From contig NZ_SGWX01000001.1 of the NCBI RefSeq assembly GCF_004216535.1, positions 3,658,001-3,722,000 of the forward strand: a stretch of 64,000 nt of DNA. Reading direction: 5' to 3'. The stretch is from Xylanimonas ulmi (lineage in GTDB: Bacteria > Actinomycetota > Actinomycetes > Actinomycetales > Cellulomonadaceae). The notes under the pieces are model-generated. The model made no database searches, was not told the origin of the DNA, and saw only the letters and a list, made by a program, of their open reading frames with translations. This document shows, one piece after another, positions 1 to 64,000 of this stretch (the stretch's first letter is position 1; each line of letters opens with the position of its first letter). Both the position numbers and the translations under genes were made by a program.

Positions 1-470
<470 letters not shown>

Positions 471-511
471 GGTGCTGCGTCTCCTTCACGTCGTTGTGTT
501 CGGTCAGGGTC

Positions 512-1252
512 TCATCCTGTGACCACGAGGCGGGCGAGGCATCCCGCGACGACGGCGCCGATGGTCGGTCCGACGACCGGGACCCACGAGTAGGACCAGT
601 CGGAAGAGCCCTTGCCCGGGATCGGCAGCACGGCGTGCGCGATGCGGGGTCCCAGGTCACGGGCGGGGTTGATGGCGTATCCGGTCGGCCCTCCGAGCGA
701 GGCGCCGATGCCGACGACGACGAGCGCGACGGCGAGCGGGCCGAGCTGCGCGGGCGTCTCGCCCGAGGCCAGAACCCAGTAGACCAGCACGAACGTCGCA
801 ATGGCCTCGGTGACCAGGTTCCAGGAGTAGGAGCGGATATTAGGCCCCGTCGAGAACACGGCGAGCTTGACGCCCGCGTCCGCGTCCTCGTCGAAGTGCC
901 TCTTGTAGGCGAGCCAGGCGAGCACCGCGCCGAGGAACGCGCCGACGAACTGGCCGGCGAAGTACACCATCGCGTTGCCGAACGTCGGGTCGATCGTCCC
1001 GGCGTCGCCCGCGAAGAACGGCTTGTCGGCCACCCACAGGCCGATGGTCACGGCGGGGTTGAGGTGGGCGCCCGACCTGAACGCCGCGTAGACGCCCATG
1101 AAGACACCCAGGCCCCACCCGAAGTTGATGAGCAGCCAGTCCCGCCCGGCCCCCTTCGTGCCGGGCAGGATGACATTGGCGACCACCCCGGCGCCGAGCA
1201 GGAGCAGGATCCCCGTACCGAGCACTTCTGACCAGAATGCGTCAAGGAGCAT
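512..1252 (-). CDS. glpF: Glycerol facilitator (aquaglyceroporin)
   Basis: Membrane channel of the MIP family (246 residues) letting glycerol diffuse into the cell. Both pore-forming NPA boxes are present: NPAVT at residues 65-69 and NPARD at 195-199. The Asp directly after NPAR is characteristic of glycerol facilitators as opposed to water-only aquaporins. Six hydrophobic segments plus two half-helices are readable. It lies 32 bases downstream of glpD and upstream of glpK on the same strand, so uptake, phosphorylation and oxidation of glycerol are encoded together. The start ATG at 1252 has only a weak purine stretch (AAGGGA) in front of it; no better start is visible. Confidence 0.95.
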   Translation of the reverse strand: MLLDAFWSEVLGTGILLLLGAGVVANVILPGTKGAGRDWLLINFGWGLGVFMGVYAAFRSGAHLNPAVTIGLWVADKPFFAGDAGTIDPTFGNAMVYFAGQFVGAFLGAVLAWLAYKRHFDEDADAGVKLAVFSTGPNIRSYSWNLVTEAIATFVLVYWVLASGETPAQLGPLAVALVVVGIGASLGGPTGYAINPARDLGPRIAHAVLPIPGKGSSDWSYSWVPVVGPTIGAVVAGCLARLVVTG

Positions 1253-1284
1253 CGTCGTTCCCTTCTGTCAGCCTTCCAGCTCTC

Positions 1285-3030
1285 TCAGCGTTCCAGCGGC
1301 GCCATGGCGGCGATGTCCCCGGCGCTCAGGCGGGCCGCCTGGGCGCTGGCGTCGTCGTCCTGCGTGGCCGCCGTCCCATAGGCCTCGACGCGCGCGCGGT
1401 ACGCGGCGATCTCCGCCTGTGTGGTGGTGTCGTCCCACCCGAGCAGGGGTGCGACGATCTGCGCGATCTCCGGCAGCGCGGCCAGGCCCGCGTCGGGAAC
1501 CTCGTAGACGAGGCGCGTGCGATGCGCCAGCACGTCCTCCAGGTGCAGGGCGCCCTCATGCGACACCCCGTAGTGGATCTCGGCCCGCAGGTAGGCGGGC
1601 GCGTGCTCCAGCGGCCGGGCCAGCGACGGGTCGGCCTCGCACAGGTCGACCAGGTCCGCGACGTCGGCGCCGTAGCGGTGCAGCAGGTGGTCCACCATCG
1701 GCGGGCTCCACCCGAAGCGCTTGGCCACGTGGCGCGACTGGCGGGCCACGGCCTGCAGCCCGACGGCGCCCACGAGCGGGATCTTGTGGGTGATCGAGGG
1801 CAGTGCGGCCGCGCGCTGCCCGATGGCGTGGTCGACGGCGTCCTTGGCCATGACCCGGTAGGTGGTGAGCTTGCCGCCCGCGATGACCGACAGGCCCGGC
1901 GTCGGGCTCGCGACCGTGTGCTCGCGGCTGACCTTGGCGGAGGAGGTGCCCTCCTTGGTGCCCGGCTGCAGCAGTGGGCGCAGGCCCGCGTACGTGCCGA
2001 TCACGTCCTCGCGCCGGAGTGGGTGCGCGAGCACCGCGTTGGCGTGCGTGAGCACGTAGTCGATGTCCGCCGCGCTGGCCACAGGGTCCACGAGGTCCTC
2101 GTGCCAGGGGGTGTCGGTCGTGCCGATGATCCAGTAGCGCGACCACGGGATGATGAACAGCACCGACTTCTCGGTCTGCAGGATCAGCCCGACCTTGCCG
2201 CGGATGCGCTCGCGCGGCACCACCAGGTGGATGCCCTTCGAGGCGAGCACGCGCAGCCCGCCCTCGGAGCCGGCGAGTGACTCGGTCTGCTCGGTCCACA
2301 CGCCCGTGGCGTTGATGACGGCCCGCGCGCGCACCGTGATGCGTCTGCCGGTCTCCAGGTCGACGACGACGGCGCCGTTGACCGCCCCGGTCGACGACTG
2401 CGTCAGGCCGACCACCTGGGTGCGCGCGGCCGCGTGGGCGCCGTAGCCCGCCGCGGTGCGCACGAGCGTGTTGACCAGGCGTGCGTCGTCGACCGAGGCG
2501 TCCCAGTACTGGACGGCGCCGATGGCGGCGTCGTGGGCGAGGTCGGGGAACTTGCGGGCCATCTGACTGCGCGTGAGGTGCCTATGGATGGGCATGGCCC
2601 GCTTGCCGGGCGCGATGCTCGCGAGCGTGTCGTACAGCGCGATGCCTGCCCCCACGTAGGCGCGCTCCCAGACGCGGTGCTCAAGCGGGTAGAGGAAGGG
2701 AACGGGGCGCACCAGGTGCGGCGCCAGGTCCCGCAGCAGCAGGTCGCGTTCGGTCAGGGCCTCGTGCACCAGGTGGAAGTCGAGCATCTGCAGGTAGCGC
2801 AGGCCCCCGTGCACCAGTTTGGAGCTGCGGCTCGACGTGCCCGAGGCCCAGTCCTGCGCCTCGACGATCGCCGTCGACAGGCCGCGCGTGACGGCGTCGA
2901 GCGCGATGCCCGCGCCCGTGACACCCCCGCCCACCACGAGGATGTCGAGCTCATCGCTCGCAGTGGTTGACGCTTCGAGCGCTGCGAGAGCCTGGGACCG
3001 GGACTCGGCGGTGAGTCTGGTGGACGCCAT
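1285..3030 (-). CDS. glpD: Aerobic glycerol-3-phosphate dehydrogenase
   Basis: FAD-dependent membrane-associated enzyme oxidising glycerol-3-phosphate to dihydroxyacetone phosphate and passing electrons to quinone. 581 residues, the normal length. The FAD dinucleotide-binding loop GGGVTGAG is at residues 34-41, and SSRSSKLVHGGLRYL (66-80) is the family signature. The C-terminal DAO_C-type domain is present. First gene of the glpD-glpF-glpK operon. The ATG at 3030 is preceded by AAGGAG at a good distance. A 6-bp inverted repeat (3051-3071) lies just upstream and may be an operator. Confidence 0.96.
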   Translation of the reverse strand: MASTRLTAESRSQALAALEASTTASDELDILVVGGGVTGAGIALDAVTRGLSTAIVEAQDWASGTSSRSSKLVHGGLRYLQMLDFHLVHEALTERDLLLRDLAPHLVRPVPFLYPLEHRVWERAYVGAGIALYDTLASIAPGKRAMPIHRHLTRSQMARKFPDLAHDAAIGAVQYWDASVDDARLVNTLVRTAAGYGAHAAARTQVVGLTQSSTGAVNGAVVVDLETGRRITVRARAVINATGVWTEQTESLAGSEGGLRVLASKGIHLVVPRERIRGKVGLILQTEKSVLFIIPWSRYWIIGTTDTPWHEDLVDPVASAADIDYVLTHANAVLAHPLRREDVIGTYAGLRPLLQPGTKEGTSSAKVSREHTVASPTPGLSVIAGGKLTTYRVMAKDAVDHAIGQRAAALPSITHKIPLVGAVGLQAVARQSRHVAKRFGWSPPMVDHLLHRYGADVADLVDLCEADPSLARPLEHAPAYLRAEIHYGVSHEGALHLEDVLAHRTRLVYEVPDAGLAALPEIAQIVAPLLGWDDTTTQAEIAAYRARVEAYGTAATQDDDASAQAARLSAGDIAAMAPLER

Positions 3031-3050
3031 CGAAGCTCCTTTTCGTTGCT

Positions 3051-3071
3051 TGTGACCTGGCTAACGTCACA
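3051..3071. promoter_or_regulatory. Candidate operator in the glpD-argA divergent region
   Basis: Inverted repeat TGTGAC-N9-GTCACA between the divergent glpD and acetyltransferase genes, 21 bases from the glpD start. Half-sites resemble CRP/GlxR or GlpR-type sites, but the 9-base spacer is not standard for either. No regulator gene for glycerol use is visible nearby, so the binding protein is unknown. Confidence 0.3.
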
Positions 3072-3115
3072 CCTGTCGTGTCGGAGGCGCAACTGGTCGG
3101 GGGAAAATGCCCACG

Positions 3116-3121
3116 TAAGGT
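3116..3121 (+). promoter_or_regulatory. Leaderless -10 box of the acetyltransferase gene
   Basis: TAAGGT, six bases before the GTG at 3128. There is no ribosome binding site between, so the transcript probably starts at the GTG itself. Confidence 0.55.
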
Positions 3122-3127
3122 GGCGCT

Positions 3128-3640
3128 GTGCCACTGGACATCCGGCCTGCCCTGCCCCGAGACATCCGGCGCATCCGCTCCCTGGTGGACCCTTACGCGC
3201 AGCAGCGCATCCTGCTGCCCAAGGAGCTGGTCGGCTATTTCGAGGCGGTGCAGGAGTTCGTGGTCGCGGAGGCCGACCCTGACGCCGAGCGCGGGATCGT
3301 GGGCTGCGGCGCGCTGCACGTCATGTGGGACGACCTCGCCGAGATCCGGACCTTGGCGGTCGCGCCCGAGCTGCGCGGCACCGGGGTGGGCCACGCCCTG
3401 GTCGAGGCGCTCGTCGAGCGGGCGCGCGTGTTCGGGCTGCGGCGCGTGTTCTGCCTGACCTTCGAGGTCGACTTCTTCCGGAGGCACGGTTTCGAGGCCA
3501 TCGAGGGCACGCCCGTGACGCCCGACGTCTACGCCGAGCTGCTGCGCTCGCACGACGACGGCGTCGCCGAGTTCCTCGACCTCGCGCGCGTCAAGCCCAA
3601 CACCCTGGGCAACACGCGCATGCTCCTGACCTTGGACTGA
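3128..3640 (+). CDS. argA: GNAT amino-acid N-acetyltransferase, short ArgA type
   Basis: Probable N-acetylglutamate synthase of the short actinobacterial type (170 residues, single GNAT domain, like mycobacterial Rv2747), catalysing the first step of arginine synthesis in the cytoplasm. The acetyl-CoA loop is ELRGTGVGHAL (about residues 80-90), followed by VFCLTFEVDFFRRHGFE, which is well conserved in this group; the C-terminal NTLGNTRMLL also fits. Start GTG at 3128 is chosen because a TAnnnT box lies six bases upstream. No other arginine genes are nearby, and a generic GNAT enzyme remains possible. Confidence 0.75.
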   Translation: MPLDIRPALPRDIRRIRSLVDPYAQQRILLPKELVGYFEAVQEFVVAEADPDAERGIVGCGALHVMWDDLAEIRTLAVAPELRGTGVGHALVEALVERARVFGLRRVFCLTFEVDFFRRHGFEAIEGTPVTPDVYAELLRSHDDGVAEFLDLARVKPNTLGNTRMLLTLD

Positions 3641-3660
3641 CGCCGGACCGTGGACCGGCG
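3641..3660. terminator. Weak hairpin after the acetyltransferase gene
   Basis: Six-bp arms CGCCGG/CCGGCG around an 8-base loop, beginning at the first base after the stop codon; no T run. Lies in the short convergent gap before mutY and could end transcription from either side. Confidence 0.3.
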
Positions 3661-3698
3661 CCGGACGCTGGGCTGACCGCCGACCCTGGCGGCGCGCG

Positions 3699-4628
3699 TC
3701 ACCGGGCGTCGGCGCCCTCCCGCGGCAGGTGGTAGGCGCCGCGGGTCTGCTCGACCAGGCCGTCCTCGATGAGCCCCGCCAGACACCGCGTGACCTGCGC
3801 GTCCGCGGGCGTGGCGGCCATATGCGCGTCGAGCGCGGTGCGGTCGACCGCGTCGTCGGCCGCGCGCAGCACGGCCATGATCCGCCCGCGGCACTGCCGG
3901 TCGGTGCCGTGCCACGCCTGCGTCCGACGGCGGTGGGCGTGCGTGTCGCCGGGGTACCCCGCCGCGCGCCACGCGCACAGGTCGGCCACGGGGCAGGCGG
4001 CGCAGCGCGGCGATCGCGCCGCGCACACCAGGGCGCCCAACTCCATCGAGGCGGCGGCCCAGGCGCTCGCGGCCGCGTCGCCGGCAGGCACGACGGCGGC
4101 CGCGACGGCCCGCTCGGCGGCCGTCGGGGTGGGCGCGGGCAGCGCGAGCCCCGTGACGGCGCGCGCGAGCACGCGGCGCACGTTGGTGTCGACGACGACG
4201 GCGCGGCGCCCGAACGCGAAGGCCCGCACCGCGGCCGCGGTGTACTCGCCCACGCCGGGCAGCGCGCGCAGCGCCGCCTCGTCGTCGGGCACCTGGCCAC
4301 CGTGCCGTTCGACGACCGCCTGCGCGCACTCGCGCAGGCGCAAAGCGCGGCGGGGGTAGCCGAGGCGGTCCCAGGCGCGCAGCACGTCAGCGGTCGAGGC
4401 GTCCGCGAGCGCGGCGGGTGTCGGCCAACGCTCCAGCCACGCACGCCAGGCGGGCTCGACCCGCACGACCGGGGTCTGCTGGAGCATGACCTCGCTGACC
4501 AGCACGCCCCACGGCGTGCGCTCGGGCGCGCGCCACGGCAGGTCGCGGCGCGCGGCCTGGAACCAGGCGACGACGCGCTCGACCAGTGCGGCGCGCACCT
4601 CGGCGGCGACGGTGGTCGGGGTGGGCAC
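3699..4628 (-). CDS. mutY: A/G-specific adenine DNA glycosylase
   Basis: Base-excision repair enzyme removing adenine mispaired with 8-oxoguanine. Starting from the GTG at 4634, Glu48 (SEVMLQQT) and Asp149 (VVVDTN) are 101 residues apart, as are Glu37 and Asp138 of E. coli MutY. The helix-hairpin-helix LPGVGEYTA and the [4Fe-4S] cysteines (C-x6-C-x2-C-x5-C in CAARSPRCAACPVADLC) are intact. Like other actinobacterial forms it lacks the long NUDIX-like C-terminus and ends in a winged-helix-like segment. The start is placed at GTG 4628, two codons downstream of GTG 4634, because TACCGT at 4640-4635 lies exactly six bases before it (leaderless start). Confidence 0.93.
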   Translation of the reverse strand: MPTPTTVAAEVRAALVERVVAWFQAARRDLPWRAPERTPWGVLVSEVMLQQTPVVRVEPAWRAWLERWPTPAALADASTADVLRAWDRLGYPRRALRLRECAQAVVERHGGQVPDDEAALRALPGVGEYTAAAVRAFAFGRRAVVVDTNVRRVLARAVTGLALPAPTPTAAERAVAAAVVPAGDAAASAWAAASMELGALVCAARSPRCAACPVADLCAWRAAGYPGDTHAHRRRTQAWHGTDRQCRGRIMAVLRAADDAVDRTALDAHMAATPADAQVTRCLAGLIEDGLVEQTRGAYHLPREGADAR

Positions 4629-4634
4629 GCGCAC

Positions 4635-4640
4635 ACGGTA
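4635..4640 (-). promoter_or_regulatory. Leaderless -10 box of mutY
   Basis: On the minus strand TACCGT followed by GTGCGC and then GTG at 4628. Supports 4628 as the true mutY start. Confidence 0.5.
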
Positions 4641-4766
4641 GTCGGCGGGTCGCGGGCCGGGCGCGGCGGCACGGGGGCGACGCCGCGTGTCATCGCGGCG
4701 CGGCTCCGCCGACCTGCCGGGACGTCGTCGTACGTTGAGTCAGTCCCCCGACGAACCGGAGGTCTC

Positions 4767-6005
4767 ATGGCTCCCACCGACCGCGACCGCGCCTCGCGCG
4801 GCGATGGGGCGCGCCGCGGGCCGTCGGGGTCGGGCCGGGCCGCGGCGGGCGCGCAGCCGGGCAAGAGTTCGCGCACGGGCGCGGCGGCCGGCTCGCGCAC
4901 GGGCGCGGCGGGCAAGCCGCGCACCGGGGCGGCAGCGAATCCGCGCACAGGCGGGGCAGGCAAGCCTCGCACGGGGGCGGCAGCGAATCCGCGCACGGGC
5001 GCGGCGGGCAAGGAGCGCAGCGGCGCGGCGGGCAAGGCGCGCACCGGCGCAGCGGGTGGTGGTGCGACAGGCGGTTCGCGGCAGGCGGGCTCCGATCGCC
5101 GGGTCGTGGCGACCCACGGCTTCCAGGCCCCGGGAGCCGCAGGCGGCGCCCGCGTGCGGCCGGCGCCGCGCAAGTCGGCCTCGTCACGCACGGCGGCGAG
5201 CGGACGACGTGTGCCCGTCGCGGCGCTAGTCGTGGTCGGCCTGCTGATCGCGGCCGGGGTGTGCCTGGGCTATGGGATCGGCCGCGGCGTGACGTGGGTG
5301 CGTGACGTGTGGCCCGACCCGGTCCCGCAGCTCGCCGCCGACAAGGTGAGCCCGCCTGAGCCCGTCGACGTCGCAGGCCCGAGCCAGGCGTGCCCCGCGT
5401 CGAGCCTGCGGCTGGTGGCGCAGCCCGCAGCCACGAGCCTCCAGGTCGGTCAGGGCACATCGTTCGAGGTCAGCATCACCAACGTCGGGCGCCACCCGTG
5501 CCTGGTCGACGGCGGCGACACGAACCGTCAGGTCGTGATCACGGACAGCGCGGGCGAGGTCGTGTGGAACAGCGCGCACTGCGCCGGCGGATCGCGCGAC
5601 CTGCTGCTCGGCCCGGGAGACGGTGACGGGGCGCGCACGCTGCGCTGGTCGGGGGCGCGCTCGGCGCCCGAGGCGTGCACCACCGGGCAGCCCGCCGTCG
5701 AGCCGGGCGACTACACCGTGCAGGTCGTGCTGGCCGGCGTCCCGGACGCGGCCAGCAAGCCGCTGACGCTCACGGTCGAGGCGCCCGAGCCGCCACCCGA
5801 GCCCACGCCCGACCCGCAGGCCACGTCAGACCCGGAGGCCACGTCAGACCCGGAGGCCACGTCAGACCCGGAGGCCACGGCAGACCCGGGGGCCGAGGGC
5901 GCCGGTGAGGCGGCCGACGCCGGCGGTGACAGCGCTGCCGACGCCGCCGGTGACACCGCCGGCCCGGCGCCGGACGCGGCCACCCAGGACCCGGCCGAAG
6001 GCTGA
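4767..6005 (+). CDS. Unknown single-pass membrane protein with repetitive basic N-terminus and acidic repeat tail
   Basis: Protein of 412 residues with no assigned function. Residues about 1-145 are a low-complexity cytoplasmic region rich in Arg, Thr, Gly and Ala, built from degenerate RTGAAxxP-type repeats. One membrane helix follows (VPVAALVVVGLLIAAGVCLGYGIG, shown here only in part as VAALVVVGLLIAAG). The extracytoplasmic part (about 190-335) looks like a compact beta-sandwich with several Cys (QACPASSL, HPCLVDGG, SAHCAGGS, EACTTG), similar in feel to actinobacterial DUF4232-type domains. The tail carries four 6-residue PEATSD-type repeats encoded by 18-bp units. The start ATG is preceded by CGGAGG. 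Lies convergent to disA. Confidence 0.7.
   Translation: MAPTDRDRASRGDGARRGPSGSGRAAAGAQPGKSSRTGAAAGSRTGAAGKPRTGAAANPRTGGAGKPRTGAAANPRTGAAGKERSGAAGKARTGAAGGGATGGSRQAGSDRRVVATHGFQAPGAAGGARVRPAPRKSASSRTAASGRRVPVAALVVVGLLIAAGVCLGYGIGRGVTWVRDVWPDPVPQLAADKVSPPEPVDVAGPSQACPASSLRLVAQPAATSLQVGQGTSFEVSITNVGRHPCLVDGGDTNRQVVITDSAGEVVWNSAHCAGGSRDLLLGPGDGDGARTLRWSGARSAPEACTTGQPAVEPGDYTVQVVLAGVPDAASKPLTLTVEAPEPPPEPTPDPQATSDPEATSDPEATSDPEATADPGAEGAGEAADAGGDSAADAAGDTAGPAPDAATQDPAEG
5811..5882. repeat. In-frame 18-bp minisatellite, four units
   Basis: Four nearly identical 18-bp units (gacccggaggccacgtca type) encoding DPEATS repeats in the tail of the unknown membrane protein. Copy number can change without breaking the frame. 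Confidence 0.9.
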
Positions 6006-6065
6006 CGCAGGACGCGGCCACGCCGGACCTGGCCGAACGCTGGCCGGGACGGGCTCAGGCGGCGG

Positions 6066-6125
6066 TCAGACGCCGCGTTCTCAGACGCAGCGTTCTCAGA
6101 CGCAGCGTTCTCAGACGTAGCGTTC
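6066..6125. repeat. 15-bp tandem repeat overlapping the disA stop codon
   Basis: Three full units of GCGTTCTCAGACGCA at 6075-6089, 6090-6104 and 6105-6119 (last with one change), with partial units at both sides. The disA stop (6111-6113) lies within the third unit, and every unit carries the same in-frame TGA on the minus strand, so expansion cannot extend DisA. Confidence 0.9.
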
Positions 6126-7193
6126 GAGGATGCTCGACTCCGCGAGCCGCGACAGGCCCTCACGCACGGCCCGCGCGCGCTGCTCGCCTACGCCGTCGAC
6201 GGCCATGAGGTCGTCCACCGAGGCGGCCAGCAGCTTCTGCAGCCCGCCGAAGTGCGCGACGAGCCGGTCGATGATGGCGGTGGGCAGGCGCGGCACCTTG
6301 GACAGCAGCCGGTAGCCGTGGGGTGCGACCGCGGCGTCGAGCGCCATGCCGCCGCCGGGCAGCTCCAGCACGCGGCCGATCTGGCTCAGGTCGAGCAGCT
6401 GGCTTGAGTCGAGTCCGGCCAGCGCGCGCTGGACGTCGCCGAACGACCGGTCGGTGCGCTCCAACTCGACGTAGTCACGCACCACGGACTCGCGGTCGGA
6501 GCCGATGCCGCCGATGAGCTCGTCGAGCTGCAACGCGAGCAGGCGCCCGTCGACGCCGAGCTCGATGACGTAGCCGGAGATCTCCTCCGAGATGCGCCGC
6601 ACCATCTCCAGACGCTGCACCACCGCGCACACGTCGCGCACCGTGACCAGGTCCTCGATCTCCAGCGCGGACAGCGTGCCGGAGACCTCGTCGAGGCGGG
6701 CGCGGTAGCGCTCCAGCGTCGCGAGCGCCTGGTTGGCGCGGCCCATGATCGTGTCGGAGCCTTCGAGCACGTGGCGCGCGTCGCCGACATAGAGCGCGAC
6801 GATCCGCATCGACTGGCTCACCGAGATGACGGGGAAGCCGCTCTGCTTGGCGACGCGCTCGGCGGTGCGGTGGCGGGTGCCGGACTCGCTGGTCTCGATG
6901 GTCGGGTCGGGCAGGAGCTGGACGGCCGCGCGCCGGATGCGTGTCGCGTCGCGGTCGAGCACCACGGCGCCGTCCATCTTCGACAGCTCCCGCAGGCGGG
7001 TTGCCGAGAACGCGACGTCGAGCACGAACCCGCCGGAGCACATCTCCTCGACCGTCTTGTCGAGTCCCAGGACGACGAGCGCGCCGGTGCGCCCACGCAG
7101 GATCCGCTCCAGGCCGTCGCGCAGCTCGGTGCCGGGAGCGACGGCGGCGAGGGTCTCCTTGAAGAGCTCGTCCTGGTCGGGGGTGGAAGCCAC
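6111..7193 (-). CDS. disA: DNA integrity scanning diadenylate cyclase
   Basis: Makes the second messenger c-di-AMP from two ATP and monitors DNA integrity. 360 residues, the usual length. The DAC domain shows DGA at residues 74-76 and GTRHR at 105-109, the two nucleotide-binding motifs; the long helical spine and C-terminal helix-hairpin-helix DNA-binding motif ([19 protein letters not shown]) follow. The start is a leaderless GTG at 7193 behind TAGGAT. It sits directly downstream of radA on the same strand, the usual actinobacterial pairing; in Bacillus RadA restrains DisA activity. C-di-AMP commonly controls potassium transport, and a Ktr system is present at 36006-38184. Confidence 0.96.
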
Positions 7194-7200
7194 GAGGTCG

Positions 7201-7206
7201 ATCCTA
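7201..7206 (-). promoter_or_regulatory. Leaderless -10 box of disA
   Basis: Minus-strand TAGGAT seven bases before the GTG start at 7193. Indicates disA has its own promoter within the 46-base gap after radA. Confidence 0.5.
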
Positions 7207-7239
7207 GGGGGTCTGTGTGTTATGGCGACGGTGTGCGTC

Positions 7240-8676
7240 TCATCGGGTAGTACGACCGGGCGCCACAGCGGTGACCGCCTGGGCGACGTGGGCGGCCTCG
7301 AGCAGTTCGAGCCCCGCCGCCGACCGTGCGGTCACCCCGGCCTTCGTCCCCACCGGGACGACGGCGCGTACGAACCCGAGCCGGGCCGCCTCGCTGAGGC
7401 GTCGGTCGATGCCCGTCACGGGGCGCACGTCACCGGCGAGCCCGACCTCGCCGAACGCGACGGTGCCCGCGGGCAGCGCCTCGCCCGTGCGCGCCGAGAC
7501 GATCGCGAGCGCGGCCGCCAGGTCCGCGGCGGGCTCCCCGGCGCGCGCGCCGCCCACGGTCGACAGGTAGACGTCCTGGTCGGCGAGCCGCAGCGAGGCG
7601 TGCCGGTGCAACACCGCGAGGATCTGCGCGAGCCGCGAGGAGTCCATGCCGTTGGTGGTGCGACGCGGGTTGGCCAGCGGCGACGGCGCCACGAGCGACT
7701 GGATCTCGAGCGCGAGCGGGCGGCGACCCTCAAGCGTGATGGTCACGCACGAGCCGGGCACTCCGGCCCCCAGGTGCGACAGGAACAGCCCGCTCGGGTC
7801 GGTCAGCCCGGTGATGCCGGTCTCGGTGAGCTCGAAGCACCCGACCTCGTCCGTGGGGCCGAACCGGTTCTTGACCGCGCGCACCATGCGCAGGCGCGAG
7901 TGCCGGTCGCCCTCGAACTGGCACACGACGTCGACCAGGTGCTCGAGCGTGCGCGGCCCGGCGACGGCGCCGTCCTTGGTGACGTGCCCGACCAGCAGCA
8001 CGGGGACCTGTCGTTCTTTGGCGACGGCGATGAGCGCGGCCGCGACCTCGCGCACCTGGGACACGCCGCCCGCGACGCCGTCGACCTCGGCCGAGGCGAT
8101 CGTCTGGACCGAGTCCACGACCAGCAGCTCGGGTGAGGAGGCCTCGATGTGGCCCAGCACCGTCCCCAGGTCGGTCTCGGCGGCCAGCAGCAGCGACGAC
8201 GCCAGGGCCCCGACGCGCTCGGCGCGCAGCCGCACCTGCCCGGCCGACTCCTCGCCGGTCACGTACAGGACGGTGCGCGCACCGCGGCCGTCGAGCCCGC
8301 GCGCGAACTGTGAGGCGACCTCCAGCAGCAGCGTCGACTTGCCGACGCCGGGCTCCCCGGCCATGAGCACCACCGCGCCCGGCACCAGCCCGCCGCCCAG
8401 CACCCGGTCGAGCTCGCCGACCCCGGTCGGCGCCGCGCGCGCCGCCTCGACGTCGATCTCGCCGATCGGGCGCGCCGCGGAGCGCACTGGAGTCACCGCG
8501 ACGGTGCGCGGTCCCGCGGCGGCCGGGCCGTCCTCGGCCACGGTGCCCCACGCCTGGCACTGTCCGCACCGGCCGACCCACTTGGCGGTCGCCCAGCCGC
8601 ACTCGGCGCAGCGATAGGCGGGTCGGGCGGCCTTGGCGGCCCCGGACCGGGGCCGCGCCGTCGTCGGAGAGGTCAC
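7240..8676 (-). CDS. radA: DNA repair protein RadA (Sms)
   Basis: RecA-like ATPase that processes recombination intermediates by driving branch migration. 478 residues, normal for RadA. From the GTG at 8676 the C4 zinc finger is C23-x2-C26 and C37-x2-C40, Walker [10 protein letters not shown] is at 107-115, the RadA-specific KNRFG motif is present, and the C-terminal Lon-protease-like domain is complete. The reading frame is open 164 codons further upstream, but GTG 8676 is preferred because TAGCGT lies seven bases before it and the zinc finger then starts at the expected place. Followed by disA. Confidence 0.95.
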
Positions 8677-8683
8677 AGCGCGC

Positions 8684-8689
8684 ACGCTA
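8684..8689 (-). promoter_or_regulatory. Leaderless -10 box of radA
   Basis: Minus-strand TAGCGT, seven bases before GTG 8676; decides the radA start. Confidence 0.5.
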
Positions 8690-8797
8690 CGGGCCGCCAC
8701 CGACACGGCCGGAGCGGGTCCCTCGCCGCGGCCCCGCGCGTGCGTAGGCTTTCCGGCAGCCGACGCCCAGTGGTGGGCCGGTCGAACGGAGGCACGC

Positions 8798-9451
8798 ATG
8801 ACCGACGGTGGCGCCCAGCGCCCGCGCTCGTCCGCGCAGGCGCGCCCGCCGCGGCGACCCTCGCCCGCGGTGATCCGCCGACGCCGCATCGTCGTCGCCT
8901 CGCTGGCCGGTGCCCTGGTGCTCGTCGTCGCTCTCGTCACGGCGCTGTGGTGGCCCGGGTTCGCGGTCCCCGACCCGCTGCCGACGCCGACCGCCACCGT
9001 CACGGCGCCCGTGCCGACGCCGACCATCTCGCCCGCCGAGCGCACCGGAGAGCAGACCGCGCTGACCAAGGCGCTGCCCGACGCCGTGCTGGCGCACACG
9101 CAGCAGGGGATCGAGAACCTGCCGCAGTGGCAGGAGGAGGACTCCGCGACGGAGTCCTGGACCGTCACCTACGCCGACGGCACGGGAGCGGACGCCACGA
9201 CGATCACGCTTCAGGTGGGTCAGTGGGCCAAGGCCGAGGCCGCCACCTCGTTCTACGAGGCGCAGGTCAAGGCGGCGGGCAACCCCGTCAAGCAGGGCGA
9301 TGTCCTGGTCGACGACCAGGTGGTGGGCGCCTACGCGCTCGTCCACACCGACGGCGGCGCGGTGCTGTGGTGGCACAACGGCACCGTCGTGCTGAGCGCG
9401 CAGGGCCCGGCGGATGCCGTGGAGGACTTTTACTCCGCCTTCCCGCTGTGA
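8798..9451 (+). CDS. Unknown membrane-anchored secreted protein
   Basis: Protein of 217 residues of unknown function. A basic N-terminus (many Arg up to residue 33) is followed by one membrane helix (VVASLAGALVLVVALVTALWW) and a Pro/Thr-rich linker of about 25 residues (PTPTATVTAPVPTPT). The outer domain of about 135 residues has an alternating hydrophobic pattern and no obvious catalytic motif; it resembles small actinobacterial extracytoplasmic domains that bind other envelope proteins. The ATG at 8798 has a GGAGG sequence nine bases upstream. It is divergent from radA and precedes proC by 21 bases. Confidence 0.7.
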   Translation: MTDGGAQRPRSSAQARPPRRPSPAVIRRRRIVVASLAGALVLVVALVTALWWPGFAVPDPLPTPTATVTAPVPTPTISPAERTGEQTALTKALPDAVLAHTQQGIENLPQWQEEDSATESWTVTYADGTGADATTITLQVGQWAKAEAATSFYEAQVKAAGNPVKQGDVLVDDQVVGAYALVHTDGGAVLWWHNGTVVLSAQGPADAVEDFYSAFPL

Positions 9452-9459
9452 CTTCCCCG

Positions 9460-9465
9460 TAACCT
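9460..9465 (+). promoter_or_regulatory. Leaderless -10 box of proC
   Basis: TAACCT, seven bases before the GTG at 9473, with no ribosome binding site between. Confidence 0.5.
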
Positions 9466-9472
9466 GTGTCGC

Positions 9473-10327
9473 GTGAGCATCGACGACGTCCGCCTGGCCA
9501 TGCTCGGCACGGGCAACATGGGAGAGGCCGTGCTGGCCGGCGCGCTGCGCGCCGGCGTCGCGCCCGGCAACGTCATCGCGACGGCGCGCCGCGCGGAGCG
9601 CGCGGCCGAGGTCGCCCAGCGCCACGGTGTGCGCACGACGGCGGACAACGTCGCCGCGGTGCGTGACGCCGACGTCGTGGTCGTCGCCGTCAAGCCCAAG
9701 GACGTCGCGCGGCTGCTGGCGGAGGTCGGCGACGCGCTGCCCGCCCACGCCGTCGTCGTCTCGGTCGCCGCGGGCCTGGCGACGTCGTACTTCGAGGACC
9801 GGCTGCCCGGAAAGCCGGCCGTGGTGCGCGTCATGCCCAACACGCCCGCCGCGATCGGGGCCGGCACCTCGGCGCTCAGCGCCGGATCGCACGCCTCGCC
9901 CGACGACGTCGCGCTGGTGCGCGCGGTGCTGGCCGGGACGGGCGACGTCGTCGACGTGCCTGAGACGTACCAGGCGGCGGCCGGGGCGCTGGCGGGCTCG
10001 GGGCCGGCCTACGTGTTCTACGTGCTCGACGCGATGGCGGAGGCCGGTGTCGCCGTCGGGCTCTCGCGCGAGCTGTCGACACGGCTCGCGGTGCAGACGG
10101 TGCTCGGCTCGGCGCGGCTCATCGCCGAGACGGGTGAGCACCCGGCGCTGGCGCGCGAGCGCGTCACCTCGCCGGGCGGCACGACGGTCGAGGCGCTGCG
10201 CAGGCTCGACGCCGCGGGAGTGCGCGCCGCGTTCGTCGACGCGGTCGAGGCGGCGCGTGACCGCACGGTCGCGATGGCCGCCGAGCTCGGCGACGCCAAC
10301 GGCGCCGCCGAGGGCTCCGAGCGCTGA
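9473..10327 (+). CDS. proC: Pyrroline-5-carboxylate reductase
   Basis: Last enzyme of proline synthesis, reducing pyrroline-5-carboxylate with NAD(P)H in the cytoplasm. 284 residues. The Rossmann loop is AMLGTGNMGEAV at the N-terminus; VAVKPKDV and VMPNTPAAIGAG are typical. The C-terminal signature ERVTSPGGTTVEALRRLD is clearly visible. Start GTG 9473 is leaderless. The next gene, a LacI-type regulator, begins one base after the stop, so the regulator may be co-transcribed with proC although it serves a different pathway. Confidence 0.96.
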   Translation: MSIDDVRLAMLGTGNMGEAVLAGALRAGVAPGNVIATARRAERAAEVAQRHGVRTTADNVAAVRDADVVVVAVKPKDVARLLAEVGDALPAHAVVVSVAAGLATSYFEDRLPGKPAVVRVMPNTPAAIGAGTSALSAGSHASPDDVALVRAVLAGTGDVVDVPETYQAAAGALAGSGPAYVFYVLDAMAEAGVAVGLSRELSTRLAVQTVLGSARLIAETGEHPALARERVTSPGGTTVEALRRLDAAGVRAAFVDAVEAARDRTVAMAAELGDANGAAEGSER

Positions 10328-10328
10328 G

Positions 10329-11369
10329 ATGGCCGCGTCGCGCCCACCGGCGATGTCGGACGTCGCGGCGCTGGCGGGAGTGTCGCACCAGACGGTCTCG
10401 CGGGTGCTCAACGACCATCCGAGCGTGCGGCCGCAGACGCGTGAGCGGGTGCAGGCGGCCATCCGGGAGCTCGGCTACCGGCGCAACCGCGCCGCCCGCG
10501 CACTGGTCACGGCGCGATCGACCACGGTCGGTCTGCTGACCAGCGGCAGCGCGCACTTCGGCCCGGCGAGCACGGTGCTGGCCGTCGAGGCGGCCCTGCG
10601 CCGCGCGGGCTACTTCGTCTCGACGAGCTCCCTGGCCGGGTACGACGCCGCCTCGGCCGACGACGCGCTCGACCGCCTCGTCGACCAGGGGGTCGACGGC
10701 GTCGTCGCGGTCGCGCCCCTGACCGACGTCGCCCTGGCGGTGGGCGAGCACACGCCGCCGTGCCCCGTGGTGGTCGTCGCGGCGCGGCGTGAGATCCCCG
10801 AGACGGTGCGCGAGCAGTACGTGTACGTCGACCAGCACCGCGGCGCGCAGCTCGCGACCGAGCACCTGATCCGGCTGGGGCACACCCACGTGGTGCACCT
10901 CGCGGGGCCCACGCGGTGGTTCGACGCGAGCGAGCGCCAGGCCTCGTTCCTCCAGACGGCGGCCGACCTGGGCGCCGAGGCGGATGTGGTCGAGGCCCGG
11001 GGGTGGTCGGCGCGCCGCGGGTACGAGCTCGGGCAGACGCTCGCCCCGCGGGTGCGGCGCCCGGGCGGCCCGACGGGGTTCTTCGCGGCCAACGACCTGG
11101 TCGCGATGGGGCTGCTGCGCGCGTTCTGGGAGCACGGGCTGCGGGTGCCCGACGACGTGTCGGTGGTGGGCTTCGACGACATCGAGGGCAGCGCGTACCT
11201 GGTGCCCTCGCTGACGACGGTGCGCCAGCCGTTCGAGGCCGTGGGACGCGCCGCGGTCCGGGCGCTGCTGGACGCGTGGGAGACGCCCGATGACCCCGGC
11301 CGCTCGCACACCGCGGCGGTCATCCCGCCGGAGCTCGTGGTCCGGGGGAGCACCGCCGGACGCCGGTAG
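10329..11369 (+). CDS. LacI-family regulator, probable repressor of the arabinose regulon
   Basis: 346 residues. An N-terminal LacI helix-turn-helix (MSDVAALAGVSHQTVSRVLN) with hinge helix (RNRAARALVTARS) is followed by a periplasmic-binding-protein-like sensor domain (TVGLLTSG ... FFAANDLVAMGLL ... SVVGFDDIEGS). It lies immediately upstream of araB and 91 bases separate them, with a palindrome of the LacI type (11435-11458) in that gap. The same palindrome precedes chvE and ytfQ, so by position this protein is inferred to bind all three and to respond to arabinose or a derivative. It is encoded one base after proC and has no visible promoter of its own. Confidence 0.88.
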   Translation: MAASRPPAMSDVAALAGVSHQTVSRVLNDHPSVRPQTRERVQAAIRELGYRRNRAARALVTARSTTVGLLTSGSAHFGPASTVLAVEAALRRAGYFVSTSSLAGYDAASADDALDRLVDQGVDGVVAVAPLTDVALAVGEHTPPCPVVVVAARREIPETVREQYVYVDQHRGAQLATEHLIRLGHTHVVHLAGPTRWFDASERQASFLQTAADLGAEADVVEARGWSARRGYELGQTLAPRVRRPGGPTGFFAANDLVAMGLLRAFWEHGLRVPDDVSVVGFDDIEGSAYLVPSLTTVRQPFEAVGRAAVRALLDAWETPDDPGRSHTAAVIPPELVVRGSTAGRR

Positions 11370-11434
11370 CGGCGCGCGGTGGCGCTCGTCGCGGACAGCG
11401 CCTGGCACAGGACGCGCACTCCGCATCCCCACGA

Positions 11435-11458
11435 CGTGATGTGAGCGCTAACATCACG
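11435..11458. promoter_or_regulatory. LacI-type operator overlapping the araB promoter
   Basis: 24-bp palindrome with a single mismatched pair; its central part is TGATGTGAGCGCTAACATCA (11437-11456). The right half contains TAACAT (11449-11454), a -10 hexamer six bases before the araB GTG. A bound repressor would cover the promoter. The same core is found at 15634 and 27807. Confidence 0.8.
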
Positions 11459-11460
11459 AT

Positions 11461-13116
11461 GTGACCAGCGAACGACACCATGACGTGAAGCCCAACGACG
11501 GGACTGGCGAGAACCTCGGCCCGCGCGACGCCGTCGTCGCGGGGCGCACCAGCCTCGGCGTCGAGCTGGGCTCGACCAACATCAAGGCCTGCCTGATCGG
11601 GCCCGACCAGACCACGCTGGCGGTGGGCGCCCACACCTGGGAGAACCAGTTCGTCGACCGGGTGTGGACGTACTCGCTCGACGCGGTGCACGAGGGCTTG
11701 GCGGGCGCGTTCGCCGCGCTGGCCGCGGACGTGCGCGAGCGCTACGGCGTGCCGCTGACCACGGTGGGCGGGCTCGGGGTGTCGGCGATGATGCACGGCT
11801 ACCTCCCGTTCGACGCTGAGGACCGGCTGCTCGTGCCGTTCCGCACCTGGCGCAACACCTCGACGGGCGCCGCGGCGGCCGAGCTGACCCGCGAGCTGGG
11901 CTTCAGCATCCCCCTGCGCTGGTCGGTCGCGCACCTGTACCAGGCCGTGCTCGACGGTGAGGCGCACGTGCCGCAGGTCGCGCACCTGACCACCCTGGCG
12001 GGGTACGTGCACTGGCGGCTGACGGGCGAGCGGGTGCTGGGCGTGGGCGACGCCTCGGGCATGTTCCCCATCGACCCGGCCACGGGCGACTACGACGCCG
12101 CGATGCTCGCCGCGTTCGACGCGCTGGCCGCCCGTGCGGACGGAGCGCTGGGTGCGCCGCTGCGCGACCTGCTGCCCACCGTCGCCCCCGCGGGAGCCGC
12201 GGCCGGTCGCCTCACGGGGGCGGGCGCCGCGCTGCTCGACCCCACCGGGGCGCTGACCGCGGGCGTCCCGCTGTGCCCGCCCGAGGGTGACGCGGGCACG
12301 GGCATGGTCGCGACCAACGCCGTCGCCCCGCGCACGGGCAACGTGTCCGCCGGGACCAGCATCTTCGCGATGGTCGTCCTGGAGCGGGCGCTGGCGCAGG
12401 TCCACCCCGAGATCGACGTCGTCACCACGCCGTCGGGCGACCCGGTCGCGATGGTGCACTGCAACAACGGGTCCTCCGAGCTGGGCGCGTGGGCCGGCGT
12501 CCTGACGCAGTTCGCGCGCGCGATCGGCGCGGACGCCGACCAGGACGCGGTGTTCGCCGCGCTGCTGGGCGCGGCGCTCGACGGCGAGCCCGACGGCGGC
12601 GGCCTGCTGGCCTACAACTACCTGTCGGGCGAGACCATCACAGGGCTCGACGAGGGCCGCCCCATGGTGGTGCGCACGCCGGGCTCGCGCCTGACGCTCG
12701 CGAACTTCGCGCGCACCCAGGTCTACGGCGTGTTCGCGACGCTCGCCCTGGGCATGCGCACGCTCGCGGCCGAGGGTGTGGCCATCGACGCGCTGCTGGC
12801 GCACGGCGGCCTGTTCCGCACCGCGGGCGTGGCCCAGCGCATGCTCGCCGCCGCGGTCGACACGCCCGTCGCGGTGGCCTCGACCGCCGGTGAGGGCGGC
12901 GCGTGGGGCGTGGCGGTGCTGGCCGCCTACACCGCCGCGGTCGCCGGGGGAGAGACCCGCCCGCTGGCCGCGTGGCTCGACGAGCGGGTGTTCGCGCACG
13001 CCCAGACCGTCGTGGCCGAGCCCGATCCGCGCGACGTGGCGGGCATGGCGGCCTACCTGGAGACCTACACCGCGGGCCTGGCCATCCAGCACGCCGCGAC
13101 CGCCGCCATCCACTAA
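11461..13116 (+). CDS. araB: FGGY-family sugar kinase, probable L-ribulokinase
   Basis: Phosphorylates L-ribulose to L-ribulose-5-phosphate in the cytoplasm, the second step of arabinose use. 551 residues. The N-terminal phosphate loop is LGVELGSTNIKA, and the C-terminal half contains GNVSAGTSIFAM and LLAHGGLFRT as in FGGY kinases. Sequence alone does not separate ribulokinase from xylulokinase-like relatives; the assignment rests on its position directly before araD and araA. The first GTG at 11461 has no ribosome binding site but lies six bases after TAACAT, so a leaderless start is likely. An alternative GTG is at 11485. Confidence 0.85.
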   Translation: MTSERHHDVKPNDGTGENLGPRDAVVAGRTSLGVELGSTNIKACLIGPDQTTLAVGAHTWENQFVDRVWTYSLDAVHEGLAGAFAALAADVRERYGVPLTTVGGLGVSAMMHGYLPFDAEDRLLVPFRTWRNTSTGAAAAELTRELGFSIPLRWSVAHLYQAVLDGEAHVPQVAHLTTLAGYVHWRLTGERVLGVGDASGMFPIDPATGDYDAAMLAAFDALAARADGALGAPLRDLLPTVAPAGAAAGRLTGAGAALLDPTGALTAGVPLCPPEGDAGTGMVATNAVAPRTGNVSAGTSIFAMVVLERALAQVHPEIDVVTTPSGDPVAMVHCNNGSSELGAWAGVLTQFARAIGADADQDAVFAALLGAALDGEPDGGGLLAYNYLSGETITGLDEGRPMVVRTPGSRLTLANFARTQVYGVFATLALGMRTLAAEGVAIDALLAHGGLFRTAGVAQRMLAAAVDTPVAVASTAGEGGAWGVAVLAAYTAAVAGGETRPLAAWLDERVFAHAQTVVAEPDPRDVAGMAAYLETYTAGLAIQHAATAAIH

Positions 13117-13193
13117 CCCCTGCGGTGGTGGCGCTCGTTCTCACCACCCCCGACACCCCCTCGACCCCTCGCCGCAGCATCCTGGAGACACCC

Positions 13194-13865
13194 ATGACCA
13201 TCCCCACCGCCCTCCGCGCCGAGATCGACGCCGCCAAGCAGCGCGTGGCCGCGCTGCACGCCGAGCTGCCCCGCTGGGAGCTGGTCGTGTGGACCGCCGG
13301 CAACGTGTCCGAGCGGGTCGGCGACTATCTCGTCATCAAGCCGTCGGGCGTCTCGTACGACGACCTCGACGCCGACGCGATGGTCGTGTGCGACCTCGAC
13401 GGCAACCTCGTCGAGGGCGATCGGTCGCCGTCGTCGGACACCGCGGCGCACGCCTACGTCTACCGGCACATGGACCACGTGGGCGGCGTCGTGCACACGC
13501 ACTCGACCTACGCCGCGGCGTGGGCCGCGCGCGGCGAGGAGATCCCGTGTGTGCTGACCATGATGGCCGACGAGTTCGGCGGACCGATCCCGGTGGGCCC
13601 CTTCGCGATCATCGGCGACGACTCGATCGGGCGGGGCATCGTCGAGACCCTCGACGCGCACCGCAGCCCGGCCGTGCTCATGCGCAACCACGGCCCGTTC
13701 ACCATCGGCCGTGACGCCAAGGCCGCGGTCAAGGCCGCCGTGCTGCTCGAAGAGGTCGCCCGCGCCGTGCACATCTCACGCCAGCTCGGCGAGCCGACTC
13801 CCATCCCGCAGGAGGCGATCGACTCGCTCTACCACCGCTACCAGAACGTCTACGGCCAGCACTGA
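13194..13865 (+). CDS. araD: L-ribulose-5-phosphate 4-epimerase
   Basis: Zinc-dependent class II aldolase-fold enzyme converting L-ribulose-5-phosphate to D-xylulose-5-phosphate, linking arabinose to the pentose phosphate pathway. 223 residues, normal length. Metal ligands His101 and His103 (VVHTHSTYAAAW) and His166 (MRNHGPF) are present; NVSER and SGVSYDDL near the N-terminus form the substrate phosphate site. CTGGAGA precedes the ATG. Middle gene of araB-araD-araA. Confidence 0.95.
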   Translation: MTIPTALRAEIDAAKQRVAALHAELPRWELVVWTAGNVSERVGDYLVIKPSGVSYDDLDADAMVVCDLDGNLVEGDRSPSSDTAAHAYVYRHMDHVGGVVHTHSTYAAAWAARGEEIPCVLTMMADEFGGPIPVGPFAIIGDDSIGRGIVETLDAHRSPAVLMRNHGPFTIGRDAKAAVKAAVLLEEVARAVHISRQLGEPTPIPQEAIDSLYHRYQNVYGQH

Positions 13866-13916
13866 CCGACCCCGGGCCTTGCCCGGCCACCCGCCACGCC
13901 CCCTCGAAGGAGAGAC

Positions 13917-15428
13917 ATGCCCAAGCCCTACGCCGACCGTGAGGTCTGGTTCTTCACCGGTTCGCAGGACCTCTACGGTGAGGAGACCCTGCGCCAGGTC
14001 GCCGAGCAGTCGCAGGAGGTCGCGCGCGCCCTCGACGCCGCCGCCGAGGTGCCCGCGACCATCGTGTGGAAGCCCGTCCTGAAGGACGCCGCCTCGATCC
14101 GCCGGGCGATGCTCGACGCCAACGCCGACGACCGCGTGCTGGGCGTCATCACGTGGATGCACACCTTCAGCCCGGCCAAGATGTGGATCGCCGGCCTCGA
14201 CGCGCTGCGCAAGCCGCTGCTGCACCTGCACACGCAGGCCAACGTCGAACTGCCGTGGGACACCATCGACTTCGACTTCATGAACCTCAACCAGGCCGCG
14301 CACGGCGACCGCGAGTACGCCTACCTGGCCTCGCGCCTGGGCGTCGCGCGCACCACCGTCGTCGGGCACGCGTCGAACCCGGCGGTGCGGCGCCGGGTGG
14401 GCACTTGGATCCGCGGCGCGGCGGGCTGGGCGGCCACGCACGAGCTCACGCTCGTGCGCTTCGGCGACAACATGCGCAACGTCGCGGTGACCGAGGGCGA
14501 CAAGACCGAGGCCGAGCTGCGCTTCGGCGTCTCGGTCAACACCTGGGGCGTCAACGACCTGGTCGCCGCCGTCGACGCCGTCGCCGACGCCGAGGTCGAC
14601 GCGCTCGTCGCGCAGTACGAGGACCTGTACGACGTCGTCCCCGAACTGCGCCAGGGCGGCGCCCGCCATGAGTCGCTGCGCTACGCCGCACGCCAGGAGA
14701 TCGCGCTGGAGACCTTCCTCACCGCGGTGGGCGCCAAGGCGTTCACCACCAACTTCGAGGACCTGGGCGACCTGCGCCAGCTGCCCGGGCTCGCGGTCCA
14801 GCGCCTCATGGCCAAGGGCTATGGGTTCGGCGCCGAGGGCGACTGGAAGACGGCCGTGCTGGTGCGCGCCGCCAAGGTCATGGGCGCGGGGCTGCCCGGC
14901 GGCGCCTCGCTCATGGAGGACTACACCTATGACCTGACGCCCGGCGAGGAGGTCATCCTGGGCGCGCACATGCTGGAGGTCTGCCCGTCGCTCACCACGA
15001 CGAAGCCGCGCGTGGAGATCCACCCGCTCGGCATCGGCGGCAAGGAGGACCCCGTGCGCATGGTCTTCGACGCCGACGCCGTCGACGGCGCCGTCGTCGT
15101 CTCGCTGGCCGACATGCGCGACCGGTTCCGCCTGACCGCCAACGTCATCGATGTCGTGCCGCCGACGGCGCCGCTGCCCCACCTGCCCGTCGCGCGCGCG
15201 GTGTGGAAGCCGCGCCCGTCGTTCGAGGTCTCGGCCGAGGCGTGGCTGACCGCGGGCGGCGCGCACCACACGGTGCTGTCGACAGGGGCGGGCGTCGCGG
15301 AGTTCGAGGTGTTCGCGCAGCTCGCGCGCACCGAGCTGCTGGTCATCGACGAGGACACGACGCGGCGTGGGTTCGCCGACCAGGTGCGTTGGAACGCGGC
15401 CTATCACCGACTCGCTCAGGGGCTGTGA
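13917..15428 (+). CDS. araA: L-arabinose isomerase
   Basis: Converts L-arabinose to L-ribulose using a divalent metal, in the cytoplasm. 503 residues, the usual size. [15 protein letters not shown] at the N-terminus and [12 protein letters not shown] are classic AraA motifs; the C-terminal EDTT segment is also present. AAGGAGAG is placed well before the ATG. Last gene of the araBDA operon, followed by a strong hairpin terminator. Confidence 0.97.
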
Positions 15429-15460
15429 CCCCCGGGCGGTAGACACGGGTCGACGCCGCA

Positions 15461-15497
15461 CGAACGGCCGGACGCGCACTGCGCGTCCGGCCGTTCG
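15461..15497. terminator. Strong hairpin after araA
   Basis: Perfect 17-bp stem (arms 15461-15477 and 15481-15497) with a 3-base loop and no T run, a common actinobacterial form. Separates araBDA from the chvE unit. Confidence 0.8.
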
Positions 15498-15501
15498 CGT
15501 C

Positions 15502-15540
15502 TGCGCTGGTCGTGCGCTGGTCGTGCGCTGATCGTGCGCG
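15502..15540. repeat. Short 12-bp tandem repeat after the araA terminator
   Basis: Three units close to gctggtcgtgc(g), the last with one change. Non-coding; no function evident. Confidence 0.55.
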
Positions 15541-15633
15541 GGGCTGGGCGGTCGGGGGGACTTGCGGGCGACACCCGTGGCGTCATGACGCGGCGCCGTC
15601 TGGCGCACGACGAGCGCGGATTGTGCCCCACCG

Positions 15634-15653
15634 CGATGTGAGCGCTAACATCG
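15634..15653. promoter_or_regulatory. LacI-type operator before chvE
   Basis: CGATGTGAGCGCTAACATCG, palindromic apart from one pair, sharing the 16-base core of the araB operator. TAACAT at 15646-15651 is the presumed -10 box, with TTGTGC (15621-15626) a weak -35 candidate 19 bases upstream. Confidence 0.8.
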
Positions 15654-15704
15654 TTTTCGTGCCGGTCACGCGACCGGTTCTCGATGACGAGAAAGGAAGT
15701 CCCG

Positions 15705-16859
15705 ATGAAGCGCCTCGCCTCTCGCGTGGTCGCCGCCGCCGCGACCGCGACCCTCGCCCTAGGCCTGACCGCGTGCGCCGGGGGTGGCGCCGGGTCTGCC
15801 GACGACGGCGACGCCTCGCGCGACCCGAGCGACATCACCGTGGGCGTCGCCATGCCGACGCAGACCTCCGAGCGCTGGATCGCCGACGGCAACTCCGTCC
15901 GCGAGGGCCTGGAGGCCGCCGGCTTCGAGGTCAACCTGCAGTTCGCGAACGACGACATCCCCACCCAGCAGCAGCAGATCGACCAGATGATCACGCAGGG
16001 CGCCGACATCCTGATCGTCGCCTCGATCGACGGCACGGCCCTGGCCAACCAGCTCCAGGCCGCCGCCGACGCCGGCATCCCGATCATCTCCTACGACCGC
16101 CTCATCCGGGACACGAAGAACGTCGACTTCTACGTCACGTTCGACAACTTCCAGGTCGGCGTCGACCAGGCCACGTCGCTGCTGCACGGCCTCGGCGTCG
16201 TGGACGCCGACGGCAACGAGACGGGCGAGACCGGGCCGTTCGTGGTCGAGCTGTTCGCCGGCTCGCTCGACGACAACAACGCGCACTTCTTCTGGGACGG
16301 CGCGATGCAGACGCTCCAGCCGTTCATCGACGACGGCACGATCGTCGTCGGCTCGGGTCAGACGAGCATCGAGCAGGCGGCCACGCTGCGCTGGTCGCAG
16401 GAGACCGCCCAGCGGCGCATGGAGGACCTGCTGACCGCCCACTACGGCGGTGGCTCGGGCCAGCTCGACGGCATCCTGTCGCCGTTCGACGGCATCTCGC
16501 GCGGCATCATCACGGCGCTGCAGAACGCGGGCATCGGCCCGACGCTCGCCGAGGGTCTGCCCGTCGTCACCGGTCAGGACGCCGAGATCGCCTCGGTCGC
16601 GCTCATCGACCAGGGTGTGCAGTTCTCGACCATCTTCAAGGACACGCGCCTGCTCGCCGAGCAGGCCGTCACGGCCGCCAAGGCCTTCGCCGCCGGGCAG
16701 ACCCCGACGCCGAACGACACCGAGTCCTACGACAACGGCATGAAGGTCGTGCCGTCGTTCCTCCTGCAGGTCGACACCGTCACGGCTGACGACATCCAGT
16801 CGGTGCTGATCGACTCGGGCTTCTTCACCCCGGAGCAGGTCGCCCGCGGCCAGATGTGA
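15705..16859 (+). CDS. chvE: ChvE-type multiple-sugar-binding lipoprotein
   Basis: Extracellular lipid-anchored receptor of an ABC importer for pyranose sugars (arabinose, xylose, galactose or glucose are typical ligands). 384 residues. A signal peptide ends in the lipobox LTAC (Cys24), followed by a disordered linker and a periplasmic-binding-protein type I fold ([38 protein letters not shown] is diagnostic for the ChvE/XylF branch). ATG 15705 has AAAGGAAG in front. First gene of the chvE-gguA-gguB importer, under an operator shared with araB, so L-arabinose is the likely substrate. Confidence 0.9.
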
Positions 16860-16879
16860 CCGGGCCCTCCGGTTCCCTC

Positions 16880-16918
16880 CGCGGGGGCTCGTCGGCGCCG
16901 AGCCGGCGGGCCCCCGCG
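16880..16918. other. Intergenic hairpin between chvE and gguA
   Basis: Nine-bp arms CGCGGGGGC/GCCCCCGCG with a nested shorter stem. In binding-protein operons such hairpins often stabilise the upstream message or reduce readthrough, giving more receptor than ATPase. Confidence 0.5.
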
Positions 16919-16953
16919 TCCCGCGACCAGACAACGACGTAAGGACGGCGAGC

Positions 16954-18498
16954 ATGTCGAGCACGATCCTCGAGATGCAGGACATCACCAAGGACTTTCC
17001 CGGGGTCAAGGTTCTCAAAGACGTGAGCCTCAAGGTCACCGAGGGCGAGATCCACGCGATCTGCGGCGAGAACGGCGCCGGCAAGTCGACGCTCATGAAG
17101 GTGCTCTCGGGCGTCTACCCGCACGGCACCTACGGCGGCCGCATCCTCTACCAGGGCCGCGAGGTCGAGTTCGGCGACATCAAGGACTCCGAGGCGCAGG
17201 GCATCGTCATCATCCACCAGGAGCTCGCGCTCGTGCCGCACCTGTCGGTGGCCGAGAACATCTTCCTCGGCAACGAGGTCGCCAGCCGCGGCATGATCGA
17301 CTGGCACCGGGCCAACGCCGAGGCGTCGGCGCTCATGGAGCGAGTGGGCCTGACCGAGAAGCCCATCACGCCGGTCGGCCAGCTCGGCGTCGGCAAGCAG
17401 CAGCTCGTCGAGATCGCCAAGGCCCTGAGCAAGGACGTGTCCCTGCTGATCCTGGACGAGCCGACGGCGGCGCTCAACGACACCGACTCCGAGCACCTGC
17501 TCGGACTGCTGCGCGGGCTGCGCGAGCAGGGCATCACCTGCATCATCATCAGCCACAAGCTCGGCGAGATCGAGGACATCGCGGACTCGACGACGATCAT
17601 CCGCGACGGCGGCGTCGTCGAGACCATCGACATGCACGGCCCCGACGCGACCCAGGACCGCATCATCCGCGGCATGGTGGGCCGCGACCTCGACCAGCGC
17701 TTTCCCGCGCGCAGCGTGGCCATCGGCGAAGAGGTCTTCCGCGTCGAGCGGTGGCGCGTGCACCACCCCACCCAGCCGCGGGTCGTCGTCGAGGACGCGT
17801 CCTTCGACGTCAAGGCGGGCGAGGTCGTCGGCATCGCCGGGCTCATGGGCGCCGGGCGCACCGAGCTCGCGATGTCGGTCTTCGGGCGCACCTATGGCCG
17901 CGACATCTCGGGCAAGGTCTACCTGCACGGCAAGGAGGTCGACACCCGCACGGTCGAGGCGAGCATCGCCAACGGCCTGGCGTACGTGTCCGAGGACCGC
18001 AAGCACTACGGCCTCAACCTCATCCAGGACATCAAGACCAACATCTCCGCGGCCGGCCTCGGCAAGCTCTCGCGGCGCGGCTTCATCAACCGCAACGAGG
18101 AGATCGCCGTCGCCGAGCGGTTCCGTGGCGTGATGAACATCAAGACGCCGTCGGTGATGCAGATCGTCAACAACCTCTCGGGCGGCAACCAGCAGAAGGT
18201 CGTGCTGTCCAAGTGGCTGCACACCGCGCCCGAGGTGCTCATCCTCGACGAGCCGACCCGAGGCATCGACGTCGGCGCGAAGTACGAGATCTACACGATC
18301 ATCAACGAGCTCGCCGCGCAGGGGAAGGCCGTGGTCGTCATCTCCTCCGAGCTGCCCGAGCTGCTCGGCGTCTGCGACCGCATCTACGCGCTCGCCTATG
18401 GCCGCATCACCGGCCAGGTCCCCGTCGCGGAGGCCACCCAGGAGCGCCTCATGGAGCTCATGACCATCGAGAAGACCAGCAAGGAGGCTGTCCGATGA
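16954..18498 (+). CDS. gguA: Sugar ABC importer ATPase with two nucleotide-binding domains
   Basis: 514-residue fused ATPase of the carbohydrate uptake class 2 (CUT2) family, energising import by the GguB permease. First Walker [10 protein letters not shown] is at residues 38-46 with ABC signature LGVGKQQ and Walker [12 protein letters not shown]; the second domain has a degenerate Walker A (GLMGAGRTE) but a good signature (LSGGNQQ) and Walker B ([13 protein letters not shown]), the usual asymmetry in this family. The sequence fits the GguA/XylG branch that pairs with ChvE. AAGGACG precedes the ATG. Its TGA overlaps the gguB ATG. Confidence 0.93.
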
Positions 18499-19676
18499 GC
18501 GCCCTCGCGGACGTCAAAGACCTGTTCACCCGCAACCTGCGCACATCGGGCATCTACATCGCCTTCGTCGCGATCGTGCTGCTGTTCACGGTGCTCACCG
18601 ACGGCATGCTGCTGCAGCCGGGCAACCTGACGAACCTCGTCCTGCAGTTCTCCTACGTGCTGATCCTCGCCCTGGGCATGATCCTGGTGATCATCGGCGG
18701 GCACATCGACCTGTCGGTCGGGTCGGTCGTGGCGCTGTCCGGCGCCGTGTCGGCCGTGCTCGTCATCCGGCACGGAATGCCCTGGTGGGTCGGCATCCTG
18801 GCCGCGCTCGGCGTCGGCCTGCTGGTCGGCGCCTGGCAGGGCTTCTGGGTCGCCTACGTCGGCATCCCGGCCTTCATCGTGACCCTCGCGGGCATGCTGC
18901 TGTTCCGCGGCATGACGTTCCGTGTGCTCGACAACGTCTCGCTCTCGCCGTTCCCGCGCGAGTACCAGCAGGTGGCCAGCGGCTTCATCAACGGCCTGCT
19001 CGGCGGTCCCGGGTTCGACGTGTTCACCCTGGTCATCGGCGCGTTCGCCGTCGTCGGCTTCGCCTGGACGCAGTGGCGCAACCGTCAAGGCCGCCTGCAC
19101 TACCGCCAGCCGGTCGAGACGATGGGCCTGTTCGTCGCCAAGCTCGTGATCGTCGCCGCCGTCGTCATGGCGTTCGCATGGCAGCTCGCCAACTCGCGCG
19201 GCCTGCCGATCGTGCTCATCATCCTCGCGGTGCTGATCCTGACCTACCAGACCATCACCACGCGCACGGTGTTCGGCCGCCACATCTACGCGATCGGCGG
19301 CAACCTCCCGGCCGCGCTGCTGTCGGGCGTCAAGGTCAAGAAGGTCAACTTCTGGATCTTCGTCAACATGGGCCTCCTGGCGGGCGTCGCCGGCGCGGTG
19401 TTCTCCTCGCGGTCCAACGGCGCACAGCCCGCGGCCGGCAACATGTTCGAGCTCGACGCAATCGCCGCGTGCTTTATCGGCGGCGCCTCGACCTCGGGTG
19501 GCGTGGGCCGCGTGACGGGAGCGATGGTGGGTGGCCTCGTCATGGCCGTCATGTCCAACGGCATGCAGCTCATGGGCGTCGACCAGTCGACGCAGCAGAT
19601 CATCCGCGGTCTGGTGCTGCTGCTGGCCGTCGCGTTCGACATCTACAACAAGCGTCGGGCCGGCGCGGTGCGCTGA
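18495..19676 (+). CDS. gguB: Sugar ABC importer permease
   Basis: Membrane component of the ChvE-GguA importer, 393 residues with about ten hydrophobic segments. The CUT2 permease motif [18 protein letters not shown] is near residue 70, and the C-terminal [16 protein letters not shown] loop contacts the ATPase. A longer central region (around [10 protein letters not shown]) is typical of the GguB/XylH branch. ATGA overlap with gguA implies coupled translation. Followed by a hairpin. Confidence 0.93.
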
Positions 19677-19704
19677 CCGCGCGCCCGCACCTGACCGCTG
19701 ACTC

Positions 19705-19735
19705 CGCCCGGCGCCGCAGATCCCGGCGCCGGGCG
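19705..19735. terminator. Hairpin after gguB
   Basis: 11-bp perfect stem (19705-19715 with 19725-19735), 9-base loop, no T run; lies between gguB and abfA. Confidence 0.55.
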
Positions 19736-19786
19736 CAGTCGCACCCGGCCCCCGCGGCCACCGTTCCCACGCCGAGGAGTCCACCC

Positions 19787-21307
19787 ATGCTGTCCGCCCT
19801 CGTGACCATCGACCCGGCGTTCGTCGTCGGCCCGGTCCGCCCGCGCACGTTCGGCTCGTTCGTCGAGCACCTGGGCCGGTGCGTGTACACCGGCATCCAC
19901 GACCCGAGCCACCCGACCGCCGACGCCGACGGCTTCCGCGGCGACGTCGTCGACCTGGTGCGTGAGCTCGGCGTCACGACGGTGCGCTACCCGGGCGGCA
20001 ACTTCGTCTCGGGCTACCGCTGGGAGGATGGCGTGGGCCCGATCGCCGAGCGCCCGCGCCGACTGGACCTGGCGTGGCACTCGACCGACCCCAACCTCGT
20101 GGGCGTGGACGAGTTCGTGCGCTGGTGCCGCAAGGCGGACGTCGAGCCGATGATGGCGATCAACCTCGGCACACGCGGCGTGCAGGAGGCGCTCGACCTG
20201 CTGGAGTACTGCAACGCGCCCGTGGGCTCCTACTGGGCCGACCAGCGCGCGGCCAACGGCTCGCCCGAGCCCCACAAGATCCGCATGTGGTGCCTGGGCA
20301 ACGAGATGGACGGGCCGTGGCAGACGGGCCACAAGACGGCGCACGAGTACGGGCGGCTGGCCGCGGAGACCGCGCGCGCGATGCGCCAGATGGACCCCGA
20401 CCTGGAGCTGGTGGCCTGCGGGTCCTCCGGGTGGGGGATGGCGACGTTCGGCGCGTGGGAGCACACCGTGCTGACCGAGTCCTACGACCAGGTCGACCTC
20501 ATCTCGGCGCACGCCTACTACCACGAGCAGGACGGCGACCTCGCCTCGTTCCTCGCCTCGCCGGTCGACATGGACCGGTTCATCGACGACGTCACGGCGA
20601 CCGCGGACGCGGTGCGCGCGGCGGGCAAGCACACCAAGCGCGTCCACATCTCGTTCGACGAGTGGAACGTCTGGTACGTGGACCGCGCCGAGTCGCGTCC
20701 GCCGTCGGGCGACGACTGGCCGGTGGCGCCCGTGCTGCTGGAGGACCGGTACAACGTGGCCGACGCCGTCGTCGTCGGCGGGCTGCTCATCTCACTGCTG
20801 CGCCACACCGACCGGGTGCACGCGGCCTCGCTCGCGCAGTTGGTCAATGTGATCGCGCCGATCATGACCGAGCCGGCCGACCAGGGCGGGCGCGCGTGGC
20901 GGCAGACGACGTTCCACCCGTTCGCGCTCACCGCGCAGCACGCCAAGGGCGAGGTGCTGCGCCTGGCCGTGGACGCGCCCGAGCACGAGACCGCCAAGTA
21001 CGGGCGCGTGCCGGTGCTCGACGCCGTCGCCACGCATGACCCGGCCACGGGCGGCGTGAGTGTGTTCGCGGTCAACCGGTCGCTGACCGAGACCGTGGCC
21101 CTCGACGTCGACCTGCGCGGCTTCCCCGGCCTGCGCGTGGCCGAGGCGGTCACACTCTCCCACCCCGACCACACCTGGACCGCCACCCCCGACAACCCCA
21201 CCTCGGTGCGGCCGACCGCCAACCCCACCGCCACCGTCACCGACCACCACGCCACCACCCACCTCCCCCCGACCTCCTGGACCCTCCTCCACCTCACCCA
21301 CCCCTAA
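19787..21307 (+). CDS. abfA: GH51 alpha-L-arabinofuranosidase
   Basis: Hydrolyses terminal arabinofuranose from arabinan or arabinoxylan oligosaccharides; no signal peptide, so it acts in the cytoplasm on imported fragments. 506 residues. Acid/base Glu173 (GNEMDGPW) and nucleophile Glu292 (SFDEWNVWY) have nearly the same numbers as in well-studied GH51 enzymes (175 and 294). A barrel is followed by the C-terminal beta domain. ATG 19787 has GAGGAG upstream. Odd: the last ~50 codons are extremely C-rich and G-poor, giving a His/Thr/Pro/Asn-rich end. No arabinose operator is seen directly upstream, so it is probably read from the chvE promoter despite the hairpin. Confidence 0.95.
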   Translation: MLSALVTIDPAFVVGPVRPRTFGSFVEHLGRCVYTGIHDPSHPTADADGFRGDVVDLVRELGVTTVRYPGGNFVSGYRWEDGVGPIAERPRRLDLAWHSTDPNLVGVDEFVRWCRKADVEPMMAINLGTRGVQEALDLLEYCNAPVGSYWADQRAANGSPEPHKIRMWCLGNEMDGPWQTGHKTAHEYGRLAAETARAMRQMDPDLELVACGSSGWGMATFGAWEHTVLTESYDQVDLISAHAYYHEQDGDLASFLASPVDMDRFIDDVTATADAVRAAGKHTKRVHISFDEWNVWYVDRAESRPPSGDDWPVAPVLLEDRYNVADAVVVGGLLISLLRHTDRVHAASLAQLVNVIAPIMTEPADQGGRAWRQTTFHPFALTAQHAKGEVLRLAVDAPEHETAKYGRVPVLDAVATHDPATGGVSVFAVNRSLTETVALDVDLRGFPGLRVAEAVTLSHPDHTWTATPDNPTSVRPTANPTATVTDHHATTHLPPTSWTLLHLTHP

Positions 21308-21317
21308 CCCCACCCCC

Positions 21318-21335
21318 GAGATACCGGTCCTCGGT
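21318..21335. repeat. Single copy of half of a palindromic terminator-like element
   Basis: GAGATACCGGTCCTCGGT, identical in inverted orientation to part of the large inverted repeat at 48009-48107. Here only one arm exists, with its C-run flank, 11 bases after the abfA stop. Confidence 0.75.
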
Positions 21336-21390
21336 CATGGGTCGTCGTTCTGGTGACCGGGTGCAGTTCAGGCGGTGAAGCCCCGTGGAG

Positions 21391-23253
21391 TCATTCGCTC
21401 CCGCTCGATGGCGGCCGGATTCCCACGCGGAGTGCTTCAGAGATCACGGCGCGCACCAGCTCAGCCCTCTGGTCGTCAAGTGACAGGTCGACCACAGTGA
21501 CGGGAGCTGTGTACGTCTTCTCGCGTAGGGACCAGGCGTGCGGCTGCCACGAACCGCGCCCCAGAAGTCCTTCGAACGTGACGGACCGCGCACGATGGTC
21601 GGTGGTCTTGACGACGTACCCCGCAGCCTGCCAGGCACGAACGTGGGGACGCTGCCGACCGCCCCCTCCGCCCTTGGCCCACCATGCGTCACCGCCCGTC
21701 CTGCGTGCCGCCTTCGGGCTCCGAACAGCAGTCTCGGGCAGCCCAGGCGGCCCGAGGATCTCGTCGATCTCGGAAAATGTCAGCGTGACCTCGTTCTCTG
21801 GCCGGGCAACGAGGGCTTCGTAGAGCGGGTAGTACCTTGAGCTAGCCCTCGGCGGCATGCCCGCATTCGACTCCGACCAGGTCGACTCAAGAAGTGACTG
21901 GAACTCCTCTGGACTGTGGGCCGGGTCTTCATGCACCGACGGAAGGTGAAGCGTCTCAACCGCAAGGTGATCGAGGCTCGACGTCGCAAGGCCGCAAAGC
22001 TGAGCCTGCAGGTTTTCGATCAGCGCCGACCGGCGCACCTCGCTCGCCAGGACGACGTTGTCGGTGATCCTCCAATCACCGTCCCACCGGAGCCGCAGCG
22101 CCCTAGAGATGCCAAGAAGCGACTCGGCGTCCACGCTGGCCACCCCCAGCACGAGTAGCCTGAGGTGCTCCCGGGTAATCTCGGCGGCCTGCACGACGTG
22201 GGTCATCACATCACCCAGCGTGAGGCCCGTGGCCTCCGCTGCCGAGAGCATGGCTGAGAGGACCTTTCGGCCGACAAGGTCACTAAGTGCTCTCGCTCGC
22301 GCGACGTCGGGCATGGAGTGCTTGTCGGCCCTGAACGGCGGCAGCAGCGCGCCCCGCAACCCGGGCGGGATGTCATCGTGATCCAGGGTCCAGACGGCGA
22401 GCGTCACCCGGTCTGCTGGGGCGATATCCGCGAGACCCGATGCGGAGGGCACGTCGCGGGCTGCCAACGCCATGGGACTCCGCGCGCGCAGGTACAGCTC
22501 TGCGCGACTCGCCAGCACACGAAAGCGTCCGCCCAGGAGGTTGACGTACCGGTCCCAGAGGGCGTCTCCACGGTGGCACGGGCACGCGCATGCGATGGAC
22601 CCCGCGGGGCGCTCCTTCGGTTGGCACGTGCACCCCGCCGGCAGATGCTCGACCGTGGCGGCCGCCCGCAACTCATGAAGCTCAGCATGGAAGCCCCGCC
22701 CGGTTACACCGTGCCACTGCCACGTGGTCCACAAGACCTCCGGTAGCCACGCGACCACCGCCTTGTACGCACTGCGGAACTGCTGCTCGATGTGGTTCAG
22801 ACGCGCCTCCCTGTCTGCCGACTCACCCTCGCCCGGGCGCCCGCTCGGATGGTGCCAAGGCGGCGCATAGCGGGAGGAGATGTCGTGGGTCGGAAGGCGG
22901 CGCAGCTCGTTCAGCCACCTCGGTGTGGACTCGGCGTCGGAGCGTCCCACCAGGGCTGGTGGAAGCCTGTCCTGCACCAACCACCGCAGCCTGCTGTCCA
23001 CCCAGGGCACCCACGGTTCATGACCTATCGCACTCCGATGGGCAGAGCACGCCTCACCGTCCGCCCGCGCCGCCTCTTCGGACAGTGCCACCTGAATCTC
23101 GGGCCATGAGGGCAGACGGGTACTGCTCGGTATCTCCGTAGGATTGCGTGCCACCTTGAGGGCTGTCTCTAGATCCGAGCTGCGAGGTTCGGAAGAGCAA
23201 AAACCTAGGAAAAACAACATCCGGGCGATCAGACGCGCGAGACTCGTGTCCAT
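21391..23253 (-). CDS. Unknown 620-residue protein with a Cys/His cluster and a C-terminal WW-AW domain
   Basis: No function can be assigned to the whole protein. ATG 23253 is chosen because the open frame upstream changes composition and crosses the divergent promoter. Residues 1-200 are largely helical and Trp-rich (WVPWVDSRLRWL, WLPEVLWTTWQWHG). A likely zinc knuckle follows: C208, C210, C222, C224, C226, H227. Residues 230-440 are helical with an HTH-like feel. The C-terminal part (474-562) has YYPLYEAL, LTFSEIDEILG, DAWWAKG and VRAWQAAGYVV, a pattern I associate with the DUF7662 type domain of mobile-element and defence proteins (recalled, not searched). G+C is visibly lower than in flanking genes, and an IS remnant is nearby, suggesting transfer. 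Confidence 0.75.
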   Translation of the reverse strand: MDTSLARLIARMLFFLGFCSSEPRSSDLETALKVARNPTEIPSSTRLPSWPEIQVALSEEAARADGEACSAHRSAIGHEPWVPWVDSRLRWLVQDRLPPALVGRSDAESTPRWLNELRRLPTHDISSRYAPPWHHPSGRPGEGESADREARLNHIEQQFRSAYKAVVAWLPEVLWTTWQWHGVTGRGFHAELHELRAAATVEHLPAGCTCQPKERPAGSIACACPCHRGDALWDRYVNLLGGRFRVLASRAELYLRARSPMALAARDVPSASGLADIAPADRVTLAVWTLDHDDIPPGLRGALLPPFRADKHSMPDVARARALSDLVGRKVLSAMLSAAEATGLTLGDVMTHVVQAAEITREHLRLLVLGVASVDAESLLGISRALRLRWDGDWRITDNVVLASEVRRSALIENLQAQLCGLATSSLDHLAVETLHLPSVHEDPAHSPEEFQSLLESTWSESNAGMPPRASSRYYPLYEALVARPENEVTLTFSEIDEILGPPGLPETAVRSPKAARRTGGDAWWAKGGGGGRQRPHVRAWQAAGYVVKTTDHRARSVTFEGLLGRGSWQPHAWSLREKTYTAPVTVVDLSLDDQRAELVRAVISEALRVGIRPPSSGSE

Positions 23254-23291
23254 GGCCTCGACTGTACGCCCGGGGGAGTCTTCGGTAGAAA

Positions 23292-23317
23292 TCACAGCGT
23301 CATAGCAGATGCTGTGA
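23292..23317. promoter_or_regulatory. Palindrome in the divergent region of the island
   Basis: TCACAGC-N12-GCTGTGA, located 39 bases upstream of the 620-residue protein gene and about 87 bases upstream of the 93-residue gene. Position between divergent genes suggests an operator for both. Confidence 0.5.
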
Positions 23318-23361
23318 ATATGTACCTGGTCAAGCGGGGAACAGCGCGGCAGGATGGCTCT

Positions 23362-23384
23362 TGCGGGCGGGACAGGCGCCCGCA
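23362..23384 (+). other. 5-prime leader hairpin before the 93-residue gene
   Basis: Perfect 8-bp stem TGCGGGCG/CGCCCGCA with a 7-base loop, ending only six bases before the ribosome binding site CAGGAGA. Could act as an attenuator or translation control element. Confidence 0.45.
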
Positions 23385-23403
23385 GGACGACAGGAGATTG
23401 CAC

Positions 23404-23685
23404 ATGGCACAGCGAGCAGTCCGCACCGTTCGTGCGCGCAGCTTCCCGAGGGGGCGGCGGACCGGTCGCCGCAGACATCCGAGCGGCCGCTGCCTCGGCA
23501 AGATCCGGTACCGGGACCACGGGGAAGCTATCGTCGCGCTCCACTCGACCCAGGCGAGGGCCCGGCGCGACCTCACTGACGCAGGCCGAACGAGTCGCCA
23601 CGAGCAGCGGGTGTATCCGTGCGCCCGCTGCTCCGGATGGCACCTGACGTCCTGGCAGGCAGCGGAGCAGCCGCTTCCTGCGTGA
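23404..23685 (+). CDS. Small basic zinc-ribbon-like protein of mobile elements
   Basis: 93 residues, strongly basic N-terminus. The core GKIRYRDHGEAIVALH is followed by YPCARCSGWHLTSW, a Cys-x2-Cys-x2-WHLT motif seen in many short proteins carried by actinobacterial phages and integrative elements; their function is not known. CAGGAGA is seven bases before the ATG. First of three small genes on the plus strand, divergent from the 620-residue gene. Confidence 0.7.
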   Translation: MAQRAVRTVRARSFPRGRRTGRRRHPSGRCLGKIRYRDHGEAIVALHSTQARARRDLTDAGRTSRHEQRVYPCARCSGWHLTSWQAAEQPLPA

Positions 23686-23729
23686 ATCTCAGAGAGCCGC
23701 AGACCGAAACCGGAAGGGAGGTGAACGTC

Positions 23730-23819
23730 TTGAGCCTCATCGCAGCACTCCTCGGCAGCCTGCTCCACTGGCTGGCCGACAGGGTCCTCGCGTGGCTTCT
23801 CGCAGCGGCCACCGCGTAG
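23730..23819 (+). CDS. 29-residue hydrophobic membrane peptide
   Basis: Tiny peptide consisting of one probable membrane helix (SLIAALLGSLLHWLADRVLA and a short Leu/Ala tail). A very strong ribosome binding site, AAGGGAGGTG (23714-23723), stands six bases before TTG 23730, which decides the start over the GTG at 23721 embedded in that site. The size and design resemble type I toxins and other membrane microproteins, but no antitoxin was proven. Followed by a hairpin. Confidence 0.6.
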   Translation: MSLIAALLGSLLHWLADRVLAWLLAAATA

Positions 23820-23828
23820 CAGAGTCGG

Positions 23829-23873
23829 CGCGTGTGCGGCGGATGCCGGGTCCCCGACCCCGTCGCACACGCG
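23829..23873. terminator. Long-loop hairpin after the membrane peptide gene
   Basis: Ten-bp arms CGCGTGTGCG/CGCACACGCG with a 25-base loop containing a further short stem. Candidate terminator, or the core of a small antisense RNA. Confidence 0.45.
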
Positions 23874-23943
23874 TCGCCGGTTCCGGCAACCCACTCGGGC
23901 TCCGGCGCCGGACGAGCGCACAAACACAGGAGATGTGAGGAAG

Positions 23944-24126
23944 ATGGCGAAGAACATCGGCGGACGGCGCGCTGGCGCGGTTACCAATCGCGTCCAGTTC
24001 GAAACGCCCGGCGGAACGTACGTCAAGACCGACCGGCTAGGCGTCATCATCTCGGTGAAGAAGTCCCCCGGCCCTTACCGAGGAGTGGCGAAGGTGAGTG
24101 CCCCGCCCAAGCCCGCGGGCCGCTGA
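23944..24126 (+). CDS. Small basic protein of the AKNIGG(R)RxGAVxxR type
   Basis: 60 residues starting MAKNIGGRRAGAVTNRVQFE with a C-terminal GVIISVKKSPGPYRGVAKV. This matches a widespread family of short uncharacterised proteins whose usual form ends in VKxxxxPFKGVRKE; they occur singly near mobile or accessory genes. The ribosome binding site AGGAGATG lies about ten bases upstream, preceded by a second ATG at 23935 that is less favourable. Third small gene of the island. Function unknown. Confidence 0.65.
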   Translation: MAKNIGGRRAGAVTNRVQFETPGGTYVKTDRLGVIISVKKSPGPYRGVAKVSAPPKPAGR

Positions 24127-24212
24127 ACATGAGACTCCACGGGCCCATGCCAGATGGCGCAAGCTCGGCTTGGTAGTGGCGACGGCGGCCACGCGCGCAC
24201 GCTCCTGACACA

Positions 24213-25439
24213 GTGTCTCGGCCTCGTGCTCAAGTGCGCCACGGCCCTGGCTGCCGCGGTCGCACGCAGCGCGGCCACCGCAGTTTGGTCGTCATCGACC
24301 TCCGCGATCGTGGCGGCCAAGGACGGCCACACGGACGAGCGCGCGGCGACCGATCGGACGCGCGAGATGCCCCACCAGCGCGGGCAGAGGCCCGCGCATG
24401 GTTGGGGCAGGTCCCGGACCCGCACTCGAAGTTCGGGCGCAGGTACCCGCTGGTGAGCGTGCTCGCACTGGTCCTCGCGGCGGTGGCCCTCGGCGCGCAC
24501 GATCAACCGGGTCCTGGAGAAGATTAACCACGCCCGGTTCGACGAGATCACCCATGCCTGGCTTGCCGACCGGGCAGCGCGCACCGGTGCCGTGCGTGGG
24601 CGCCGCGGGGTGCGGGCGCCGATCCGTGGCCTGGCGATGGACGGCAAAACGTTACGCTGCGCCCGCACGAGCGCCGGTGGGCGCCTCGTGGCCGAGCAGA
24701 TGTTCGCTGCTGCGTGGCACGACACCGGCGTGGTCGCCGAGCAGGACCGGATCGTGGGCGGGGACGCGACCGGCGCGTTGGCGCCCCTGGTCGAACGGCT
24801 CCACACGCGCGGCGAGCTCGGGCCGGATGTATGCGTGACGGTGGACGACAAGCACGCCCAACGGTCCATGGCCGATGCCGTGCGCGACACGAGCACGCAC
24901 TTCTTGGTCACGATCAAGGACAACCAGCCCACGCTCCGCACGCAGATCGCGGCCCTGGACTGGGACGCCGTGCGTGCCTACGCCACCCGGGATCGGGCGC
25001 CCGGGCGCGTCGAGGAACGCACGGTGCGTACCGTGACACTCGGCGTACACCTGCATGGGTGCGGGTGGCGAGACGTTGCCCAGGTCGGGCAAGTCACCCG
25101 CCGGACCCTGCGGAAGAAGACGCCGACGGCCGAGCCGTCCTGGACCCAGGAGACCGTGCACATCATGACCTCGCTGCCCGCCGGGCGCGCAGGCATCGCG
25201 ACGATCGGCGACCTGGTCAGGATGCACTGGGCATCGAGAACCGTGTCCACCACGTGCGCGACATGGCCATGGGTGAGGACCACCACACGGCGCGCACTGG
25301 GAACCCGGCCGCGAAGTGGTCCTGCGTGTGCAACCTCGTCCTGGGCCTCCTACGCCAAAGCGGCGCCAAGAACATCGCCGCAGCACAAGCGTCCACGAAC
25401 CGGGATCCCGCGAAGTTCCTCGCCCTCATCGCGACATAG
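24213..25439 (+). pseudogene. Decayed ISAs1-family (H-repeat type) DDE transposase
   Basis: Transposase remnant in three frames. N-terminal piece: GQVPDPHSKFGRRYPLVSVL up to about 24497. It then jumps frame at 24494-24500 to TINRVLEKINHARFDEITHAW, with about 45-50 residues missing compared with relatives, an internal deletion. The middle carries MDGKTLRC (first catalytic Asp), VTVDDKHAQRSM (second) and TIKDNQPTL. At 25229-25231 a single G is missing in CACTGG-GCATC, so HW is separated from GIENRVHHVRDM (catalytic Glu) and the end NIAAAQASTNRDPAKFLALI. Two independent lesions mean it is inactive. Terminal inverted repeats were not identified. Confidence 0.88.
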
Positions 25440-25496
25440 CGCAAGCCAGGTCACGACCAGGAAAAGAACGCCGAGCCCCTGGGGTTAGATGGGAGT

Positions 25497-26216
25497 GTGG
25501 GTGATGGGGTGGACGGCGTGGGGCGGCGGGGGCGGCGGCCTGCGGGGCAGGAGACGCGCGGGGCGATCCTCGCCGCCGCGCGCGAGGAGTTCCTCACTCA
25601 GGGGTACGACGCCGCCTCGATGCGCGCTGTCGCCCGCCGCGCCGGAGTGGACCCGGGTACGGTGCGCCACTGGTTCGGCGACAAGGGGCGGCTTTTCGCC
25701 GCCACGGTCGGCCTGTCCGACATCGACCCGGGCGCGCTCATGCGCGCCGCCGTCGAAGGCCCGCTCGACGGCATCGGCGAGCGGATCGTGCGCCGCGTGC
25801 TGGAGGTCTGGGACGCCGACGACGGCGGCGCCGGCATCCGCATCGCGCTGCCCGTCGTGCTGGGCGACCCCGAACGGCGGGCGCTGCTGCCGCAGTTCCT
25901 CGGGGCCGAGGTGCTCGGCCCGATCGCAGCCCGGCTCGACCCGAACAGCGCGCGACTGCGGGCCTCGCTCGCCGCGACACAGATGGTCGGCGTGCTGCTG
26001 GCGCGCTACGTCGTCGGGCTCGACCCGATCGCGTCGATGCCGGCGCGCGAGGTCGCGGCCATCGTCGGGCCCACGCTGGAGCGGTACCTCGTGGGCGAGT
26101 TGACGGGCGGGCGCTCCCGCGGCGTCAGGGCCGACGGCGTCACGGGTGACGGCGATCACGTCGACTCCCTTGCGCCCGGGCCCTTGCGGGCGCACAATTC
26201 CCCGCATGGTGAATAA
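25497..26216 (+). CDS. TetR-family regulator of the adjacent ABC exporter
   Basis: 239 residues. The N-terminal helix-turn-helix domain (TRGAILAAAREEFLTQGYDA, SMRAVARRAGVDPGTVRHWF) is clear, followed by a TetR_C-like ligand domain (PERRALLPQFLGAEVLGPIA). It precedes an ABC-2 exporter and its end overlaps the ATPase start by 11 bases, so it probably represses its own operon and responds to an exported toxic compound. Start GTG 25497 is uncertain: GTG 25509 or other in-frame sites a few codons on are possible, and no good ribosome binding site is visible. Confidence 0.88.
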   Translation: MGDGVDGVGRRGRRPAGQETRGAILAAAREEFLTQGYDAASMRAVARRAGVDPGTVRHWFGDKGRLFAATVGLSDIDPGALMRAAVEGPLDGIGERIVRRVLEVWDADDGGAGIRIALPVVLGDPERRALLPQFLGAEVLGPIAARLDPNSARLRASLAATQMVGVLLARYVVGLDPIASMPAREVAAIVGPTLERYLVGELTGGRSRGVRADGVTGDGDHVDSLAPGPLRAHNSPHGE

Positions 26217-26997
26217 CTCGCCGAGCGGCGCGGGCGCGACCCCGGCGCCCCCGTCCGCGCCGCCCGCTGTGCGCGTGCGCGGGCTGACCGTCGTCCGCGG
26301 CGGCAGCACGATCCTCGAAGGCCTCGACCTCGACGTGCCGAGCGGTCGGGTCGTCGGACTGCTGGGCCCGTCGGGCTCCGGCAAGACGACGCTCATGCGC
26401 TCGATCGTCGGCGTCCAGGCCAATGTCACGGGCGACCTGCAGGTGCTCGGCGCGCCCGCGGGGTCGCCGTCGCTGCGCCGCCGCGTCGGGTACGTGACGC
26501 AGTCGGCCTCGGTCTACGCCGACCTGTCGGTCACCGAGAACCTGCAGTACTTCGCGGCGCTCGCGGGCCTGCGGGGGGCGGCGGCGCGCGGCGCGGTCGC
26601 GGCCGCCGTCGACGCGGTCGACCTCGGTGGGCATGAGCGCCAGCAGGTCGTCACCCTCTCGGGCGGCGAGCGCTCGCGCGTCTCGCTCGCCGGAGCGCTC
26701 GTGGCCGACCCCGAGCTCCTGGTGCTCGACGAGCCCACTGTGGGCCTCGACCCGGTGCTGCGCCGCGACCTGTGGACGATGTTCCACCGGCTCGCCGACG
26801 AGGGGCGCACGCTGTTGGTCTCCAGTCACGTCATGGACGAGGCGGCGCGGTGTGACCGGCTGTTGCTGCTGCGCGCGGGCACGCTCGTCGCCGACACCAC
26901 GCCCGACGCGCTGCTCGCCGAGACCGGCGCTCCCGACGCCGAGCGGGCGTTCCTGACCCTGATCGACCGCGCGCACACCGACGCAGGCGCCCGATGA
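26206..26997 (+). CDS. ABC-2 type exporter ATPase
   Basis: 263 residues, cytoplasmic ATPase of a drug- or polyketide-type exporter. Walker A GPSGSGKTT, Q-loop VTQSASVYADLS, signature LSGGERSRVSLA, Walker B LLVLDEPTVGLD and switch His (SSHVMDE) are intact. ATG 26206 overlaps the end of the TetR gene; its own stop overlaps the permease ATG (ATGA). A short Pro/Ala-rich N-terminal extension precedes the ATPase domain. Confidence 0.92.
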   Translation: MVNNSPSGAGATPAPPSAPPAVRVRGLTVVRGGSTILEGLDLDVPSGRVVGLLGPSGSGKTTLMRSIVGVQANVTGDLQVLGAPAGSPSLRRRVGYVTQSASVYADLSVTENLQYFAALAGLRGAAARGAVAAAVDAVDLGGHERQQVVTLSGGERSRVSLAGALVADPELLVLDEPTVGLDPVLRRDLWTMFHRLADEGRTLLVSSHVMDEAARCDRLLLLRAGTLVADTTPDALLAETGAPDAERAFLTLIDRAHTDAGAR

Positions 26998-27716
26998 GCC
27001 TGACGATCGCGACGGCGAGCCGGGTGCTCGGCCAACTGCGCCACGACCACCGCACCGTGGCCCTCATCCTGCTGCTGCCGTGCCTCATCGTGGGCCTGGT
27101 CGCGTGGATGTTCGACGGCACACCGGTGCTCGACCAGTTCGGCCCGGTGCTCGTCGGGTTCTTCCCGCTCTTCGTGATGTTCCTGGTCACGAGCGTGGCC
27201 ACGCAGCGCGAGCGGTCGAGCGGCACGCTCGAACGCCTCATGACCACGCCGCTGCGCAAGGGCGACCTCGTGGCCGGCTACGCGCTCGCCTTCGGCGGGC
27301 TCGCCGTCGTGCAGGCATTCGTCGTCGTCGGATTCGCGCTGGGCGTGGGCATGGACGTGGCCGGGTCGCTCGGGCTGGTGGTGCTGGTCGCGCTGCTCGA
27401 CGCCGTGCTGGGCTGCACGCTGGGCCTGGCGGCCTCGGCCGCGGCGCGCACCGAGTTCCAGGCCGTGCAGATGATGCCGGCGGTCATCATCCCGCAGATC
27501 ATCACGTGCGGGATCCTCATGCCGCGCGACCAGATGCCGCAGATCCTGGAGTGGATCAGCCGCGTGCTGCCGCTGACCTACGCGGTCGAGGCGCTGCAGC
27601 ACCTGGCGGCTGGTGCGCAATGGGCTGACGTGCGGGGAGCGATCGGCGTGATCGTGCTGTGGATCGTGGGCGCCGTGGTGCTGGGCGTGCTGACGCTGCG
27701 CCGTCGCACCGAGTGA
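26994..27716 (+). CDS. ABC-2 type exporter permease
   Basis: 240-residue membrane protein with six hydrophobic segments and the ABC2_membrane pattern: a first helix (VALILLLPCLIVGLVAWMF), the cytoplasmic motif ERSSGTLERLMTTPLRKGDL, and a C-terminal VLPLTYAVEALQHLA. Forms the export channel with the preceding ATPase. Substrate unknown. Confidence 0.9.
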   Translation: MSLTIATASRVLGQLRHDHRTVALILLLPCLIVGLVAWMFDGTPVLDQFGPVLVGFFPLFVMFLVTSVATQRERSSGTLERLMTTPLRKGDLVAGYALAFGGLAVVQAFVVVGFALGVGMDVAGSLGLVVLVALLDAVLGCTLGLAASAAARTEFQAVQMMPAVIIPQIITCGILMPRDQMPQILEWISRVLPLTYAVEALQHLAAGAQWADVRGAIGVIVLWIVGAVVLGVLTLRRRTE

Positions 27717-27730
27717 GGGCGCGCGCCGTC

Positions 27731-27760
27731 GGGGCGCACGCGAGCGGCGGGCGACGCCCC
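27731..27760. terminator. Weak hairpin after the ABC exporter
   Basis: Six-bp arms GGGGCG/CGCCCC with an 18-base loop, located between the exporter and the ytfQ promoter. Confidence 0.3.
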
Positions 27761-27806
27761 GCGGACGTTCACCAAATTGTGACCCGAGGCACTTCTCCGC
27801 GCCACG

Positions 27807-27820
27807 TGTGAGCGTTAACA
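27807..27820. promoter_or_regulatory. LacI-type operator before ytfQ
   Basis: TGTGAGCGTTAACA, the 14-base core of the arabinose operators with one base changed in the centre. TAACAT at 27816-27821 is the presumed -10 box; TTCTCC-like sequence upstream is a poor -35. Links the second importer to the arabinose regulon across the inserted island. Confidence 0.75.
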
Positions 27821-27881
27821 TCCTCGACATCGGTTTCATGCCGTCACGGCGCCACTCCGGTGGCGGTCTCGAGGAGGAGAC

Positions 27882-28877
27882 ATGGCACGCACGCACCACC
27901 CACGCCGTACCGTCCTGGCAGCGCTCGCTGCCACATCCCTGCTCGCGCTCGGCGCGTGCAGTTCCGGCAGCTCCGCGAACACCGCCGACAACGGCGGCGA
28001 TGACACCATCACCATCGGGTTCGCCCAGGTGGGCGCCGAGTCCGGCTGGCGCACCGCCAACACCGACTCCATCAAGAGCACGCTCACCGCGGACAACGGC
28101 TTCGACCTCAAGTTCTCCGACGCCCAGCAGAAGCAGGAGAACCAGATCCAGGCGATCCGCTCCTACATCGCCCAGGGCGTCGACGTCATCGCGTTCTCGC
28201 CCGTCGTCGAGTCGGGTTGGGACGCGGTGCTCCAGGAGGCCAAGCAGGCGGGCATCCCGGTCATCCTCACCGACCGCGCCGTCGACACCGACGACGACTC
28301 GCTCTACGAGTCGTTCATCGGCTCCGACTTCGTCGAGGAGGGCCGCCGGGCCGGCGAGTGGGTCTCGCAGAACCTCGGAACGGAGCCGATCAACGTCGTC
28401 GAACTGCAGGGCACCACGGGCTCGGCGCCCGCGATCGACCGCAAGGAGGGCTTCGCCGACGCCATCGCCGACAACTCCAACGTCACGGTCATCGACTCGC
28501 AGACCGGCAACTTCACGCGCGCCGAGGGCAAGACGGTCATGGAGGGCTTCTTGCAGGCGCACTCCGACATCGACGTGGTCTTCGCCCACAACGACGACAT
28601 GGCGCTGGGGGCGATCGAGGCCATCGAGGCCGCCGGCAAGGTGCCCGGCAAGGACATCAAGCTCATCTCGATCGACGGCGTCAAGGACGGCATGACCGCC
28701 CTGGCCGACGGCAAGATCAGCTACATCGTCGAGTGCAACCCGCTGCTGGGCCCGGACCTCGCCGAGATCGCCAAGAAGGTCGTGGCGGGCGAGCCGGTCG
28801 ACAAGCGCATCGTCACGAAGGACGAGGCTTTTGACCAGGAGGCCGCCAAGGCCGCGCTCCCGGACCGCAAGTACTGA
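27882..28877 (+). CDS. ytfQ: YtfQ-type sugar-binding lipoprotein
   Basis: 331-residue receptor of a CUT2 ABC importer. Signal peptide with lipobox LGAC (Cys26), then a type I periplasmic-binding fold: ITIGFAQVGAESGWRTANTD is the YtfQ hallmark, and VDVIAFSPVVESGWD and IISIDG-type strands follow. E. coli YtfQ binds galactofuranose; with an arabinofuranosidase and arabinose operators nearby, arabinofuranose or arabino-oligosaccharide products are likely here (inference). GAGGAGAC precedes the ATG. First gene of ytfQ-ytfR-ytfT-yjfF. Confidence 0.9.
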   Translation: MARTHHPRRTVLAALAATSLLALGACSSGSSANTADNGGDDTITIGFAQVGAESGWRTANTDSIKSTLTADNGFDLKFSDAQQKQENQIQAIRSYIAQGVDVIAFSPVVESGWDAVLQEAKQAGIPVILTDRAVDTDDDSLYESFIGSDFVEEGRRAGEWVSQNLGTEPINVVELQGTTGSAPAIDRKEGFADAIADNSNVTVIDSQTGNFTRAEGKTVMEGFLQAHSDIDVVFAHNDDMALGAIEAIEAAGKVPGKDIKLISIDGVKDGMTALADGKISYIVECNPLLGPDLAEIAKKVVAGEPVDKRIVTKDEAFDQEAAKAALPDRKY

Positions 28878-28896
28878 GCAGGGGCGAGCGCTGAGC

Positions 28897-30423
28897 ATGA
28901 GCGAGGCCACCGCCGTCGTCGAGATGCGGGGCATCACCGTCCGATTCGGCGAGGTGCTCGCGCTCGACGGCGTCGACCTCACGCTGCGCCGCGGCGAGGT
29001 GCACGCCCTGATGGGGGAGAACGGGGCCGGAAAGTCGACCCTGATCAAGACCCTGACGGGCGTGTACCAGCCGACGGCCGGGTCGGTCGCCGTCGAGGGG
29101 CGGCCCGTGGCGTTCAGCGGTCCGGGCGACGCCCAGGCCGCAGGCGTCAGCACCGTGTACCAGGAGGTCAACCTGTGCGAGAACCTCTCGGTCGCGGAGA
29201 ACGTCATGCTCGGCGCCGAGGCGCGGCGCGCGGGGTGCGTCGACTGGCGCACCACCCGGCGCCGCGCCGCCGACCTGCTGGCCCGGCTCGATGTGCGCAT
29301 CGACCCGGCGTCCTCGCTCGGCGCGCACTCGCTCGCCGTCCAACAGCTCGTGGCGATCTGCCGCTCGCTGGTGGTCGATCCCCGGGTGCTGGTGCTCGAC
29401 GAGCCGACGTCGAGCCTCGACGCCGACGAGGTCGAGCGGCTGTTCCGCGTCGTGCGGCGCCTGCGCGACGACGGCGTGGCCATCTTGTTCGTCTCACACT
29501 TCCTTGAGCAGGTCTACGCGATCAGCGACCGCATGACGGTGCTGCGCAACGGCCGGCTCGTCGGGGAGTTCCGCACCGCCGAGCTGCCGCGCCGCGAGCT
29601 CGTGCGCCACATGATCGGCGGCTCGCTCGAGGTGCTGGAGCAGATCGACCAGGCGCCGCGCCGCGCCGTCGTCGCGGGCGCCGGCGCGCGTCCGGTGCTG
29701 CAGGCCGTGGGGCTGGGGCGCAAGGGCGCCATCCAGCCCTTCGACCTGGACGTGCACACGGGCGAGGTCGTGGGGCTGGCGGGACTGCTGGGCTCGGGGC
29801 GCACCGAGCTTGCGCGGCTCCTGACGGGCGCCGACCGCGCCGACTCGGGCCGGTTGCGCGTCGATGGGCGTGCGGTGCGGTTCGGCGCCCCGCGCGCCGC
29901 GCTGCGCCGCAAGATCGCCTACTCCTCCGAGGACCGCAAGGGCGAGGGGATCGTCGGCGACCTCACGGTGCGCGAGAACATCGTGCTCGCGCTGCAGGCA
30001 GACCGCGGCTGGGCCCGCCGCCTGCCCGCCCCGCTGGTCGACGAGATCGTCGAGCGGTACATCACCACGCTCGCCATTCGCCCCGCGAACCCGGACGCGC
30101 TGGCGCGCAACCTCTCGGGCGGCAACCAGCAGAAGGTGCTGCTCGCCCGCTGGCTCGCCACCGCCCCGCGCGTGCTGGTGCTCGACGAGCCCACGCGCGG
30201 CATCGACGTCGGCGCCAAGGCCGAGATTCAGCGCCTGGTCGCCGACCTGGCGTCCCAGGGTATGGCTGTCGTGTTCATCTCGGCCGAGCTGGAGGAGGTG
30301 CTGCGCCTGTCGCACCGGGTCGCGGTGCTGCGCGACCGCGCCAAGGTCGGCGAGCTGGACAACACCGACGACGTCGGCGTGGACGCCGTCGTCGACCTCA
30401 TCGCGAGCGGGGAGGCCTCGTGA
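28897..30423 (+). CDS. ytfR: YtfR-type sugar ABC importer ATPase, two domains
   Basis: 508 residues. First nucleotide-binding domain: Walker [10 protein letters not shown], Walker B LVLDEPTSSLD. Second domain: degenerate loop GLLGSGRTE, signature [14 protein letters not shown], Walker [17 protein letters not shown] 28897 begins 19 bases after ytfQ. Stop overlaps the ytfT start. Powers the furanose-type importer. Confidence 0.93.
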   Translation: MSEATAVVEMRGITVRFGEVLALDGVDLTLRRGEVHALMGENGAGKSTLIKTLTGVYQPTAGSVAVEGRPVAFSGPGDAQAAGVSTVYQEVNLCENLSVAENVMLGAEARRAGCVDWRTTRRRAADLLARLDVRIDPASSLGAHSLAVQQLVAICRSLVVDPRVLVLDEPTSSLDADEVERLFRVVRRLRDDGVAILFVSHFLEQVYAISDRMTVLRNGRLVGEFRTAELPRRELVRHMIGGSLEVLEQIDQAPRRAVVAGAGARPVLQAVGLGRKGAIQPFDLDVHTGEVVGLAGLLGSGRTELARLLTGADRADSGRLRVDGRAVRFGAPRAALRRKIAYSSEDRKGEGIVGDLTVRENIVLALQADRGWARRLPAPLVDEIVERYITTLAIRPANPDALARNLSGGNQQKVLLARWLATAPRVLVLDEPTRGIDVGAKAEIQRLVADLASQGMAVVFISAELEEVLRLSHRVAVLRDRAKVGELDNTDDVGVDAVVDLIASGEAS

Positions 30424-31451
30424 ACGACCTGCTGCGCCATCGGCTGTTCTGGCCGGTCGTCGCGCTCGTCGCGCTGGTGGTCGCCAACACGGCGCACCAG
30501 CCCGACTTCCTCGCGATCCGGACGTTGGACGGGCACCTGTTCGGGTCGCTGATCAACCTGCTGCGCCAGGGCTCGCCGCTGCTGCTGGTCGCGCTCGGCA
30601 TGACGCTCGTCATCGCGACGCGCGGCATCGACCTGTCGGTCGGGGCCGTGGCCGCGATCGCCGGGGCCATCGGACTGACCTTCGTGGCCGGGGCCGGCGA
30701 CCCGGCGTCGCCGGCGACCGTCGCGATCGCGTGCGCGCTCGCCCTGGGCGTGTGCGCGGTGCTCGGGGTGTGGAACGGGTTCCTCGTGACGGTGCTGGGC
30801 ATCCAGCCGATCATCGCGACGCTCGTGCTCATGACCGCCGGGCGCGGCATCGCCATGCTCATCACGGGCGGGCAGATCACCACGGTGACCAGCGCGCCGT
30901 TCAAGGCGATCGGCACCGGATTCTGGCTCGGCCTGCCGATCCCCGTGATCATCGCGGCCGCGGTGCTGGTGGGCGTCGCGCTGCTCACGCGGCGCACCGC
31001 GCTGGGCATGCTCATCGAGTCGGTGGGCGTCAACCCGCCCGCCGCGCGGCTGGCCGGGGTCAGCGCGCGCGGCCTGACCTGGTCGGTGTACGTCGTCTCG
31101 GCGCTGTTCTCAGGCCTGGCGGGCCTCATGATCGCCGCCAACACCATGGCCGCCGACGCCAACAACGCGGGCCTGTTCATCGAGCTCGACGCGATCCTCG
31201 CCGTCGTCATCGGCGGCACCTCGCTCGCGGGCGGGAAGTTCTCGCTGTCGGGGACGCTCGTGGGCGTGCTCGTCATCCAGACCCTGAGCCTGACGGTGAC
31301 GATGCTCGGCATCTCGCCGTCGGTCACGCCCCTGTTCAAGGCCGTGGTGGTGATCGCGGTGTGCCTGGCCCAGTCGCCCGCCGTGCGCGAGCGCCTCGCG
31401 GCCCGGCGTCGGCCGCCCGCGGCCGCCGCCACGACCCCGGAGGTGGCCTGA
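30420..31451 (+). CDS. ytfT: Sugar ABC importer permease 1
   Basis: 343-residue CUT2 permease with eight or more hydrophobic segments; ATRGIDLSVGAVAAIAGAIG and ELDAILAVVIGGTSLAGGKF are family motifs. Starts at GTG 30420, overlapping the ytfR stop, and its TGA overlaps the next ATG (TGATG), so translation of all four genes is coupled. Forms a heterodimer with YjfF. Confidence 0.93.
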   Translation: MNDLLRHRLFWPVVALVALVVANTAHQPDFLAIRTLDGHLFGSLINLLRQGSPLLLVALGMTLVIATRGIDLSVGAVAAIAGAIGLTFVAGAGDPASPATVAIACALALGVCAVLGVWNGFLVTVLGIQPIIATLVLMTAGRGIAMLITGGQITTVTSAPFKAIGTGFWLGLPIPVIIAAAVLVGVALLTRRTALGMLIESVGVNPPAARLAGVSARGLTWSVYVVSALFSGLAGLMIAANTMAADANNAGLFIELDAILAVVIGGTSLAGGKFSLSGTLVGVLVIQTLSLTVTMLGISPSVTPLFKAVVVIAVCLAQSPAVRERLAARRRPPAAAATTPEVA

Positions 31452-32470
31452 TGACCGTCGTCGAGTCCCCGGCCTCCACGCCCGTGACGATGCTGCGCGG
31501 CGCCGCGCGCCGGGTGCGGCTCGACCGCCGGTACCTGCCCGTGGTCGGCACGCTCGTGGTGCTCGCGCTCATGCTCGCCGTGGGCGGTGGCCGTTACGAG
31601 GGCTTCGTCTCCGGGCGGGTGCTGTCGAACCTCCTGATCAACAACGCCCACTTGGTCGCGCTCGCGGTGGGCATGACGTTCGTGATCCTCACGGGGGGCA
31701 TCGACCTGTCGGTCGGCGCCGTGGTGGCGCTGTCGGGCATCGTGGCCGCCGTCGCCTTCCGGGCCGGGATGCCCGCCGCCGTGGTGATCCCGGTGGTGGT
31801 GCTGGTCGGTACGGTGATCGGCCTGCTGGTGGGGGTCATGGTGCACGTCTTCGGGGTGCAGCCGTTCGTGGCGTCCCTCGCCGCGATGTTCCTGGCCCGG
31901 GGGCTGTGCTACGTCATCGCGCCCGAGTCGGTGCCGATCCGCGACGAGACGTTCGTCTCGTTCAGCGACGTCAGCCTCGACCTCGGCGGCGGGTGGCGGA
32001 TCACGGGCGCCGGGATCATCGCGCTCGCCGTCGTGGCGCTCGCGCTCTGGCTGCTGCACTACACGCGGTTCGGGCGCACCGTCTACGCGATCGGCGGCTC
32101 CCAGCAATCGGCGCTGCTCATGGGCCTGCCCGTGGCACGCACCACGGTGCTGGTCTACGTCGTCTCGGGCACGTGCGCGGGGATCGGCGGCCTGCTGTTC
32201 GCCATGTTCTCCCGATCGGGCTACTCCCTGACGGGTGTGGGCATGGAGCTCGACGCGATCGCCGCCGTCGTCATCGGCGGCACCCTGTTGACCGGAGGCA
32301 CGGGGTTCGTGCTGGGCTCGCTGATCGGCGTGCTCGTGCTGGGCCTCATCCAGACCGCCATCACGTTCGAGGGCACGCTGTCGTCGTGGTGGACGCGCAT
32401 CGTCATCGGCGCGCTCGTGCTGGTGTTCGTGGTGCTGCAGCGGGTGCTGGCAGGGCGTCGGGTGGCCTGA
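31451..32470 (+). CDS. yjfF: Sugar ABC importer permease 2
   Basis: 339-residue CUT2 permease, partner of YtfT. VILTGGIDLSVGAVVALSG and DAIAAVVIGGTLLTGGTG are visible; VFGVQPFVASLAAMFLARG matches the YjfF branch. Last gene of the importer; only 11 bases separate it from the convergent helicase gene, with no terminator. Confidence 0.93.
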   Translation: MTVVESPASTPVTMLRGAARRVRLDRRYLPVVGTLVVLALMLAVGGGRYEGFVSGRVLSNLLINNAHLVALAVGMTFVILTGGIDLSVGAVVALSGIVAAVAFRAGMPAAVVIPVVVLVGTVIGLLVGVMVHVFGVQPFVASLAAMFLARGLCYVIAPESVPIRDETFVSFSDVSLDLGGGWRITGAGIIALAVVALALWLLHYTRFGRTVYAIGGSQQSALLMGLPVARTTVLVYVVSGTCAGIGGLLFAMFSRSGYSLTGVGMELDAIAAVVIGGTLLTGGTGFVLGSLIGVLVLGLIQTAITFEGTLSSWWTRIVIGALVLVFVVLQRVLAGRRVA

Positions 32471-32481
32471 GGCGGGGCGCG

Positions 32482-35400
32482 CTACGCCTCGAACAGCGCG
32501 CGCACATCGTCGACGTCGATCGCGCCCGCGAACAGCTCGGCGTCGTCGTTGAGCACCGCGTCGACCAGGCGGGCCTTGCGCTCCTTGAGCGCCATGACCT
32601 TCTCCTCGATCGTGCCCGACGCCACCAGGCGCACCACGTTGACGGGCCTGGTCTGGCCGATGCGGTGCGTGCGGTCGACGGCCTGCGCCTCGGTCGCGGG
32701 GTTCCACCACGGGTCGAGCAGGTAGACGTAGTCGGCCTCGGTGAGGTTGAGCCCGAACCCGCCCGCCTTGAGCGAGATGAGGAACAGCGGCGCTGTGCCG
32801 TCCTTGAAGCCGGCGACGACGTCGGCACGCCGGCGCGTCGAGCCGTCGAGGTAGGCGAACTCGACCCCTGCGGCCCGGCACCGCTCGGCCACGAGGCCCA
32901 GATAGCCGGTGAACTGCGAGAACACCAGGGCGCGGTGCCCCTCGGCCACGACCTCGTCGAGCTGCTCGAACAGCACGTCGAGCTTGCTGGAGGGCACCGC
33001 CGCGTACGCGTCCGGGTCGACCAGCGACGCGTCCAAGGCCATGCGGCGCAGCGTCGTCAGGGCCCGGAACACCGCCACACGGTTGGCGTCGAAGTCGTCG
33101 AGCAGGCCCAGCACGCGCTTGCGCTCGCGCTGCAGGTGCGTCTCGTAGACCGTGCGGTGGCGCGGGGCGAGGTCGACGGCCACGACCTGCTCCTGCCGCT
33201 CCGGCAGCTCGGGGGCGACCTGCTCCTTGGTGCGCCGCAGCAGCAGGGGCCGGGCGCGGCGCTGCAGCCGCGCGAGCCTGGCGCGCGCGTGGCGGCGCAT
33301 CGCGTCGTCGGTGTCGGGCCGTGACGCCGCCTCGATGGGCTTGACGTAGTCGGTGCGGAAGTGTTGGAGCGAGGGGAAGAGCCCCGGCGCGACGACGGCG
33401 AGCAGCGACCACAGGTCGGTCACGTTGTTCTCGAGCGGGGTGCCCGTGATGGCGAGCTTGTACGGGGCGCGCAGCGCCCGCGCGTGCTGGTTGGCCCGCG
33501 TCGCGTGGTTCTTGACGAACTGCGCCTCGTCGAGCACCAGCGCGCCCCAGTCGAGCGCCGCGAACGCCTCGGCGTCGAGCCGGAACACGGCGTAGGACGT
33601 CACCACCAGGTCGGCCCCGGCCACCACCTCGGGCAGCGGCGTCGCGTCGCGGCGCGAGGACGTCGTCGTCACCGTGGCCACGCGCAGGTGCGGCGTGAAG
33701 CGCGCGGCCTCGGCCGCCCACCCCGCCACGACCGACGCGGGCGCCACGACCAGGAAGGCGGGGGCGTCGGGCTGGCGCTCGCGCGCGTGCGCGATGAGCG
33801 TGAGGGTCTGCAGCGTCTTGCCTAGCCCCATGTCGTCCGCCAGGATCCCGCCCAGGTGGTGCTCCCAGCAGAACGCGAGCCACTCGAAGCCGCGGCGCTG
33901 GTAGGGCCGCAGGTCGGCCTGGACACCCGCGGGCACCGGCAGGGGTTCGGGCAACGCGCCGGTCGCGCCCTCGGGTGCGCCGTCCGCCGCGCCCTGCGTC
34001 GCGGCCTCGCCGCGCACCAGCGCCAGCAGGCCGCCGACGGCGGTGCGCCAGCGCTCGGACTGCTCGACGACGTCGGCGACCTCGGCGAGCTCGTCCCACA
34101 GGCTCGCCTGGTGGCGGGTCACGCGCAGCTGCGGGGAGCGGCGGTCGGCGATGCCGTCGGCCTCGGCGAGCAGCAGGCGCAGCCGTTCGAGCGAGGGGTG
34201 GTCGAGGCGCAGCCACGCGCCGTCGGCCAGCATCAGCCGCCGCTTGCCGTGTGCGAGCGCCTCAAGGATGTTCGGCAGCGGGACCGCGTGCCCGTCGACC
34301 GTCACCGTCACGGCGAGGTCGAACCAGTCGGCGTCCTCGGCGTCGCGCGCCTCCAGGGCGATCTGCGGGGTCGAGGTCAGCTCGGTGTAGGCGGGCTGGT
34401 CGACGGTGCGCACCTCGACGTCGTCGAGCGTGTCCAGTGCGGGCAGCAGACGCTCGGCGAGGTCGAGCGCGGCGAGCCCCTCCCACTCGACGTGGTCGGC
34501 CAGGGCGAAGTCGTCGAAGCCCGCGGCGCGCGCGGCGCGCTGCGCCCGCTCGGCGAGCGTGCGCTCGGCGTCCAGGTCACGCAGCGCGACGTCGGCGGCC
34601 GACGGGGCGAACGCGTGATGGCGCGCCTCGTCGACGCCGTCGGAGGAGGAGTACATCCAGCCGGCGCGCAGCGCGGCGGCGCTGACGCCCGTGAACGTCG
34701 CGGTCAGCACCAGCGTGGGCCGCGGCGGCGGGGGCAGCGGCACCGAGCCGTCGCTGCTGGTGACGGTCACCTGGCGGCGCAGCGCGGGCAGGTAGTCGGC
34801 GCGCAGCCGCTGCTCGTCGGAGGCGGGGACGGCGACCTCGGCGCCGACGGTGAGCAGCTCGGCCGCGCCGGGGGCGAGCGGGGCGGGGGACGGGCCGAGC
34901 GTGACGACCCAGGCCTTCGCGTCCTGACCCGCCGCCGTGCCGGGTGGGTCGACCGTGAACAGGCCGTGGTCGCCCAGCGCGCCGCGCAGCGCCGAGACGG
35001 CGGGGGAGCCGTCGACCAGCACCCGCGGGACCAGGCGCACACCGCCGTCGTCGCGCGTCGCGTCCACCACGAGCTCGACGCGTTCGGCGAGCACGATCAC
35101 GTCGCGCTTGGCCGACCCGACGAACGGCACGCCGAGCTCACGGCCGAGCGCCAGGTGAGGCCACAGCAGGCGCCCGGGGAAGTCGTCGAGCGACGTCCAG
35201 TCCGAGCCGCCCCAGTACCCCTGCCCGCGCATCGCGCCGAGCTCGGCCAGCCACTGGCGTGCGCGCGGCTCCCAGCGCGTGACGTCGTGCTCACGGCGCA
35301 GCGCGTCCCAGCTCACGTCCCAACCGGCCGCCCAGCCGCCGCTCGCATTGCGCCGCACGGGCCGCACCGAGACGCCGAGGTCGACGGGCGCCGCGTGTGC

Positions 35401-36009
35401 GGCCGCGCCCGCCCCGGCGCGGCGGCGCACCGACGCGCTCACGGCACCGCGCGCGGAGGAGCGTGCGGAGGCGCGCCCGGGGCGCGCGGGCGGCTTCGCC
35501 GGGCCGGTGTGGTCGGCGCGGACCAGGCCGTCGACGCGCACCTGCAGCGCCAGCGGTGTCGCGGCCGCGGCGGGCGCCGCCGTCGGCGTCGCGACCGACA
35601 GCACCCGGTCGAGCTGACGCTGCCACGCGGCGGGCGCCGGGGTGGCCGGCCGCCTGGCGGCGCCGGGGCCACCCACCGCGTGCAGCAGGGTGGCGACCAC
35701 GTGCTTGCAGTTGTGGCCGACCGGGCACGTGCAGTCGCCCTCCGCGACGGCGCGGCCCGCGTGGTCGAGGTACACCCACGTCAGGTAGGTGTGGCGGCCG
35801 CTGCCGCGCACCTGCGCGGTCAGCACCGACTCGCCGGGGTTCCACTGCAGGTGCGAGACCCGGCCCTGGCGGGCGTAACCCTCGCCACGGGCGTAGGTCC
35901 CCGCGTCCACGAGCCGGGAGATCCCGCGCGGGTCGATGCCGGTCAGTCGCAGAGCCACGCGGCGATGCTCCCACGGCCCGGCGCGCGCGAAGCCCACGTG
36001 CGCGCTCAC
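32482..36009 (-). CDS. SWIM zinc-finger SNF2-family helicase
   Basis: Large DNA-translocating ATPase of the bacterial Snf2/HepA-like group, 1175 residues; role in DNA repair, transcription recycling or chromatin-like remodelling is not established for this subfamily. An N-terminal SWIM zinc finger is at C93-x-C95 ... C101-x-H103. A long unknown middle region precedes the SNF2 domain: Walker A DDMGLGKT with Lys731, DEAQ box at 827-830. The C-terminal helicase half has VFSQFTGYL, GFGLNLTEAD and DRTHRIGQ. GTG 36009 overlaps the ktrA stop (GTGA), suggesting coupling; GTG 35958 (ALRLTGIDPRG) is an alternative start closer to typical homologues. Confidence 0.9.
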   Translation of the reverse strand: MSAHVGFARAGPWEHRRVALRLTGIDPRGISRLVDAGTYARGEGYARQGRVSHLQWNPGESVLTAQVRGSGRHTYLTWVYLDHAGRAVAEGDCTCPVGHNCKHVVATLLHAVGGPGAARRPATPAPAAWQRQLDRVLSVATPTAAPAAAATPLALQVRVDGLVRADHTGPAKPPARPGRASARSSARGAVSASVRRRAGAGAAAHAAPVDLGVSVRPVRRNASGGWAAGWDVSWDALRREHDVTRWEPRARQWLAELGAMRGQGYWGGSDWTSLDDFPGRLLWPHLALGRELGVPFVGSAKRDVIVLAERVELVVDATRDDGGVRLVPRVLVDGSPAVSALRGALGDHGLFTVDPPGTAAGQDAKAWVVTLGPSPAPLAPGAAELLTVGAEVAVPASDEQRLRADYLPALRRQVTVTSSDGSVPLPPPPRPTLVLTATFTGVSAAALRAGWMYSSSDGVDEARHHAFAPSAADVALRDLDAERTLAERAQRAARAAGFDDFALADHVEWEGLAALDLAERLLPALDTLDDVEVRTVDQPAYTELTSTPQIALEARDAEDADWFDLAVTVTVDGHAVPLPNILEALAHGKRRLMLADGAWLRLDHPSLERLRLLLAEADGIADRRSPQLRVTRHQASLWDELAEVADVVEQSERWRTAVGGLLALVRGEAATQGAADGAPEGATGALPEPLPVPAGVQADLRPYQRRGFEWLAFCWEHHLGGILADDMGLGKTLQTLTLIAHARERQPDAPAFLVVAPASVVAGWAAEAARFTPHLRVATVTTTSSRRDATPLPEVVAGADLVVTSYAVFRLDAEAFAALDWGALVLDEAQFVKNHATRANQHARALRAPYKLAITGTPLENNVTDLWSLLAVVAPGLFPSLQHFRTDYVKPIEAASRPDTDDAMRRHARARLARLQRRARPLLLRRTKEQVAPELPERQEQVVAVDLAPRHRTVYETHLQRERKRVLGLLDDFDANRVAVFRALTTLRRMALDASLVDPDAYAAVPSSKLDVLFEQLDEVVAEGHRALVFSQFTGYLGLVAERCRAAGVEFAYLDGSTRRRADVVAGFKDGTAPLFLISLKAGGFGLNLTEADYVYLLDPWWNPATEAQAVDRTHRIGQTRPVNVVRLVASGTIEEKVMALKERKARLVDAVLNDDAELFAGAIDVDDVRALFEA

Positions 36010-36683
36010 GGACGCCCGGCGAACCGCTCCAGAAGGTCCGCGTGGCCGCCGCAGACGATGAGGTCGTTCGCCGCGACCCGCGTCTCGGGCGTCGCGTACT
36101 GGAAGTCCAGCCCGGACGACTTGACCCCGATGACCGTCACGCCGTAGCGGCGGCGCACGTCCGACTGCGCGAGCGTGAACCCCTGCATCTCCTTCGGCGG
36201 GCGCATCTTGACGATGGTGAAGTCGTCCTCGACCTCGATGTAGTCGAGCATCTTGCCGCTGACCAGGTGCGCGACGCGGGCGCCGGCGTCGGACTCGGGG
36301 TAGACGATGTGGTGCGCCCCGATGCGCTCGAGGATGCGCCCGTGCTCGGCCGAGACGGCCTTGGCCCAGATCTGCGGCGTGCCCAGGTCCACCAGGTTGG
36401 CGGTCACCAGCACCGACGCCTCGAGCGAGCTGCCGATGCCGACGACGGCGACCGCGAAGTCCTTCGCGCCGAGCTGCTCGAGGGCCTCCGGGTTCGTGGC
36501 GTCGGCCTGGACGAGCGGTAGGCGGCCCGACCAGTGGGCGACGTGCGCCTCGTCCTTCTCGACCGCGAGCACGTCCTGGCCCAGGCGGTCGAGCGTGCTC
36601 GCTATCGCCGAGCCGAACCGGCCCAGCCCCAGCACGAGCACACCGGCGTCCCGCTCCGGCTCCTTCTTGCCTCTGTCCGGCAC
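36006..36683 (-). CDS. ktrA: KtrA/TrkA-type potassium channel regulator
   Basis: 225-residue cytoplasmic ring protein gating a K+ transporter by nucleotide binding. The Rossmann loop is VLGLGRFGSAIASTL with the acidic end AVEKDE of strand 2; a C-terminal TrkA_C (RCK_C) domain begins near residue 140. C-terminal RCK_C domains of KtrA can bind c-di-AMP, and disA is in this window, which suggests but does not prove such control. Starts at GTG 36683; ktrB is upstream on the same strand (115 bases). Confidence 0.9.
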   Translation of the reverse strand: MPDRGKKEPERDAGVLVLGLGRFGSAIASTLDRLGQDVLAVEKDEAHVAHWSGRLPLVQADATNPEALEQLGAKDFAVAVVGIGSSLEASVLVTANLVDLGTPQIWAKAVSAEHGRILERIGAHHIVYPESDAGARVAHLVSGKMLDYIEVEDDFTIVKMRPPKEMQGFTLAQSDVRRRYGVTVIGVKSSGLDFQYATPETRVAANDLIVCGGHADLLERFAGRP

Positions 36684-36798
36684 GACGGCGGACCTCCTGT
36701 CACCTGCGGCTTACCTGTGTTGTCGTCGGGTGAGGCTGCGGCTCCGCTTCGGGCGGGTGCCTCGTTCCTCGGCCCCCACCCTGCGCTGCGCCTCCGCC

Positions 36799-38184
36799 TC
36801 ACCCGATGATCGGGCGCTCTTCGGGGAACCTTACGATGCGCCGTCGGTCGCGCAGGGCGAGCGCGGCGGCGAACGTCATCGAGCCGGTGCGCCCGACGAA
36901 CATGAGCGCGCACAGCACGTACTTGCCGGCGTCGGGCAGATCGGCCGTGAGCCCGGTCGACAGCCCGCACGTCGCGAACGCCGAGATGACCTCGAACAGC
37001 ACCACGTCGAGCGACTCGCCCGAGATCTCCAGCAGCGCGAGCGACCCGAGCAGCACCGTCGTCGCGCTCATGAACACCACGGCGATCGCCACGCGCAGCG
37101 TGTCGCGCGGGATGCGCCGCCCGTAGGCCTCGATGTCCTTGTCGCCGCGCGCCTCGGCGAGGATGGCCAGCAGCATGACGGCGAGCGTCGTCACCTTGAT
37201 GCCGCCGCCCGTCGACGCCGAGCCGCCGCCCACGAACATGAGTGCGTCGGTCACCAGCCAGGTGCCCTCGTGCATCGACCCCACGTCGACCGTGCTGAAC
37301 CCGCCCGAGCGGGGCATGGTGCCCGCGAACAGCGACGCGATGAGCTTCTGCCCCACGGGCAGCGGCCCGAACGTGTCGGGGTTGTTCCACTCGAGCCCGG
37401 CCAGCAGCACCCATCCGGCCAGGACCAGCCAGGCGCTCGTGACGATCGTGAGCTTGGTGTGCAGCGACCAGCGCGTCCACGTCCGCTGGCCCTTGCGTCG
37501 CGTCGAGAGGATGTTGAGGATCACGGGGAAGCCGAGCGCGCCCACGAACACGCCCAGGATGATCGGCAGGTCGAGCAGCCAGTCGCCGACGTGCGGCGCC
37601 AGACCGTGCGGTGTGGGCACGAACCCGGCGTTGTTGAACGCCGAGATGCCGTAGAAGAGCGCGTGCCATGCGGAGGTGCCCAGGGACTCGCCCAGCGCCA
37701 AGAAGCGCGGGAACAGCAGCGCGGCCACCGCCAGCTCCAGCGACGTCGAGGTCACGATGACGACCCGCACGAGCGAGCCGACCTCGCCCAGGCGGTCGGT
37801 CCGCGTCTCGGACGCCGTCAGCAGCCGCTGCGTGAGCCCGATGCGGCGTGAGACGGCCAGCCCCAGGATCGAGGCGAGCGTCATGACGCCGAACCCGCCC
37901 ACCTTGATCGCCAGGAGGATCACGACCAGCCCCCACGCCGACCAGTAGGTGCTCGTGTCGACGACGGTCAGCCCGGTCACGCACACGGCCGAGATCGCCG
38001 TGAAGAGGGCGTCGACGAACGCCACCGACCGGCCCGACGCCGTCGCCCACGGGGCCATGAGCAGCACCGTGAACAGCGCGCACACACCGAGGAACACCGT
38101 CAGGGCCAGGCGCGCGGGCGAGTGCCGCGCCGCATGGTCCACGAGCTCACGAAACCCCAGAAGGCTGCCTCGTCGGGGCGACAC
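36799..38184 (-). CDS. ktrB: KtrB/TrkH-type potassium transporter
   Basis: 461-residue membrane subunit with four pore repeats. First selectivity region AVCVTGLTVVDT, followed by others such as SAFATCGLSTGLT and GFSTVD; helices are numerous. Works with KtrA to import K+ coupled to Na+ or H+. Starts at GTG 38184 after GGGAGGTC. The 115-base gap to ktrA contains G/C-rich sequence with 10-bp inverted arms (36727-36736 and 36796-36805) of unclear meaning. Confidence 0.92.
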   Translation of the reverse strand: MSPRRGSLLGFRELVDHAARHSPARLALTVFLGVCALFTVLLMAPWATASGRSVAFVDALFTAISAVCVTGLTVVDTSTYWSAWGLVVILLAIKVGGFGVMTLASILGLAVSRRIGLTQRLLTASETRTDRLGEVGSLVRVVIVTSTSLELAVAALLFPRFLALGESLGTSAWHALFYGISAFNNAGFVPTPHGLAPHVGDWLLDLPIILGVFVGALGFPVILNILSTRRKGQRTWTRWSLHTKLTIVTSAWLVLAGWVLLAGLEWNNPDTFGPLPVGQKLIASLFAGTMPRSGGFSTVDVGSMHEGTWLVTDALMFVGGGSASTGGGIKVTTLAVMLLAILAEARGDKDIEAYGRRIPRDTLRVAIAVVFMSATTVLLGSLALLEISGESLDVVLFEVISAFATCGLSTGLTADLPDAGKYVLCALMFVGRTGSMTFAAALALRDRRRIVRFPEERPIIG

Positions 38185-38243
38185 CCGGGACCTCCCTGCC
38201 CCTCGACACCTGGACGTCGGGCCAACTCTGCCACGGTGTCCGA

Positions 38244-38249
38244 TACCGT
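38244..38249 (+). promoter_or_regulatory. Leaderless -10 box of the acuC-like gene
   Basis: TACCGT exactly six bases before ATG 38256. Confidence 0.5.
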
Positions 38250-38255
38250 GGCCGC

Positions 38256-39431
38256 ATGTCGCTGGCCCGTCTGGTGTGGAGCGCCCAGTTGCTGCGCTAC
38301 GACTTCGGCCGCGGCCATCCCATGTCGCCCGCGCGCCTTGACCTCACCATGCGCCTGGTGGAGCAGCTCGGTCTGCTCGACGCGCCGGGGCTCGAGGTGG
38401 TGAGCGTGCCGCCCGCGCCCGACGCGCTCATCGAGACCGTCCACGACCCCGCGTACGTCGCGGCCGTGCGCCTCGCCTCGCAGCAGGGCGTCGCCGACCC
38501 GCTGCGCGGGCTCGGCACCGAGGACGACCCGGTCTTCGCCGGGATGCACGACGCCGCCGCGCGCCTGGTCGCAGGGTCGGTCGACGTCGCGCAGGCCGTG
38601 TGGGACGGGCGCGCGAGCCACGGCCTGAACATCGCCGGCGGCATGCACCACGCCCATCGCGACGCCGCCTCGGGCTTCTGCGTCTACAACGACGCCGCCG
38701 CGGCCATCCGCCGTCTGCTCGACGACGGCGCGCGCCGCGTCGCCTACATCGACCTGGACGCGCACCACGGCGACGGCGTCGAGCACACGTTCTGGGACGA
38801 CCCGCGCGTGCTGACCGTCTCGATCCACCAGGACGGGCACACGCTGTTCCCCGGCACGGGCAACCCCGCCGACGTCGGAGGTCCCGGCGCCGAGGGCACC
38901 GCCGTCAACATCGCCCTGCCGCCGCGCACGCGGTCGGGGCCGTGGCTGCGCGCCGTCGAGGCCGTCGTGCCCGCGGTGGTGCGCGAGTTTCGGCCCGACG
39001 TGATCGTCTCGCAGCACGGCGCCGACGCGCACGCGCGCGACCCGCTGAGCGACCTGCGGGTGGGCGTGGACGCGCAGCGGCACGGCGCGCACCTGGTGCA
39101 CGAGCTCGCGCACGAGCTGTGCGACGGGCGGTGGGTCGCGCTCGGCGGGGGCGGGTACGCCGTCGTCGACGTGGTGCCGCTGGTGTGGTCGTCGCTCGTG
39201 GCGGAGGCGCTGCACCGCCCGCTCGACCTGGCGCTGCCCCTGCCGGCCGCGTGGCGCGCGCACGTGGCCGCGGTCTCGGGCCTCGACGCCGCGCGCGTCA
39301 TCGGCGTCGAGGAGGTCGCGTGGCGCCCCTGGTCGGCGGGCTACGACCCGGCCGACGACGTCGACCGCGCGGTGCTGGCCACCCGCCGGCACGTGTTCCC
39401 CTTGTGGGGCCTGGACCCCTATCACGACTGA
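38256..39431 (+). CDS. acuC: AcuC-like class I histone deacetylase family protein
   Basis: 391-residue zinc-dependent deacetylase; bacterial AcuC removes acetyl groups from proteins such as acetyl-CoA synthetase. Zinc ligands Asp168 and His170 (YIDLDAHHGDG) and Asp257 (SQHGADAH), the catalytic His pair 131-132 (GGMHHAH) and Tyr301 (GGGGYAV) are all present. Likely leaderless start at ATG 38256. Divergent from ktrB. Confidence 0.93.
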   Translation: MSLARLVWSAQLLRYDFGRGHPMSPARLDLTMRLVEQLGLLDAPGLEVVSVPPAPDALIETVHDPAYVAAVRLASQQGVADPLRGLGTEDDPVFAGMHDAAARLVAGSVDVAQAVWDGRASHGLNIAGGMHHAHRDAASGFCVYNDAAAAIRRLLDDGARRVAYIDLDAHHGDGVEHTFWDDPRVLTVSIHQDGHTLFPGTGNPADVGGPGAEGTAVNIALPPRTRSGPWLRAVEAVVPAVVREFRPDVIVSQHGADAHARDPLSDLRVGVDAQRHGAHLVHELAHELCDGRWVALGGGGYAVVDVVPLVWSSLVAEALHRPLDLALPLPAAWRAHVAAVSGLDAARVIGVEEVAWRPWSAGYDPADDVDRAVLATRRHVFPLWGLDPYHD

Positions 39432-39587
39432 GGCCGCCTGCGTCCTGCCGCGTTGAGGGGAGGTGCGCGCCCCGCTTCCCGGGCACTGGCGCCGATCAGG
39501 TAGGCTGTCGGACGGACTTTTCTCGTGTTGGCCGCTCGTCGTGGACCAACCGTTGTTCCACCGACCGACCCGCACCAGGAGGACCAC

Positions 39588-39686
39588 ATGGGCTCCGTCA
39601 TCAAGAAGCGCCGCAAGCGCATGGCGAAGAAGAAGCACCGCAAGCTGCTTCGCAAGACGCGTCACCAGCGTCGCAACAAGAAGTGA
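39588..39686 (+). CDS. 32-residue highly basic protein, AURKAIP1/COX24 domain type
   Basis: Very small protein, over half Lys and Arg ([20 protein letters not shown], then [12 protein letters not shown]). This is the conserved actinobacterial small protein often annotated as a COX24 or AURKAIP1 domain protein, now considered ribosome-associated (in mycobacteria the matching peptide, bL37 or bS22, was found in ribosome structures). CAGGAGGA precedes the ATG at good spacing, with TAGGCT upstream. A terminator follows directly. Confidence 0.85.
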
Positions 39687-39695
39687 CGTACCGAG

Positions 39696-39719
39696 GCCCG
39701 GCCCCCCAGGGGACCGGGC
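39696..39719. terminator. Hairpin with T-rich tail after the small basic gene
   Basis: GCCCGG-CCCC paired with GGGG-A-CCGGGC, followed by TTCGTTGCTT. Lies between this gene and the convergent HAD phosphatase. Confidence 0.7.
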
Positions 39720-39767
39720 TTCGTTGCTTCGTGGAGCGCCGCGCTGCCTCCTGGCGCGCCGCCGCGC

Positions 39768-40595
39768 TCAGCGCAGGTCGAGGCGCTTGCGCACCTGCCG
39801 CCGGATGGCGCGCACCACGAGCCCGGCGGCCCACGCCGCCCCAGCCCACGACGCCGTCTTGACGCTGCGCCCGGCGACTCGATGGCGGCGCCCGCGGAAC
39901 TCGCGGATGGGCCAGCCCACGTCGCGCGCGTGACGGCGCAGTCGCCCGTCGGGGTTGATGGGGCACGGGTGCCCGACGGCGGTCATCATCGGCAGGTCGT
40001 TGAGCGAGTCCCCGTAGGCGTAGGACGCGTCGAGGTCGATGCCCTCACGCTCGGCGAGGGAGCGCACCGCGTCGGCCTTGACCGACCCGTGCATGAGGTC
40101 GCCCAGCAGGCGTCCGGTGTAGAACCCGTCCTTGTGCTCCGCGACCGTGCCCAGGCAGCCTGTCGCGCCCAACCGTCGTGCGATGAGGCGGCCGATCTCG
40201 ACCGGTGTCGCTGTGACGAGCCACACCTGGTCGCCGGCCGCGATGTGCTCGTCGAGCAGTTTCTTGGTGCCCGGGAAGATGCGCAGCTCCAGGACGGCGT
40301 CGTAGACCTCCTCGCCGACGGCCGTGACCTCGGCCACCGAGCGGCCGGCGATGAGCGAGAGCGCGCGCTGGCGCACCTGGTCGATCTGCTCGCGCGACTC
40401 GCCGAACAGCACGTAGCGGGCCTGGATCACGCCGAAGCGCAGCAGGTCGAACGTGCCGAAGAACTTGCGCTGGTACAGCGCGCGCGCCAGGTGGTAGGCG
40501 CTGGCGCCGCGGATCACGGTGTTGTCGACGTCGAAGAACGCCGCCGCCCGGCCTCGCTCGTGCGAGGGCGAGGTGGCTGTCACGGCGTCCGACAT
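39768..40595 (-). CDS. HAD-IB family phosphatase (SerB-like)
   Basis: 275-residue hydrolase. Motif I FFDVDNTVIRG puts catalytic Asp22 and Asp24; motif II VTATP and motif III/IV GDSLNDLPMM are intact. The substrate is uncertain (phosphoserine or a phospholipid-type substrate); a hydrophobic, basic C-terminus (ASWAGAAWAAGLVV ...) may associate with the membrane, as in several actinobacterial relatives. ATG 40595 is probably leaderless and divergent from the glutaredoxin gene only 36 bases away. Confidence 0.88.
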   Translation of the reverse strand: MSDAVTATSPSHERGRAAAFFDVDNTVIRGASAYHLARALYQRKFFGTFDLLRFGVIQARYVLFGESREQIDQVRQRALSLIAGRSVAEVTAVGEEVYDAVLELRIFPGTKKLLDEHIAAGDQVWLVTATPVEIGRLIARRLGATGCLGTVAEHKDGFYTGRLLGDLMHGSVKADAVRSLAEREGIDLDASYAYGDSLNDLPMMTAVGHPCPINPDGRLRRHARDVGWPIREFRGRRHRVAGRSVKTASWAGAAWAAGLVVRAIRRQVRKRLDLR

Positions 40596-40602
40596 ACCGA
40601 CC

Positions 40603-40624
40603 ACTTTATCCGCGCAGGTAGTCT
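40603..40624. promoter_or_regulatory. Two divergent leaderless promoters in a 36-base gap
   Basis: Minus-strand TAAAGT (40608-40603) is seven bases before the HAD phosphatase ATG; plus-strand TAGTCT (40619-40624) is seven bases before the glutaredoxin GTG. Both -10 boxes share the gap, so the promoters may compete. Confidence 0.5.
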
Positions 40625-40631
40625 GTGAGTT

Positions 40632-40919
40632 GTGGACAGGCCGCTGGAGGACCTTCGGGCGAAGGCTCCGCGTGTGGTCCTCTTCAGCCGGGTCGGATGT
40701 CACCTGTGCGACGACGCGCGTGAGGTGGTGGCCCGGGTGTGCGAGGCCGCCGGTGAGCGATGGTGTGAGATCGACATCGACTCCGGCCCGCAGTCCGCTA
40801 GTCTCCAGGACCGTTACAGCGACTATGTGCCCGTCGTCGAGGTGGACGGGGTGCAGCAGGGATTCTGGCAGGTCGACGGTGACAGGCTGGCGCGCAGACT
40901 CGCGCGCGGTGGCCGCTGA
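40632..40919 (+). CDS. Glutaredoxin-like protein
   Basis: 95-residue thioredoxin-fold protein with the redox motif Cys23-His-Leu-Cys26 (FSRVGCHLCDDAR) and the cis-Pro region DYVPVVEVDG. Probably a thiol-disulfide oxidoreductase acting with mycothiol or another thiol in the cytoplasm. Leaderless GTG start at 40632. Located directly before rex, a common pairing in Micrococcales that joins thiol and NADH redox control. Confidence 0.87.
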   Translation: MDRPLEDLRAKAPRVVLFSRVGCHLCDDAREVVARVCEAAGERWCEIDIDSGPQSASLQDRYSDYVPVVEVDGVQQGFWQVDGDRLARRLARGGR

Positions 40920-40935
40920 CAGTCTGGAGGACGCG

Positions 40936-41595
40936 GTGATCGAGACGGGTGACCTTGCGGTTCCGGCCGCCACCGTGGCGCGGCTGCCGCACTATCTGCG
41001 CGCGCTGCTCGACCTGCAGTCCGCGGGTGTGCGCACGACGTCGTCGACCGAGCTCGCCGACGTCGCCGGGGTGAGCTCCGCGCAACTGCGCAAGGACCTG
41101 TCGTATCTCGGCTCGTACGGCACGCGCGGGGTCGGGTACGACGTCGCGTCGCTGTCCACGGTCATCTCCACCGCGCTCGGGCTGGGGTCCACGCATCGTC
41201 TGGCCATCATCGGCCTGGGCAACCTGGGCCACGCGCTCGCGAACTACTCGGGGTACACCACGCGCGGCTTCGAGGTGGTGGCGCTGCTCGACGTCGCCGA
41301 CGCGGTGGTCGGCACGCGTCCGTCGGGGAGCCTGGCCGTCGAGCACCTCGACGACCTGGAGCAGGTCATCAAGCGTGAGGCGGTGACCATGGTGGTGCTC
41401 GCGACGCCCGCGCACGCCGCCCAGTCCGTGGCCGAGCGCGTCATCGCGGCGGGTGTGCGCGAGATTCTGTCGTTCTCGCCGGTTGCGCTGCAGTTGCCCG
41501 ACGACGCCGTGGTGCGCAGTGTCGACGTCGCGGGCGAGCTGCAGATCCTGGCGTTCCACGCGGCGGCGCGTACGGCCACGCGCTCGGTGGGCTGA
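40936..41595 (+). CDS. rex: Redox-sensing transcriptional repressor Rex
   Basis: Repressor that senses the NADH/NAD+ ratio and controls respiratory genes. 219 residues: an N-terminal winged helix (LRALLDLQSAGVRTTSSTEL and AGVSSAQLRKDLSYLGSYG) and a Rossmann domain (LAIIGLGNLGHALANY), ending in the swap helix. GTG 40936 is chosen because GGAGG lies five bases before it (40926-40930); the earlier GTG 40909 overlaps the glutaredoxin end. Rex sites are TTGTGAANNNNTTCACAA-like; a near match is at 53311. Followed by a repeat cluster instead of heme genes. Confidence 0.95.
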   Translation: MIETGDLAVPAATVARLPHYLRALLDLQSAGVRTTSSTELADVAGVSSAQLRKDLSYLGSYGTRGVGYDVASLSTVISTALGLGSTHRLAIIGLGNLGHALANYSGYTTRGFEVVALLDVADAVVGTRPSGSLAVEHLDDLEQVIKREAVTMVVLATPAHAAQSVAERVIAAGVREILSFSPVALQLPDDAVVRSVDVAGELQILAFHAAARTATRSVG

Positions 41596-41620
41596 AGGCC
41601 CTCCGTCGCCGGTCGCCCGC

Positions 41621-41770
41621 GGTGGTCGAGCCTGTCGCGACCTGGGGTCAAGCCGCCCTCGGCGGTCGAGCCTGTCGAGACCCGCGGTCAAGCCGCCCTC
41701 GGCGGTCGAGCCTGTCGAGACCCGGGGTCAAGCCGCCCTCGGCGGTCGAGCCTGTCGAGACCCGGGGTCG
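41621..41770. repeat. 40-bp tandem repeat, three and three-quarter units
   Basis: Units at 41621-41660, 41661-41700, 41701-41740 and 41741-41770 (partial). Each contains the dispersed element GGTCGAGCCTGTCGAGACC; the first unit has two changes in it. Non-coding, between rex and yceI. Confidence 0.92.
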
Positions 41771-41793
41771 GGATGGTCTCGACAGGCTCGACC
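41744..41793. terminator. 19-bp perfect hairpin from inverted copies of the dispersed element
   Basis: GGTCGAGCCTGTCGAGACC (41744-41762) pairs with its exact complement at 41775-41793 over a 12-base loop. It sits between convergent rex and yceI and probably works as a bidirectional terminator. Confidence 0.7.
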
Positions 41794-41843
41794 GGCGGCG
41801 GGGGCGTCGCCCGGCGGCGGGGTGTCGCCCGGCGGCGGGGGGC
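41794..41843. repeat. Short G/C-rich tandem repeat
   Basis: Units of gtcgcccggcggcggg type, two to three copies, next to the yceI stop. Confidence 0.6.
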
Positions 41844-41848
41844 GTGGG

Positions 41849-42400
41849 TCAGGACTGCTTGATCGTCGAGATGTCGAGCGCGATCTTGACCTTGTCGGCC
41901 ACCAGGAAGCCGCCCGTCTCGAGTGCCGCGTTCCAGGTCAGGCCGTAGTCGGCGCGCGAGATCTCCAGCTCGGACTCGAAGGCCGCGCGGGCGTTGCCGA
42001 ACGGGTCGGTCGCGGTGCCGGTGAACTCGGTCTCGAGCTCAACGGTCTGGGTCACACCGTTGATCGTCAGGTCGCCCACGATGACGAAGTCGCCGCCGTC
42101 GGCCTTGACGGACGTCGAGGTGAAGGTCCAGGTCGGGCGCTCCTCGGCGTGCCAGAAGTCCGCGCTCTTGAGGTGGCCGTCGCGGTTGGCGTCACCGGTG
42201 CTGACCGACGCGGCGTCGAGCTCGGCGGTGACCGACGACGACTCGAGGTCCTCGCCGACGGTCACGACGCCCGAGGTGATCGCGATCGTGCCGCGCACCT
42301 TGGCGATGCCCGCGTGGCGGACGGTGAACGAGGCGGTCGAGTGGGACGGGTCGATGGCGTAGGCGCCGGCGGTGAGGCCGGCGGGCAGCGGCGTGGCCAT
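41849..42400 (-). CDS. YceI-family lipid-binding protein
   Basis: 183-residue lipocalin-like protein of the YceI family, known to bind polyisoprenoid chains. AYAIDPSHSTASFTVRHAGIAKVRG and SADFWHAE are family hallmarks (given here in part as SHSTASFTVRHAG). No signal peptide, so the protein is cytoplasmic in this organism. ATG 42400 has GGAG six bases upstream. Divergent from a MarR regulator across a 22-bp palindrome, implying MarR control, often linked to acid, solvent or oxidative stress. Confidence 0.92.
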   Translation of the reverse strand: MATPLPAGLTAGAYAIDPSHSTASFTVRHAGIAKVRGTIAITSGVVTVGEDLESSSVTAELDAASVSTGDANRDGHLKSADFWHAEERPTWTFTSTSVKADGGDFVIVGDLTINGVTQTVELETEFTGTATDPFGNARAAFESELEISRADYGLTWNAALETGGFLVADKVKIALDISTIKQS

Positions 42401-42460
42401 AGAGAACTCCAGACGGTCGTCGACCCGGGCGGGTCGGGGTTTTGCGGGTGCCGCCCCGCA

Positions 42461-42482
42461 GATAGTTGAATTCTCAACTATC
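42461..42482. promoter_or_regulatory. MarR-type operator between yceI and marR-like gene
   Basis: Perfect 9-bp arms GATAGTTGA/TCAACTATC separated by ATTC. A/T-rich in a G/C-rich genome and placed between divergent genes, as expected for a MarR operator; 34 bases before the MarR -10 box. Confidence 0.75.
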
Positions 42483-42516
42483 ATTGTGGGGCGAAGGCTC
42501 CAACCACGCGGTCGCG

Positions 42517-42522
42517 TAGCGT
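42517..42522 (+). promoter_or_regulatory. Leaderless -10 box of the marR-like gene
   Basis: TAGCGT six bases before ATG 42529. Confidence 0.5.
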
Positions 42523-42528
42523 ATTCCC

Positions 42529-42987
42529 ATGGTGGACTGGCTCACTGACGAGCAACAGCGATCGTGGCGCTCATATCTCGAAGGCACTGCCCGGTTCGTC
42601 GACGCGCTCGCCCACGCGCACGACGCCGACAGCCCGCTCAGCCTCGGCGAGTACCACCTCATGGTCCAGCTCTCGGAGCAGCCCCATCGCACCCTGCGCA
42701 TGTCGGCCCTCGCCGAGGGCCTCGCGCTGTCGCGCAGCCGCCTGACCCACACGGTCGACCGCATGGAGCGGCGCGGGCTCGTCGAGCGTCACGCCGTGCC
42801 CGGCGACCGGCGCGGGGTCAACTGCGTCATGACCGAGGCGGGCTGGGCGATGCTCGTTCGGGCGGCGCCCCACCACGTGGCCGCGGTGCGCCGCCTGATG
42901 ATCGACGTCCTGACACCTGAGGAGCTCTCGGTGCTCGGCCGCGCGATGGCCAAGGTGGCTCAGGAGGCCAAGAGCGCGACCGCGTGA
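42529..42987 (+). CDS. MarR-family regulator
   Basis: 152 residues. The winged helix (RMSALAEGLALSRSRLTHTV with wing RHAVPGDRRGVNCVMTE) is clear, flanked by dimerisation helices. No conserved redox cysteine of the OhrR type; the only Cys is in the wing. Probably represses yceI and itself through the palindrome at 42461. Confidence 0.9.
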   Translation: MVDWLTDEQQRSWRSYLEGTARFVDALAHAHDADSPLSLGEYHLMVQLSEQPHRTLRMSALAEGLALSRSRLTHTVDRMERRGLVERHAVPGDRRGVNCVMTEAGWAMLVRAAPHHVAAVRRLMIDVLTPEELSVLGRAMAKVAQEAKSATA

Positions 42988-43059
42988 CGGTCGTCTCAGT
43001 CGGGCCTCGGTGTGCCGAGAGCCCAGTGAGCGCCCATGGACGCGTGGGACACTGACGCC

Positions 43060-43710
43060 ATGGTGACCACGACTGTCCACCTTCTGCGCCATGGCGAGGT
43101 GCACAACCCTGGTCGCGTGCTATACGGGCGACTGCCGGGCTACCACCTGTCCGAGCGCGGCCACGAGATGGCCCGCGTCGTCGCCCGCGCGCTGACCGAC
43201 CAGGGGCGCGACGTCGTCGGACTGGTCGCCTCACCGCTGCAACGCGCACAGGAGACGGCCGCGCCCATCGCGCAGGCCTTCGGGCTGGTCACGGGCACCG
43301 ACGAGCGGCTCATCGAGGCCGGCAACCGATTCGAGGGCACCAGCGTCGGATCGCAGCCTTGGCGGCTGCTCAACCCGCGGTGGTGGCCGGCGTTGCGCAA
43401 CCCGCGGCTCCCGTCGTGGGGCGAGCCCTACCGCGAGCAGGCCGACCGCATGCAGGCCGCCGTCCAGGACGCGCGCATCGCGCACGCCGGCCACGAGGTC
43501 GTGCTCGTCAGCCACCAACTGCCCATCTGGGTCACGCGCCTGGCCTACGAGGGCGCGCGCCTGTGGCACGACCCGCGTCACCGCCAGTGCACGCTCGCGT
43601 CACTGACCAGCCTCCACTTCGCCGACGACGTGCTCGCCGGCATCGAGTACACCGAGCCCGCGCGGCGCCTGTCGGCCTCCCTGAGCAAGGGCGCGTGGTC
43701 GGTCAAGTGA
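43060..43710 (+). CDS. Histidine phosphatase family protein (phosphoglycerate mutase-like)
   Basis: 216-residue cytoplasmic phosphatase. The catalytic RHG motif is LLRHGEVHNPG; the second His is in VLVSHQLPIW. Substrate not predictable from sequence. ATG 43060 is chosen; an in-frame ATG 24 bases upstream is less likely. It opens a tight operon with resA, ccdA, resB and ccsB (stop overlaps the resA start), the usual actinobacterial order. Confidence 0.9.
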   Translation: MVTTTVHLLRHGEVHNPGRVLYGRLPGYHLSERGHEMARVVARALTDQGRDVVGLVASPLQRAQETAAPIAQAFGLVTGTDERLIEAGNRFEGTSVGSQPWRLLNPRWWPALRNPRLPSWGEPYREQADRMQAAVQDARIAHAGHEVVLVSHQLPIWVTRLAYEGARLWHDPRHRQCTLASLTSLHFADDVLAGIEYTEPARRLSASLSKGAWSVK

Positions 43711-44309
43711 GGCGCGCGCACAACCCGTCCCCGGCGGCCGCGGCCGCAGTCCTGGTCGCCCTGCTCGCACTGGCGGGGTGCGCGCAGTCCTCAGGGGCCG
43801 GCGACGTCGTCGGGCAGGGCTTCGTCTCAGGCGACGGGTCGGTGCGCCAGTGGGATGCCGACGACCGCGGCGACCCGGTGACCATCGAGGGCGCCGACTT
43901 CGACGGCCAGCCGGTCAGCACCACCGACTGGGCCGGCGACGTCGTCGTCGTCAACACCTGGTACGCCGGGTGCGCGCCGTGCCGCGCCGAGGCGCCCGGC
44001 CTCGTCGAGCTCGCGACCGAGCGCGCCGCCGACGGCGTGCGCGTGCTCGGCATCAACACGCAGGACGACGCCGGCGCCGCGCAGGCGTTCGAGCGCACCT
44101 TCGCGGTGCCCTACCCCTCCATCGCCGACGCCAGCGGGCAGGTCATCGCCCGGCTCTCGGGCGTCGTCGCGCTGCAGGCCGTGCCCACGACCGTAGTGCT
44201 CGACGCCGAGCACCGCGTCGCCGCGCGCGTCATCGGCAAGGCCGACCCCTCGACGCTCCAGGCGCTCGTCGACGACGTCCTGTCCGGCGCGGACGCTGTG
44301 GACGACTGA
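43707..44309 (+). CDS. resA: TlpA/ResA-type thioredoxin lipoprotein
   Basis: Extracytoplasmic thiol reductase that reduces apocytochrome c cysteines before heme attachment. 200 residues: lipobox LAGC (Cys25), thioredoxin motif Cys89-Ala-Pro-Cys92 (WYAGCAPCRAE) and cis-Pro in AVPTTV. Starts at GTG 43707, overlapping the preceding stop. Receives electrons from CcdA, encoded next. Confidence 0.93.
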   Translation: MRRAHNPSPAAAAAVLVALLALAGCAQSSGAGDVVGQGFVSGDGSVRQWDADDRGDPVTIEGADFDGQPVSTTDWAGDVVVVNTWYAGCAPCRAEAPGLVELATERAADGVRVLGINTQDDAGAAQAFERTFAVPYPSIADASGQVIARLSGVVALQAVPTTVVLDAEHRVAARVIGKADPSTLQALVDDVLSGADAVDD

Positions 44310-45073
44310 TGGGCAACGCGTTCGCCACGACCGCGTTCTCCGGGTCGATGCTGCTGGCCGTCCCGGTCGCGATCCTCGCCGGGCTGGTGTCGTTCGCGTC
44401 GCCGTGCGTGCTGCCGCTCGTGCCCGGGTACGTGGGGTACGTCAGCGGCATGGCCGCGGCCGGCGCGGGCGCGGCAGGCGGTCGCACGACGCCGGAGCGC
44501 GGGCGCGTGCTCGCGGGCGTCGGGCTGTTCGTGGCGGGGTTCACCGCGGTCTTCGTCGCGCTCATGGCCGCCGCGGGCGCCGTCGGGGCGCACCTGGTGC
44601 GCTGGGAGGACACGCTGCAGCGGGTGCTGGGCGTCGTCGTCATCCTCATGGGGCTCGCGTTCCTCGGCGGCATCCCGTTCCTGCAGCGCGAGCGACGGCT
44701 GCGCCTGAGCCCGCGCGCCGGACTGTGGGGGGCGCCGCTGCTGGGCGTCGTCTTCGGCCTGGGGTGGACCCCCTGCATCGGGCCGACGCTCGGCGCGGTC
44801 CAGGCGCTCGCACTCGACCAGGCGTCGGCGTCGCGCGGCGTCGCGCTCGGCGTCGCCTACTGCCTGGGGCTGGGCGTGCCGTTCCTGCTGGTCGCGCTGG
44901 GGCTCCAGAGCTCGCAGCGCATGCTCGCCTTCCTGCGGCGGCGACGGCTGGCCATCATGCGCGTGGGCGGCGGCCTGCTGGTGCTCATCGGGCTCGCGCT
45001 CGTCACGGGTGTGTGGGGCGCGATCACACGCGCGCTGCAGGGCTGGGTCAGCGGCTGGGAGACGGTGGTCTAG
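44309..45073 (+). CDS. ccdA: Cytochrome c biogenesis protein CcdA
   Basis: 254-residue membrane protein with six helices moving electrons from cytoplasmic thioredoxin to ResA. The two redox cysteines are Cys33 (FASPCVLPLVPGY) and Cys156 (GWTPCIGPT). TGATG overlap with resA and TAGTG overlap with resB. Confidence 0.94.
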   Translation: MGNAFATTAFSGSMLLAVPVAILAGLVSFASPCVLPLVPGYVGYVSGMAAAGAGAAGGRTTPERGRVLAGVGLFVAGFTAVFVALMAAAGAVGAHLVRWEDTLQRVLGVVVILMGLAFLGGIPFLQRERRLRLSPRAGLWGAPLLGVVFGLGWTPCIGPTLGAVQALALDQASASRGVALGVAYCLGLGVPFLLVALGLQSSQRMLAFLRRRRLAIMRVGGGLLVLIGLALVTGVWGAITRALQGWVSGWETVV

Positions 45074-46992
45074 TGAGCGAGCGCAAGGTGTACCGGCCCG
45101 AGGGCATCGCGGACGCGTTCGTCGAGGCCACACCGTCGGTCGAGGCCACACCGTCGGCCGGGCCCACACCGTCGGCCGGGCCCACACCGTCGGCCGGGCC
45201 CACACCGGGGGTCGAGCCTGTCGAGACCCCCGCGCCGGCCGAGACCCGCGCGCCCACGCTGCCCACCCTCGGCGTCGTCGGCTGGCTGCGCTGGACCTGG
45301 CGCCAGCTCACCTCGATGCGTGTGGCCCTGCTGCTGCTCATGCTGCTCGCCGTGGCCGCCGTGCCCGGCTCGATCCTGCCGCAACGCGGCCCCAACCCCG
45401 ACAAGGTGCTGCAGTACCTGGGCGAGCACCCCACGAGCGGCCGCTGGCTCGACCGGCTCGGGCTCTTCGACGCCTACACCTCGCCGTGGTTCAGCGCGAT
45501 CTACCTGCTGCTGTTCGTCTCGCTGGTCGGGTGCATCCTGCCGCGCGCCGCGCAGCACGCGCGCAATCTGCGCGGCCGCCCGCCGCGCACCCCCGCGCGC
45601 TTCACCCGGTTCCCGGCACAGGCCTCGGGCCTGACGACCGCCGCGCCCGACGACGTCGTCGCCGCCGTCGCGGCGCGGCTGCGGCGCGGGCGGACCTTCC
45701 GCGTCGACGTCGGCGCCGAGCCCGCCAACACGGCGCGGCCCGCGGCCCGCACGATCGCGGCCGAGCGCGGCTACCTGCGCGAGACCGGCAACCTCCTGTT
45801 CCACGTCGCGCTGCTGGGGCTGCTGGTCTCGATCGCGCTCGGACAGCTCTTCCACTACCGCGGCCAGGCGATCGTCACTGAGGGGCGCGGGTTCGCGAAC
45901 GCCGTCGTCGACTACGACACGTTCTCGCAGGGCGCGTGGTTCCGCGCCAGCGAGCTGAGCCCGTTCTCGCTCACGCTCGACTCGTTCACCTCGCAGTTCG
46001 CCTCCGACACGGTCGCGTTCGCCCAGGCGCGCGACTTCACCGCCCACGTCACGGTCACCGGCGCCGACGGCTCCTCGACCGAGCGCACGACCATCAAGGT
46101 CAACCACCCGCTGACGATCGACGGCGCCAAGGTCTACCTGCAGGGCAACGGGTTCGCGCCCGAGGTCACCGTCAAGGACGCCACCGGCGCCGTCGCGTTC
46201 TCGGGCCGGGTGCCGTTCATCCCGCAGGACACCATGTACACCTCGCGCGGCGTCATCAAGGTGCCTGACGTCAGCGAGGGCCTCGACCAGATCGGCCTGA
46301 CGGGCTACTTCCTGCCCACCGCCGTCGTCGACGACTCGGGCAACGCGCGCTCGGTGTTCCCGCAGCCGGAGAACCCGATGCTCGTGCTCCAGGTGTGGAC
46401 CGGCGACCTGGGGCTCGACGGCGGCGTGCCGCAGAACGTCTACAAGCTCGACACCGCGTCGATGACCGCCGCGACCGACGCCGACGGGCAGCGCGCGCAG
46501 CTCATCGTCCAGCCCGGTCAGACCGTCGACCTGCCCGACGGGCTCGGCACCATCACGCTCGGCGCGCAGGTGCCGCGCTACGTCGCGCTCGACCTGCGCT
46601 ACGACCCGTCGCTCGCGTGGGTGCTGGGCTTCGCGCTGCTGGCGCTCGCCGGGCTCGGGGTCTCGCTGTTCACCCCGCGCCGCCGGGTGTGGCTGCGCGC
46701 GTGGACCGTGCCCGACGCCGCCGGCCCGTCCGGCGGGCTCACACGCGTCGAGCTCGCGGGCCTGGCCCGAGGCGACGACTCGGGGCTGCAGGCCGAGGTC
46801 GAGCGCGCGCTGGCCGCGGCGCCGGGGCTGCTCGACGAGGTGCGCCACAATGAGAGCGCGGCCGACGGCGGGCGCGTCCGGCCGGGCCACGACCCGGGAG
46901 AGCCGGGAGCGCCGGGGCACGACCCGGGCGAGACGACGGAGCCCGACCGCGCGAGCGCGCACGCCACGAACGACCAGGAGGACCTGCGATGA
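45073..46992 (+). CDS. resB: Cytochrome c biogenesis protein ResB
   Basis: 639-residue subunit of the System II heme-handling and attachment complex with CcsB. Helices appear near 80-100, 140-160 and 225-245, a large extracytoplasmic domain follows, and a last helix is near 515-535. Odd: the N-terminal 65 residues are an unusual disordered tail of five 6-residue repeats (AGPTPS type) followed by GVEPVET, which is the translation of the dispersed genomic repeat (45210-45228). Conserved sequence begins at about LGWLRWTW. GTG 45073 overlaps the ccdA stop; its end overlaps ccsB. Confidence 0.92.
   Translation: MSERKVYRPEGIADAFVEATPSVEATPSAGPTPSAGPTPSAGPTPGVEPVETPAPAETRAPTLPTLGVVGWLRWTWRQLTSMRVALLLLMLLAVAAVPGSILPQRGPNPDKVLQYLGEHPTSGRWLDRLGLFDAYTSPWFSAIYLLLFVSLVGCILPRAAQHARNLRGRPPRTPARFTRFPAQASGLTTAAPDDVVAAVAARLRRGRTFRVDVGAEPANTARPAARTIAAERGYLRETGNLLFHVALLGLLVSIALGQLFHYRGQAIVTEGRGFANAVVDYDTFSQGAWFRASELSPFSLTLDSFTSQFASDTVAFAQARDFTAHVTVTGADGSSTERTTIKVNHPLTIDGAKVYLQGNGFAPEVTVKDATGAVAFSGRVPFIPQDTMYTSRGVIKVPDVSEGLDQIGLTGYFLPTAVVDDSGNARSVFPQPENPMLVLQVWTGDLGLDGGVPQNVYKLDTASMTAATDADGQRAQLIVQPGQTVDLPDGLGTITLGAQVPRYVALDLRYDPSLAWVLGFALLALAGLGVSLFTPRRRVWLRAWTVPDAAGPSGGLTRVELAGLARGDDSGLQAEVERALAAAPGLLDEVRHNESAADGGRVRPGHDPGEPGAPGHDPGETTEPDRASAHATNDQEDLR
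45121..45210. repeat. In-frame 18-bp minisatellite in resB
   Basis: Five 18-bp units (gtcgaggccacaccgtcg twice, then gccgggcccacaccgtcg type three times) starting 16 codons into resB. Confidence 0.9.
45210..45228. repeat. Dispersed repeat element inside the resB coding region
   Basis: GGTCGAGCCTGTCGAGACC, identical to the intergenic copies at 41664, 41704 and 41744, read as VEPVET in frame. Confidence 0.9.
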
Positions 46993-48011
46993 CCGCCGAG
47001 CAACTGGGGAGCCTGAGCGAGCTGCTCGTCTGGGCGGCGCTCGCGTCGCTGACGATCGCGCTCGTGTCGTTCGCCGTGGACCTCGCGCGGCGCACCGACC
47101 GGCGCGTCGAGCGGCGCGTGCGCGCGGGCGTTCCGGCGCTCGCGGGCACGGCGGCGCGCGGGGCCGCGGTGGGCCGGACGGCGTCGTCGGGCACCGCATC
47201 GTTGGGCACAGCGTCGTCGAACACTGCGGCGGGGACCGCGGCCGCCCCGGCCGGCGAGCATGGCCGGGCCGCGGGCATCGCCATGTCGACGACGGTGCTC
47301 GGCACGGCCCTGCTGGCCGCCGCGATCGTGACGCGCGGCCTGGCCGCGGGGCGCACGCCGTGGGCCAATATGTACGAGTTCACGCTGGTGGGGTCGTTCG
47401 TCGCGCTCGCCGTGTTCCTCGTCGTCAACACCCGCCGCGACGTGCGGTTCCTCGGGGCGTTCGTGACCGGGCTGGCGGCGGTGTTCCTGACGCTGGGGCT
47501 CAACGTCTTCTACGTCGCGGCCATGGGCGTGCAGCCCGCGCTGCAGTCGTACTGGCTGGTGCTGCACGTGGGGGTCGCGATCACGGCGACCGGGGTGTTC
47601 ACGGTCGCGTTCGTCGCCTCGGCCCTGCAGCTCCTGCGCACGGCGCGCGACGGCGGGGCCCGCTGGGCCACCGGCTGGCGCTGGCTCGACCGGGTGCCCA
47701 CGCCGACGTCGCTGGAGGCCCTGAGCTTCCGGCTCAACGCCATCGGGTTCGTGCTGTGGACGTTCACGATCATCGGCGGCGCCATCTGGGCGGAGCACGC
47801 CTGGGGCCGCTACTGGGGCTGGGACCCCAAGGAGGTCTGGTCGTTCGTCATCTGGGTCGTGTACGCGGGCTACCTGCACGCGCGCACCACGCGCGGGTGG
47901 TCGGGCTCACGCGCGGCCTGGTTCGTGGTGGTCGGCTACGCCTGCGTCCTGTTCAACTTCACGGGCGTCAACCTCATCTTCAACGGCCTCCACTCCTACT
48001 CCGGCCTCTAA
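46989..48011 (+). CDS. ccsB: Cytochrome c biogenesis protein CcsB (CcsA family)
   Basis: 340-residue membrane protein carrying heme to the outside and attaching it with ResB. The WWD heme-binding domain is clear (WGRYWGWDPKEVWSFVIW) with flanking His residues (HVGVAI, HARTTRGW). An Ala/Thr/Ser-rich loop of about 50 residues lies after the first helix. ATGA overlap with resB. Ends at TAA 48011, the first bases of a large inverted repeat. Confidence 0.94.
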   Translation: MTAEQLGSLSELLVWAALASLTIALVSFAVDLARRTDRRVERRVRAGVPALAGTAARGAAVGRTASSGTASLGTASSNTAAGTAAAPAGEHGRAAGIAMSTTVLGTALLAAAIVTRGLAAGRTPWANMYEFTLVGSFVALAVFLVVNTRRDVRFLGAFVTGLAAVFLTLGLNVFYVAAMGVQPALQSYWLVLHVGVAITATGVFTVAFVASALQLLRTARDGGARWATGWRWLDRVPTPTSLEALSFRLNAIGFVLWTFTIIGGAIWAEHAWGRYWGWDPKEVWSFVIWVVYAGYLHARTTRGWSGSRAAWFVVVGYACVLFNFTGVNLIFNGLHSYSGL

Positions 48012-48107
48012 ACCCCCGCCGAAGTACCGGTCCTCGGTCGAAGTACCGGCATCCGGCGCCCGAGGACCGGTATCTCGACCGAGGACCGGTACCTCGCGGG
48101 GGGTTTA
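48009..48107. terminator. Large inverted repeat between two convergent stop codons
   Basis: Arms of about 45 bases read TAAACCCCCGC then (C)GAAGTACCGGTCCTCGGTC and a second similar unit, and return inverted as GACCGAGGACCGGTACCTCG and CGGGGGGTTTA. The ends coincide exactly with the TAA codons of ccsB (+) and the PLDc_N gene (-). Probably a bidirectional terminator; half of it recurs at 21318. Confidence 0.85.
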
Positions 48108-48380
48108 GGTGGGGTCTTGGTGGTGGTCGTTGCCGAGGCGGCGGAGGAAGTCGGGGTCGTCGTCGGGGGCGATCGGGCGGGCGCCGCGCCGTGGGGCGCG
48201 CGGCGTCGATCGGCGCATGACGATCCAGACGAGCGCGCCCAGGGCGGGCAGCGCGAGGATGACGACGGCCCACAACCACTTCGGCAGCCCGCCCGTCTCG
48301 TCACGGCGCGCGCCCGCCAGGTCGGCGAGCGCGTAGACGACCAAACCGACGACGGCCAGGGTGAGCACGACGCGAGGCAT
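48105..48380 (-). CDS. Small membrane protein with PLDc_N domain
   Basis: 91 residues with two helices (LTLAVVGLVVYALADLAGA and LPKWLWAVVILALPALGALV), matching the phospholipase D nuclease N-terminal (PLDc_N) domain: KWLWAVVILALPALGALVWI is its signature. In actinobacteria these occur as stand-alone small membrane proteins of unknown role near menaquinone genes. Start ATG 48380 is 11 bases from the first possible start of the divergent gene. Confidence 0.8.
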   Translation of the reverse strand: MPRVVLTLAVVGLVVYALADLAGARRDETGGLPKWLWAVVILALPALGALVWIVMRRSTPRAPRRGARPIAPDDDPDFLRRLGNDHHQDPT

Positions 48381-48433
48381 ACGCCCAGCCTATGACCGTT
48401 CGGAGTGGGCAGCGCCCGCGCCTACCCTGGAGC

Positions 48434-48712
48434 GTGCCCTTTCTCCTGTACTCGCTCTACCGCGTCGTCGTGCTCCTGGCCGCGTTCGGGCTGCTGCTTC
48501 TGCTCGGCGCGCACCCGGTGGTCGCCGGCGTGCTCGCCATCCTGATCGCCTCGGCCGTCGCGTACCTGTTCCTTCGGCGCCAGCGCGACGCCGCGACGGC
48601 GTGGCTCGCCGCGCGCGCCCAGGCGCGCAAGGAGCGCCGCGCTCCGGGGCGTTTCGCCCGCGCCGTCGCCCAGGACGAGGCCGCCGAGGACGCCGCCGAC
48701 GACGCGAGCTGA
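48434..48712 (+). CDS. DUF4229-type small membrane protein
   Basis: Short protein with two helices (VPFLLYSLYRVVVLLAAFGL and PVVAGVLAILIASAVAYLFL) and a charged C-terminus rich in Arg and then Asp/Glu (FARAVAQDEAAEDAADD), fitting DUF4229. GTG 48434 is chosen because TACCCT (48423-48428) lies five bases before it; ATG 48392 in the same frame would give 14 more residues and nearly collide with the divergent gene. Function unknown; usually found next to menaquinone genes. Confidence 0.75.
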   Translation: MPFLLYSLYRVVVLLAAFGLLLLLGAHPVVAGVLAILIASAVAYLFLRRQRDAATAWLAARAQARKERRAPGRFARAVAQDEAAEDAADDAS

Positions 48713-48732
48713 GGCACCCCGAGCCGGGTGGC

Positions 48733-49608
48733 TCAGCTCCCGAGGGCCAGGCCCAGCGCGAGCAGCACGCCGAACGCCAGCTCGTACATGCCCGTGCCGG
48801 CGAGCACCGGCACCAGGAGCTTGCCGCGTGCGCCGGCGAGCACCGGCAGCGACAGCAGCAGCGCTGGGCCGGCGAGCAGCACCACGATCAGCGCCCACGG
48901 CGTCCACAGCGCGCACGCCAGCCCGAGCAGGATCGGCAGCCAGATCCCCGCGACGTAGGCCTTCCGGGCGCGTGCGTCGCCCAGGCGGACGGCGAGGGTG
49001 CGCTTGCCGGAGAGCGCGTCGGTGGGGATGTCGCGCAGGTTGTTGACCATGAGCAGCGCACACGCCACGATCCCGACGCCGACGGCGCCCAGCACCGACG
49101 GCCCGGTGAGCCGATTGGCCTGTGTGAAGGTGGTGCCGAGTGTGGCCACGAGCCCGAAGAACACGAAGACGCCGACCTCGCCGAGTCCGGCGTACCCGTA
49201 GGGGCGCCGTCCGCCCGTGTAGTACCAGGCGGCCGCCACGCACGCGGCGCCGACGGCCAGCAGCCACCAGTGGCCCGAGAGCCAGGTGAGCGCCAGGCCG
49301 AGCGCGCTGGCGACGCCGAACGCCGCGAACGCGGCCGCCTTGACGTGCCCCGGCCGGGCCAGGCCCGAGGCCGTCAACCGCAGCGGTCCGACGCGGTCGA
49401 CGTCGGTGCCGCGCACCCCGTCCGAGTAGTCGTTGGCGTAGTTGACGCCCACCTGGAGCGCGAGCGCGACGCCGAGCGCGAGCAGCGCCCGCCCGAACGA
49501 GAAGGCTCCGACCTGCCCGGCCGCCGCCGAGCCGATCAGCACGGGGGCCGTGGCTGCGGGAAGGGTGCGCGGTCGGGCGCCGGCGATCCACTCGGCGGGC
49601 GTGGCCAT
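48733..49608 (-). CDS. menA: 1,4-dihydroxy-2-naphthoate polyprenyltransferase
   Basis: Integral membrane UbiA-family enzyme attaching the isoprenoid tail to dihydroxynaphthoate, making demethylmenaquinone. 291 residues with eight or nine helices. The first Asp-rich motif is NYANDYSDG (Mg-diphosphate binding), the second NNLRDIPTDALSGKRTLA. GGAG is placed before ATG 49608. menE lies upstream on the same strand. Confidence 0.94.
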   Translation of the reverse strand: MATPAEWIAGARPRTLPAATAPVLIGSAAAGQVGAFSFGRALLALGVALALQVGVNYANDYSDGVRGTDVDRVGPLRLTASGLARPGHVKAAAFAAFGVASALGLALTWLSGHWWLLAVGAACVAAAWYYTGGRRPYGYAGLGEVGVFVFFGLVATLGTTFTQANRLTGPSVLGAVGVGIVACALLMVNNLRDIPTDALSGKRTLAVRLGDARARKAYVAGIWLPILLGLACALWTPWALIVVLLAGPALLLSLPVLAGARGKLLVPVLAGTGMYELAFGVLLALGLALGS

Positions 49609-49677
49609 GTGGTGGTGCTCCTTGCGTCGGCACGCGCCGCGCGGCCGGGAGGCCGACGGCGGTGTGCGGGGTGGTGG

Positions 49678-51069
49678 CTAGTGGCCGGCGGCCTCGGCCG
49701 CGCGGGCCACGGCCCGGCGGTCGACCTTGCCGGGACCGCGCAACGGCAGGGCGCCGGTGACGTAGACCCGCCGGGGGGCCGACGGCGCACCCAGCCTAGC
49801 CGCGACGGCGGCGCGCACCCGCGCGAGCGCGTCGGCGTCGACGGCGACCAGGCGCTCGTCGCGGCCCGGCGCCGCGACGACGGCGACGAGCGCCTGCCCC
49901 CACTCGTCGTCGGGGACCCCGACGACACACGGCTCGACGGCGGGCAGCCCGAGCGCCGCCGGGGCGAGGTCCGCCAGCGCCGCCTCGACGGTCGCGGGCG
50001 CCACGTTGACGCCGCCGGTCACGACGACGTCGTCGGCGCGGCCGAGCACGGACAGCACGACGGCCTCGGTCGGGTCGCCGGCAGGGGAGCCGTCGCCGCC
50101 GCGCGCGCTCTCGTCGCGCGCGGCGCGGTCAGGCGTCGCGGTGGCGGCCAGGCTGCCCAGGTCGGAGGTGCGGAACCAGCGCGTTCCGGCCTCGGGTCCG
50201 CAGGCGTCGGCGCGGAACGCCTCGGCGGTCGCGTCGGGGTCGCCGAGGTACCCGAGGGCGAGCGTCGGCCCCGCGATCTCGACCACGCCGACCACGCCGA
50301 CCGGGCTGACCGGGCTGACCGCGTCGGCGCCCACGTTGCCGAGCGCCCCGCCCGCGCCGACCGGCCTACCGAGGTTGTGCGCGGCGCCCGAGCCCGTGGG
50401 CGCGGTGAGCCGCAGCCGTACACCCGCCAGCGGCACGCCGTCGTACACGCACCCGCCCGCGGTCTCCGACATGCCGTAGGTGCGCACCACGGGCACCCCC
50501 GCGGCGCGCGAGCGCGCGAACAGGGCCGGGGCGGTCGCCGCCCCACCCACCAGCACCGACGCGCAGCGGGACAGGGCGTCGAGACCCGCGCCCGCGCCGT
50601 CGTCGGCCGCCGCGAGCACGCGGTGCAACTGCGTGGGCACGAGCGAGATGTGCACGCCGACGCCGTCGGCGAGCGCGGGGCGCAGCAGTGCGGCGAGCCC
50701 GTCGGGGGTGAAGTGCGCGCCCGGCTCGGCGGCGACCAACGGGTCGGGAACTCCCTCGTCGGCGGCCAGCGCGGCGCGCACGAGCACCTGCAGCCCCGCG
50801 ATGTGGGTCGCCGGGAGCGTGAGGACCCACCGCCCCGGCCCGCCGAGCCGATCGTGCGTCGCCGTCGCCGACGCGCGCAGGGCCGCCGCGGTCAGCGCAA
50901 CCTCGCGCGGGGCGCCCGTCGAGCCCGAGGTCCGCACGACCAGGGCCGTGCCCGCAGGCGGGGCGTCCGCGCGCAGGCGGGGCAGCGGGGAGACGGCGGG
51001 GCCGCCGTCGAGCGCCGCGCGCAGCCGCCGCGCGAGGCCGTCGACGTCGTCAGGGAGGGTGTGATCCAC
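49678..51069 (-). CDS. menE: o-Succinylbenzoate--CoA ligase
   Basis: AMP-forming ligase activating o-succinylbenzoate to its CoA ester. 463 residues. The P-loop-like motif is VRTSGSTGAPREVALT, A5/A8-type segments include RTYGMSETAGG and WFRTSDLG, and the C-terminal catalytic Lys region is LRGPGKVDRRAVAR. Several Ala/Gly/Asp-rich insertions make it longer than many homologues. Leaderless GTG start at 51069. Confidence 0.92.
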   Translation of the reverse strand: MDHTLPDDVDGLARRLRAALDGGPAVSPLPRLRADAPPAGTALVVRTSGSTGAPREVALTAAALRASATATHDRLGGPGRWVLTLPATHIAGLQVLVRAALAADEGVPDPLVAAEPGAHFTPDGLAALLRPALADGVGVHISLVPTQLHRVLAAADDGAGAGLDALSRCASVLVGGAATAPALFARSRAAGVPVVRTYGMSETAGGCVYDGVPLAGVRLRLTAPTGSGAAHNLGRPVGAGGALGNVGADAVSPVSPVGVVGVVEIAGPTLALGYLGDPDATAEAFRADACGPEAGTRWFRTSDLGSLAATATPDRAARDESARGGDGSPAGDPTEAVVLSVLGRADDVVVTGGVNVAPATVEAALADLAPAALGLPAVEPCVVGVPDDEWGQALVAVVAAPGRDERLVAVDADALARVRAAVAARLGAPSAPRRVYVTGALPLRGPGKVDRRAVARAAEAAGH

Positions 51070-51075
51070 CCGGTC

Positions 51076-51081
51076 AGGGTA
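51076..51081 (-). promoter_or_regulatory. Leaderless -10 box of menE
   Basis: Minus-strand TACCCT six bases before GTG 51069. Confidence 0.5.
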
Positions 51082-51152
51082 GGCGCCCGAGCGCCTGCCA
51101 CGGTGACGGGCCGCCGCGCCCTAGGCTGGTTCGCGGACCGAGGAGGTACGTG

Positions 51153-52202
51153 ATGAGGCGAGCTCTCGCCGCCGTAGGTGTGATGACGCTCTCGCTCGCG
51201 CTCGTGGCCTGCGGCGCGGACCAACCAGGCGAGGTGACGACGACGGTCTCGCCCGACGTCAGCGTGCCCAAGGGCGCCCCACCCGAGCCGGTCGTGCCGA
51301 TCGTGTGGCCGCTCACCGGCGTGGCGACCGCCGAGGTCGCGCAGCGGCCGGCGCTCGCGATCAAGGTCGAGAACGCGCGAGAGGCCCGGCCGCTGACGGG
51401 CCTGGAGTACGCCGACACGGTCTGGGAGCAGACGGTCGAGGGCGGGATCACGCGGTTTGTCGCGGTGTTCCACTCGCAGATTCCCGACGTCGTCGAACCC
51501 GTGCGCTCGGTGCGGCCGATGGACGCGGGCATCGTGGCGCCGCTCGGCGGGATCCTGGCCTTCTCCGGCGGTCAGCAGGGCTTCATCGCCGAGGTGCGGG
51601 CTGCCGGGGTGCAGACGGTCATCATGGACTCGGGCGACGCCGGGTTCCGACGCGACAGGTCGCGCAGGGCGCCCCACAACGTCGTCGGGACGCCGCAGAC
51701 CTTCCTCGACCAGGCGGCCGCGGATCGCGCCGCACCCCCGCCCGCGCAGTTCGCGTTCGCCCAGGAGGCCGGCGGGTCGAGCGTGGCCAAGGCGGGCTCG
51801 CCGGCCGCGCGGCTCGACGTCACGTTCTCCCGCGTGCAGCGCACCGTGTGGGACTGGGACGCCGAGTCCAGCACATGGCTGCGCAGCGACGGTGAGACGG
51901 CGGCGGTGTCGGCGGCCGGGGCTCGGCTCTCGGCGCGCAACGTCGTGACGCTCCAGGTGCGGCTCGTGGACACGGGCACGGTCGACCCGTCGGGGGCGCC
52001 GGTGCCCGAGACGCTCATGGTCGACTCGGGTGAGGGGCTGGTGGCGGGCGCCGGCAAGACGATCCCCGTGCGCTGGTCCAAGGAGTCGACCGCCGCGCCG
52101 CTGGTGCTGACCACCCCGGAGGGGAACCCGGTGACGCTGGAGCCGGGCACGACCTGGGTCGAGCTGGTGCCGGGGACGACCGGGAGCTGGAGCGTGTCCT
52201 GA
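51153..52202 (+). CDS. DUF3048-family lipoprotein (YerB-like)
   Basis: 349-residue exported lipoprotein; lipobox LVAC (Cys20). The DUF3048 core is visible: ALAIKVENAREARPLTGLEY, a WEQTVEGGITRFVAVFHS segment and VEPVRSVRPMD, with a second C-terminal half starting near SRVQRTVWDWD. Function unknown; YerB-like proteins are envelope-associated. AGGAGG at 51141-51146 favours ATG 51153 over the GTG at 51150. Divergent from menE. Confidence 0.9.
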   Translation: MRRALAAVGVMTLSLALVACGADQPGEVTTTVSPDVSVPKGAPPEPVVPIVWPLTGVATAEVAQRPALAIKVENAREARPLTGLEYADTVWEQTVEGGITRFVAVFHSQIPDVVEPVRSVRPMDAGIVAPLGGILAFSGGQQGFIAEVRAAGVQTVIMDSGDAGFRRDRSRRAPHNVVGTPQTFLDQAAADRAAPPPAQFAFAQEAGGSSVAKAGSPAARLDVTFSRVQRTVWDWDAESSTWLRSDGETAAVSAAGARLSARNVVTLQVRLVDTGTVDPSGAPVPETLMVDSGEGLVAGAGKTIPVRWSKESTAAPLVLTTPEGNPVTLEPGTTWVELVPGTTGSWSVS

Positions 52203-52207
52203 GGGGT

Positions 52208-52276
52208 GGTTTCGACAGGCTCAACCACCGACAGGCTCAACCACCGACAGGCTCAACCACCGACAGGCTCAACCGC
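52208..52276. repeat. 16-bp tandem repeat built from the dispersed element
   Basis: Four units of CGACAGGCTCAACCAC (52213-52276), beginning within GGTTTCGACAGGCTCAACC, a variant of the dispersed element. Lies in the 77-base gap between the convergent DUF3048 and menB genes. Confidence 0.92.
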
Positions 52277-52279
52277 CAG

Positions 52280-53275
52280 TCAGAACGCGTACGGGTACTT
52301 CGACCAGTCCGGGTCGCGCTTGTCCAGGAACGCGTCGCGCCCCTCGACGGCCTCGTCGGTCAGGTAGGCGAGGCGGGTCGCCTCGCCGGCGAAGACCTGC
52401 TGGCCCGCCAGGCCGTCGTCGGCCAGGTTGAACGCGAACTTGAGCATGCGGATCGCCTGCGGGGACTTGGTCGCGATGACGCGCGCGTACTCGATCGCCA
52501 GGTCCTCGATGTCGTCGTGCGCGGCGACCTCATTGACCGCGCCCCAGCGTTCGGCGTCGTCGGCCGAGTACTCGCGGGCGAGGAAGAAGATCTCGCGGGC
52601 GCGCTTCTGGCCGACCTGCCGGGCCAGGTAGGCGCTGCCGTAGCCGCCGTCGAAGGAGCCGACGTTGGCGTCGGTCTGCTTGAAGCGCGCGTGCTGGCGG
52701 CACGCGATCGACAGGTCGGCGACCACGTGCAGCGAGTGCCCGCCGCCCGCGGCCCAGCCGTCGACGACGGCGATGACCACCTTGGGCATGGTGCGGATGA
52801 GGCGCTGCACCTCGAGGATGTGCAGGCGCCCGGCGCGGGCGGGGTCGACGGCGTCGCGGGTGGCGACCTCGCCGCCGCCGTCGGGCGCCGTCGTGTACTG
52901 GTAGCCGGACCGCCCGCGGATGCGCTGGTCGCCGCCCGAGCAGAACGCCCAGCCGCCGTCGCGTGGTGAGGGGCCGTTGCCCGTCAGCAGCACCGTGCCG
53001 ACGTCGGAGGTCATGCGGGCGTGGTCGAGCGCGCGGAAGAGCTCGTCGACCGTGTGGGGGCGGAACGCGTTGCGCACCTCGGGGCGGTCGAACGCGATGC
53101 GGACCACGGGCAGGTCGCGCACGACGGCGCCCGCGGCGTCGCGCTCGACGCCCCGGTGGTAGGTGAGGTCGGTCAGGTCCTCGAACCCCGTGACGGCGCG
53201 CCAACGCGCCGGGTCGAAGGTCTGCGAGACGCGGGCGGGAAGGTCGTCGGGGTCGACCGGGGCGGTGCTGCTCAC
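52280..53275 (-). CDS. menB: 1,4-dihydroxy-2-naphthoyl-CoA synthase
   Basis: Crotonase-fold enzyme closing the naphthalenoid ring of menaquinone from o-succinylbenzoyl-CoA. 331 residues. GGWAFCSGGDQRIRG and DGWAAGGGHSLHVVADLSIA form the oxyanion region, and the end YPYAF is typical of MenB. GTG 53275 is leaderless behind TAGGCT. A palindrome at 53311 lies 36 bases upstream. Confidence 0.95.
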   Translation of the reverse strand: MSSTAPVDPDDLPARVSQTFDPARWRAVTGFEDLTDLTYHRGVERDAAGAVVRDLPVVRIAFDRPEVRNAFRPHTVDELFRALDHARMTSDVGTVLLTGNGPSPRDGGWAFCSGGDQRIRGRSGYQYTTAPDGGGEVATRDAVDPARAGRLHILEVQRLIRTMPKVVIAVVDGWAAGGGHSLHVVADLSIACRQHARFKQTDANVGSFDGGYGSAYLARQVGQKRAREIFFLAREYSADDAERWGAVNEVAAHDDIEDLAIEYARVIATKSPQAIRMLKFAFNLADDGLAGQQVFAGEATRLAYLTDEAVEGRDAFLDKRDPDWSKYPYAF

Positions 53276-53282
53276 GGGCGCC

Positions 53283-53288
53283 AGCCTA
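53283..53288 (-). promoter_or_regulatory. Leaderless -10 box of menB
   Basis: Minus-strand TAGGCT seven bases before GTG 53275. Confidence 0.5.
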
Positions 53289-53310
53289 CGGTTCGGGCGC
53301 CCCACCGACT

Positions 53311-53328
53311 TTGTGACGACATTCACAA
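53311..53328. promoter_or_regulatory. Palindrome matching Rex and CRP-family operators
   Basis: TTGTGACGACATTCACAA. It matches TGTGA-N6-TCACA (CRP/GlxR) exactly and the Rex consensus TTGTGAA-N4-TTCACAA with one mismatch. On the menB strand it sits around -30 from the presumed start, a repressor- or activator-competent position. Confidence 0.75.
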
Positions 53329-53383
53329 GTGCGCGGCGCGCCTTGTCGAACGATTTCTCACGACATGGCGAGACGATGTGTGC

Positions 53384-53557
53384 ATGAGCGGCCTTCTCCT
53401 CCGCGAGGCGCTCGATCTCGATGTGATCGATCGTGACACCTCGCACGACCTGTACGCCTACGACGCCGCCGTCCGCGATCGCGATGCGTGCGGCATGACG
53501 CCCCCGTGCTCCCGGACGTTCGAGCACCTGCTCGACGACACCGAGTTCGTGGACTGA
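53384..53557 (+). CDS. Possible 57-residue acidic protein
   Basis: Short open frame, acidic (many Asp), with CGMTPPCSRTFEHLLDD near the end. No recognisable family and no convincing ribosome binding site. It lies in the menB-menC gap downstream of the palindrome at 53311, which could regulate it. May be spurious, but the third-position composition looks coding. Confidence 0.4.
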   Translation: MSGLLLREALDLDVIDRDTSHDLYAYDAAVRDRDACGMTPPCSRTFEHLLDDTEFVD

Positions 53558-53626
53558 GCCCACGGATCGCGCTACCCCGAGCACCCCTCGGTGGCCTGCC
53601 GTTCGTGGCCTTCCCTGACGCCCGCC

Positions 53627-53632
53627 TACGCT
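53627..53632 (+). promoter_or_regulatory. Leaderless -10 box of menC
   Basis: TACGCT six bases before GTG 53639. Confidence 0.5.
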
Positions 53633-53638
53633 GAACGC

Positions 53639-54778
53639 GTGCCCACCGGTCCTGCCCCCGCGCCTGTGCCGTCGCCCGTGACCCCCGGGGTGGCCCCGTC
53701 GACCCGTGTCGTGCCGTCGCGCCTCACCTCGCCGCAGGTCTGGTCGACGCCGCTGCGCACCCGGTTCCGCGGCCTGGACGTGCGTGACGGCGTGCTGCTG
53801 CGCGGTCAGGTGGGATGGGGCGAGCTGAGCCCGTTCTGGGACTACGACGACCCCGAGTCGGCCACATGGCTGCGCGCCGCGCGCGAGGCGGCCGACCAGG
53901 GCTGGCCCGCGCCCGTGCGCGCGAGAGTGCCGGTCAACGTCACGGTTCCCGCCGTCGGGCCCGACCGGGCGCGCGAGATCGTGCTGGCCTCGGGCGGGTG
54001 CCGGACGGCGAAGGTCAAGGTCGCACAGCGCGCGCCCGCTCCCTCGGGCGCCGCGAGGCCCGGGCCGCTGGAGCCCGTCGGGGCCGAGGTCGAGCGCGTC
54101 GACGCCGTGCGTGCGGCCTTCGACGAGCTGTACGGGCCCGGCGTGGGCCGCATCCGCGTGGACGCCAACGGCGGTTGGGATGTGGACGAGGCCGTGACCC
54201 ACCTGCGCGCCATCGACGCCGCCGCGGGCGGCCTCGAATACGCCGAGCAGCCCTGCGCCACCGTGGAGGACCTCGCCGCGCTGCGCCGCGCCCTGATCCG
54301 CGCGGGCCTCGACGTGCCCGTCGCCGCCGACGAGTCGATCCGCCGCGCCGCCGACCCCCTGCGCGTGGTCGCGCTCGCCGCCGCCGACGTCGTCGTGCTC
54401 AAGGTCCAGCCGCTGGGCGGCGTGCGCGCATGCCTCGACCTGGCCGAGCGGGTGGGGCTGCCCGTCGTGGTGTCCTCGGCGCTCGAGTCGTCGGTCGGGC
54501 TCGCCGCGGGCGTCGCGCTCGCCGCCGCGCTGCCCGACCTGCCGTACGCGTGCGGGCTCGCCACGTCCCAGCTCTTCGCGCACGACGTCGTCGCCGCGCC
54601 GCTGCTGCCCGTCGACGGCGCGCTGCCCGTGCTCGCGGCCGGCGACCCGCGCTTGGAGCCCGACGCCGCGGCGCTCGCGGCCGCCGCGCCCAGCGCGGAC
54701 GTGCGCGACGCGTGGCTCGCCCGTGCGGCACGCCTCGAGGCGTTGCTCGACGGCGAGGCCGCGGGGGGCGGGCGATGA
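53639..54778 (+). CDS. menC: o-Succinylbenzoate synthase
   Basis: Enolase-superfamily dehydratase in menaquinone synthesis. 379 residues. Catalytic Lys pair in AKVKVAQ, metal ligands in IRVDANGGW, EYAEQPC and AADESI, and second Lys in VVLKVQPLGG. A Pro/Val-rich N-terminal stretch of about 30 residues and a Pro/Ala-rich insertion near APAPSGAARPG are unusual. Leaderless GTG start. Its TGA overlaps the menD ATG. Confidence 0.93.
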   Translation: MPTGPAPAPVPSPVTPGVAPSTRVVPSRLTSPQVWSTPLRTRFRGLDVRDGVLLRGQVGWGELSPFWDYDDPESATWLRAAREAADQGWPAPVRARVPVNVTVPAVGPDRAREIVLASGGCRTAKVKVAQRAPAPSGAARPGPLEPVGAEVERVDAVRAAFDELYGPGVGRIRVDANGGWDVDEAVTHLRAIDAAAGGLEYAEQPCATVEDLAALRRALIRAGLDVPVAADESIRRAADPLRVVALAAADVVVLKVQPLGGVRACLDLAERVGLPVVVSSALESSVGLAAGVALAAALPDLPYACGLATSQLFAHDVVAAPLLPVDGALPVLAAGDPRLEPDAAALAAAAPSADVRDAWLARAARLEALLDGEAAGGGR

Positions 54779-56928
54779 GCGCGGACCGGTCCGGTGGGGT
54801 CGTCCCGACGCCGGGTGCTCTCGGTCCTGCTCCCGCGCTCGTGGCGGCGCGCGCGCTGGTCGCCGAGCTGGCCGCCTGCGGCGTGCGCGACGTCGTGCTC
54901 GCGCCCGGGTCGCGCTCGGCGCCCCTCGCGTACGCACTGGCCGCCGCCGACGCCGCCGGGGAGATCACGCTGCACGTGCGCGTCGACGAGCGGGCGGCGG
55001 GCTTCCTCGCGCTGGGCCTCGCGAAGGGATCGGCGATCGTCGACCGCGATCCCGTCGACCGCGATGCCGCCGGCCGCAATGCCGTAGTCCCGCCGCGCCC
55101 GGTCGTCGTCGTGACCACCTCGGGCACCGCCGTCGCGAACCTCCATCCTGCGGTGCTCGAGGCGCATCACGCGGATGTGCCCCTCGTGCTGGTGACCGCC
55201 GACCGGCCGCACGAGTTGCGTGGCACGGGGGCGTCGCAGACCACCGACCAAGTCGGCATCTTCGGCGCCGCCGTGCGGTACGCGCTCGACGTGCCGGCGC
55301 CCGACGGGCGCGACGGCGAGGTGCGCGACCTGCTCGCCGCCGCCGGGCGGGCGCTCGCCGCAGCGACCGGGCTGCGCGACCGCCACCCGGGTCCAGCGCA
55401 CCTCAACCTCGCGTTCCGCGAGCCGCTGCAGCCCGCCCTCGACGCGGACGCCGATCCGGCGATACCAGCCGAGCCGGCCCTGCCGACCGTGGCGCCGTTC
55501 GGCGCTGCCCGCCGCACCGTGGTCGTGCCCGCGGCGCCCGGGCCGGGCGCCGACCCCGCCTTGCCCGGCGATCCGGCGCACACGCTCGTCGTGGCGGGCG
55601 ACGGCGCGGGCCCCGACGCGCGCAGGCTCGCACAGGCGCAGGGCTGGCCCCTGCTCGCCGAGCCGTCCTCGGGCGCGTGCGGCGGACCCCACGCCGTCCA
55701 GGCGTACCGCGCGGCGCTCGGCGTCGAGGAGCTCGTGCGCGAGGTCGAGCACGTCGTCGTCTTCGGGCATCCCACACTGTCGCGGCCCGTGCAGCGGCTG
55801 CTGGGCAGGGCTGACGTCGCGGTGACCGTCGTGGCTCCGGGTGGGGGTCCGTGGCCCGACGCCGCGCGCAACGCGACGCGCGTGGTCGACGCACTCGACG
55901 AGCGATGGCTGCGACCGTCCGCGCCCGGACCGTCTGCGCCCGGACCGTCTGCGCCCGGACCGTCTGCGCCCGGGCCGGGTGCGCTCAGGCCCGATGTGCT
56001 CGGGCCCGATGCGCTCAGTCCCGCCGCCGTGGACGGGTCGGCGTTCCTCGCGCGATGGCGCGCGGCGTCGCGGGCCGCGGGAGCCGTCGTCGAGCGCGCG
56101 ACCGCGGCGGTCGAAGCCGGCCCGCTCGCCCAGCAACCCGACGCGGCGCTCGCCGTCGCGCGCGCGGTCGCCGCCGCGACCGGCCCGGGGGACGTGCTCG
56201 TCGTCGGGTCGTCCAACCCGGTCCGCGACCTCGACCTGGTGCTGTGCCTCGACCGCGCCGTCGACGCCCCGACGCCCGACGTCGTGGCCAACCGTGGTCT
56301 CGCCGGCATCGACGGCACCGTCTCGACGGCGTCGGGCGTCGCGCTCGCCGCGGCCCGCGCCGGTCGGCGCACGCGCGCGCTGCTCGGTGATCTGACGTTC
56401 CTGCACGACGTCGGGGGGCTGCTGCGCGGCCCGCTCGAGCCCGCCGTGGACCTGCAGTTCGTCGTCGTCAACGACGACGGCGGATCGATCTTCGCGACGC
56501 TTGAGCACGGGGCGCTCGCAGACGCCTCCGACGCGGGGGCGGCCGTGTTCGAGCGCGTCTTCGCCACTCCGCATGGCGCGGACCTGGGCGCGCTGTGCGC
56601 GGGCTACGGCGTCGGGCACCGGGCGGTCGCCGACGTGGCGGGGTTGCGCGCCGCGCTGGCCGCGCCCGCGCGCGGCGTCGAGGTCGTCGAGGTGCGGGCG
56701 CCGCGCGCGGACCGGCTCGCGCGGTCGCGGGCGCTGCACGATCAGGTTGTCGGCGCGATCCGAGCGGTGCTCGCACAGGGCGATTCGGCGGCATATCAGA
56801 CCGACGACGGCGACGCGGAGCCTGGTCAGCGCGGTGACCACAGAGAACTCTCAGGAACGGCCCAGAACGACGCCAGCCTGGTGGTGTTATCTCGGGTCAG
56901 GAGATCGAGGAGGCCAGGAACACCATGA
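54775..56928 (+). CDS. menD: 2-Succinyl-5-enolpyruvyl-6-hydroxy-3-cyclohexene-1-carboxylate synthase
   Basis: Thiamine diphosphate enzyme joining isochorismate and 2-oxoglutarate. 717 residues, longer than usual (about 550-600). Glu72 (HVRVDERAAGF) activates the cofactor; ANRGLAGIDGTVSTASG and VVNDDGGSIFATLEHG are the Mg-ThDP site. A SAPGP x4 linker (15-bp repeats) lies in the middle. The last ~45 residues, after AIRAVLAQG, do not look like MenD and run through the htrA promoter until a TGA overlapping the htrA ATG. Confidence 0.93.
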   Translation: MSADRSGGVVPTPGALGPAPALVAARALVAELAACGVRDVVLAPGSRSAPLAYALAAADAAGEITLHVRVDERAAGFLALGLAKGSAIVDRDPVDRDAAGRNAVVPPRPVVVVTTSGTAVANLHPAVLEAHHADVPLVLVTADRPHELRGTGASQTTDQVGIFGAAVRYALDVPAPDGRDGEVRDLLAAAGRALAAATGLRDRHPGPAHLNLAFREPLQPALDADADPAIPAEPALPTVAPFGAARRTVVVPAAPGPGADPALPGDPAHTLVVAGDGAGPDARRLAQAQGWPLLAEPSSGACGGPHAVQAYRAALGVEELVREVEHVVVFGHPTLSRPVQRLLGRADVAVTVVAPGGGPWPDAARNATRVVDALDERWLRPSAPGPSAPGPSAPGPSAPGPGALRPDVLGPDALSPAAVDGSAFLARWRAASRAAGAVVERATAAVEAGPLAQQPDAALAVARAVAAATGPGDVLVVGSSNPVRDLDLVLCLDRAVDAPTPDVVANRGLAGIDGTVSTASGVALAAARAGRRTRALLGDLTFLHDVGGLLRGPLEPAVDLQFVVVNDDGGSIFATLEHGALADASDAGAAVFERVFATPHGADLGALCAGYGVGHRAVADVAGLRAALAAPARGVEVVEVRAPRADRLARSRALHDQVVGAIRAVLAQGDSAAYQTDDGDAEPGQRGDHRELSGTAQNDASLVVLSRVRRSRRPGTP
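55915..55974. repeat. In-frame 15-bp minisatellite in menD
   Basis: Four units of ccgtctgcgcccgga type, encoding SAPGP repeats in a flexible linker. Confidence 0.9.
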
Positions 56929-58760
56929 GCATCGAGAACCACGACCAGCCCGCCGTCCCGGAGGGCTCCGACCCGGGCGCCACGCCCCAGGTCCCCGAGC
57001 AGACGCCAGCCGAGCAGACGTCGGCGCCGGAGCGCGGCGACGCGGCGCAGGGCGCCCCGGCCGCGCCCGCCCAGCCGACGCCGCACCCGCAGACTCAGCA
57101 GACCCAGGAGCTGCACCCGCAGCAGCACCCCACCACGCCGTACCCGCAGCAGGCGCCCGCGCGCCCGCAGCCGCAGTACGGCCAGTACGCCCCGGGTCAC
57201 CAGTCGCCCGCGCCGCAGCCCCCGTACGGCGCGAACCCGTACGGCCAGGCGCCGTACCCGCAGGCGGCGCAGCACCAGCCGGCGCAGCCGCAGCGCCGCG
57301 CGCCGTATCCGCAGCAGCAGGGCACCCAGCAGCAGGGCCCCCAGCAGCAGGGCCCGCAGCAGCAGGGCACCCAGCCCGGCGCGAGCTTCTCGAACCCCTA
57401 CCTCGCCACGCCGTCGTCGTCCGAGCCGTCGGCCCCCCAGCGTGAGCGCAAGCCGCGCGTGTGGGCGCCGGTCATCAGCGCGGCCGCCATCGCGGCCCTC
57501 CTGGCGAGCGGCGGCACGGCGGCGCTCATGCACGGGCTGTCGGACAACTCCACGCCGACGTCGATCGCCGAACTCGGCAACCCCGGTCGCGTCGACTCCG
57601 CGCCCGTCAAGGACTCCACGGCCACCAACCCCGACTGGCAGGCGGTCACGGCCGCGGTGTCGCCGTCGGTGGTCGCCATCCAGGTCGCCAGCACGCAGGG
57701 CGGCGCTGAGGGCTCGGGCCTCATCCTGGACGACGACGGCCACATCCTGACCAACAACCACGTCGTCTCGGGCGCCCAGAACAACATCGTCCAGGTCACG
57801 CTGTCCGACGGGCGCATCTTCCAGGCGAAGATCGTCGGCACCGACGCGACCACGGACCTCGCCGTCGTCGTGCTCCAGGACCCGCCGAGCAACCTGACTC
57901 CGGTCGCGCTCGGCGACTCCGACGCCGTCCAGGTCGGCGACCCGGTGCTCGCCGTCGGCAACCCGCTGGGGCTGGCCAACACCGCCACCACGGGCATCGT
58001 CTCCGCGCTCGACCGCCCCGTGACGGCGAGCGGTGAGGGCGCCGACACGCAGGTCGTGACCAACGCGATCCAGATCGACGCGGCCATCAACCCGGGCAAC
58101 TCGGGTGGCCCGCTGTTCGACGCGACCGGGCGCGTCATCGGCATCACCTCGTCGATCGCGACACTGTCGAGCGGGTCGAGCCAGTCGGGCTCGATCGGCC
58201 TGGGCTTCGCCATCCCGGTCAACCTCGCCAAGAACATCAGCTCGCAGCTCATCGAGAACGGGTCGGCGCAGCACGCGTTCCTCGGCGTGTCGATGGTGGA
58301 CGGCACCGCGACGGCCGACGGCGTCACACGCCGCGGCGCGCAGGTCCAGAACGTCACGTCGGGCTCGCCGGCGGCCACCGCGGGCATCCAGGCGGGCGAC
58401 GTCATCGTGGCGATCGGCGATCAGCCGGTCGGCGGCGCCGAGTCGCTGACGGCGTTCGTGCGCGAGCGTCAGGCGGGCGACCAGGCCGTCTTGACCGTCG
58501 TGCGTGGCGGCAGCGCGCAGCAGATCACCGTGACGCTCGCCGTGCGCGACGAGTCGACGCAGAGCGGCTCGGGTCAGCAGGGCGACCAGGGTCAGGTGCC
58601 GCCCGGGTTCGGCGACGGCTCGGGCTCGGACGGTTCGGGCTCGGACGGTTCGGGCTCCGACGGTTCGGGCTCGGGCTCGGGCTCGGGCTCGGACGGCTCG
58701 AGCTCGGACGGCTCGTCCGAGGGCGGCAACCTCTGGGACTGGCTGTTCGGGGGCAACTGA
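56925..58760 (+). CDS. htrA: HtrA/DegP-type membrane-anchored serine protease with PDZ domain
   Basis: 611-residue envelope quality-control protease. Residues 1-180 are a cytoplasmic Pro/Gln-rich tail (QQGTQQQGPQQQGPQ type repeats), then one membrane helix (about 183-205). The trypsin-like domain holds the triad His279 (LTNNHVV), Asp311 (TTDLAVV) and Ser393 (NPGNSGGPL). A PDZ domain (GVSMVDG ... AGIQAGDVIVAIGDQPVGG) follows, then a Gly-Ser-Asp repeat tail. AGGAGGCCAGGA precedes the ATG. Ends before a strong terminator. Confidence 0.95.
   Translation: MSIENHDQPAVPEGSDPGATPQVPEQTPAEQTSAPERGDAAQGAPAAPAQPTPHPQTQQTQELHPQQHPTTPYPQQAPARPQPQYGQYAPGHQSPAPQPPYGANPYGQAPYPQAAQHQPAQPQRRAPYPQQQGTQQQGPQQQGPQQQGTQPGASFSNPYLATPSSSEPSAPQRERKPRVWAPVISAAAIAALLASGGTAALMHGLSDNSTPTSIAELGNPGRVDSAPVKDSTATNPDWQAVTAAVSPSVVAIQVASTQGGAEGSGLILDDDGHILTNNHVVSGAQNNIVQVTLSDGRIFQAKIVGTDATTDLAVVVLQDPPSNLTPVALGDSDAVQVGDPVLAVGNPLGLANTATTGIVSALDRPVTASGEGADTQVVTNAIQIDAAINPGNSGGPLFDATGRVIGITSSIATLSSGSSQSGSIGLGFAIPVNLAKNISSQLIENGSAQHAFLGVSMVDGTATADGVTRRGAQVQNVTSGSPAATAGIQAGDVIVAIGDQPVGGAESLTAFVRERQAGDQAVLTVVRGGSAQQITVTLAVRDESTQSGSGQQGDQGQVPPGFGDGSGSDGSGSDGSGSDGSGSGSGSGSDGSSSDGSSEGGNLWDWLFGGN
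58611..58715. repeat. In-frame 15-bp Gly-Ser-Asp minisatellite in htrA
   Basis: Units of ggctcggacggttcg type, partly broken by shorter ggctcg repeats, in the disordered C-terminal tail. Confidence 0.85.
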
Positions 58761-58801
58761 CCGTCCGCGAGGACCTCGGCCCGCGGGCCTGAGAACTCCG
58801 C

Positions 58802-58836
58802 AGTGGGGCCCGGCGCCAGCGGCGCCGGGCCCCACT
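58802..58836. terminator. Strong bidirectional hairpin after htrA
   Basis: Perfect 16-bp stem AGTGGGGCCCGGCGCC with its complement, 3-base loop AGC, between convergent htrA and a TetR gene. Confidence 0.85.
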
Positions 58837-58853
58837 CGTGCGCGCTGGGTCTG

Positions 58854-59495
58854 CTACCGCGCGGTGGCGGGCTGGGGGAGCGGGGGCGCCGTGGTCGACC
58901 GGATCGTGGCGAGGGCGCTGCGCTCCAGGAAGGCGACCAGGTCGGCGGCGGGGATCGACTCGTCGGTCGCGGCGTCCACCAGGGCCTGCTCGGCCAGCGA
59001 GATCCAGGCGCGCACCGCGACGGCGCGCAGCGGCGACGGCGTGACGCCCAGTTCGTCGAGCATCTCGGTGGTGTGCTGGGCCAGCACGTCGCGCGCGTGC
59101 TGGATGGTCTCGCGCACCTGGGGGTCGCCCGACGACGCCCCGCGCACGATCGAGTAGAACGTCGCGTCGTGCTCCTGGACGAACGCCACGAACCGTTCGA
59201 GCACGTCGCGCAGGCGCTGCGAGGCGGGCAGGGCCGGGTCGGGCTCGGTCGCGTGGAGCATGGCGTCACGCGCGGTGAGCACGATCTGCTGGTGCAGGCC
59301 CTGGCGGGTGCCGAAGTAGTAGAAGACCAAGCCTGGCGAGACTCCCGCGGCGCTGGCCAGGTCTTCGACCGAGATGGCCTCGAGCGGGCGGTCGGCGAGC
59401 CAGTCGACGCCGATGGCCAGGAGCTGCTGGCGTCGCTCTTCGGGGCTCAGCCGCGTGCGGCGGCTGCGACCGGAGGCTCCGTGCAGCGCTGGCAT
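58854..59495 (-). CDS. TetR-family regulator beside DUF6230/DUF6114
   Basis: 213 residues with the helix-turn-helix SVEDLASAAGVSPGLVFYYF and a C-terminal ligand domain of the KstR2/FadR-like size. ATG 59495 is the best start before the conserved LSPEERRQQLL. Divergent from the DUF6230 gene; inverted repeats in the gap (59532-59568) are probable operators. Confidence 0.9.
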   Translation of the reverse strand: MPALHGASGRSRRTRLSPEERRQQLLAIGVDWLADRPLEAISVEDLASAAGVSPGLVFYYFGTRQGLHQQIVLTARDAMLHATEPDPALPASQRLRDVLERFVAFVQEHDATFYSIVRGASSGDPQVRETIQHARDVLAQHTTEMLDELGVTPSPLRAVAVRAWISLAEQALVDAATDESIPAADLVAFLERSALATIRSTTAPPLPQPATAR

Positions 59496-59531
59496 GCCTT
59501 GAGCATAGGGGGAGCGGCGCGCCGCAGACAC

Positions 59532-59568
59532 TGTTGACTCACCATCAACAACTATTGACGACACGTCA
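59532..59568. promoter_or_regulatory. Two palindromes and a promoter in the TetR-DUF6230 gap
   Basis: TGTTGA-N7-TCAACA (59532-59550) and TGACG-ACA-CGTCA (59556-59568). The second overlaps TTGACG (59555-59560), a good -35 box, with TACCTT 18 bases downstream (59579-59584) as -10. Typical layout for TetR repression of the plus-strand unit. Confidence 0.7.
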
Positions 59569-59634
59569 GTAAGAGGTCTACCTTCGGCGACTGTCCGGCG
59601 ACATGGAGGTCGCCCGTCGAAGGTGAGGGAACAC

Positions 59635-60231
59635 ATGAAGTTCAGCTCGCTCGCGCGTACGCGCACCCGTCGCGTCCTGCTCGCGACGGTTCCGACCGTC
59701 GCCGCCATCGCGCTCATCGGAGGCGGTGTGGCGCAAGGCGTCGTCCCCGTCTCCATGGCCGTGTCGGGGCAGCAGTTCAAGATCGCCGCCGACAAGCTCG
59801 AGGGCTCCGGCTTCTCCCAGTACGCCGGCGTCGCCGGTGAGGCCGACGGCACGGCGCACCCCGCCGCGATCGCCAACATCACCAACGCCAAGCTCTACAA
59901 CCTGTGCCAGTCCATCAAGGTGACCGACCACATCAGCCTTCTGATCAGCGCGGGAACCAACCCGGACCGCCCGGTCGAGGCGAGCAGCCTGCAGATCGGC
60001 ATGGACAACCTCTCGGGCGACGCCACGTTCAACTCGATCAAGATCGGCGTCGACGCCTCGACGGTCAGCACGGCGCAGAAGGGCAGCGCGAAGGACTTCG
60101 CGATGGACGCGGACTCCGTGACGATCGACAACCTTCAGCAGGTGTCGTGGAGCACGCAGGCCGCGGTCTTCAAGCTCACCGACCTCAAGCTCGGTGTGAA
60201 CCTCCAGGGCGCCGAGTGCTTCGCAGGGTGA
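59635..60231 (+). CDS. DUF6230 family secreted or anchored protein
   Basis: 198 residues. An N-terminal Arg-rich stretch and one hydrophobic helix (VLLATVPTVAAIALIGGGVA) act as signal or anchor. The rest is a beta-rich domain with repeated ligand-like strands (FKIAADKLEGSGFSQYAG, FAMDADSVTIDNLQQVSW) and a single Cys pair (NLCQSI, AECFAG). Actinobacterial family without known function, nearly always next to DUF6114. ATG 59635 follows AGGTGAGGGA. Confidence 0.85.
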   Translation: MKFSSLARTRTRRVLLATVPTVAAIALIGGGVAQGVVPVSMAVSGQQFKIAADKLEGSGFSQYAGVAGEADGTAHPAAIANITNAKLYNLCQSIKVTDHISLLISAGTNPDRPVEASSLQIGMDNLSGDATFNSIKIGVDASTVSTAQKGSAKDFAMDADSVTIDNLQQVSWSTQAAVFKLTDLKLGVNLQGAECFAG

Positions 60232-61592
60232 GATTCCGTCAGTGGCGTCAGGGGCGCCCCTTTTGGGGGGCGCTCCTGACTGTCCTGGCCGGCGTCGAGC
60301 TGTTCCTCTCGGGCCGGTTCGACCTCTCGGTGGGTGGGGTGGTGCTGCAGCTCGGGTTCGCCGGCATGCAGACGACGATCATCCCCATCGTCGTCGTGCT
60401 GGCCGGAGCGCTGGCGATGGCCCAGCCCGTGCACCACGTCTTCTACGGCGTGATCGCGCTGGTGCTGTCGGTGTACTCGCTCGTCGCCGTCAATGGCGGC
60501 GGGCTCGGTGTGGGGATGGCGCTGGGCGTCGTCGGGTCGATCGTCGTGGTGTCGTGGATGGCGCCGGTGGCGGCGTCCGAGCCGCCCACGGACACGGAGC
60601 CGGTCCACGCGCAGCCGGTCGCGGACGCGCCCGAGGACCCCGTGCTGCTGTTCGACGACGGACCGCGGCACGATCCGCAGGGGATGCGCTCGGCTGCGGC
60701 GGTGCTCGCCGTGGCCCTGGTCGCGGGCGGCCTGACCGGGGCGGCGCCGGCGGCGCCCGGCTCTGGGCTGTGCCTGTTCGGCTTCATCCTGTGCCGGTCG
60801 ACGGACCAGGACCCGACGGCGGGCTCGTCGCAGGCTCCGTCCCCGACGCCGGACGCCTCCGGCCAGCCGGCGCCCTCGTCGTCCGAGCCGGGCGACGGCG
60901 GTGCGCTCGGCGGGGTGGTCGACGGCCTGGGCGACGCCGTCGACGACCTCGGTGACGCCGTCGGCGGTCTGCTCGGCGGCGCGTCCGACGGCGGCGCGTC
61001 CGACGACGCGGCCTCCGACGACGCGGCCTCCGACGACGTGACCTCCGACGACGCGGCCTCCCCGGACGCGGCGGCCGAGCCGCCGTCGGTCACCGTGGAG
61101 GTCCCGCCCTCGGCCCCGCTGCCGCCAGAGGAGGGCCTGCCGCTTGTGCTCGGCGGGAACGAGGACCCTGACGTGTTCGCGATCCCGGCCGACCTCAAGG
61201 CGTCGGACCTGCGGATCTCGGGGCTGCGGACCATCGCGCTGGTGTCGGTCCCGGTCGGGGCCGGCTCGGGGGAGCGCCGCGCGGCGATCAAGCTGGTCGC
61301 CGACCACGTCGAGGTCGTCGGCTTCTCGCTGACGACCTACACCGACGGTGGGGCGGCCGGGACGCGCACGACGGCGTCGTCGGTCACGATGGACGGCTCG
61401 GCGACCATGTACCTCACGTCGGTCAGCGCGAGCGGCCCCGACGGCGAGGCGATCCGGCTCCTGGCGGACGACCCGCCGCAGTCGGTGACGGCGCTGCTGC
61501 TGGCGCTCACGGACCCGACGATCGGACTGCTCGGGGCGACGTCGGACCGGCAGGTGTGGTCGGGGTTCCAGGAGAGCGTCTGGGCGGGGTGA
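60228..61592 (+). CDS. DUF6114 membrane protein with extra C-terminal domain
   Basis: 454 residues, starting at GTG 60228 that overlaps the DUF6230 stop. The N-terminal 110 residues hold four helices (FWGALLTVLAGVELFLSG, TIIPIVVVLAGALAMA and others), the DUF6114 core. A loop and a further helix (SAAAVLAVALVAGGLTG) lead to a Ser/Asp/Ala-rich linker with four 15-bp-encoded SDDAA repeats and then a beta-rich domain (LVADHVEVVGFSLTTY, SSVTMDGSATMYLTSVSA) resembling the strands of DUF6230. Typical DUF6114 proteins are much shorter. Probably forms an envelope complex with DUF6230. Confidence 0.8.
   Translation: MRFRQWRQGRPFWGALLTVLAGVELFLSGRFDLSVGGVVLQLGFAGMQTTIIPIVVVLAGALAMAQPVHHVFYGVIALVLSVYSLVAVNGGGLGVGMALGVVGSIVVVSWMAPVAASEPPTDTEPVHAQPVADAPEDPVLLFDDGPRHDPQGMRSAAAVLAVALVAGGLTGAAPAAPGSGLCLFGFILCRSTDQDPTAGSSQAPSPTPDASGQPAPSSSEPGDGGALGGVVDGLGDAVDDLGDAVGGLLGGASDGGASDDAASDDAASDDVTSDDAASPDAAAEPPSVTVEVPPSAPLPPEEGLPLVLGGNEDPDVFAIPADLKASDLRISGLRTIALVSVPVGAGSGERRAAIKLVADHVEVVGFSLTTYTDGGAAGTRTTASSVTMDGSATMYLTSVSASGPDGEAIRLLADDPPQSVTALLLALTDPTIGLLGATSDRQVWSGFQESVWAG
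60999..61058. repeat. In-frame 15-bp minisatellite in the DUF6114 gene
   Basis: Four units of tccgacgacgcggcc type, encoding SDDAA repeats. Confidence 0.88.
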
Positions 61593-61681
61593 GGCGCGCG
61601 CACGGCTCGGTGTGATCGTTGGCACATGGCTCGTCGTGATTGCCGGCGCGGCGTACGATGGTGGCGATCGAATCGATTTGA

Positions 61682-61701
61682 CGGGCTGTTCGGACGGCCC
61701 G
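61682..61701 (+). other. Leader hairpin with UCGG loop before the MATE gene
   Basis: CGGGCTGT-TCGG-ACGGCCCG: eight stacked pairs (one U-G) closed by a tetraloop, ending 19 bases before the GTG start. May be a leader structure or a short-range attenuator. Confidence 0.45.
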
Positions 61702-61720
61702 CAGACCAAGACGGGCCACC

Positions 61721-63190
61721 GTGCAGAACCTCACCGTCGGGCCGCCGACGCGCCTCATCCTCGCCTTCACCCTTCCCCTGCTGATCGGCAACGTCTTCCA
61801 GCAGGTCTACACATTCACCGACGCTGTCGTCGTCGGGCGAATGCTCGGGCTCGACGCGCTCGCCGCGGTCGGCGCCTCGGGCAGCCTCGTGTTCCTGCTC
61901 GTCGGCTTCTCGTGGGGCGCCAGCGCGGGCCTGGCCATCCCCATCGCCCGCGCGTTCGGCGCGGGCGATCTGGCGGGGGTGCGCCGGTACACCGCGGCCG
62001 GGGCCTACGTGTCGGCCGGCATCGCCGCGGTCATCACCACCGTGGGGGTCGTGTTCGCCCACGACCTGCTGCGGCTGCTCGACACCCCGCCCGAGATCAT
62101 CGACCAGGCGGGGGTCTTCCTGACCGTGACGTTCGCGGGCGCGGGCGTGACGGTGGCCTTCAACTACCTCTCGGCGGCCATCCGCGCACTGGGCGACAGC
62201 CGCACGCCGCTGTACTTCCTCATCGCCTCGTCGCTGCTCAACGCGGGACTCGTGGCGCTGCTGGTCGGCGTCGCGCACTGGGGTGTGGCGGGCGCGGCCG
62301 CGGCGACGGTGCTGGCGCAGATCGCCTCGGTGGTCGCGTGCCTCGCGCTGATCGCGCGGCGCATGCCGCTGCTGCGCCTGAGCCGCGCGGACTGGGCGGC
62401 CGGTCGCGGCAGCCTGCGCGAGCCGCTGCGCATGGGCCTGCCCATGGGCTTTCAGATGTCGGTCATCGCGATCGGGGCCGTCGTGCTGCAGTTCGCGGTC
62501 AACGGCCTGGGCGCCGTCTCGGTGGCCGCGTTCACGGCGGCCATGCGCGTCGACCAGCTCGCGGTCGCGCCGCTCAACTCGTTCGGCGTCGCGATGGTCA
62601 CCTACACCGCGCAGAACCGCGGGGCGCGCCAGTGGCGCCGCATCAGGGTCGGCGCACTGCGCACCAGCCTGGTGGCGGTCGGCGTCGCGGTGGTGCTCGG
62701 CGTTGTGCTGGTGACGTTCGCGCAGCCCATCGTGGGCCTGTTCGTCGGCCCCGGGCAGCCCGAGGTGCTCGCCATGGCCCGCACGTACTTCCTGGTCAAC
62801 GGGGGTCTGTACGCGGTGCTGAGCCTGCTGTTCGTGCTGCGCAACGTGGTCCAGGGCATGGGCCTGTCGAGCGTCCCGACCCTCGCGGGCGCACTCGAAC
62901 TGGTCATGCGCTCGGCGGCCGCCTTGGTGCTCGTGCGGCACTTCGGGTTCGTGGGCGTGGCCTGGGCCGCCCCGCTCGCCTGGGCCGGGGCGCTGACGCC
63001 GGTGGCCTTCGCCTGGTCGCGGCAGCGGCGCCTGCTCGCGGAGCGCGAGCGCGAGGACGCGACGGCGCACGAGCGACTGCCCGCGCCGCCGTCGCCCGCC
63101 GCCGCGCCGCCCGCCACAGGAGGCTTGGCGCGCGGCGGCGCTCAGTGCGCCGTGGCTCCCACCAGCTCGCCCTCACGCGCGGCGTCCTGA
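61721..63190 (+). CDS. MATE-family efflux transporter
   Basis: 489-residue transporter with twelve helices, exporting drugs or metabolites in exchange for Na+ or H+. The N-terminal LILAFTLPLLIGNVFQQVYTF and FTDAVVVGRMLG are typical of the DinF/NorM-like group, and the second half repeats the pattern (GLPMGFQMSVIAIGAVVLQ). GTG 61721 start. Its last 49 bases overlap the end of the convergent ABC exporter gene. Confidence 0.92.
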   Translation: MQNLTVGPPTRLILAFTLPLLIGNVFQQVYTFTDAVVVGRMLGLDALAAVGASGSLVFLLVGFSWGASAGLAIPIARAFGAGDLAGVRRYTAAGAYVSAGIAAVITTVGVVFAHDLLRLLDTPPEIIDQAGVFLTVTFAGAGVTVAFNYLSAAIRALGDSRTPLYFLIASSLLNAGLVALLVGVAHWGVAGAAAATVLAQIASVVACLALIARRMPLLRLSRADWAAGRGSLREPLRMGLPMGFQMSVIAIGAVVLQFAVNGLGAVSVAAFTAAMRVDQLAVAPLNSFGVAMVTYTAQNRGARQWRRIRVGALRTSLVAVGVAVVLGVVLVTFAQPIVGLFVGPGQPEVLAMARTYFLVNGGLYAVLSLLFVLRNVVQGMGLSSVPTLAGALELVMRSAAALVLVRHFGFVGVAWAAPLAWAGALTPVAFAWSRQRRLLAEREREDATAHERLPAPPSPAAAPPATGGLARGGAQCAVAPTSSPSRAAS

Positions 63191-64000
63191 TCGCCGTCAG
63201 CCTCACGGCCGCCGTTGGGCTCGCGGGCGCCGTCGGGCGTGTCGATGCGCATCGCCTCGACGAACTCGCCGTACAGCGCGTCGGTCGCGAGCAGGTGCGC
63301 GTGCGTGCCCGTGGCGCGCACGCGCCCGCCGTCCATGACGACGATGCGGTCGGCGTCGACGACGGTCGACAGCCGGTGCGCGACGGTCACGACGGCGCCG
63401 GTCGTGGCGGCCTCGGCGATGGCCGCGTGGATCGCGGCCTCGGTGCGCCCGTCGAGCTGGGACGTCGCCTCGTCGAGCAGCAGCACGTCGGCGTTCGCGA
63501 GCAGCGCGCGGGCCAACGCGATGCGCTGGCGCTGCCCGCCCGAGACCGAGGAGGACACGAGCGAGGTGTCGAGGCCCTCGGGCAGCGCGGCGACCTGCTC
63601 CGTGAGCTGGACGGTGTCGAGCACCGCGGCGACCTGCGCGTCGGTCGCCTCGGGGTGGGCGATGAGCAGGTTGTCGCGGATCGTGCCGGGGATCACCGGG
63701 GTGTCCTGCTCGACGAACGCGAACCGGGCGCGCGTCTGCGCGGGGGTCAGGTCGGCGTAGGGGACGCCGTCGACGCGGATCTGCCCGGACGTGGGGTCGA
63801 GGAACCGCAGCGCGAGCGAGAGCACCGACGTCTTGCCGGCGCCCGACGGCCCGACGAACGCGGTGTGGCCCGTGCGCGGGATCGCGATGGACAGGTCGCG
63901 CACGACGTCCTCGCCCTCCTCGCTGTAGCGCGCGGTCACGCCGTCGAACTCCAGGACCGGACGCTCGGGGTCGGCGGTGCGCCCAGCCGTGCCCGACGAC
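63142..64000 (-). CDS. ABC exporter ATPase-permease, C-terminal part (runs off the right edge)
   Basis: Only the nucleotide-binding domain of a fused ABC exporter (MsbA/Lipid A- or drug-type) is in the window. Walker A GPSGAGKTS, Q-loop FVEQDTPVIPG, signature SSVSGGQRQRIALARALL, Walker B VLLLDEATSQLD and switch His (VAHRLSTVVDAD) are intact. The tail is Gly/Asp/Glu-rich. The membrane half lies upstream, beyond base 64000. Tail-to-tail overlap of 49 bases with the MATE gene. Confidence 0.93.
   Translation of the reverse strand, partial: SSGTAGRTADPERPVLEFDGVTARYSEEGEDVVRDLSIAIPRTGHTAFVGPSGAGKTSVLSLALRFLDPTSGQIRVDGVPYADLTPAQTRARFAFVEQDTPVIPGTIRDNLLIAHPEATDAQVAAVLDTVQLTEQVAALPEGLDTSLVSSSVSGGQRQRIALARALLANADVLLLDEATSQLDGRTEAAIHAAIAEAATTGAVVTVAHRLSTVVDADRIVVMDGGRVRATGTHAHLLATDALYGEFVEAMRIDTPDGAREPNGGREADGDQDAAREGELVGATAH

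Follow-up and report, generated by a model that had tools for sequence, protein, structure and literature searches.

A putative arabinose regulon in Xylanimonas ulmi whose operators probably double as -10 elements

Genes and Candidate Operators at the Locus

The stretch of DNA considered here (the window, 64,000 nucleotides of the genome of Xylanimonas ulmi, a Cellulomonas-related actinobacterium) harbors a gene for a LacI-family regulator, which starts one base past the proC stop codon, as well as the genes araBDA, chvE-gguAB-arfA and ytfQRT-yjfF, where each of these three groups is preceded by a candidate operator (Table 1). Both PF00356 and PF13377 score above cut-off in the regulator, i.e., the protein combines a LacI helix-turn-helix (HTH) with a periplasmic-binding-protein-like effector domain, which is the combination that defines the LacI/GalR family, and its PDB matches include the lac repressor and PurR. 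The araB-type kinase shows a weak match to curated ribulokinase models. A scan for the operator core revealed no operator between gguB and arfA, and arfA is probably found on the same transcript as chvE-gguAB.

Table 1. Genes, candidate operators and possible promoter elements (window coordinates)
Feature	Position	Strand	Remarks
LacI-family regulator (AraQ/AraR-like)	10329..11369	+	346 aa; Pfam LacI and Peripla_BP_3
Operator 1, ATGTGAGCGCTAACAT	11439..11454	+	right half TAACAT 11449-11454, inferred -10 of araBDA
araB-type sugar kinase	11461..13116	+	best NCBIfam matches are to models for XylB and ribulokinase, neither reaching its cut-off
araD, L-ribulose-5-phosphate 4-epimerase	13194..13865	+	NF005123 over cut-off (query from second residue)
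araA, L-arabinose isomerase	13917..15428	+	NF002795 over cut-off
TTGTGC, possible chvE -35	15621..15626	+	19-nt spacer to TAACAT; weak match
Operator 2, ATGTGAGCGCTAACAT	15636..15651	+	inferred -10 TAACAT 15646-15651; before chvE
chvE, multiple-monosaccharide binding protein	15705..16859	+	NF040907 over cut-off
gguA, ATPase	16954..18498	+	NF040905 over cut-off
gguB, permease	18495..19676	+	NF040906 over cut-off
arfA-type arabinofuranosidase	19787..21307	+	NF051901 over cut-off; 3' of gguB, same direction
TTCTCC, weak possible ytfQ -35	27793..27798	+	17-nt spacer
Operator 3, GTGTGAGCGTTAACAT	27806..27821	+	inferred -10 TAACAT 27816-27821; before ytfQ
ytfQ/gafA-type furanose-binding protein	27882..28877	+	best NCBIfam match YtfQ (NF041827), below its cut-off
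ytfR-type ATPase	28897..30423	+	best NCBIfam match YtfR, below cut-off
ytfT-type permease	30420..31451	+	best NCBIfam match YtfT, below cut-off
yjfF-type permease	31451..32470	+	NF008630 (YjfF) over cut-off

The core, TGTGAGCG(C/T)TAACA, occurs three times, always inside the window, with no further exact copy in the 3.97-Mb genome, and all three operators end with TAACAT. Operator 3 deviates from the 16-mer of operators 1 and 2 at two bases, one of which lies within the 14-base core. On average, 0.11 matches at ≤3 mismatches were obtained in shuffled windows, as compared to 5 listed in the real window, where both exact sites are counted twice, once per strand. The initial annotation of this DNA had placed the shared core at 11435, 15634 and 27807 and noticed it nowhere else; the sharing and the locations before the three operons hold, while the exact positions are shifted to 11439, 15636 and 27806, and the single changed base that it noted before ytfQ applies to the 14-base core only. 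The genome-wide scan that it proposed for further members returned, for TGTGAGCGNTAACA, exactly three zero-mismatch sites, all in the window, and none with one mismatch. At ≤2 mismatches the genome contains 24 matches, of which 19 remain once the three sites and two of these read in reverse are subtracted, as compared to 15 matches for a reversed-letter control, i.e., the additional sites are near chance.

Conservation of the Regulator and Its Candidate Sites

The recognition helix, VSHQTVSRVLN, is the same in 80/80 relatives, and its HQ..R residues are found in none of the genome's 18 other LacI proteins. Because the peptide patterns used to retrieve the 80 loci include PPAMSDVA, where the HTH begins, conservation is inflated in that part, but not at HQ..R. 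An operator separates lacI from the ara genes in all 73 scorable loci, i.e., 72 relatives and the window, where 8 of the 80 relatives were set aside because no ara gene follows lacI in the available stretch. An operator also precedes ytfQ in 27/27 loci, while a candidate site before chvE (≤2 mismatches, 500 bases upstream) is found in 11 of 26. More broadly, TGTKARCGYTAACAT is present in 106 of 121 family genomes and its reversed-letter control in none of the 121. Because the relatives share descent, these counts are not independent. Nor do the loci that lack neighboring ara genes offer a clean negative control, because the genomes of six of the eight set-aside loci were searched and four of them carry sites elsewhere (two carry none).

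These comparisons support the proposal of the initial annotation that the three operons form one regulon and that the adjacent LacI protein is the likely regulator. The inclusion of chvE-gguAB applies to the window but not as a general rule; on the present comparison this membership is lineage-specific. The position of lacI one base behind proC was noted correctly, but it is not an oddity, as proC is found close upstream in 65/80 relatives.

Among 30 class-level homologues with HQTVSR, the core is kept in 29 while the outer base varies. For 26 of 30 such HQ..R homologues (window included), no ara gene is found in a stretch of about 3-4 kb. The core is thus common to distant HQ..R LacI proteins and does not by itself signify arabinose.

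The Operator Half-Site as a Probable -10 Element

The near-palindrome is conserved unequally on its two sides. At the araB loci the A of the right half-site, TAACAT, is present in 72/73 sites and the mirror T on the left in 17/73; the outer T on the right is found in 72/73 and its mirror A in 40/73. The asymmetry persists after removal of similar flanks (54/55 vs 10/55 for the A and 54/55 vs 30/55 for the outer T). Because the outer base is variable in the class-level homologues, its fixation as T appears promoter-driven. Upstream of TAACAT, a TTG is found at a spacer of 16-19 in 39 of the 73 araB sites (29/55 after dereplication), as compared to no more than three in each of five control windows of 4 bases located farther upstream; a TTG at spacer 4 (13 of the araB set) was left out of this comparison because it is produced by the left end of the operator itself.

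The right half-site is therefore probably a -10 box. The earlier claim that operator and -10 are fused at each site is supported by the shared TAACAT ends and the one-sided conservation, but fits less well with the araB of the window, which is one of the 34/73 araB sites without a TTG at spacer 16-19. A scan of 9000-28500 for the sigma-70 consensus returned no promoter and is for that reason uninformative.

The predicted GTG start codon of araB (11461) is located 6 nt past TAACAT, from which it follows that the araB mRNA is probably leaderless. The first T of the TANNNT motif, at 11449, lies 12 bp before this codon, and a motif of this kind at a distance of about 12 bp from the start is described as a signal of leaderless genes in Actinobacteria (PMC3160421).

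Distal Sites in Relatives

Of 20 distal sites picked by hand in the relatives, 14 lie beside arabinofuranosidase-type genes, i.e., genes with GH43, GH62, GH127 or AbfB domains. At 9 of the 20, by our reading, TAACAT is directed away from the gene closest to it. These sites were found with a pattern that contains TAACAT and therefore cannot be used to test the asymmetry. The genes beside them were framed using a codon-position GC test, as choosing the longest open reading frame gave wrong frames in several loci. Two loci were not counted as arabinose genes: in L195 only an Ig-like domain passed E 1e-8, and the truncated reading frame of L197 gave nothing beyond ricin-type lectin domains at this threshold. 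By eye, from the translations, L194 was named ChvE-like and L199-L201 AraB-like.

Proposed Mechanism and Alternatives

The protein encoded at 10329-11369 is very likely a local arabinose repressor of the AraQ/AraR type that acts on three operator-promoters fused with the -10 element, where we infer binding, repression, the effector and the transcription starts from the sequence patterns above. Without inducer, a LacI dimer would reside on the near-palindrome at the three promoters. Because the gene-side half-site would also be the -10 hexamer, repressor and RNA polymerase could not both occupy the site. A signal derived from arabinose, with L-arabinose itself as the most likely one, would release the dimer and thereby turn on araBDA catabolism, a monosaccharide importer together with an arabinofuranosidase (chvE-gguAB-arfA), and a second importer, probably for L-arabinofuranose (ytfQRT-yjfF). 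With the araB start codon 6 nt past the -10, operator, promoter and start codon would form one compact block. We lean toward a wider reading, in which the arabinose operator and the -10 became one sequence throughout the family, under joint selection that froze only the promoter-side half; in the window genome, as in that of the closest relative, the start codon would have been drawn in as well, such that about 25 bases comprise operator, promoter element and translation start, and glycosidase genes of the relatives would have recruited the operator in either orientation.

A real operator whose TAACAT is not a -10 would require that the repressor binds beside a promoter located elsewhere or blocks elongation. 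The missing TTG-type -35 of the window's araB (as in nearly half of the araB sites), the empty consensus scan and the distal sites that face away from their nearest gene all agree with this arrangement, yet it is quite unlikely, as it does not account for the fixation of the gene-side half alone, including an outer T that the class-level homologues do not keep, for the clustering of TTG at spacer 16-19, or for an araB start that fits the leaderless signal (PMC3160421). That one or several of the 18 other LacI paralogues control the sites is highly improbable: LacI operators look alike, and sites close to the operator, such as TGGGAGCGCTACCA, are present elsewhere in the genome, but no other paralogue carries HQ..R, and regulator gene and site co-occur at every scorable locus.

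It is somewhat easier to envisage, though still unlikely, that the same regulator responds to a different sugar or to a pathway intermediate (e.g., L-ribulose-5-P or D-xylulose-5-P), where the ChvE and Ytf systems would import several sugars. Phosphorylated intermediates are proposed for bifidobacterial AraQ (PMC4746261, PMC5928203), and B. breve AraQ gave negative results in effector tests (PMC6882875). The class-level homologues, mostly without an ara gene nearby, point in the same direction. Against this stand araBDA, arfA and the GH43, GH62 and GH127 genes of the relatives, which mostly concern arabinose. Furthermore, C. glutamicum AraR is reportedly L-arabinose-responsive, as said in the title of Kuge 2014.

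Significance

The preferred reading, a repressor acting on three fused operator-promoters, would describe a small regulon in full, from the regulator and its three operators to their targets, among bacteria related to biomass-degrading actinobacteria. It would also offer a clean example from nature in which half of an operator doubles as a -10 box. In related genomes the short core often flags arabinofuranosidase-type genes.

Comparison with Known Systems

The closest known systems are the actinobacterial AraQ and the AraR protein of C. glutamicum; this kind of sugar switch is already known, and the example here is new and well supported. As expected for a local regulator of the AraQ/AraR type, the gene lies next to araBDA and a matching palindrome precedes araB. 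The AraQ consensus TGTGAGCGCTCACA (PMC4746261) differs from operators 1 and 2 by a single base and from operator 3 by two, a likeness of operator core and gene neighborhood. A LacI-family gene upstream of araBDA is common to both (PMC4746261, PMC5928203). In three other actinobacterial families, AraQ is predicted to control araBDA together with araFGH, an ABC importer encoded next to it; sites that overlap -10/-35 are taken as repression, and homologues in other Actinomycetales had no additional distant sites (PMC4746261, PMC5928203, PMC6882875). Neither a one-sided fixed TAACAT nor a leaderless araB, as proposed here, appears in the portions of these three papers that were consulted. In bifidobacteria, AraQ is predicted to act globally on central carbon genes, in part as an activator, whereas the X. 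ulmi regulator has three putative local targets, with two ABC importers; a global regulon with sites as before pyk, eno and gap was not found, as the genome has only the three exact sites and none with one mismatch.

Members of the GafABCD (YtfQRT-YjfF) family bind L-arabinofuranose or galactofuranose and can be located with arabinose genes (PMC10191376); the importer here resembles this YtfQ type, with ytfQ, ytfR and ytfT matches below the NCBIfam cut-offs and a putative furanose specificity. A literature search for this regulon in Cellulomonas-type bacteria gave no paper among the matches listed, which is no proof of absence.

AraR of C. glutamicum recognizes a 16-bp palindrome, with one site overlapping a -10, and controls its own galM-araR promoter, whereas the regulator gene here lies behind proC and lacks its own operator. 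The ATCC 31831 protein, of LacI type, represses araA, araB and araD, and its deletion leads to constitutive expression (PMC5956887; see also PMC13056197). The X. ulmi regulator would resemble AraR as a repressor of araA, araB and araD, and differs in that AraR controls araE too (PMC5956887).

The operators and genes of the proposed arabinose regulon

The three matching operator sites proposed in the initial annotation, which had placed them 4, 2 and 1 bases off, are present ahead of araBDA, chvE-gguAB-arfA and ytfQRT-yjfF. Across the 3,965,098-base genome (one contig), these operators are the only three matches to the core TGTGAGCGNTAACA, and no site has a single mismatch to it. Allowing up to two mismatches gives 24 matches, among them the three operators and two of these read in reverse; a reversed-letter control gives 15. 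A core that is frequent and unrelated to sugar genes had been named as evidence against a common regulon; because the search returned only these operators as core matches, that objection fails.

Downstream of lacI follow a sugar kinase gene of the araB type, for which the best NCBIfam matches fall below the cut-off, and araD, araA, chvE, gguA, gguB and an arfA-type arabinofuranosidase gene, each above an NCBIfam cut-off. Further downstream, past unrelated genes, lie ytfQ, ytfR, ytfT and yjfF, named after their best NCBIfam matches, of which only YjfF exceeds its cut-off. In one relative (L051), gguB is directly followed by ytfQ, which has its own operator, and the gap in the window (21391-25488) may therefore be inserted DNA.

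Features in the window, in the rest of the genome and in relatives
Feature	Position	Remarks
LacI-family regulator with effector domain	10329-11369 (+)	one base after proC
Operator 1 (araBDA)	11439-11454	exact match to the 16-mer ATGTGAGCGCTAACAT
Operator 2 (chvE-gguAB-arfA)	15636-15651	exact match to ATGTGAGCGCTAACAT
DNA separating arfA from the TetR/ABC genes upstream of ytfQ	21391-25488	750-aa frame, DUF7662 match, minus strand; incomplete transposase frame of the ISAs1 family (E 5.5e-14, below cut-off)
TetR-family regulator and ABC-2 type ATPase/permease pair	25497-27716	immediately ahead of operator 3
Operator 3 (ytfQRT-yjfF)	27806-27821	differs from ATGTGAGCGCTAACAT at two bases, only one of which falls in the 14-base core
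SNF2-type helicase with SWIM zinc finger	32485-36009 (minus)	convergent with yjfF
Two copies of TGGGAGCGCTACCA, 22 bp apart	G000:C1:156922-156957	contig of the same genome
Extra sites in relatives L044-L050	about 15329-15567 and 20659-20941	possibly double operators

The likely regulator and its proposed mode of action

Among the 19 LacI-type helix-turn-helix (HTH) domains of the genome, only that of the protein encoded behind proC has H and Q preceding TVSR (positions 20, 21 and 25). Its helix VSHQTVSRVLN is identical in 80/80 relatives, which were fetched with the regulator protein (48-78% identity); one of the fetch patterns, PPAMSDVA, overlaps the start of the HTH, but not the H/Q/R recognition residues. 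Both observations uphold the earlier proposal of this protein as the likely regulator. A bound dimer would cover the −10 box and thus repress by occupancy, and L-arabinose or one of its breakdown products would release it. Residues 5-317 of the 346-aa regulator match residues 2-308 of a 360-residue chain (the lac repressor is among the PDB matches). The protein seems to be without the extra C-terminal part of the lac repressor, so that looping by tetramers would not be expected from its length and alignment.

LacI homologues of other families (L156-L181, ~50% identity) also have HQTVSR, and their cores resemble TGTKAGCGCTAACA; 8/26 lie near a ytfQ-type gene, and an ara gene was seen in none of the 26 in the roughly 3-4 kb around them. 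Elsewhere in the same genome, the TGGGAGCGCTACCA pair resembles operators of cellobiose-type LacI regulators.

Conservation in relatives

The 80 relatives span Cellulomonas, Oerskovia, Cellulosimicrobium, Actinotalea, Xylanimonas and others; eight were set aside for having no ara gene behind lacI in the stretch examined. In all 73 remaining loci (72 relatives and the window; about 2-4 kb scanned in some), the best-matching 14-mer in the stretch from lacI to the first ara match differs from the symmetric core TGTNAGCGCTNACA at no more than two positions. Within 500 bases upstream of ytfQ, 27/27 loci (window included) have a site with no more than one mismatch. The corresponding region of chvE, with one locus having a reversed chvE skipped, contains a site in 8/26 loci at one mismatch and 11/26 at two (window included), some of these candidates 200-330 bases from the gene; the proposed membership of chvE-gguAB therefore holds clearly in the window without extending to relatives in general. 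The gene proC is close upstream of lacI in 65/80 relatives and further away in three, while a forward match is missing in 12, some ending at a contig edge. Six of the seven loci L044-L050 (all except L047) have a second site, for example TGTGAGCGATCACA, ~30 bp past the ytfQ-side operator, and a pair of sites also follows yjfF in L044-L049.

Sites matching TGTKARCGYTAACAT occur at least once in 106/121 family genomes (reversed-letter control, 0 in all 121). From the matches listed, 20 distal sites, outside the paired ara locus, were picked by hand. By Pfam, nine adjoin GH43, two GH62, two GH127 and one an AbfB-domain protein; one lies beside a ChvE-like protein and three beside AraB-like kinases (named by eye), and the neighbours of two were not recognised as arabinose genes. 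Since GH43 also includes xylosidases, not all of its members here need act on arabinose.

The gene-side half-site as a probable −10 box

A dimer of identical subunits should be indifferent to which operator half is which. In the araB set, however, only the gene-side half, TAACAT, is fixed: its inner A is present in 72/73 loci (in the exception, L108, an overlapping second site follows) versus 17/73 for the mirror T, and the outer T completing the hexamer in 72/73 (exception, L053) versus 40/73 for the mirror A. With loci of similar flanks removed, the values are 54/55 versus 10/55 and 54/55 versus 30/55, and the ytfQ set has the same asymmetry (26/27 and 26/27 versus 2/27 and 9/27). A TTG is found 16-19 bases upstream of TAACAT in 39/73 loci (29/55 dereplicated); none of five 4-base windows further upstream has it in more than three. 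All 30 class-level homologues (the window among them) have HQTVSR; a search of roughly 3-4 kb each gave a site with no more than one mismatch in 29, and here the outer base varies. Together, the one-sided conservation, the TTG spacing and this variable base suggest that TAACAT is likely the −10 box.

Against this reading count the araB promoter of the window, which, like 34/73 araB loci in all, is without TTG at 16-19 bases; a sigma-70 consensus scan of 9000-28500, in which no promoter was found; and, by our reading, 9/20 distal sites with TAACAT directed away from the nearest gene. The window's chvE has TTGTGC (spacer 19), ytfQ only TTCTCC (spacer 17). Given the reversed sites and weak or missing −35 elements, the claimed fusion of operator and promoter stands for araB, ytfQ and the window's chvE, not for every site in relatives. 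Overall, the initial annotation was right in substance.

In the window, araB has two possible in-frame starts between TAACAT and its conserved part, both GTG: the first follows TAACAT after 6 bases (12 from the first T), and the second, at 30 bases, lacks an evident ribosome site. The only such start in the nearest relative (L042, regulator identity 78%) comes 7 bases after TAACAT. Of the other 61 loci scored, 57 (hand count) have the start closest to the conserved part 25-105 bases past TAACAT, often preceded by a purine-rich stretch; of the remaining four, two have starts further off and two no in-frame start. Leaderless genes with TANNNT ~12 bp before the start are described as frequent in Actinobacteria (PMC3160421). 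The araB of the window is, judged from its sequence, probably leaderless.

Comparison with known systems

AraQ, with consensus TGTGAGCGCTCACA, adjoins araBDA, and homologues in other Actinomycetales lie beside ara operons without further distant sites (PMC4746261); AraQ of Micrococcaceae, Geodermatophilaceae and Glycomycetaceae is predicted to control araBDA and the ABC importer araFGH (PMC5928203); purified AraQ of B. breve binds such palindromes, with no effector found (PMC6882875); AraR of C. glutamicum represses araA, araB, araD and araE (PMC5956887); and YtfQ-type importers can transport L-arabinofuranose (PMC10191376). AraQ-type regulators next to araBDA are already known. What is added here, as a prediction from sequence, is a three-operon regulon with two importers, a fixed promoter-side half-site, a probably leaderless araB and, in relatives, distal sites at arabinofuranosidase-type genes.
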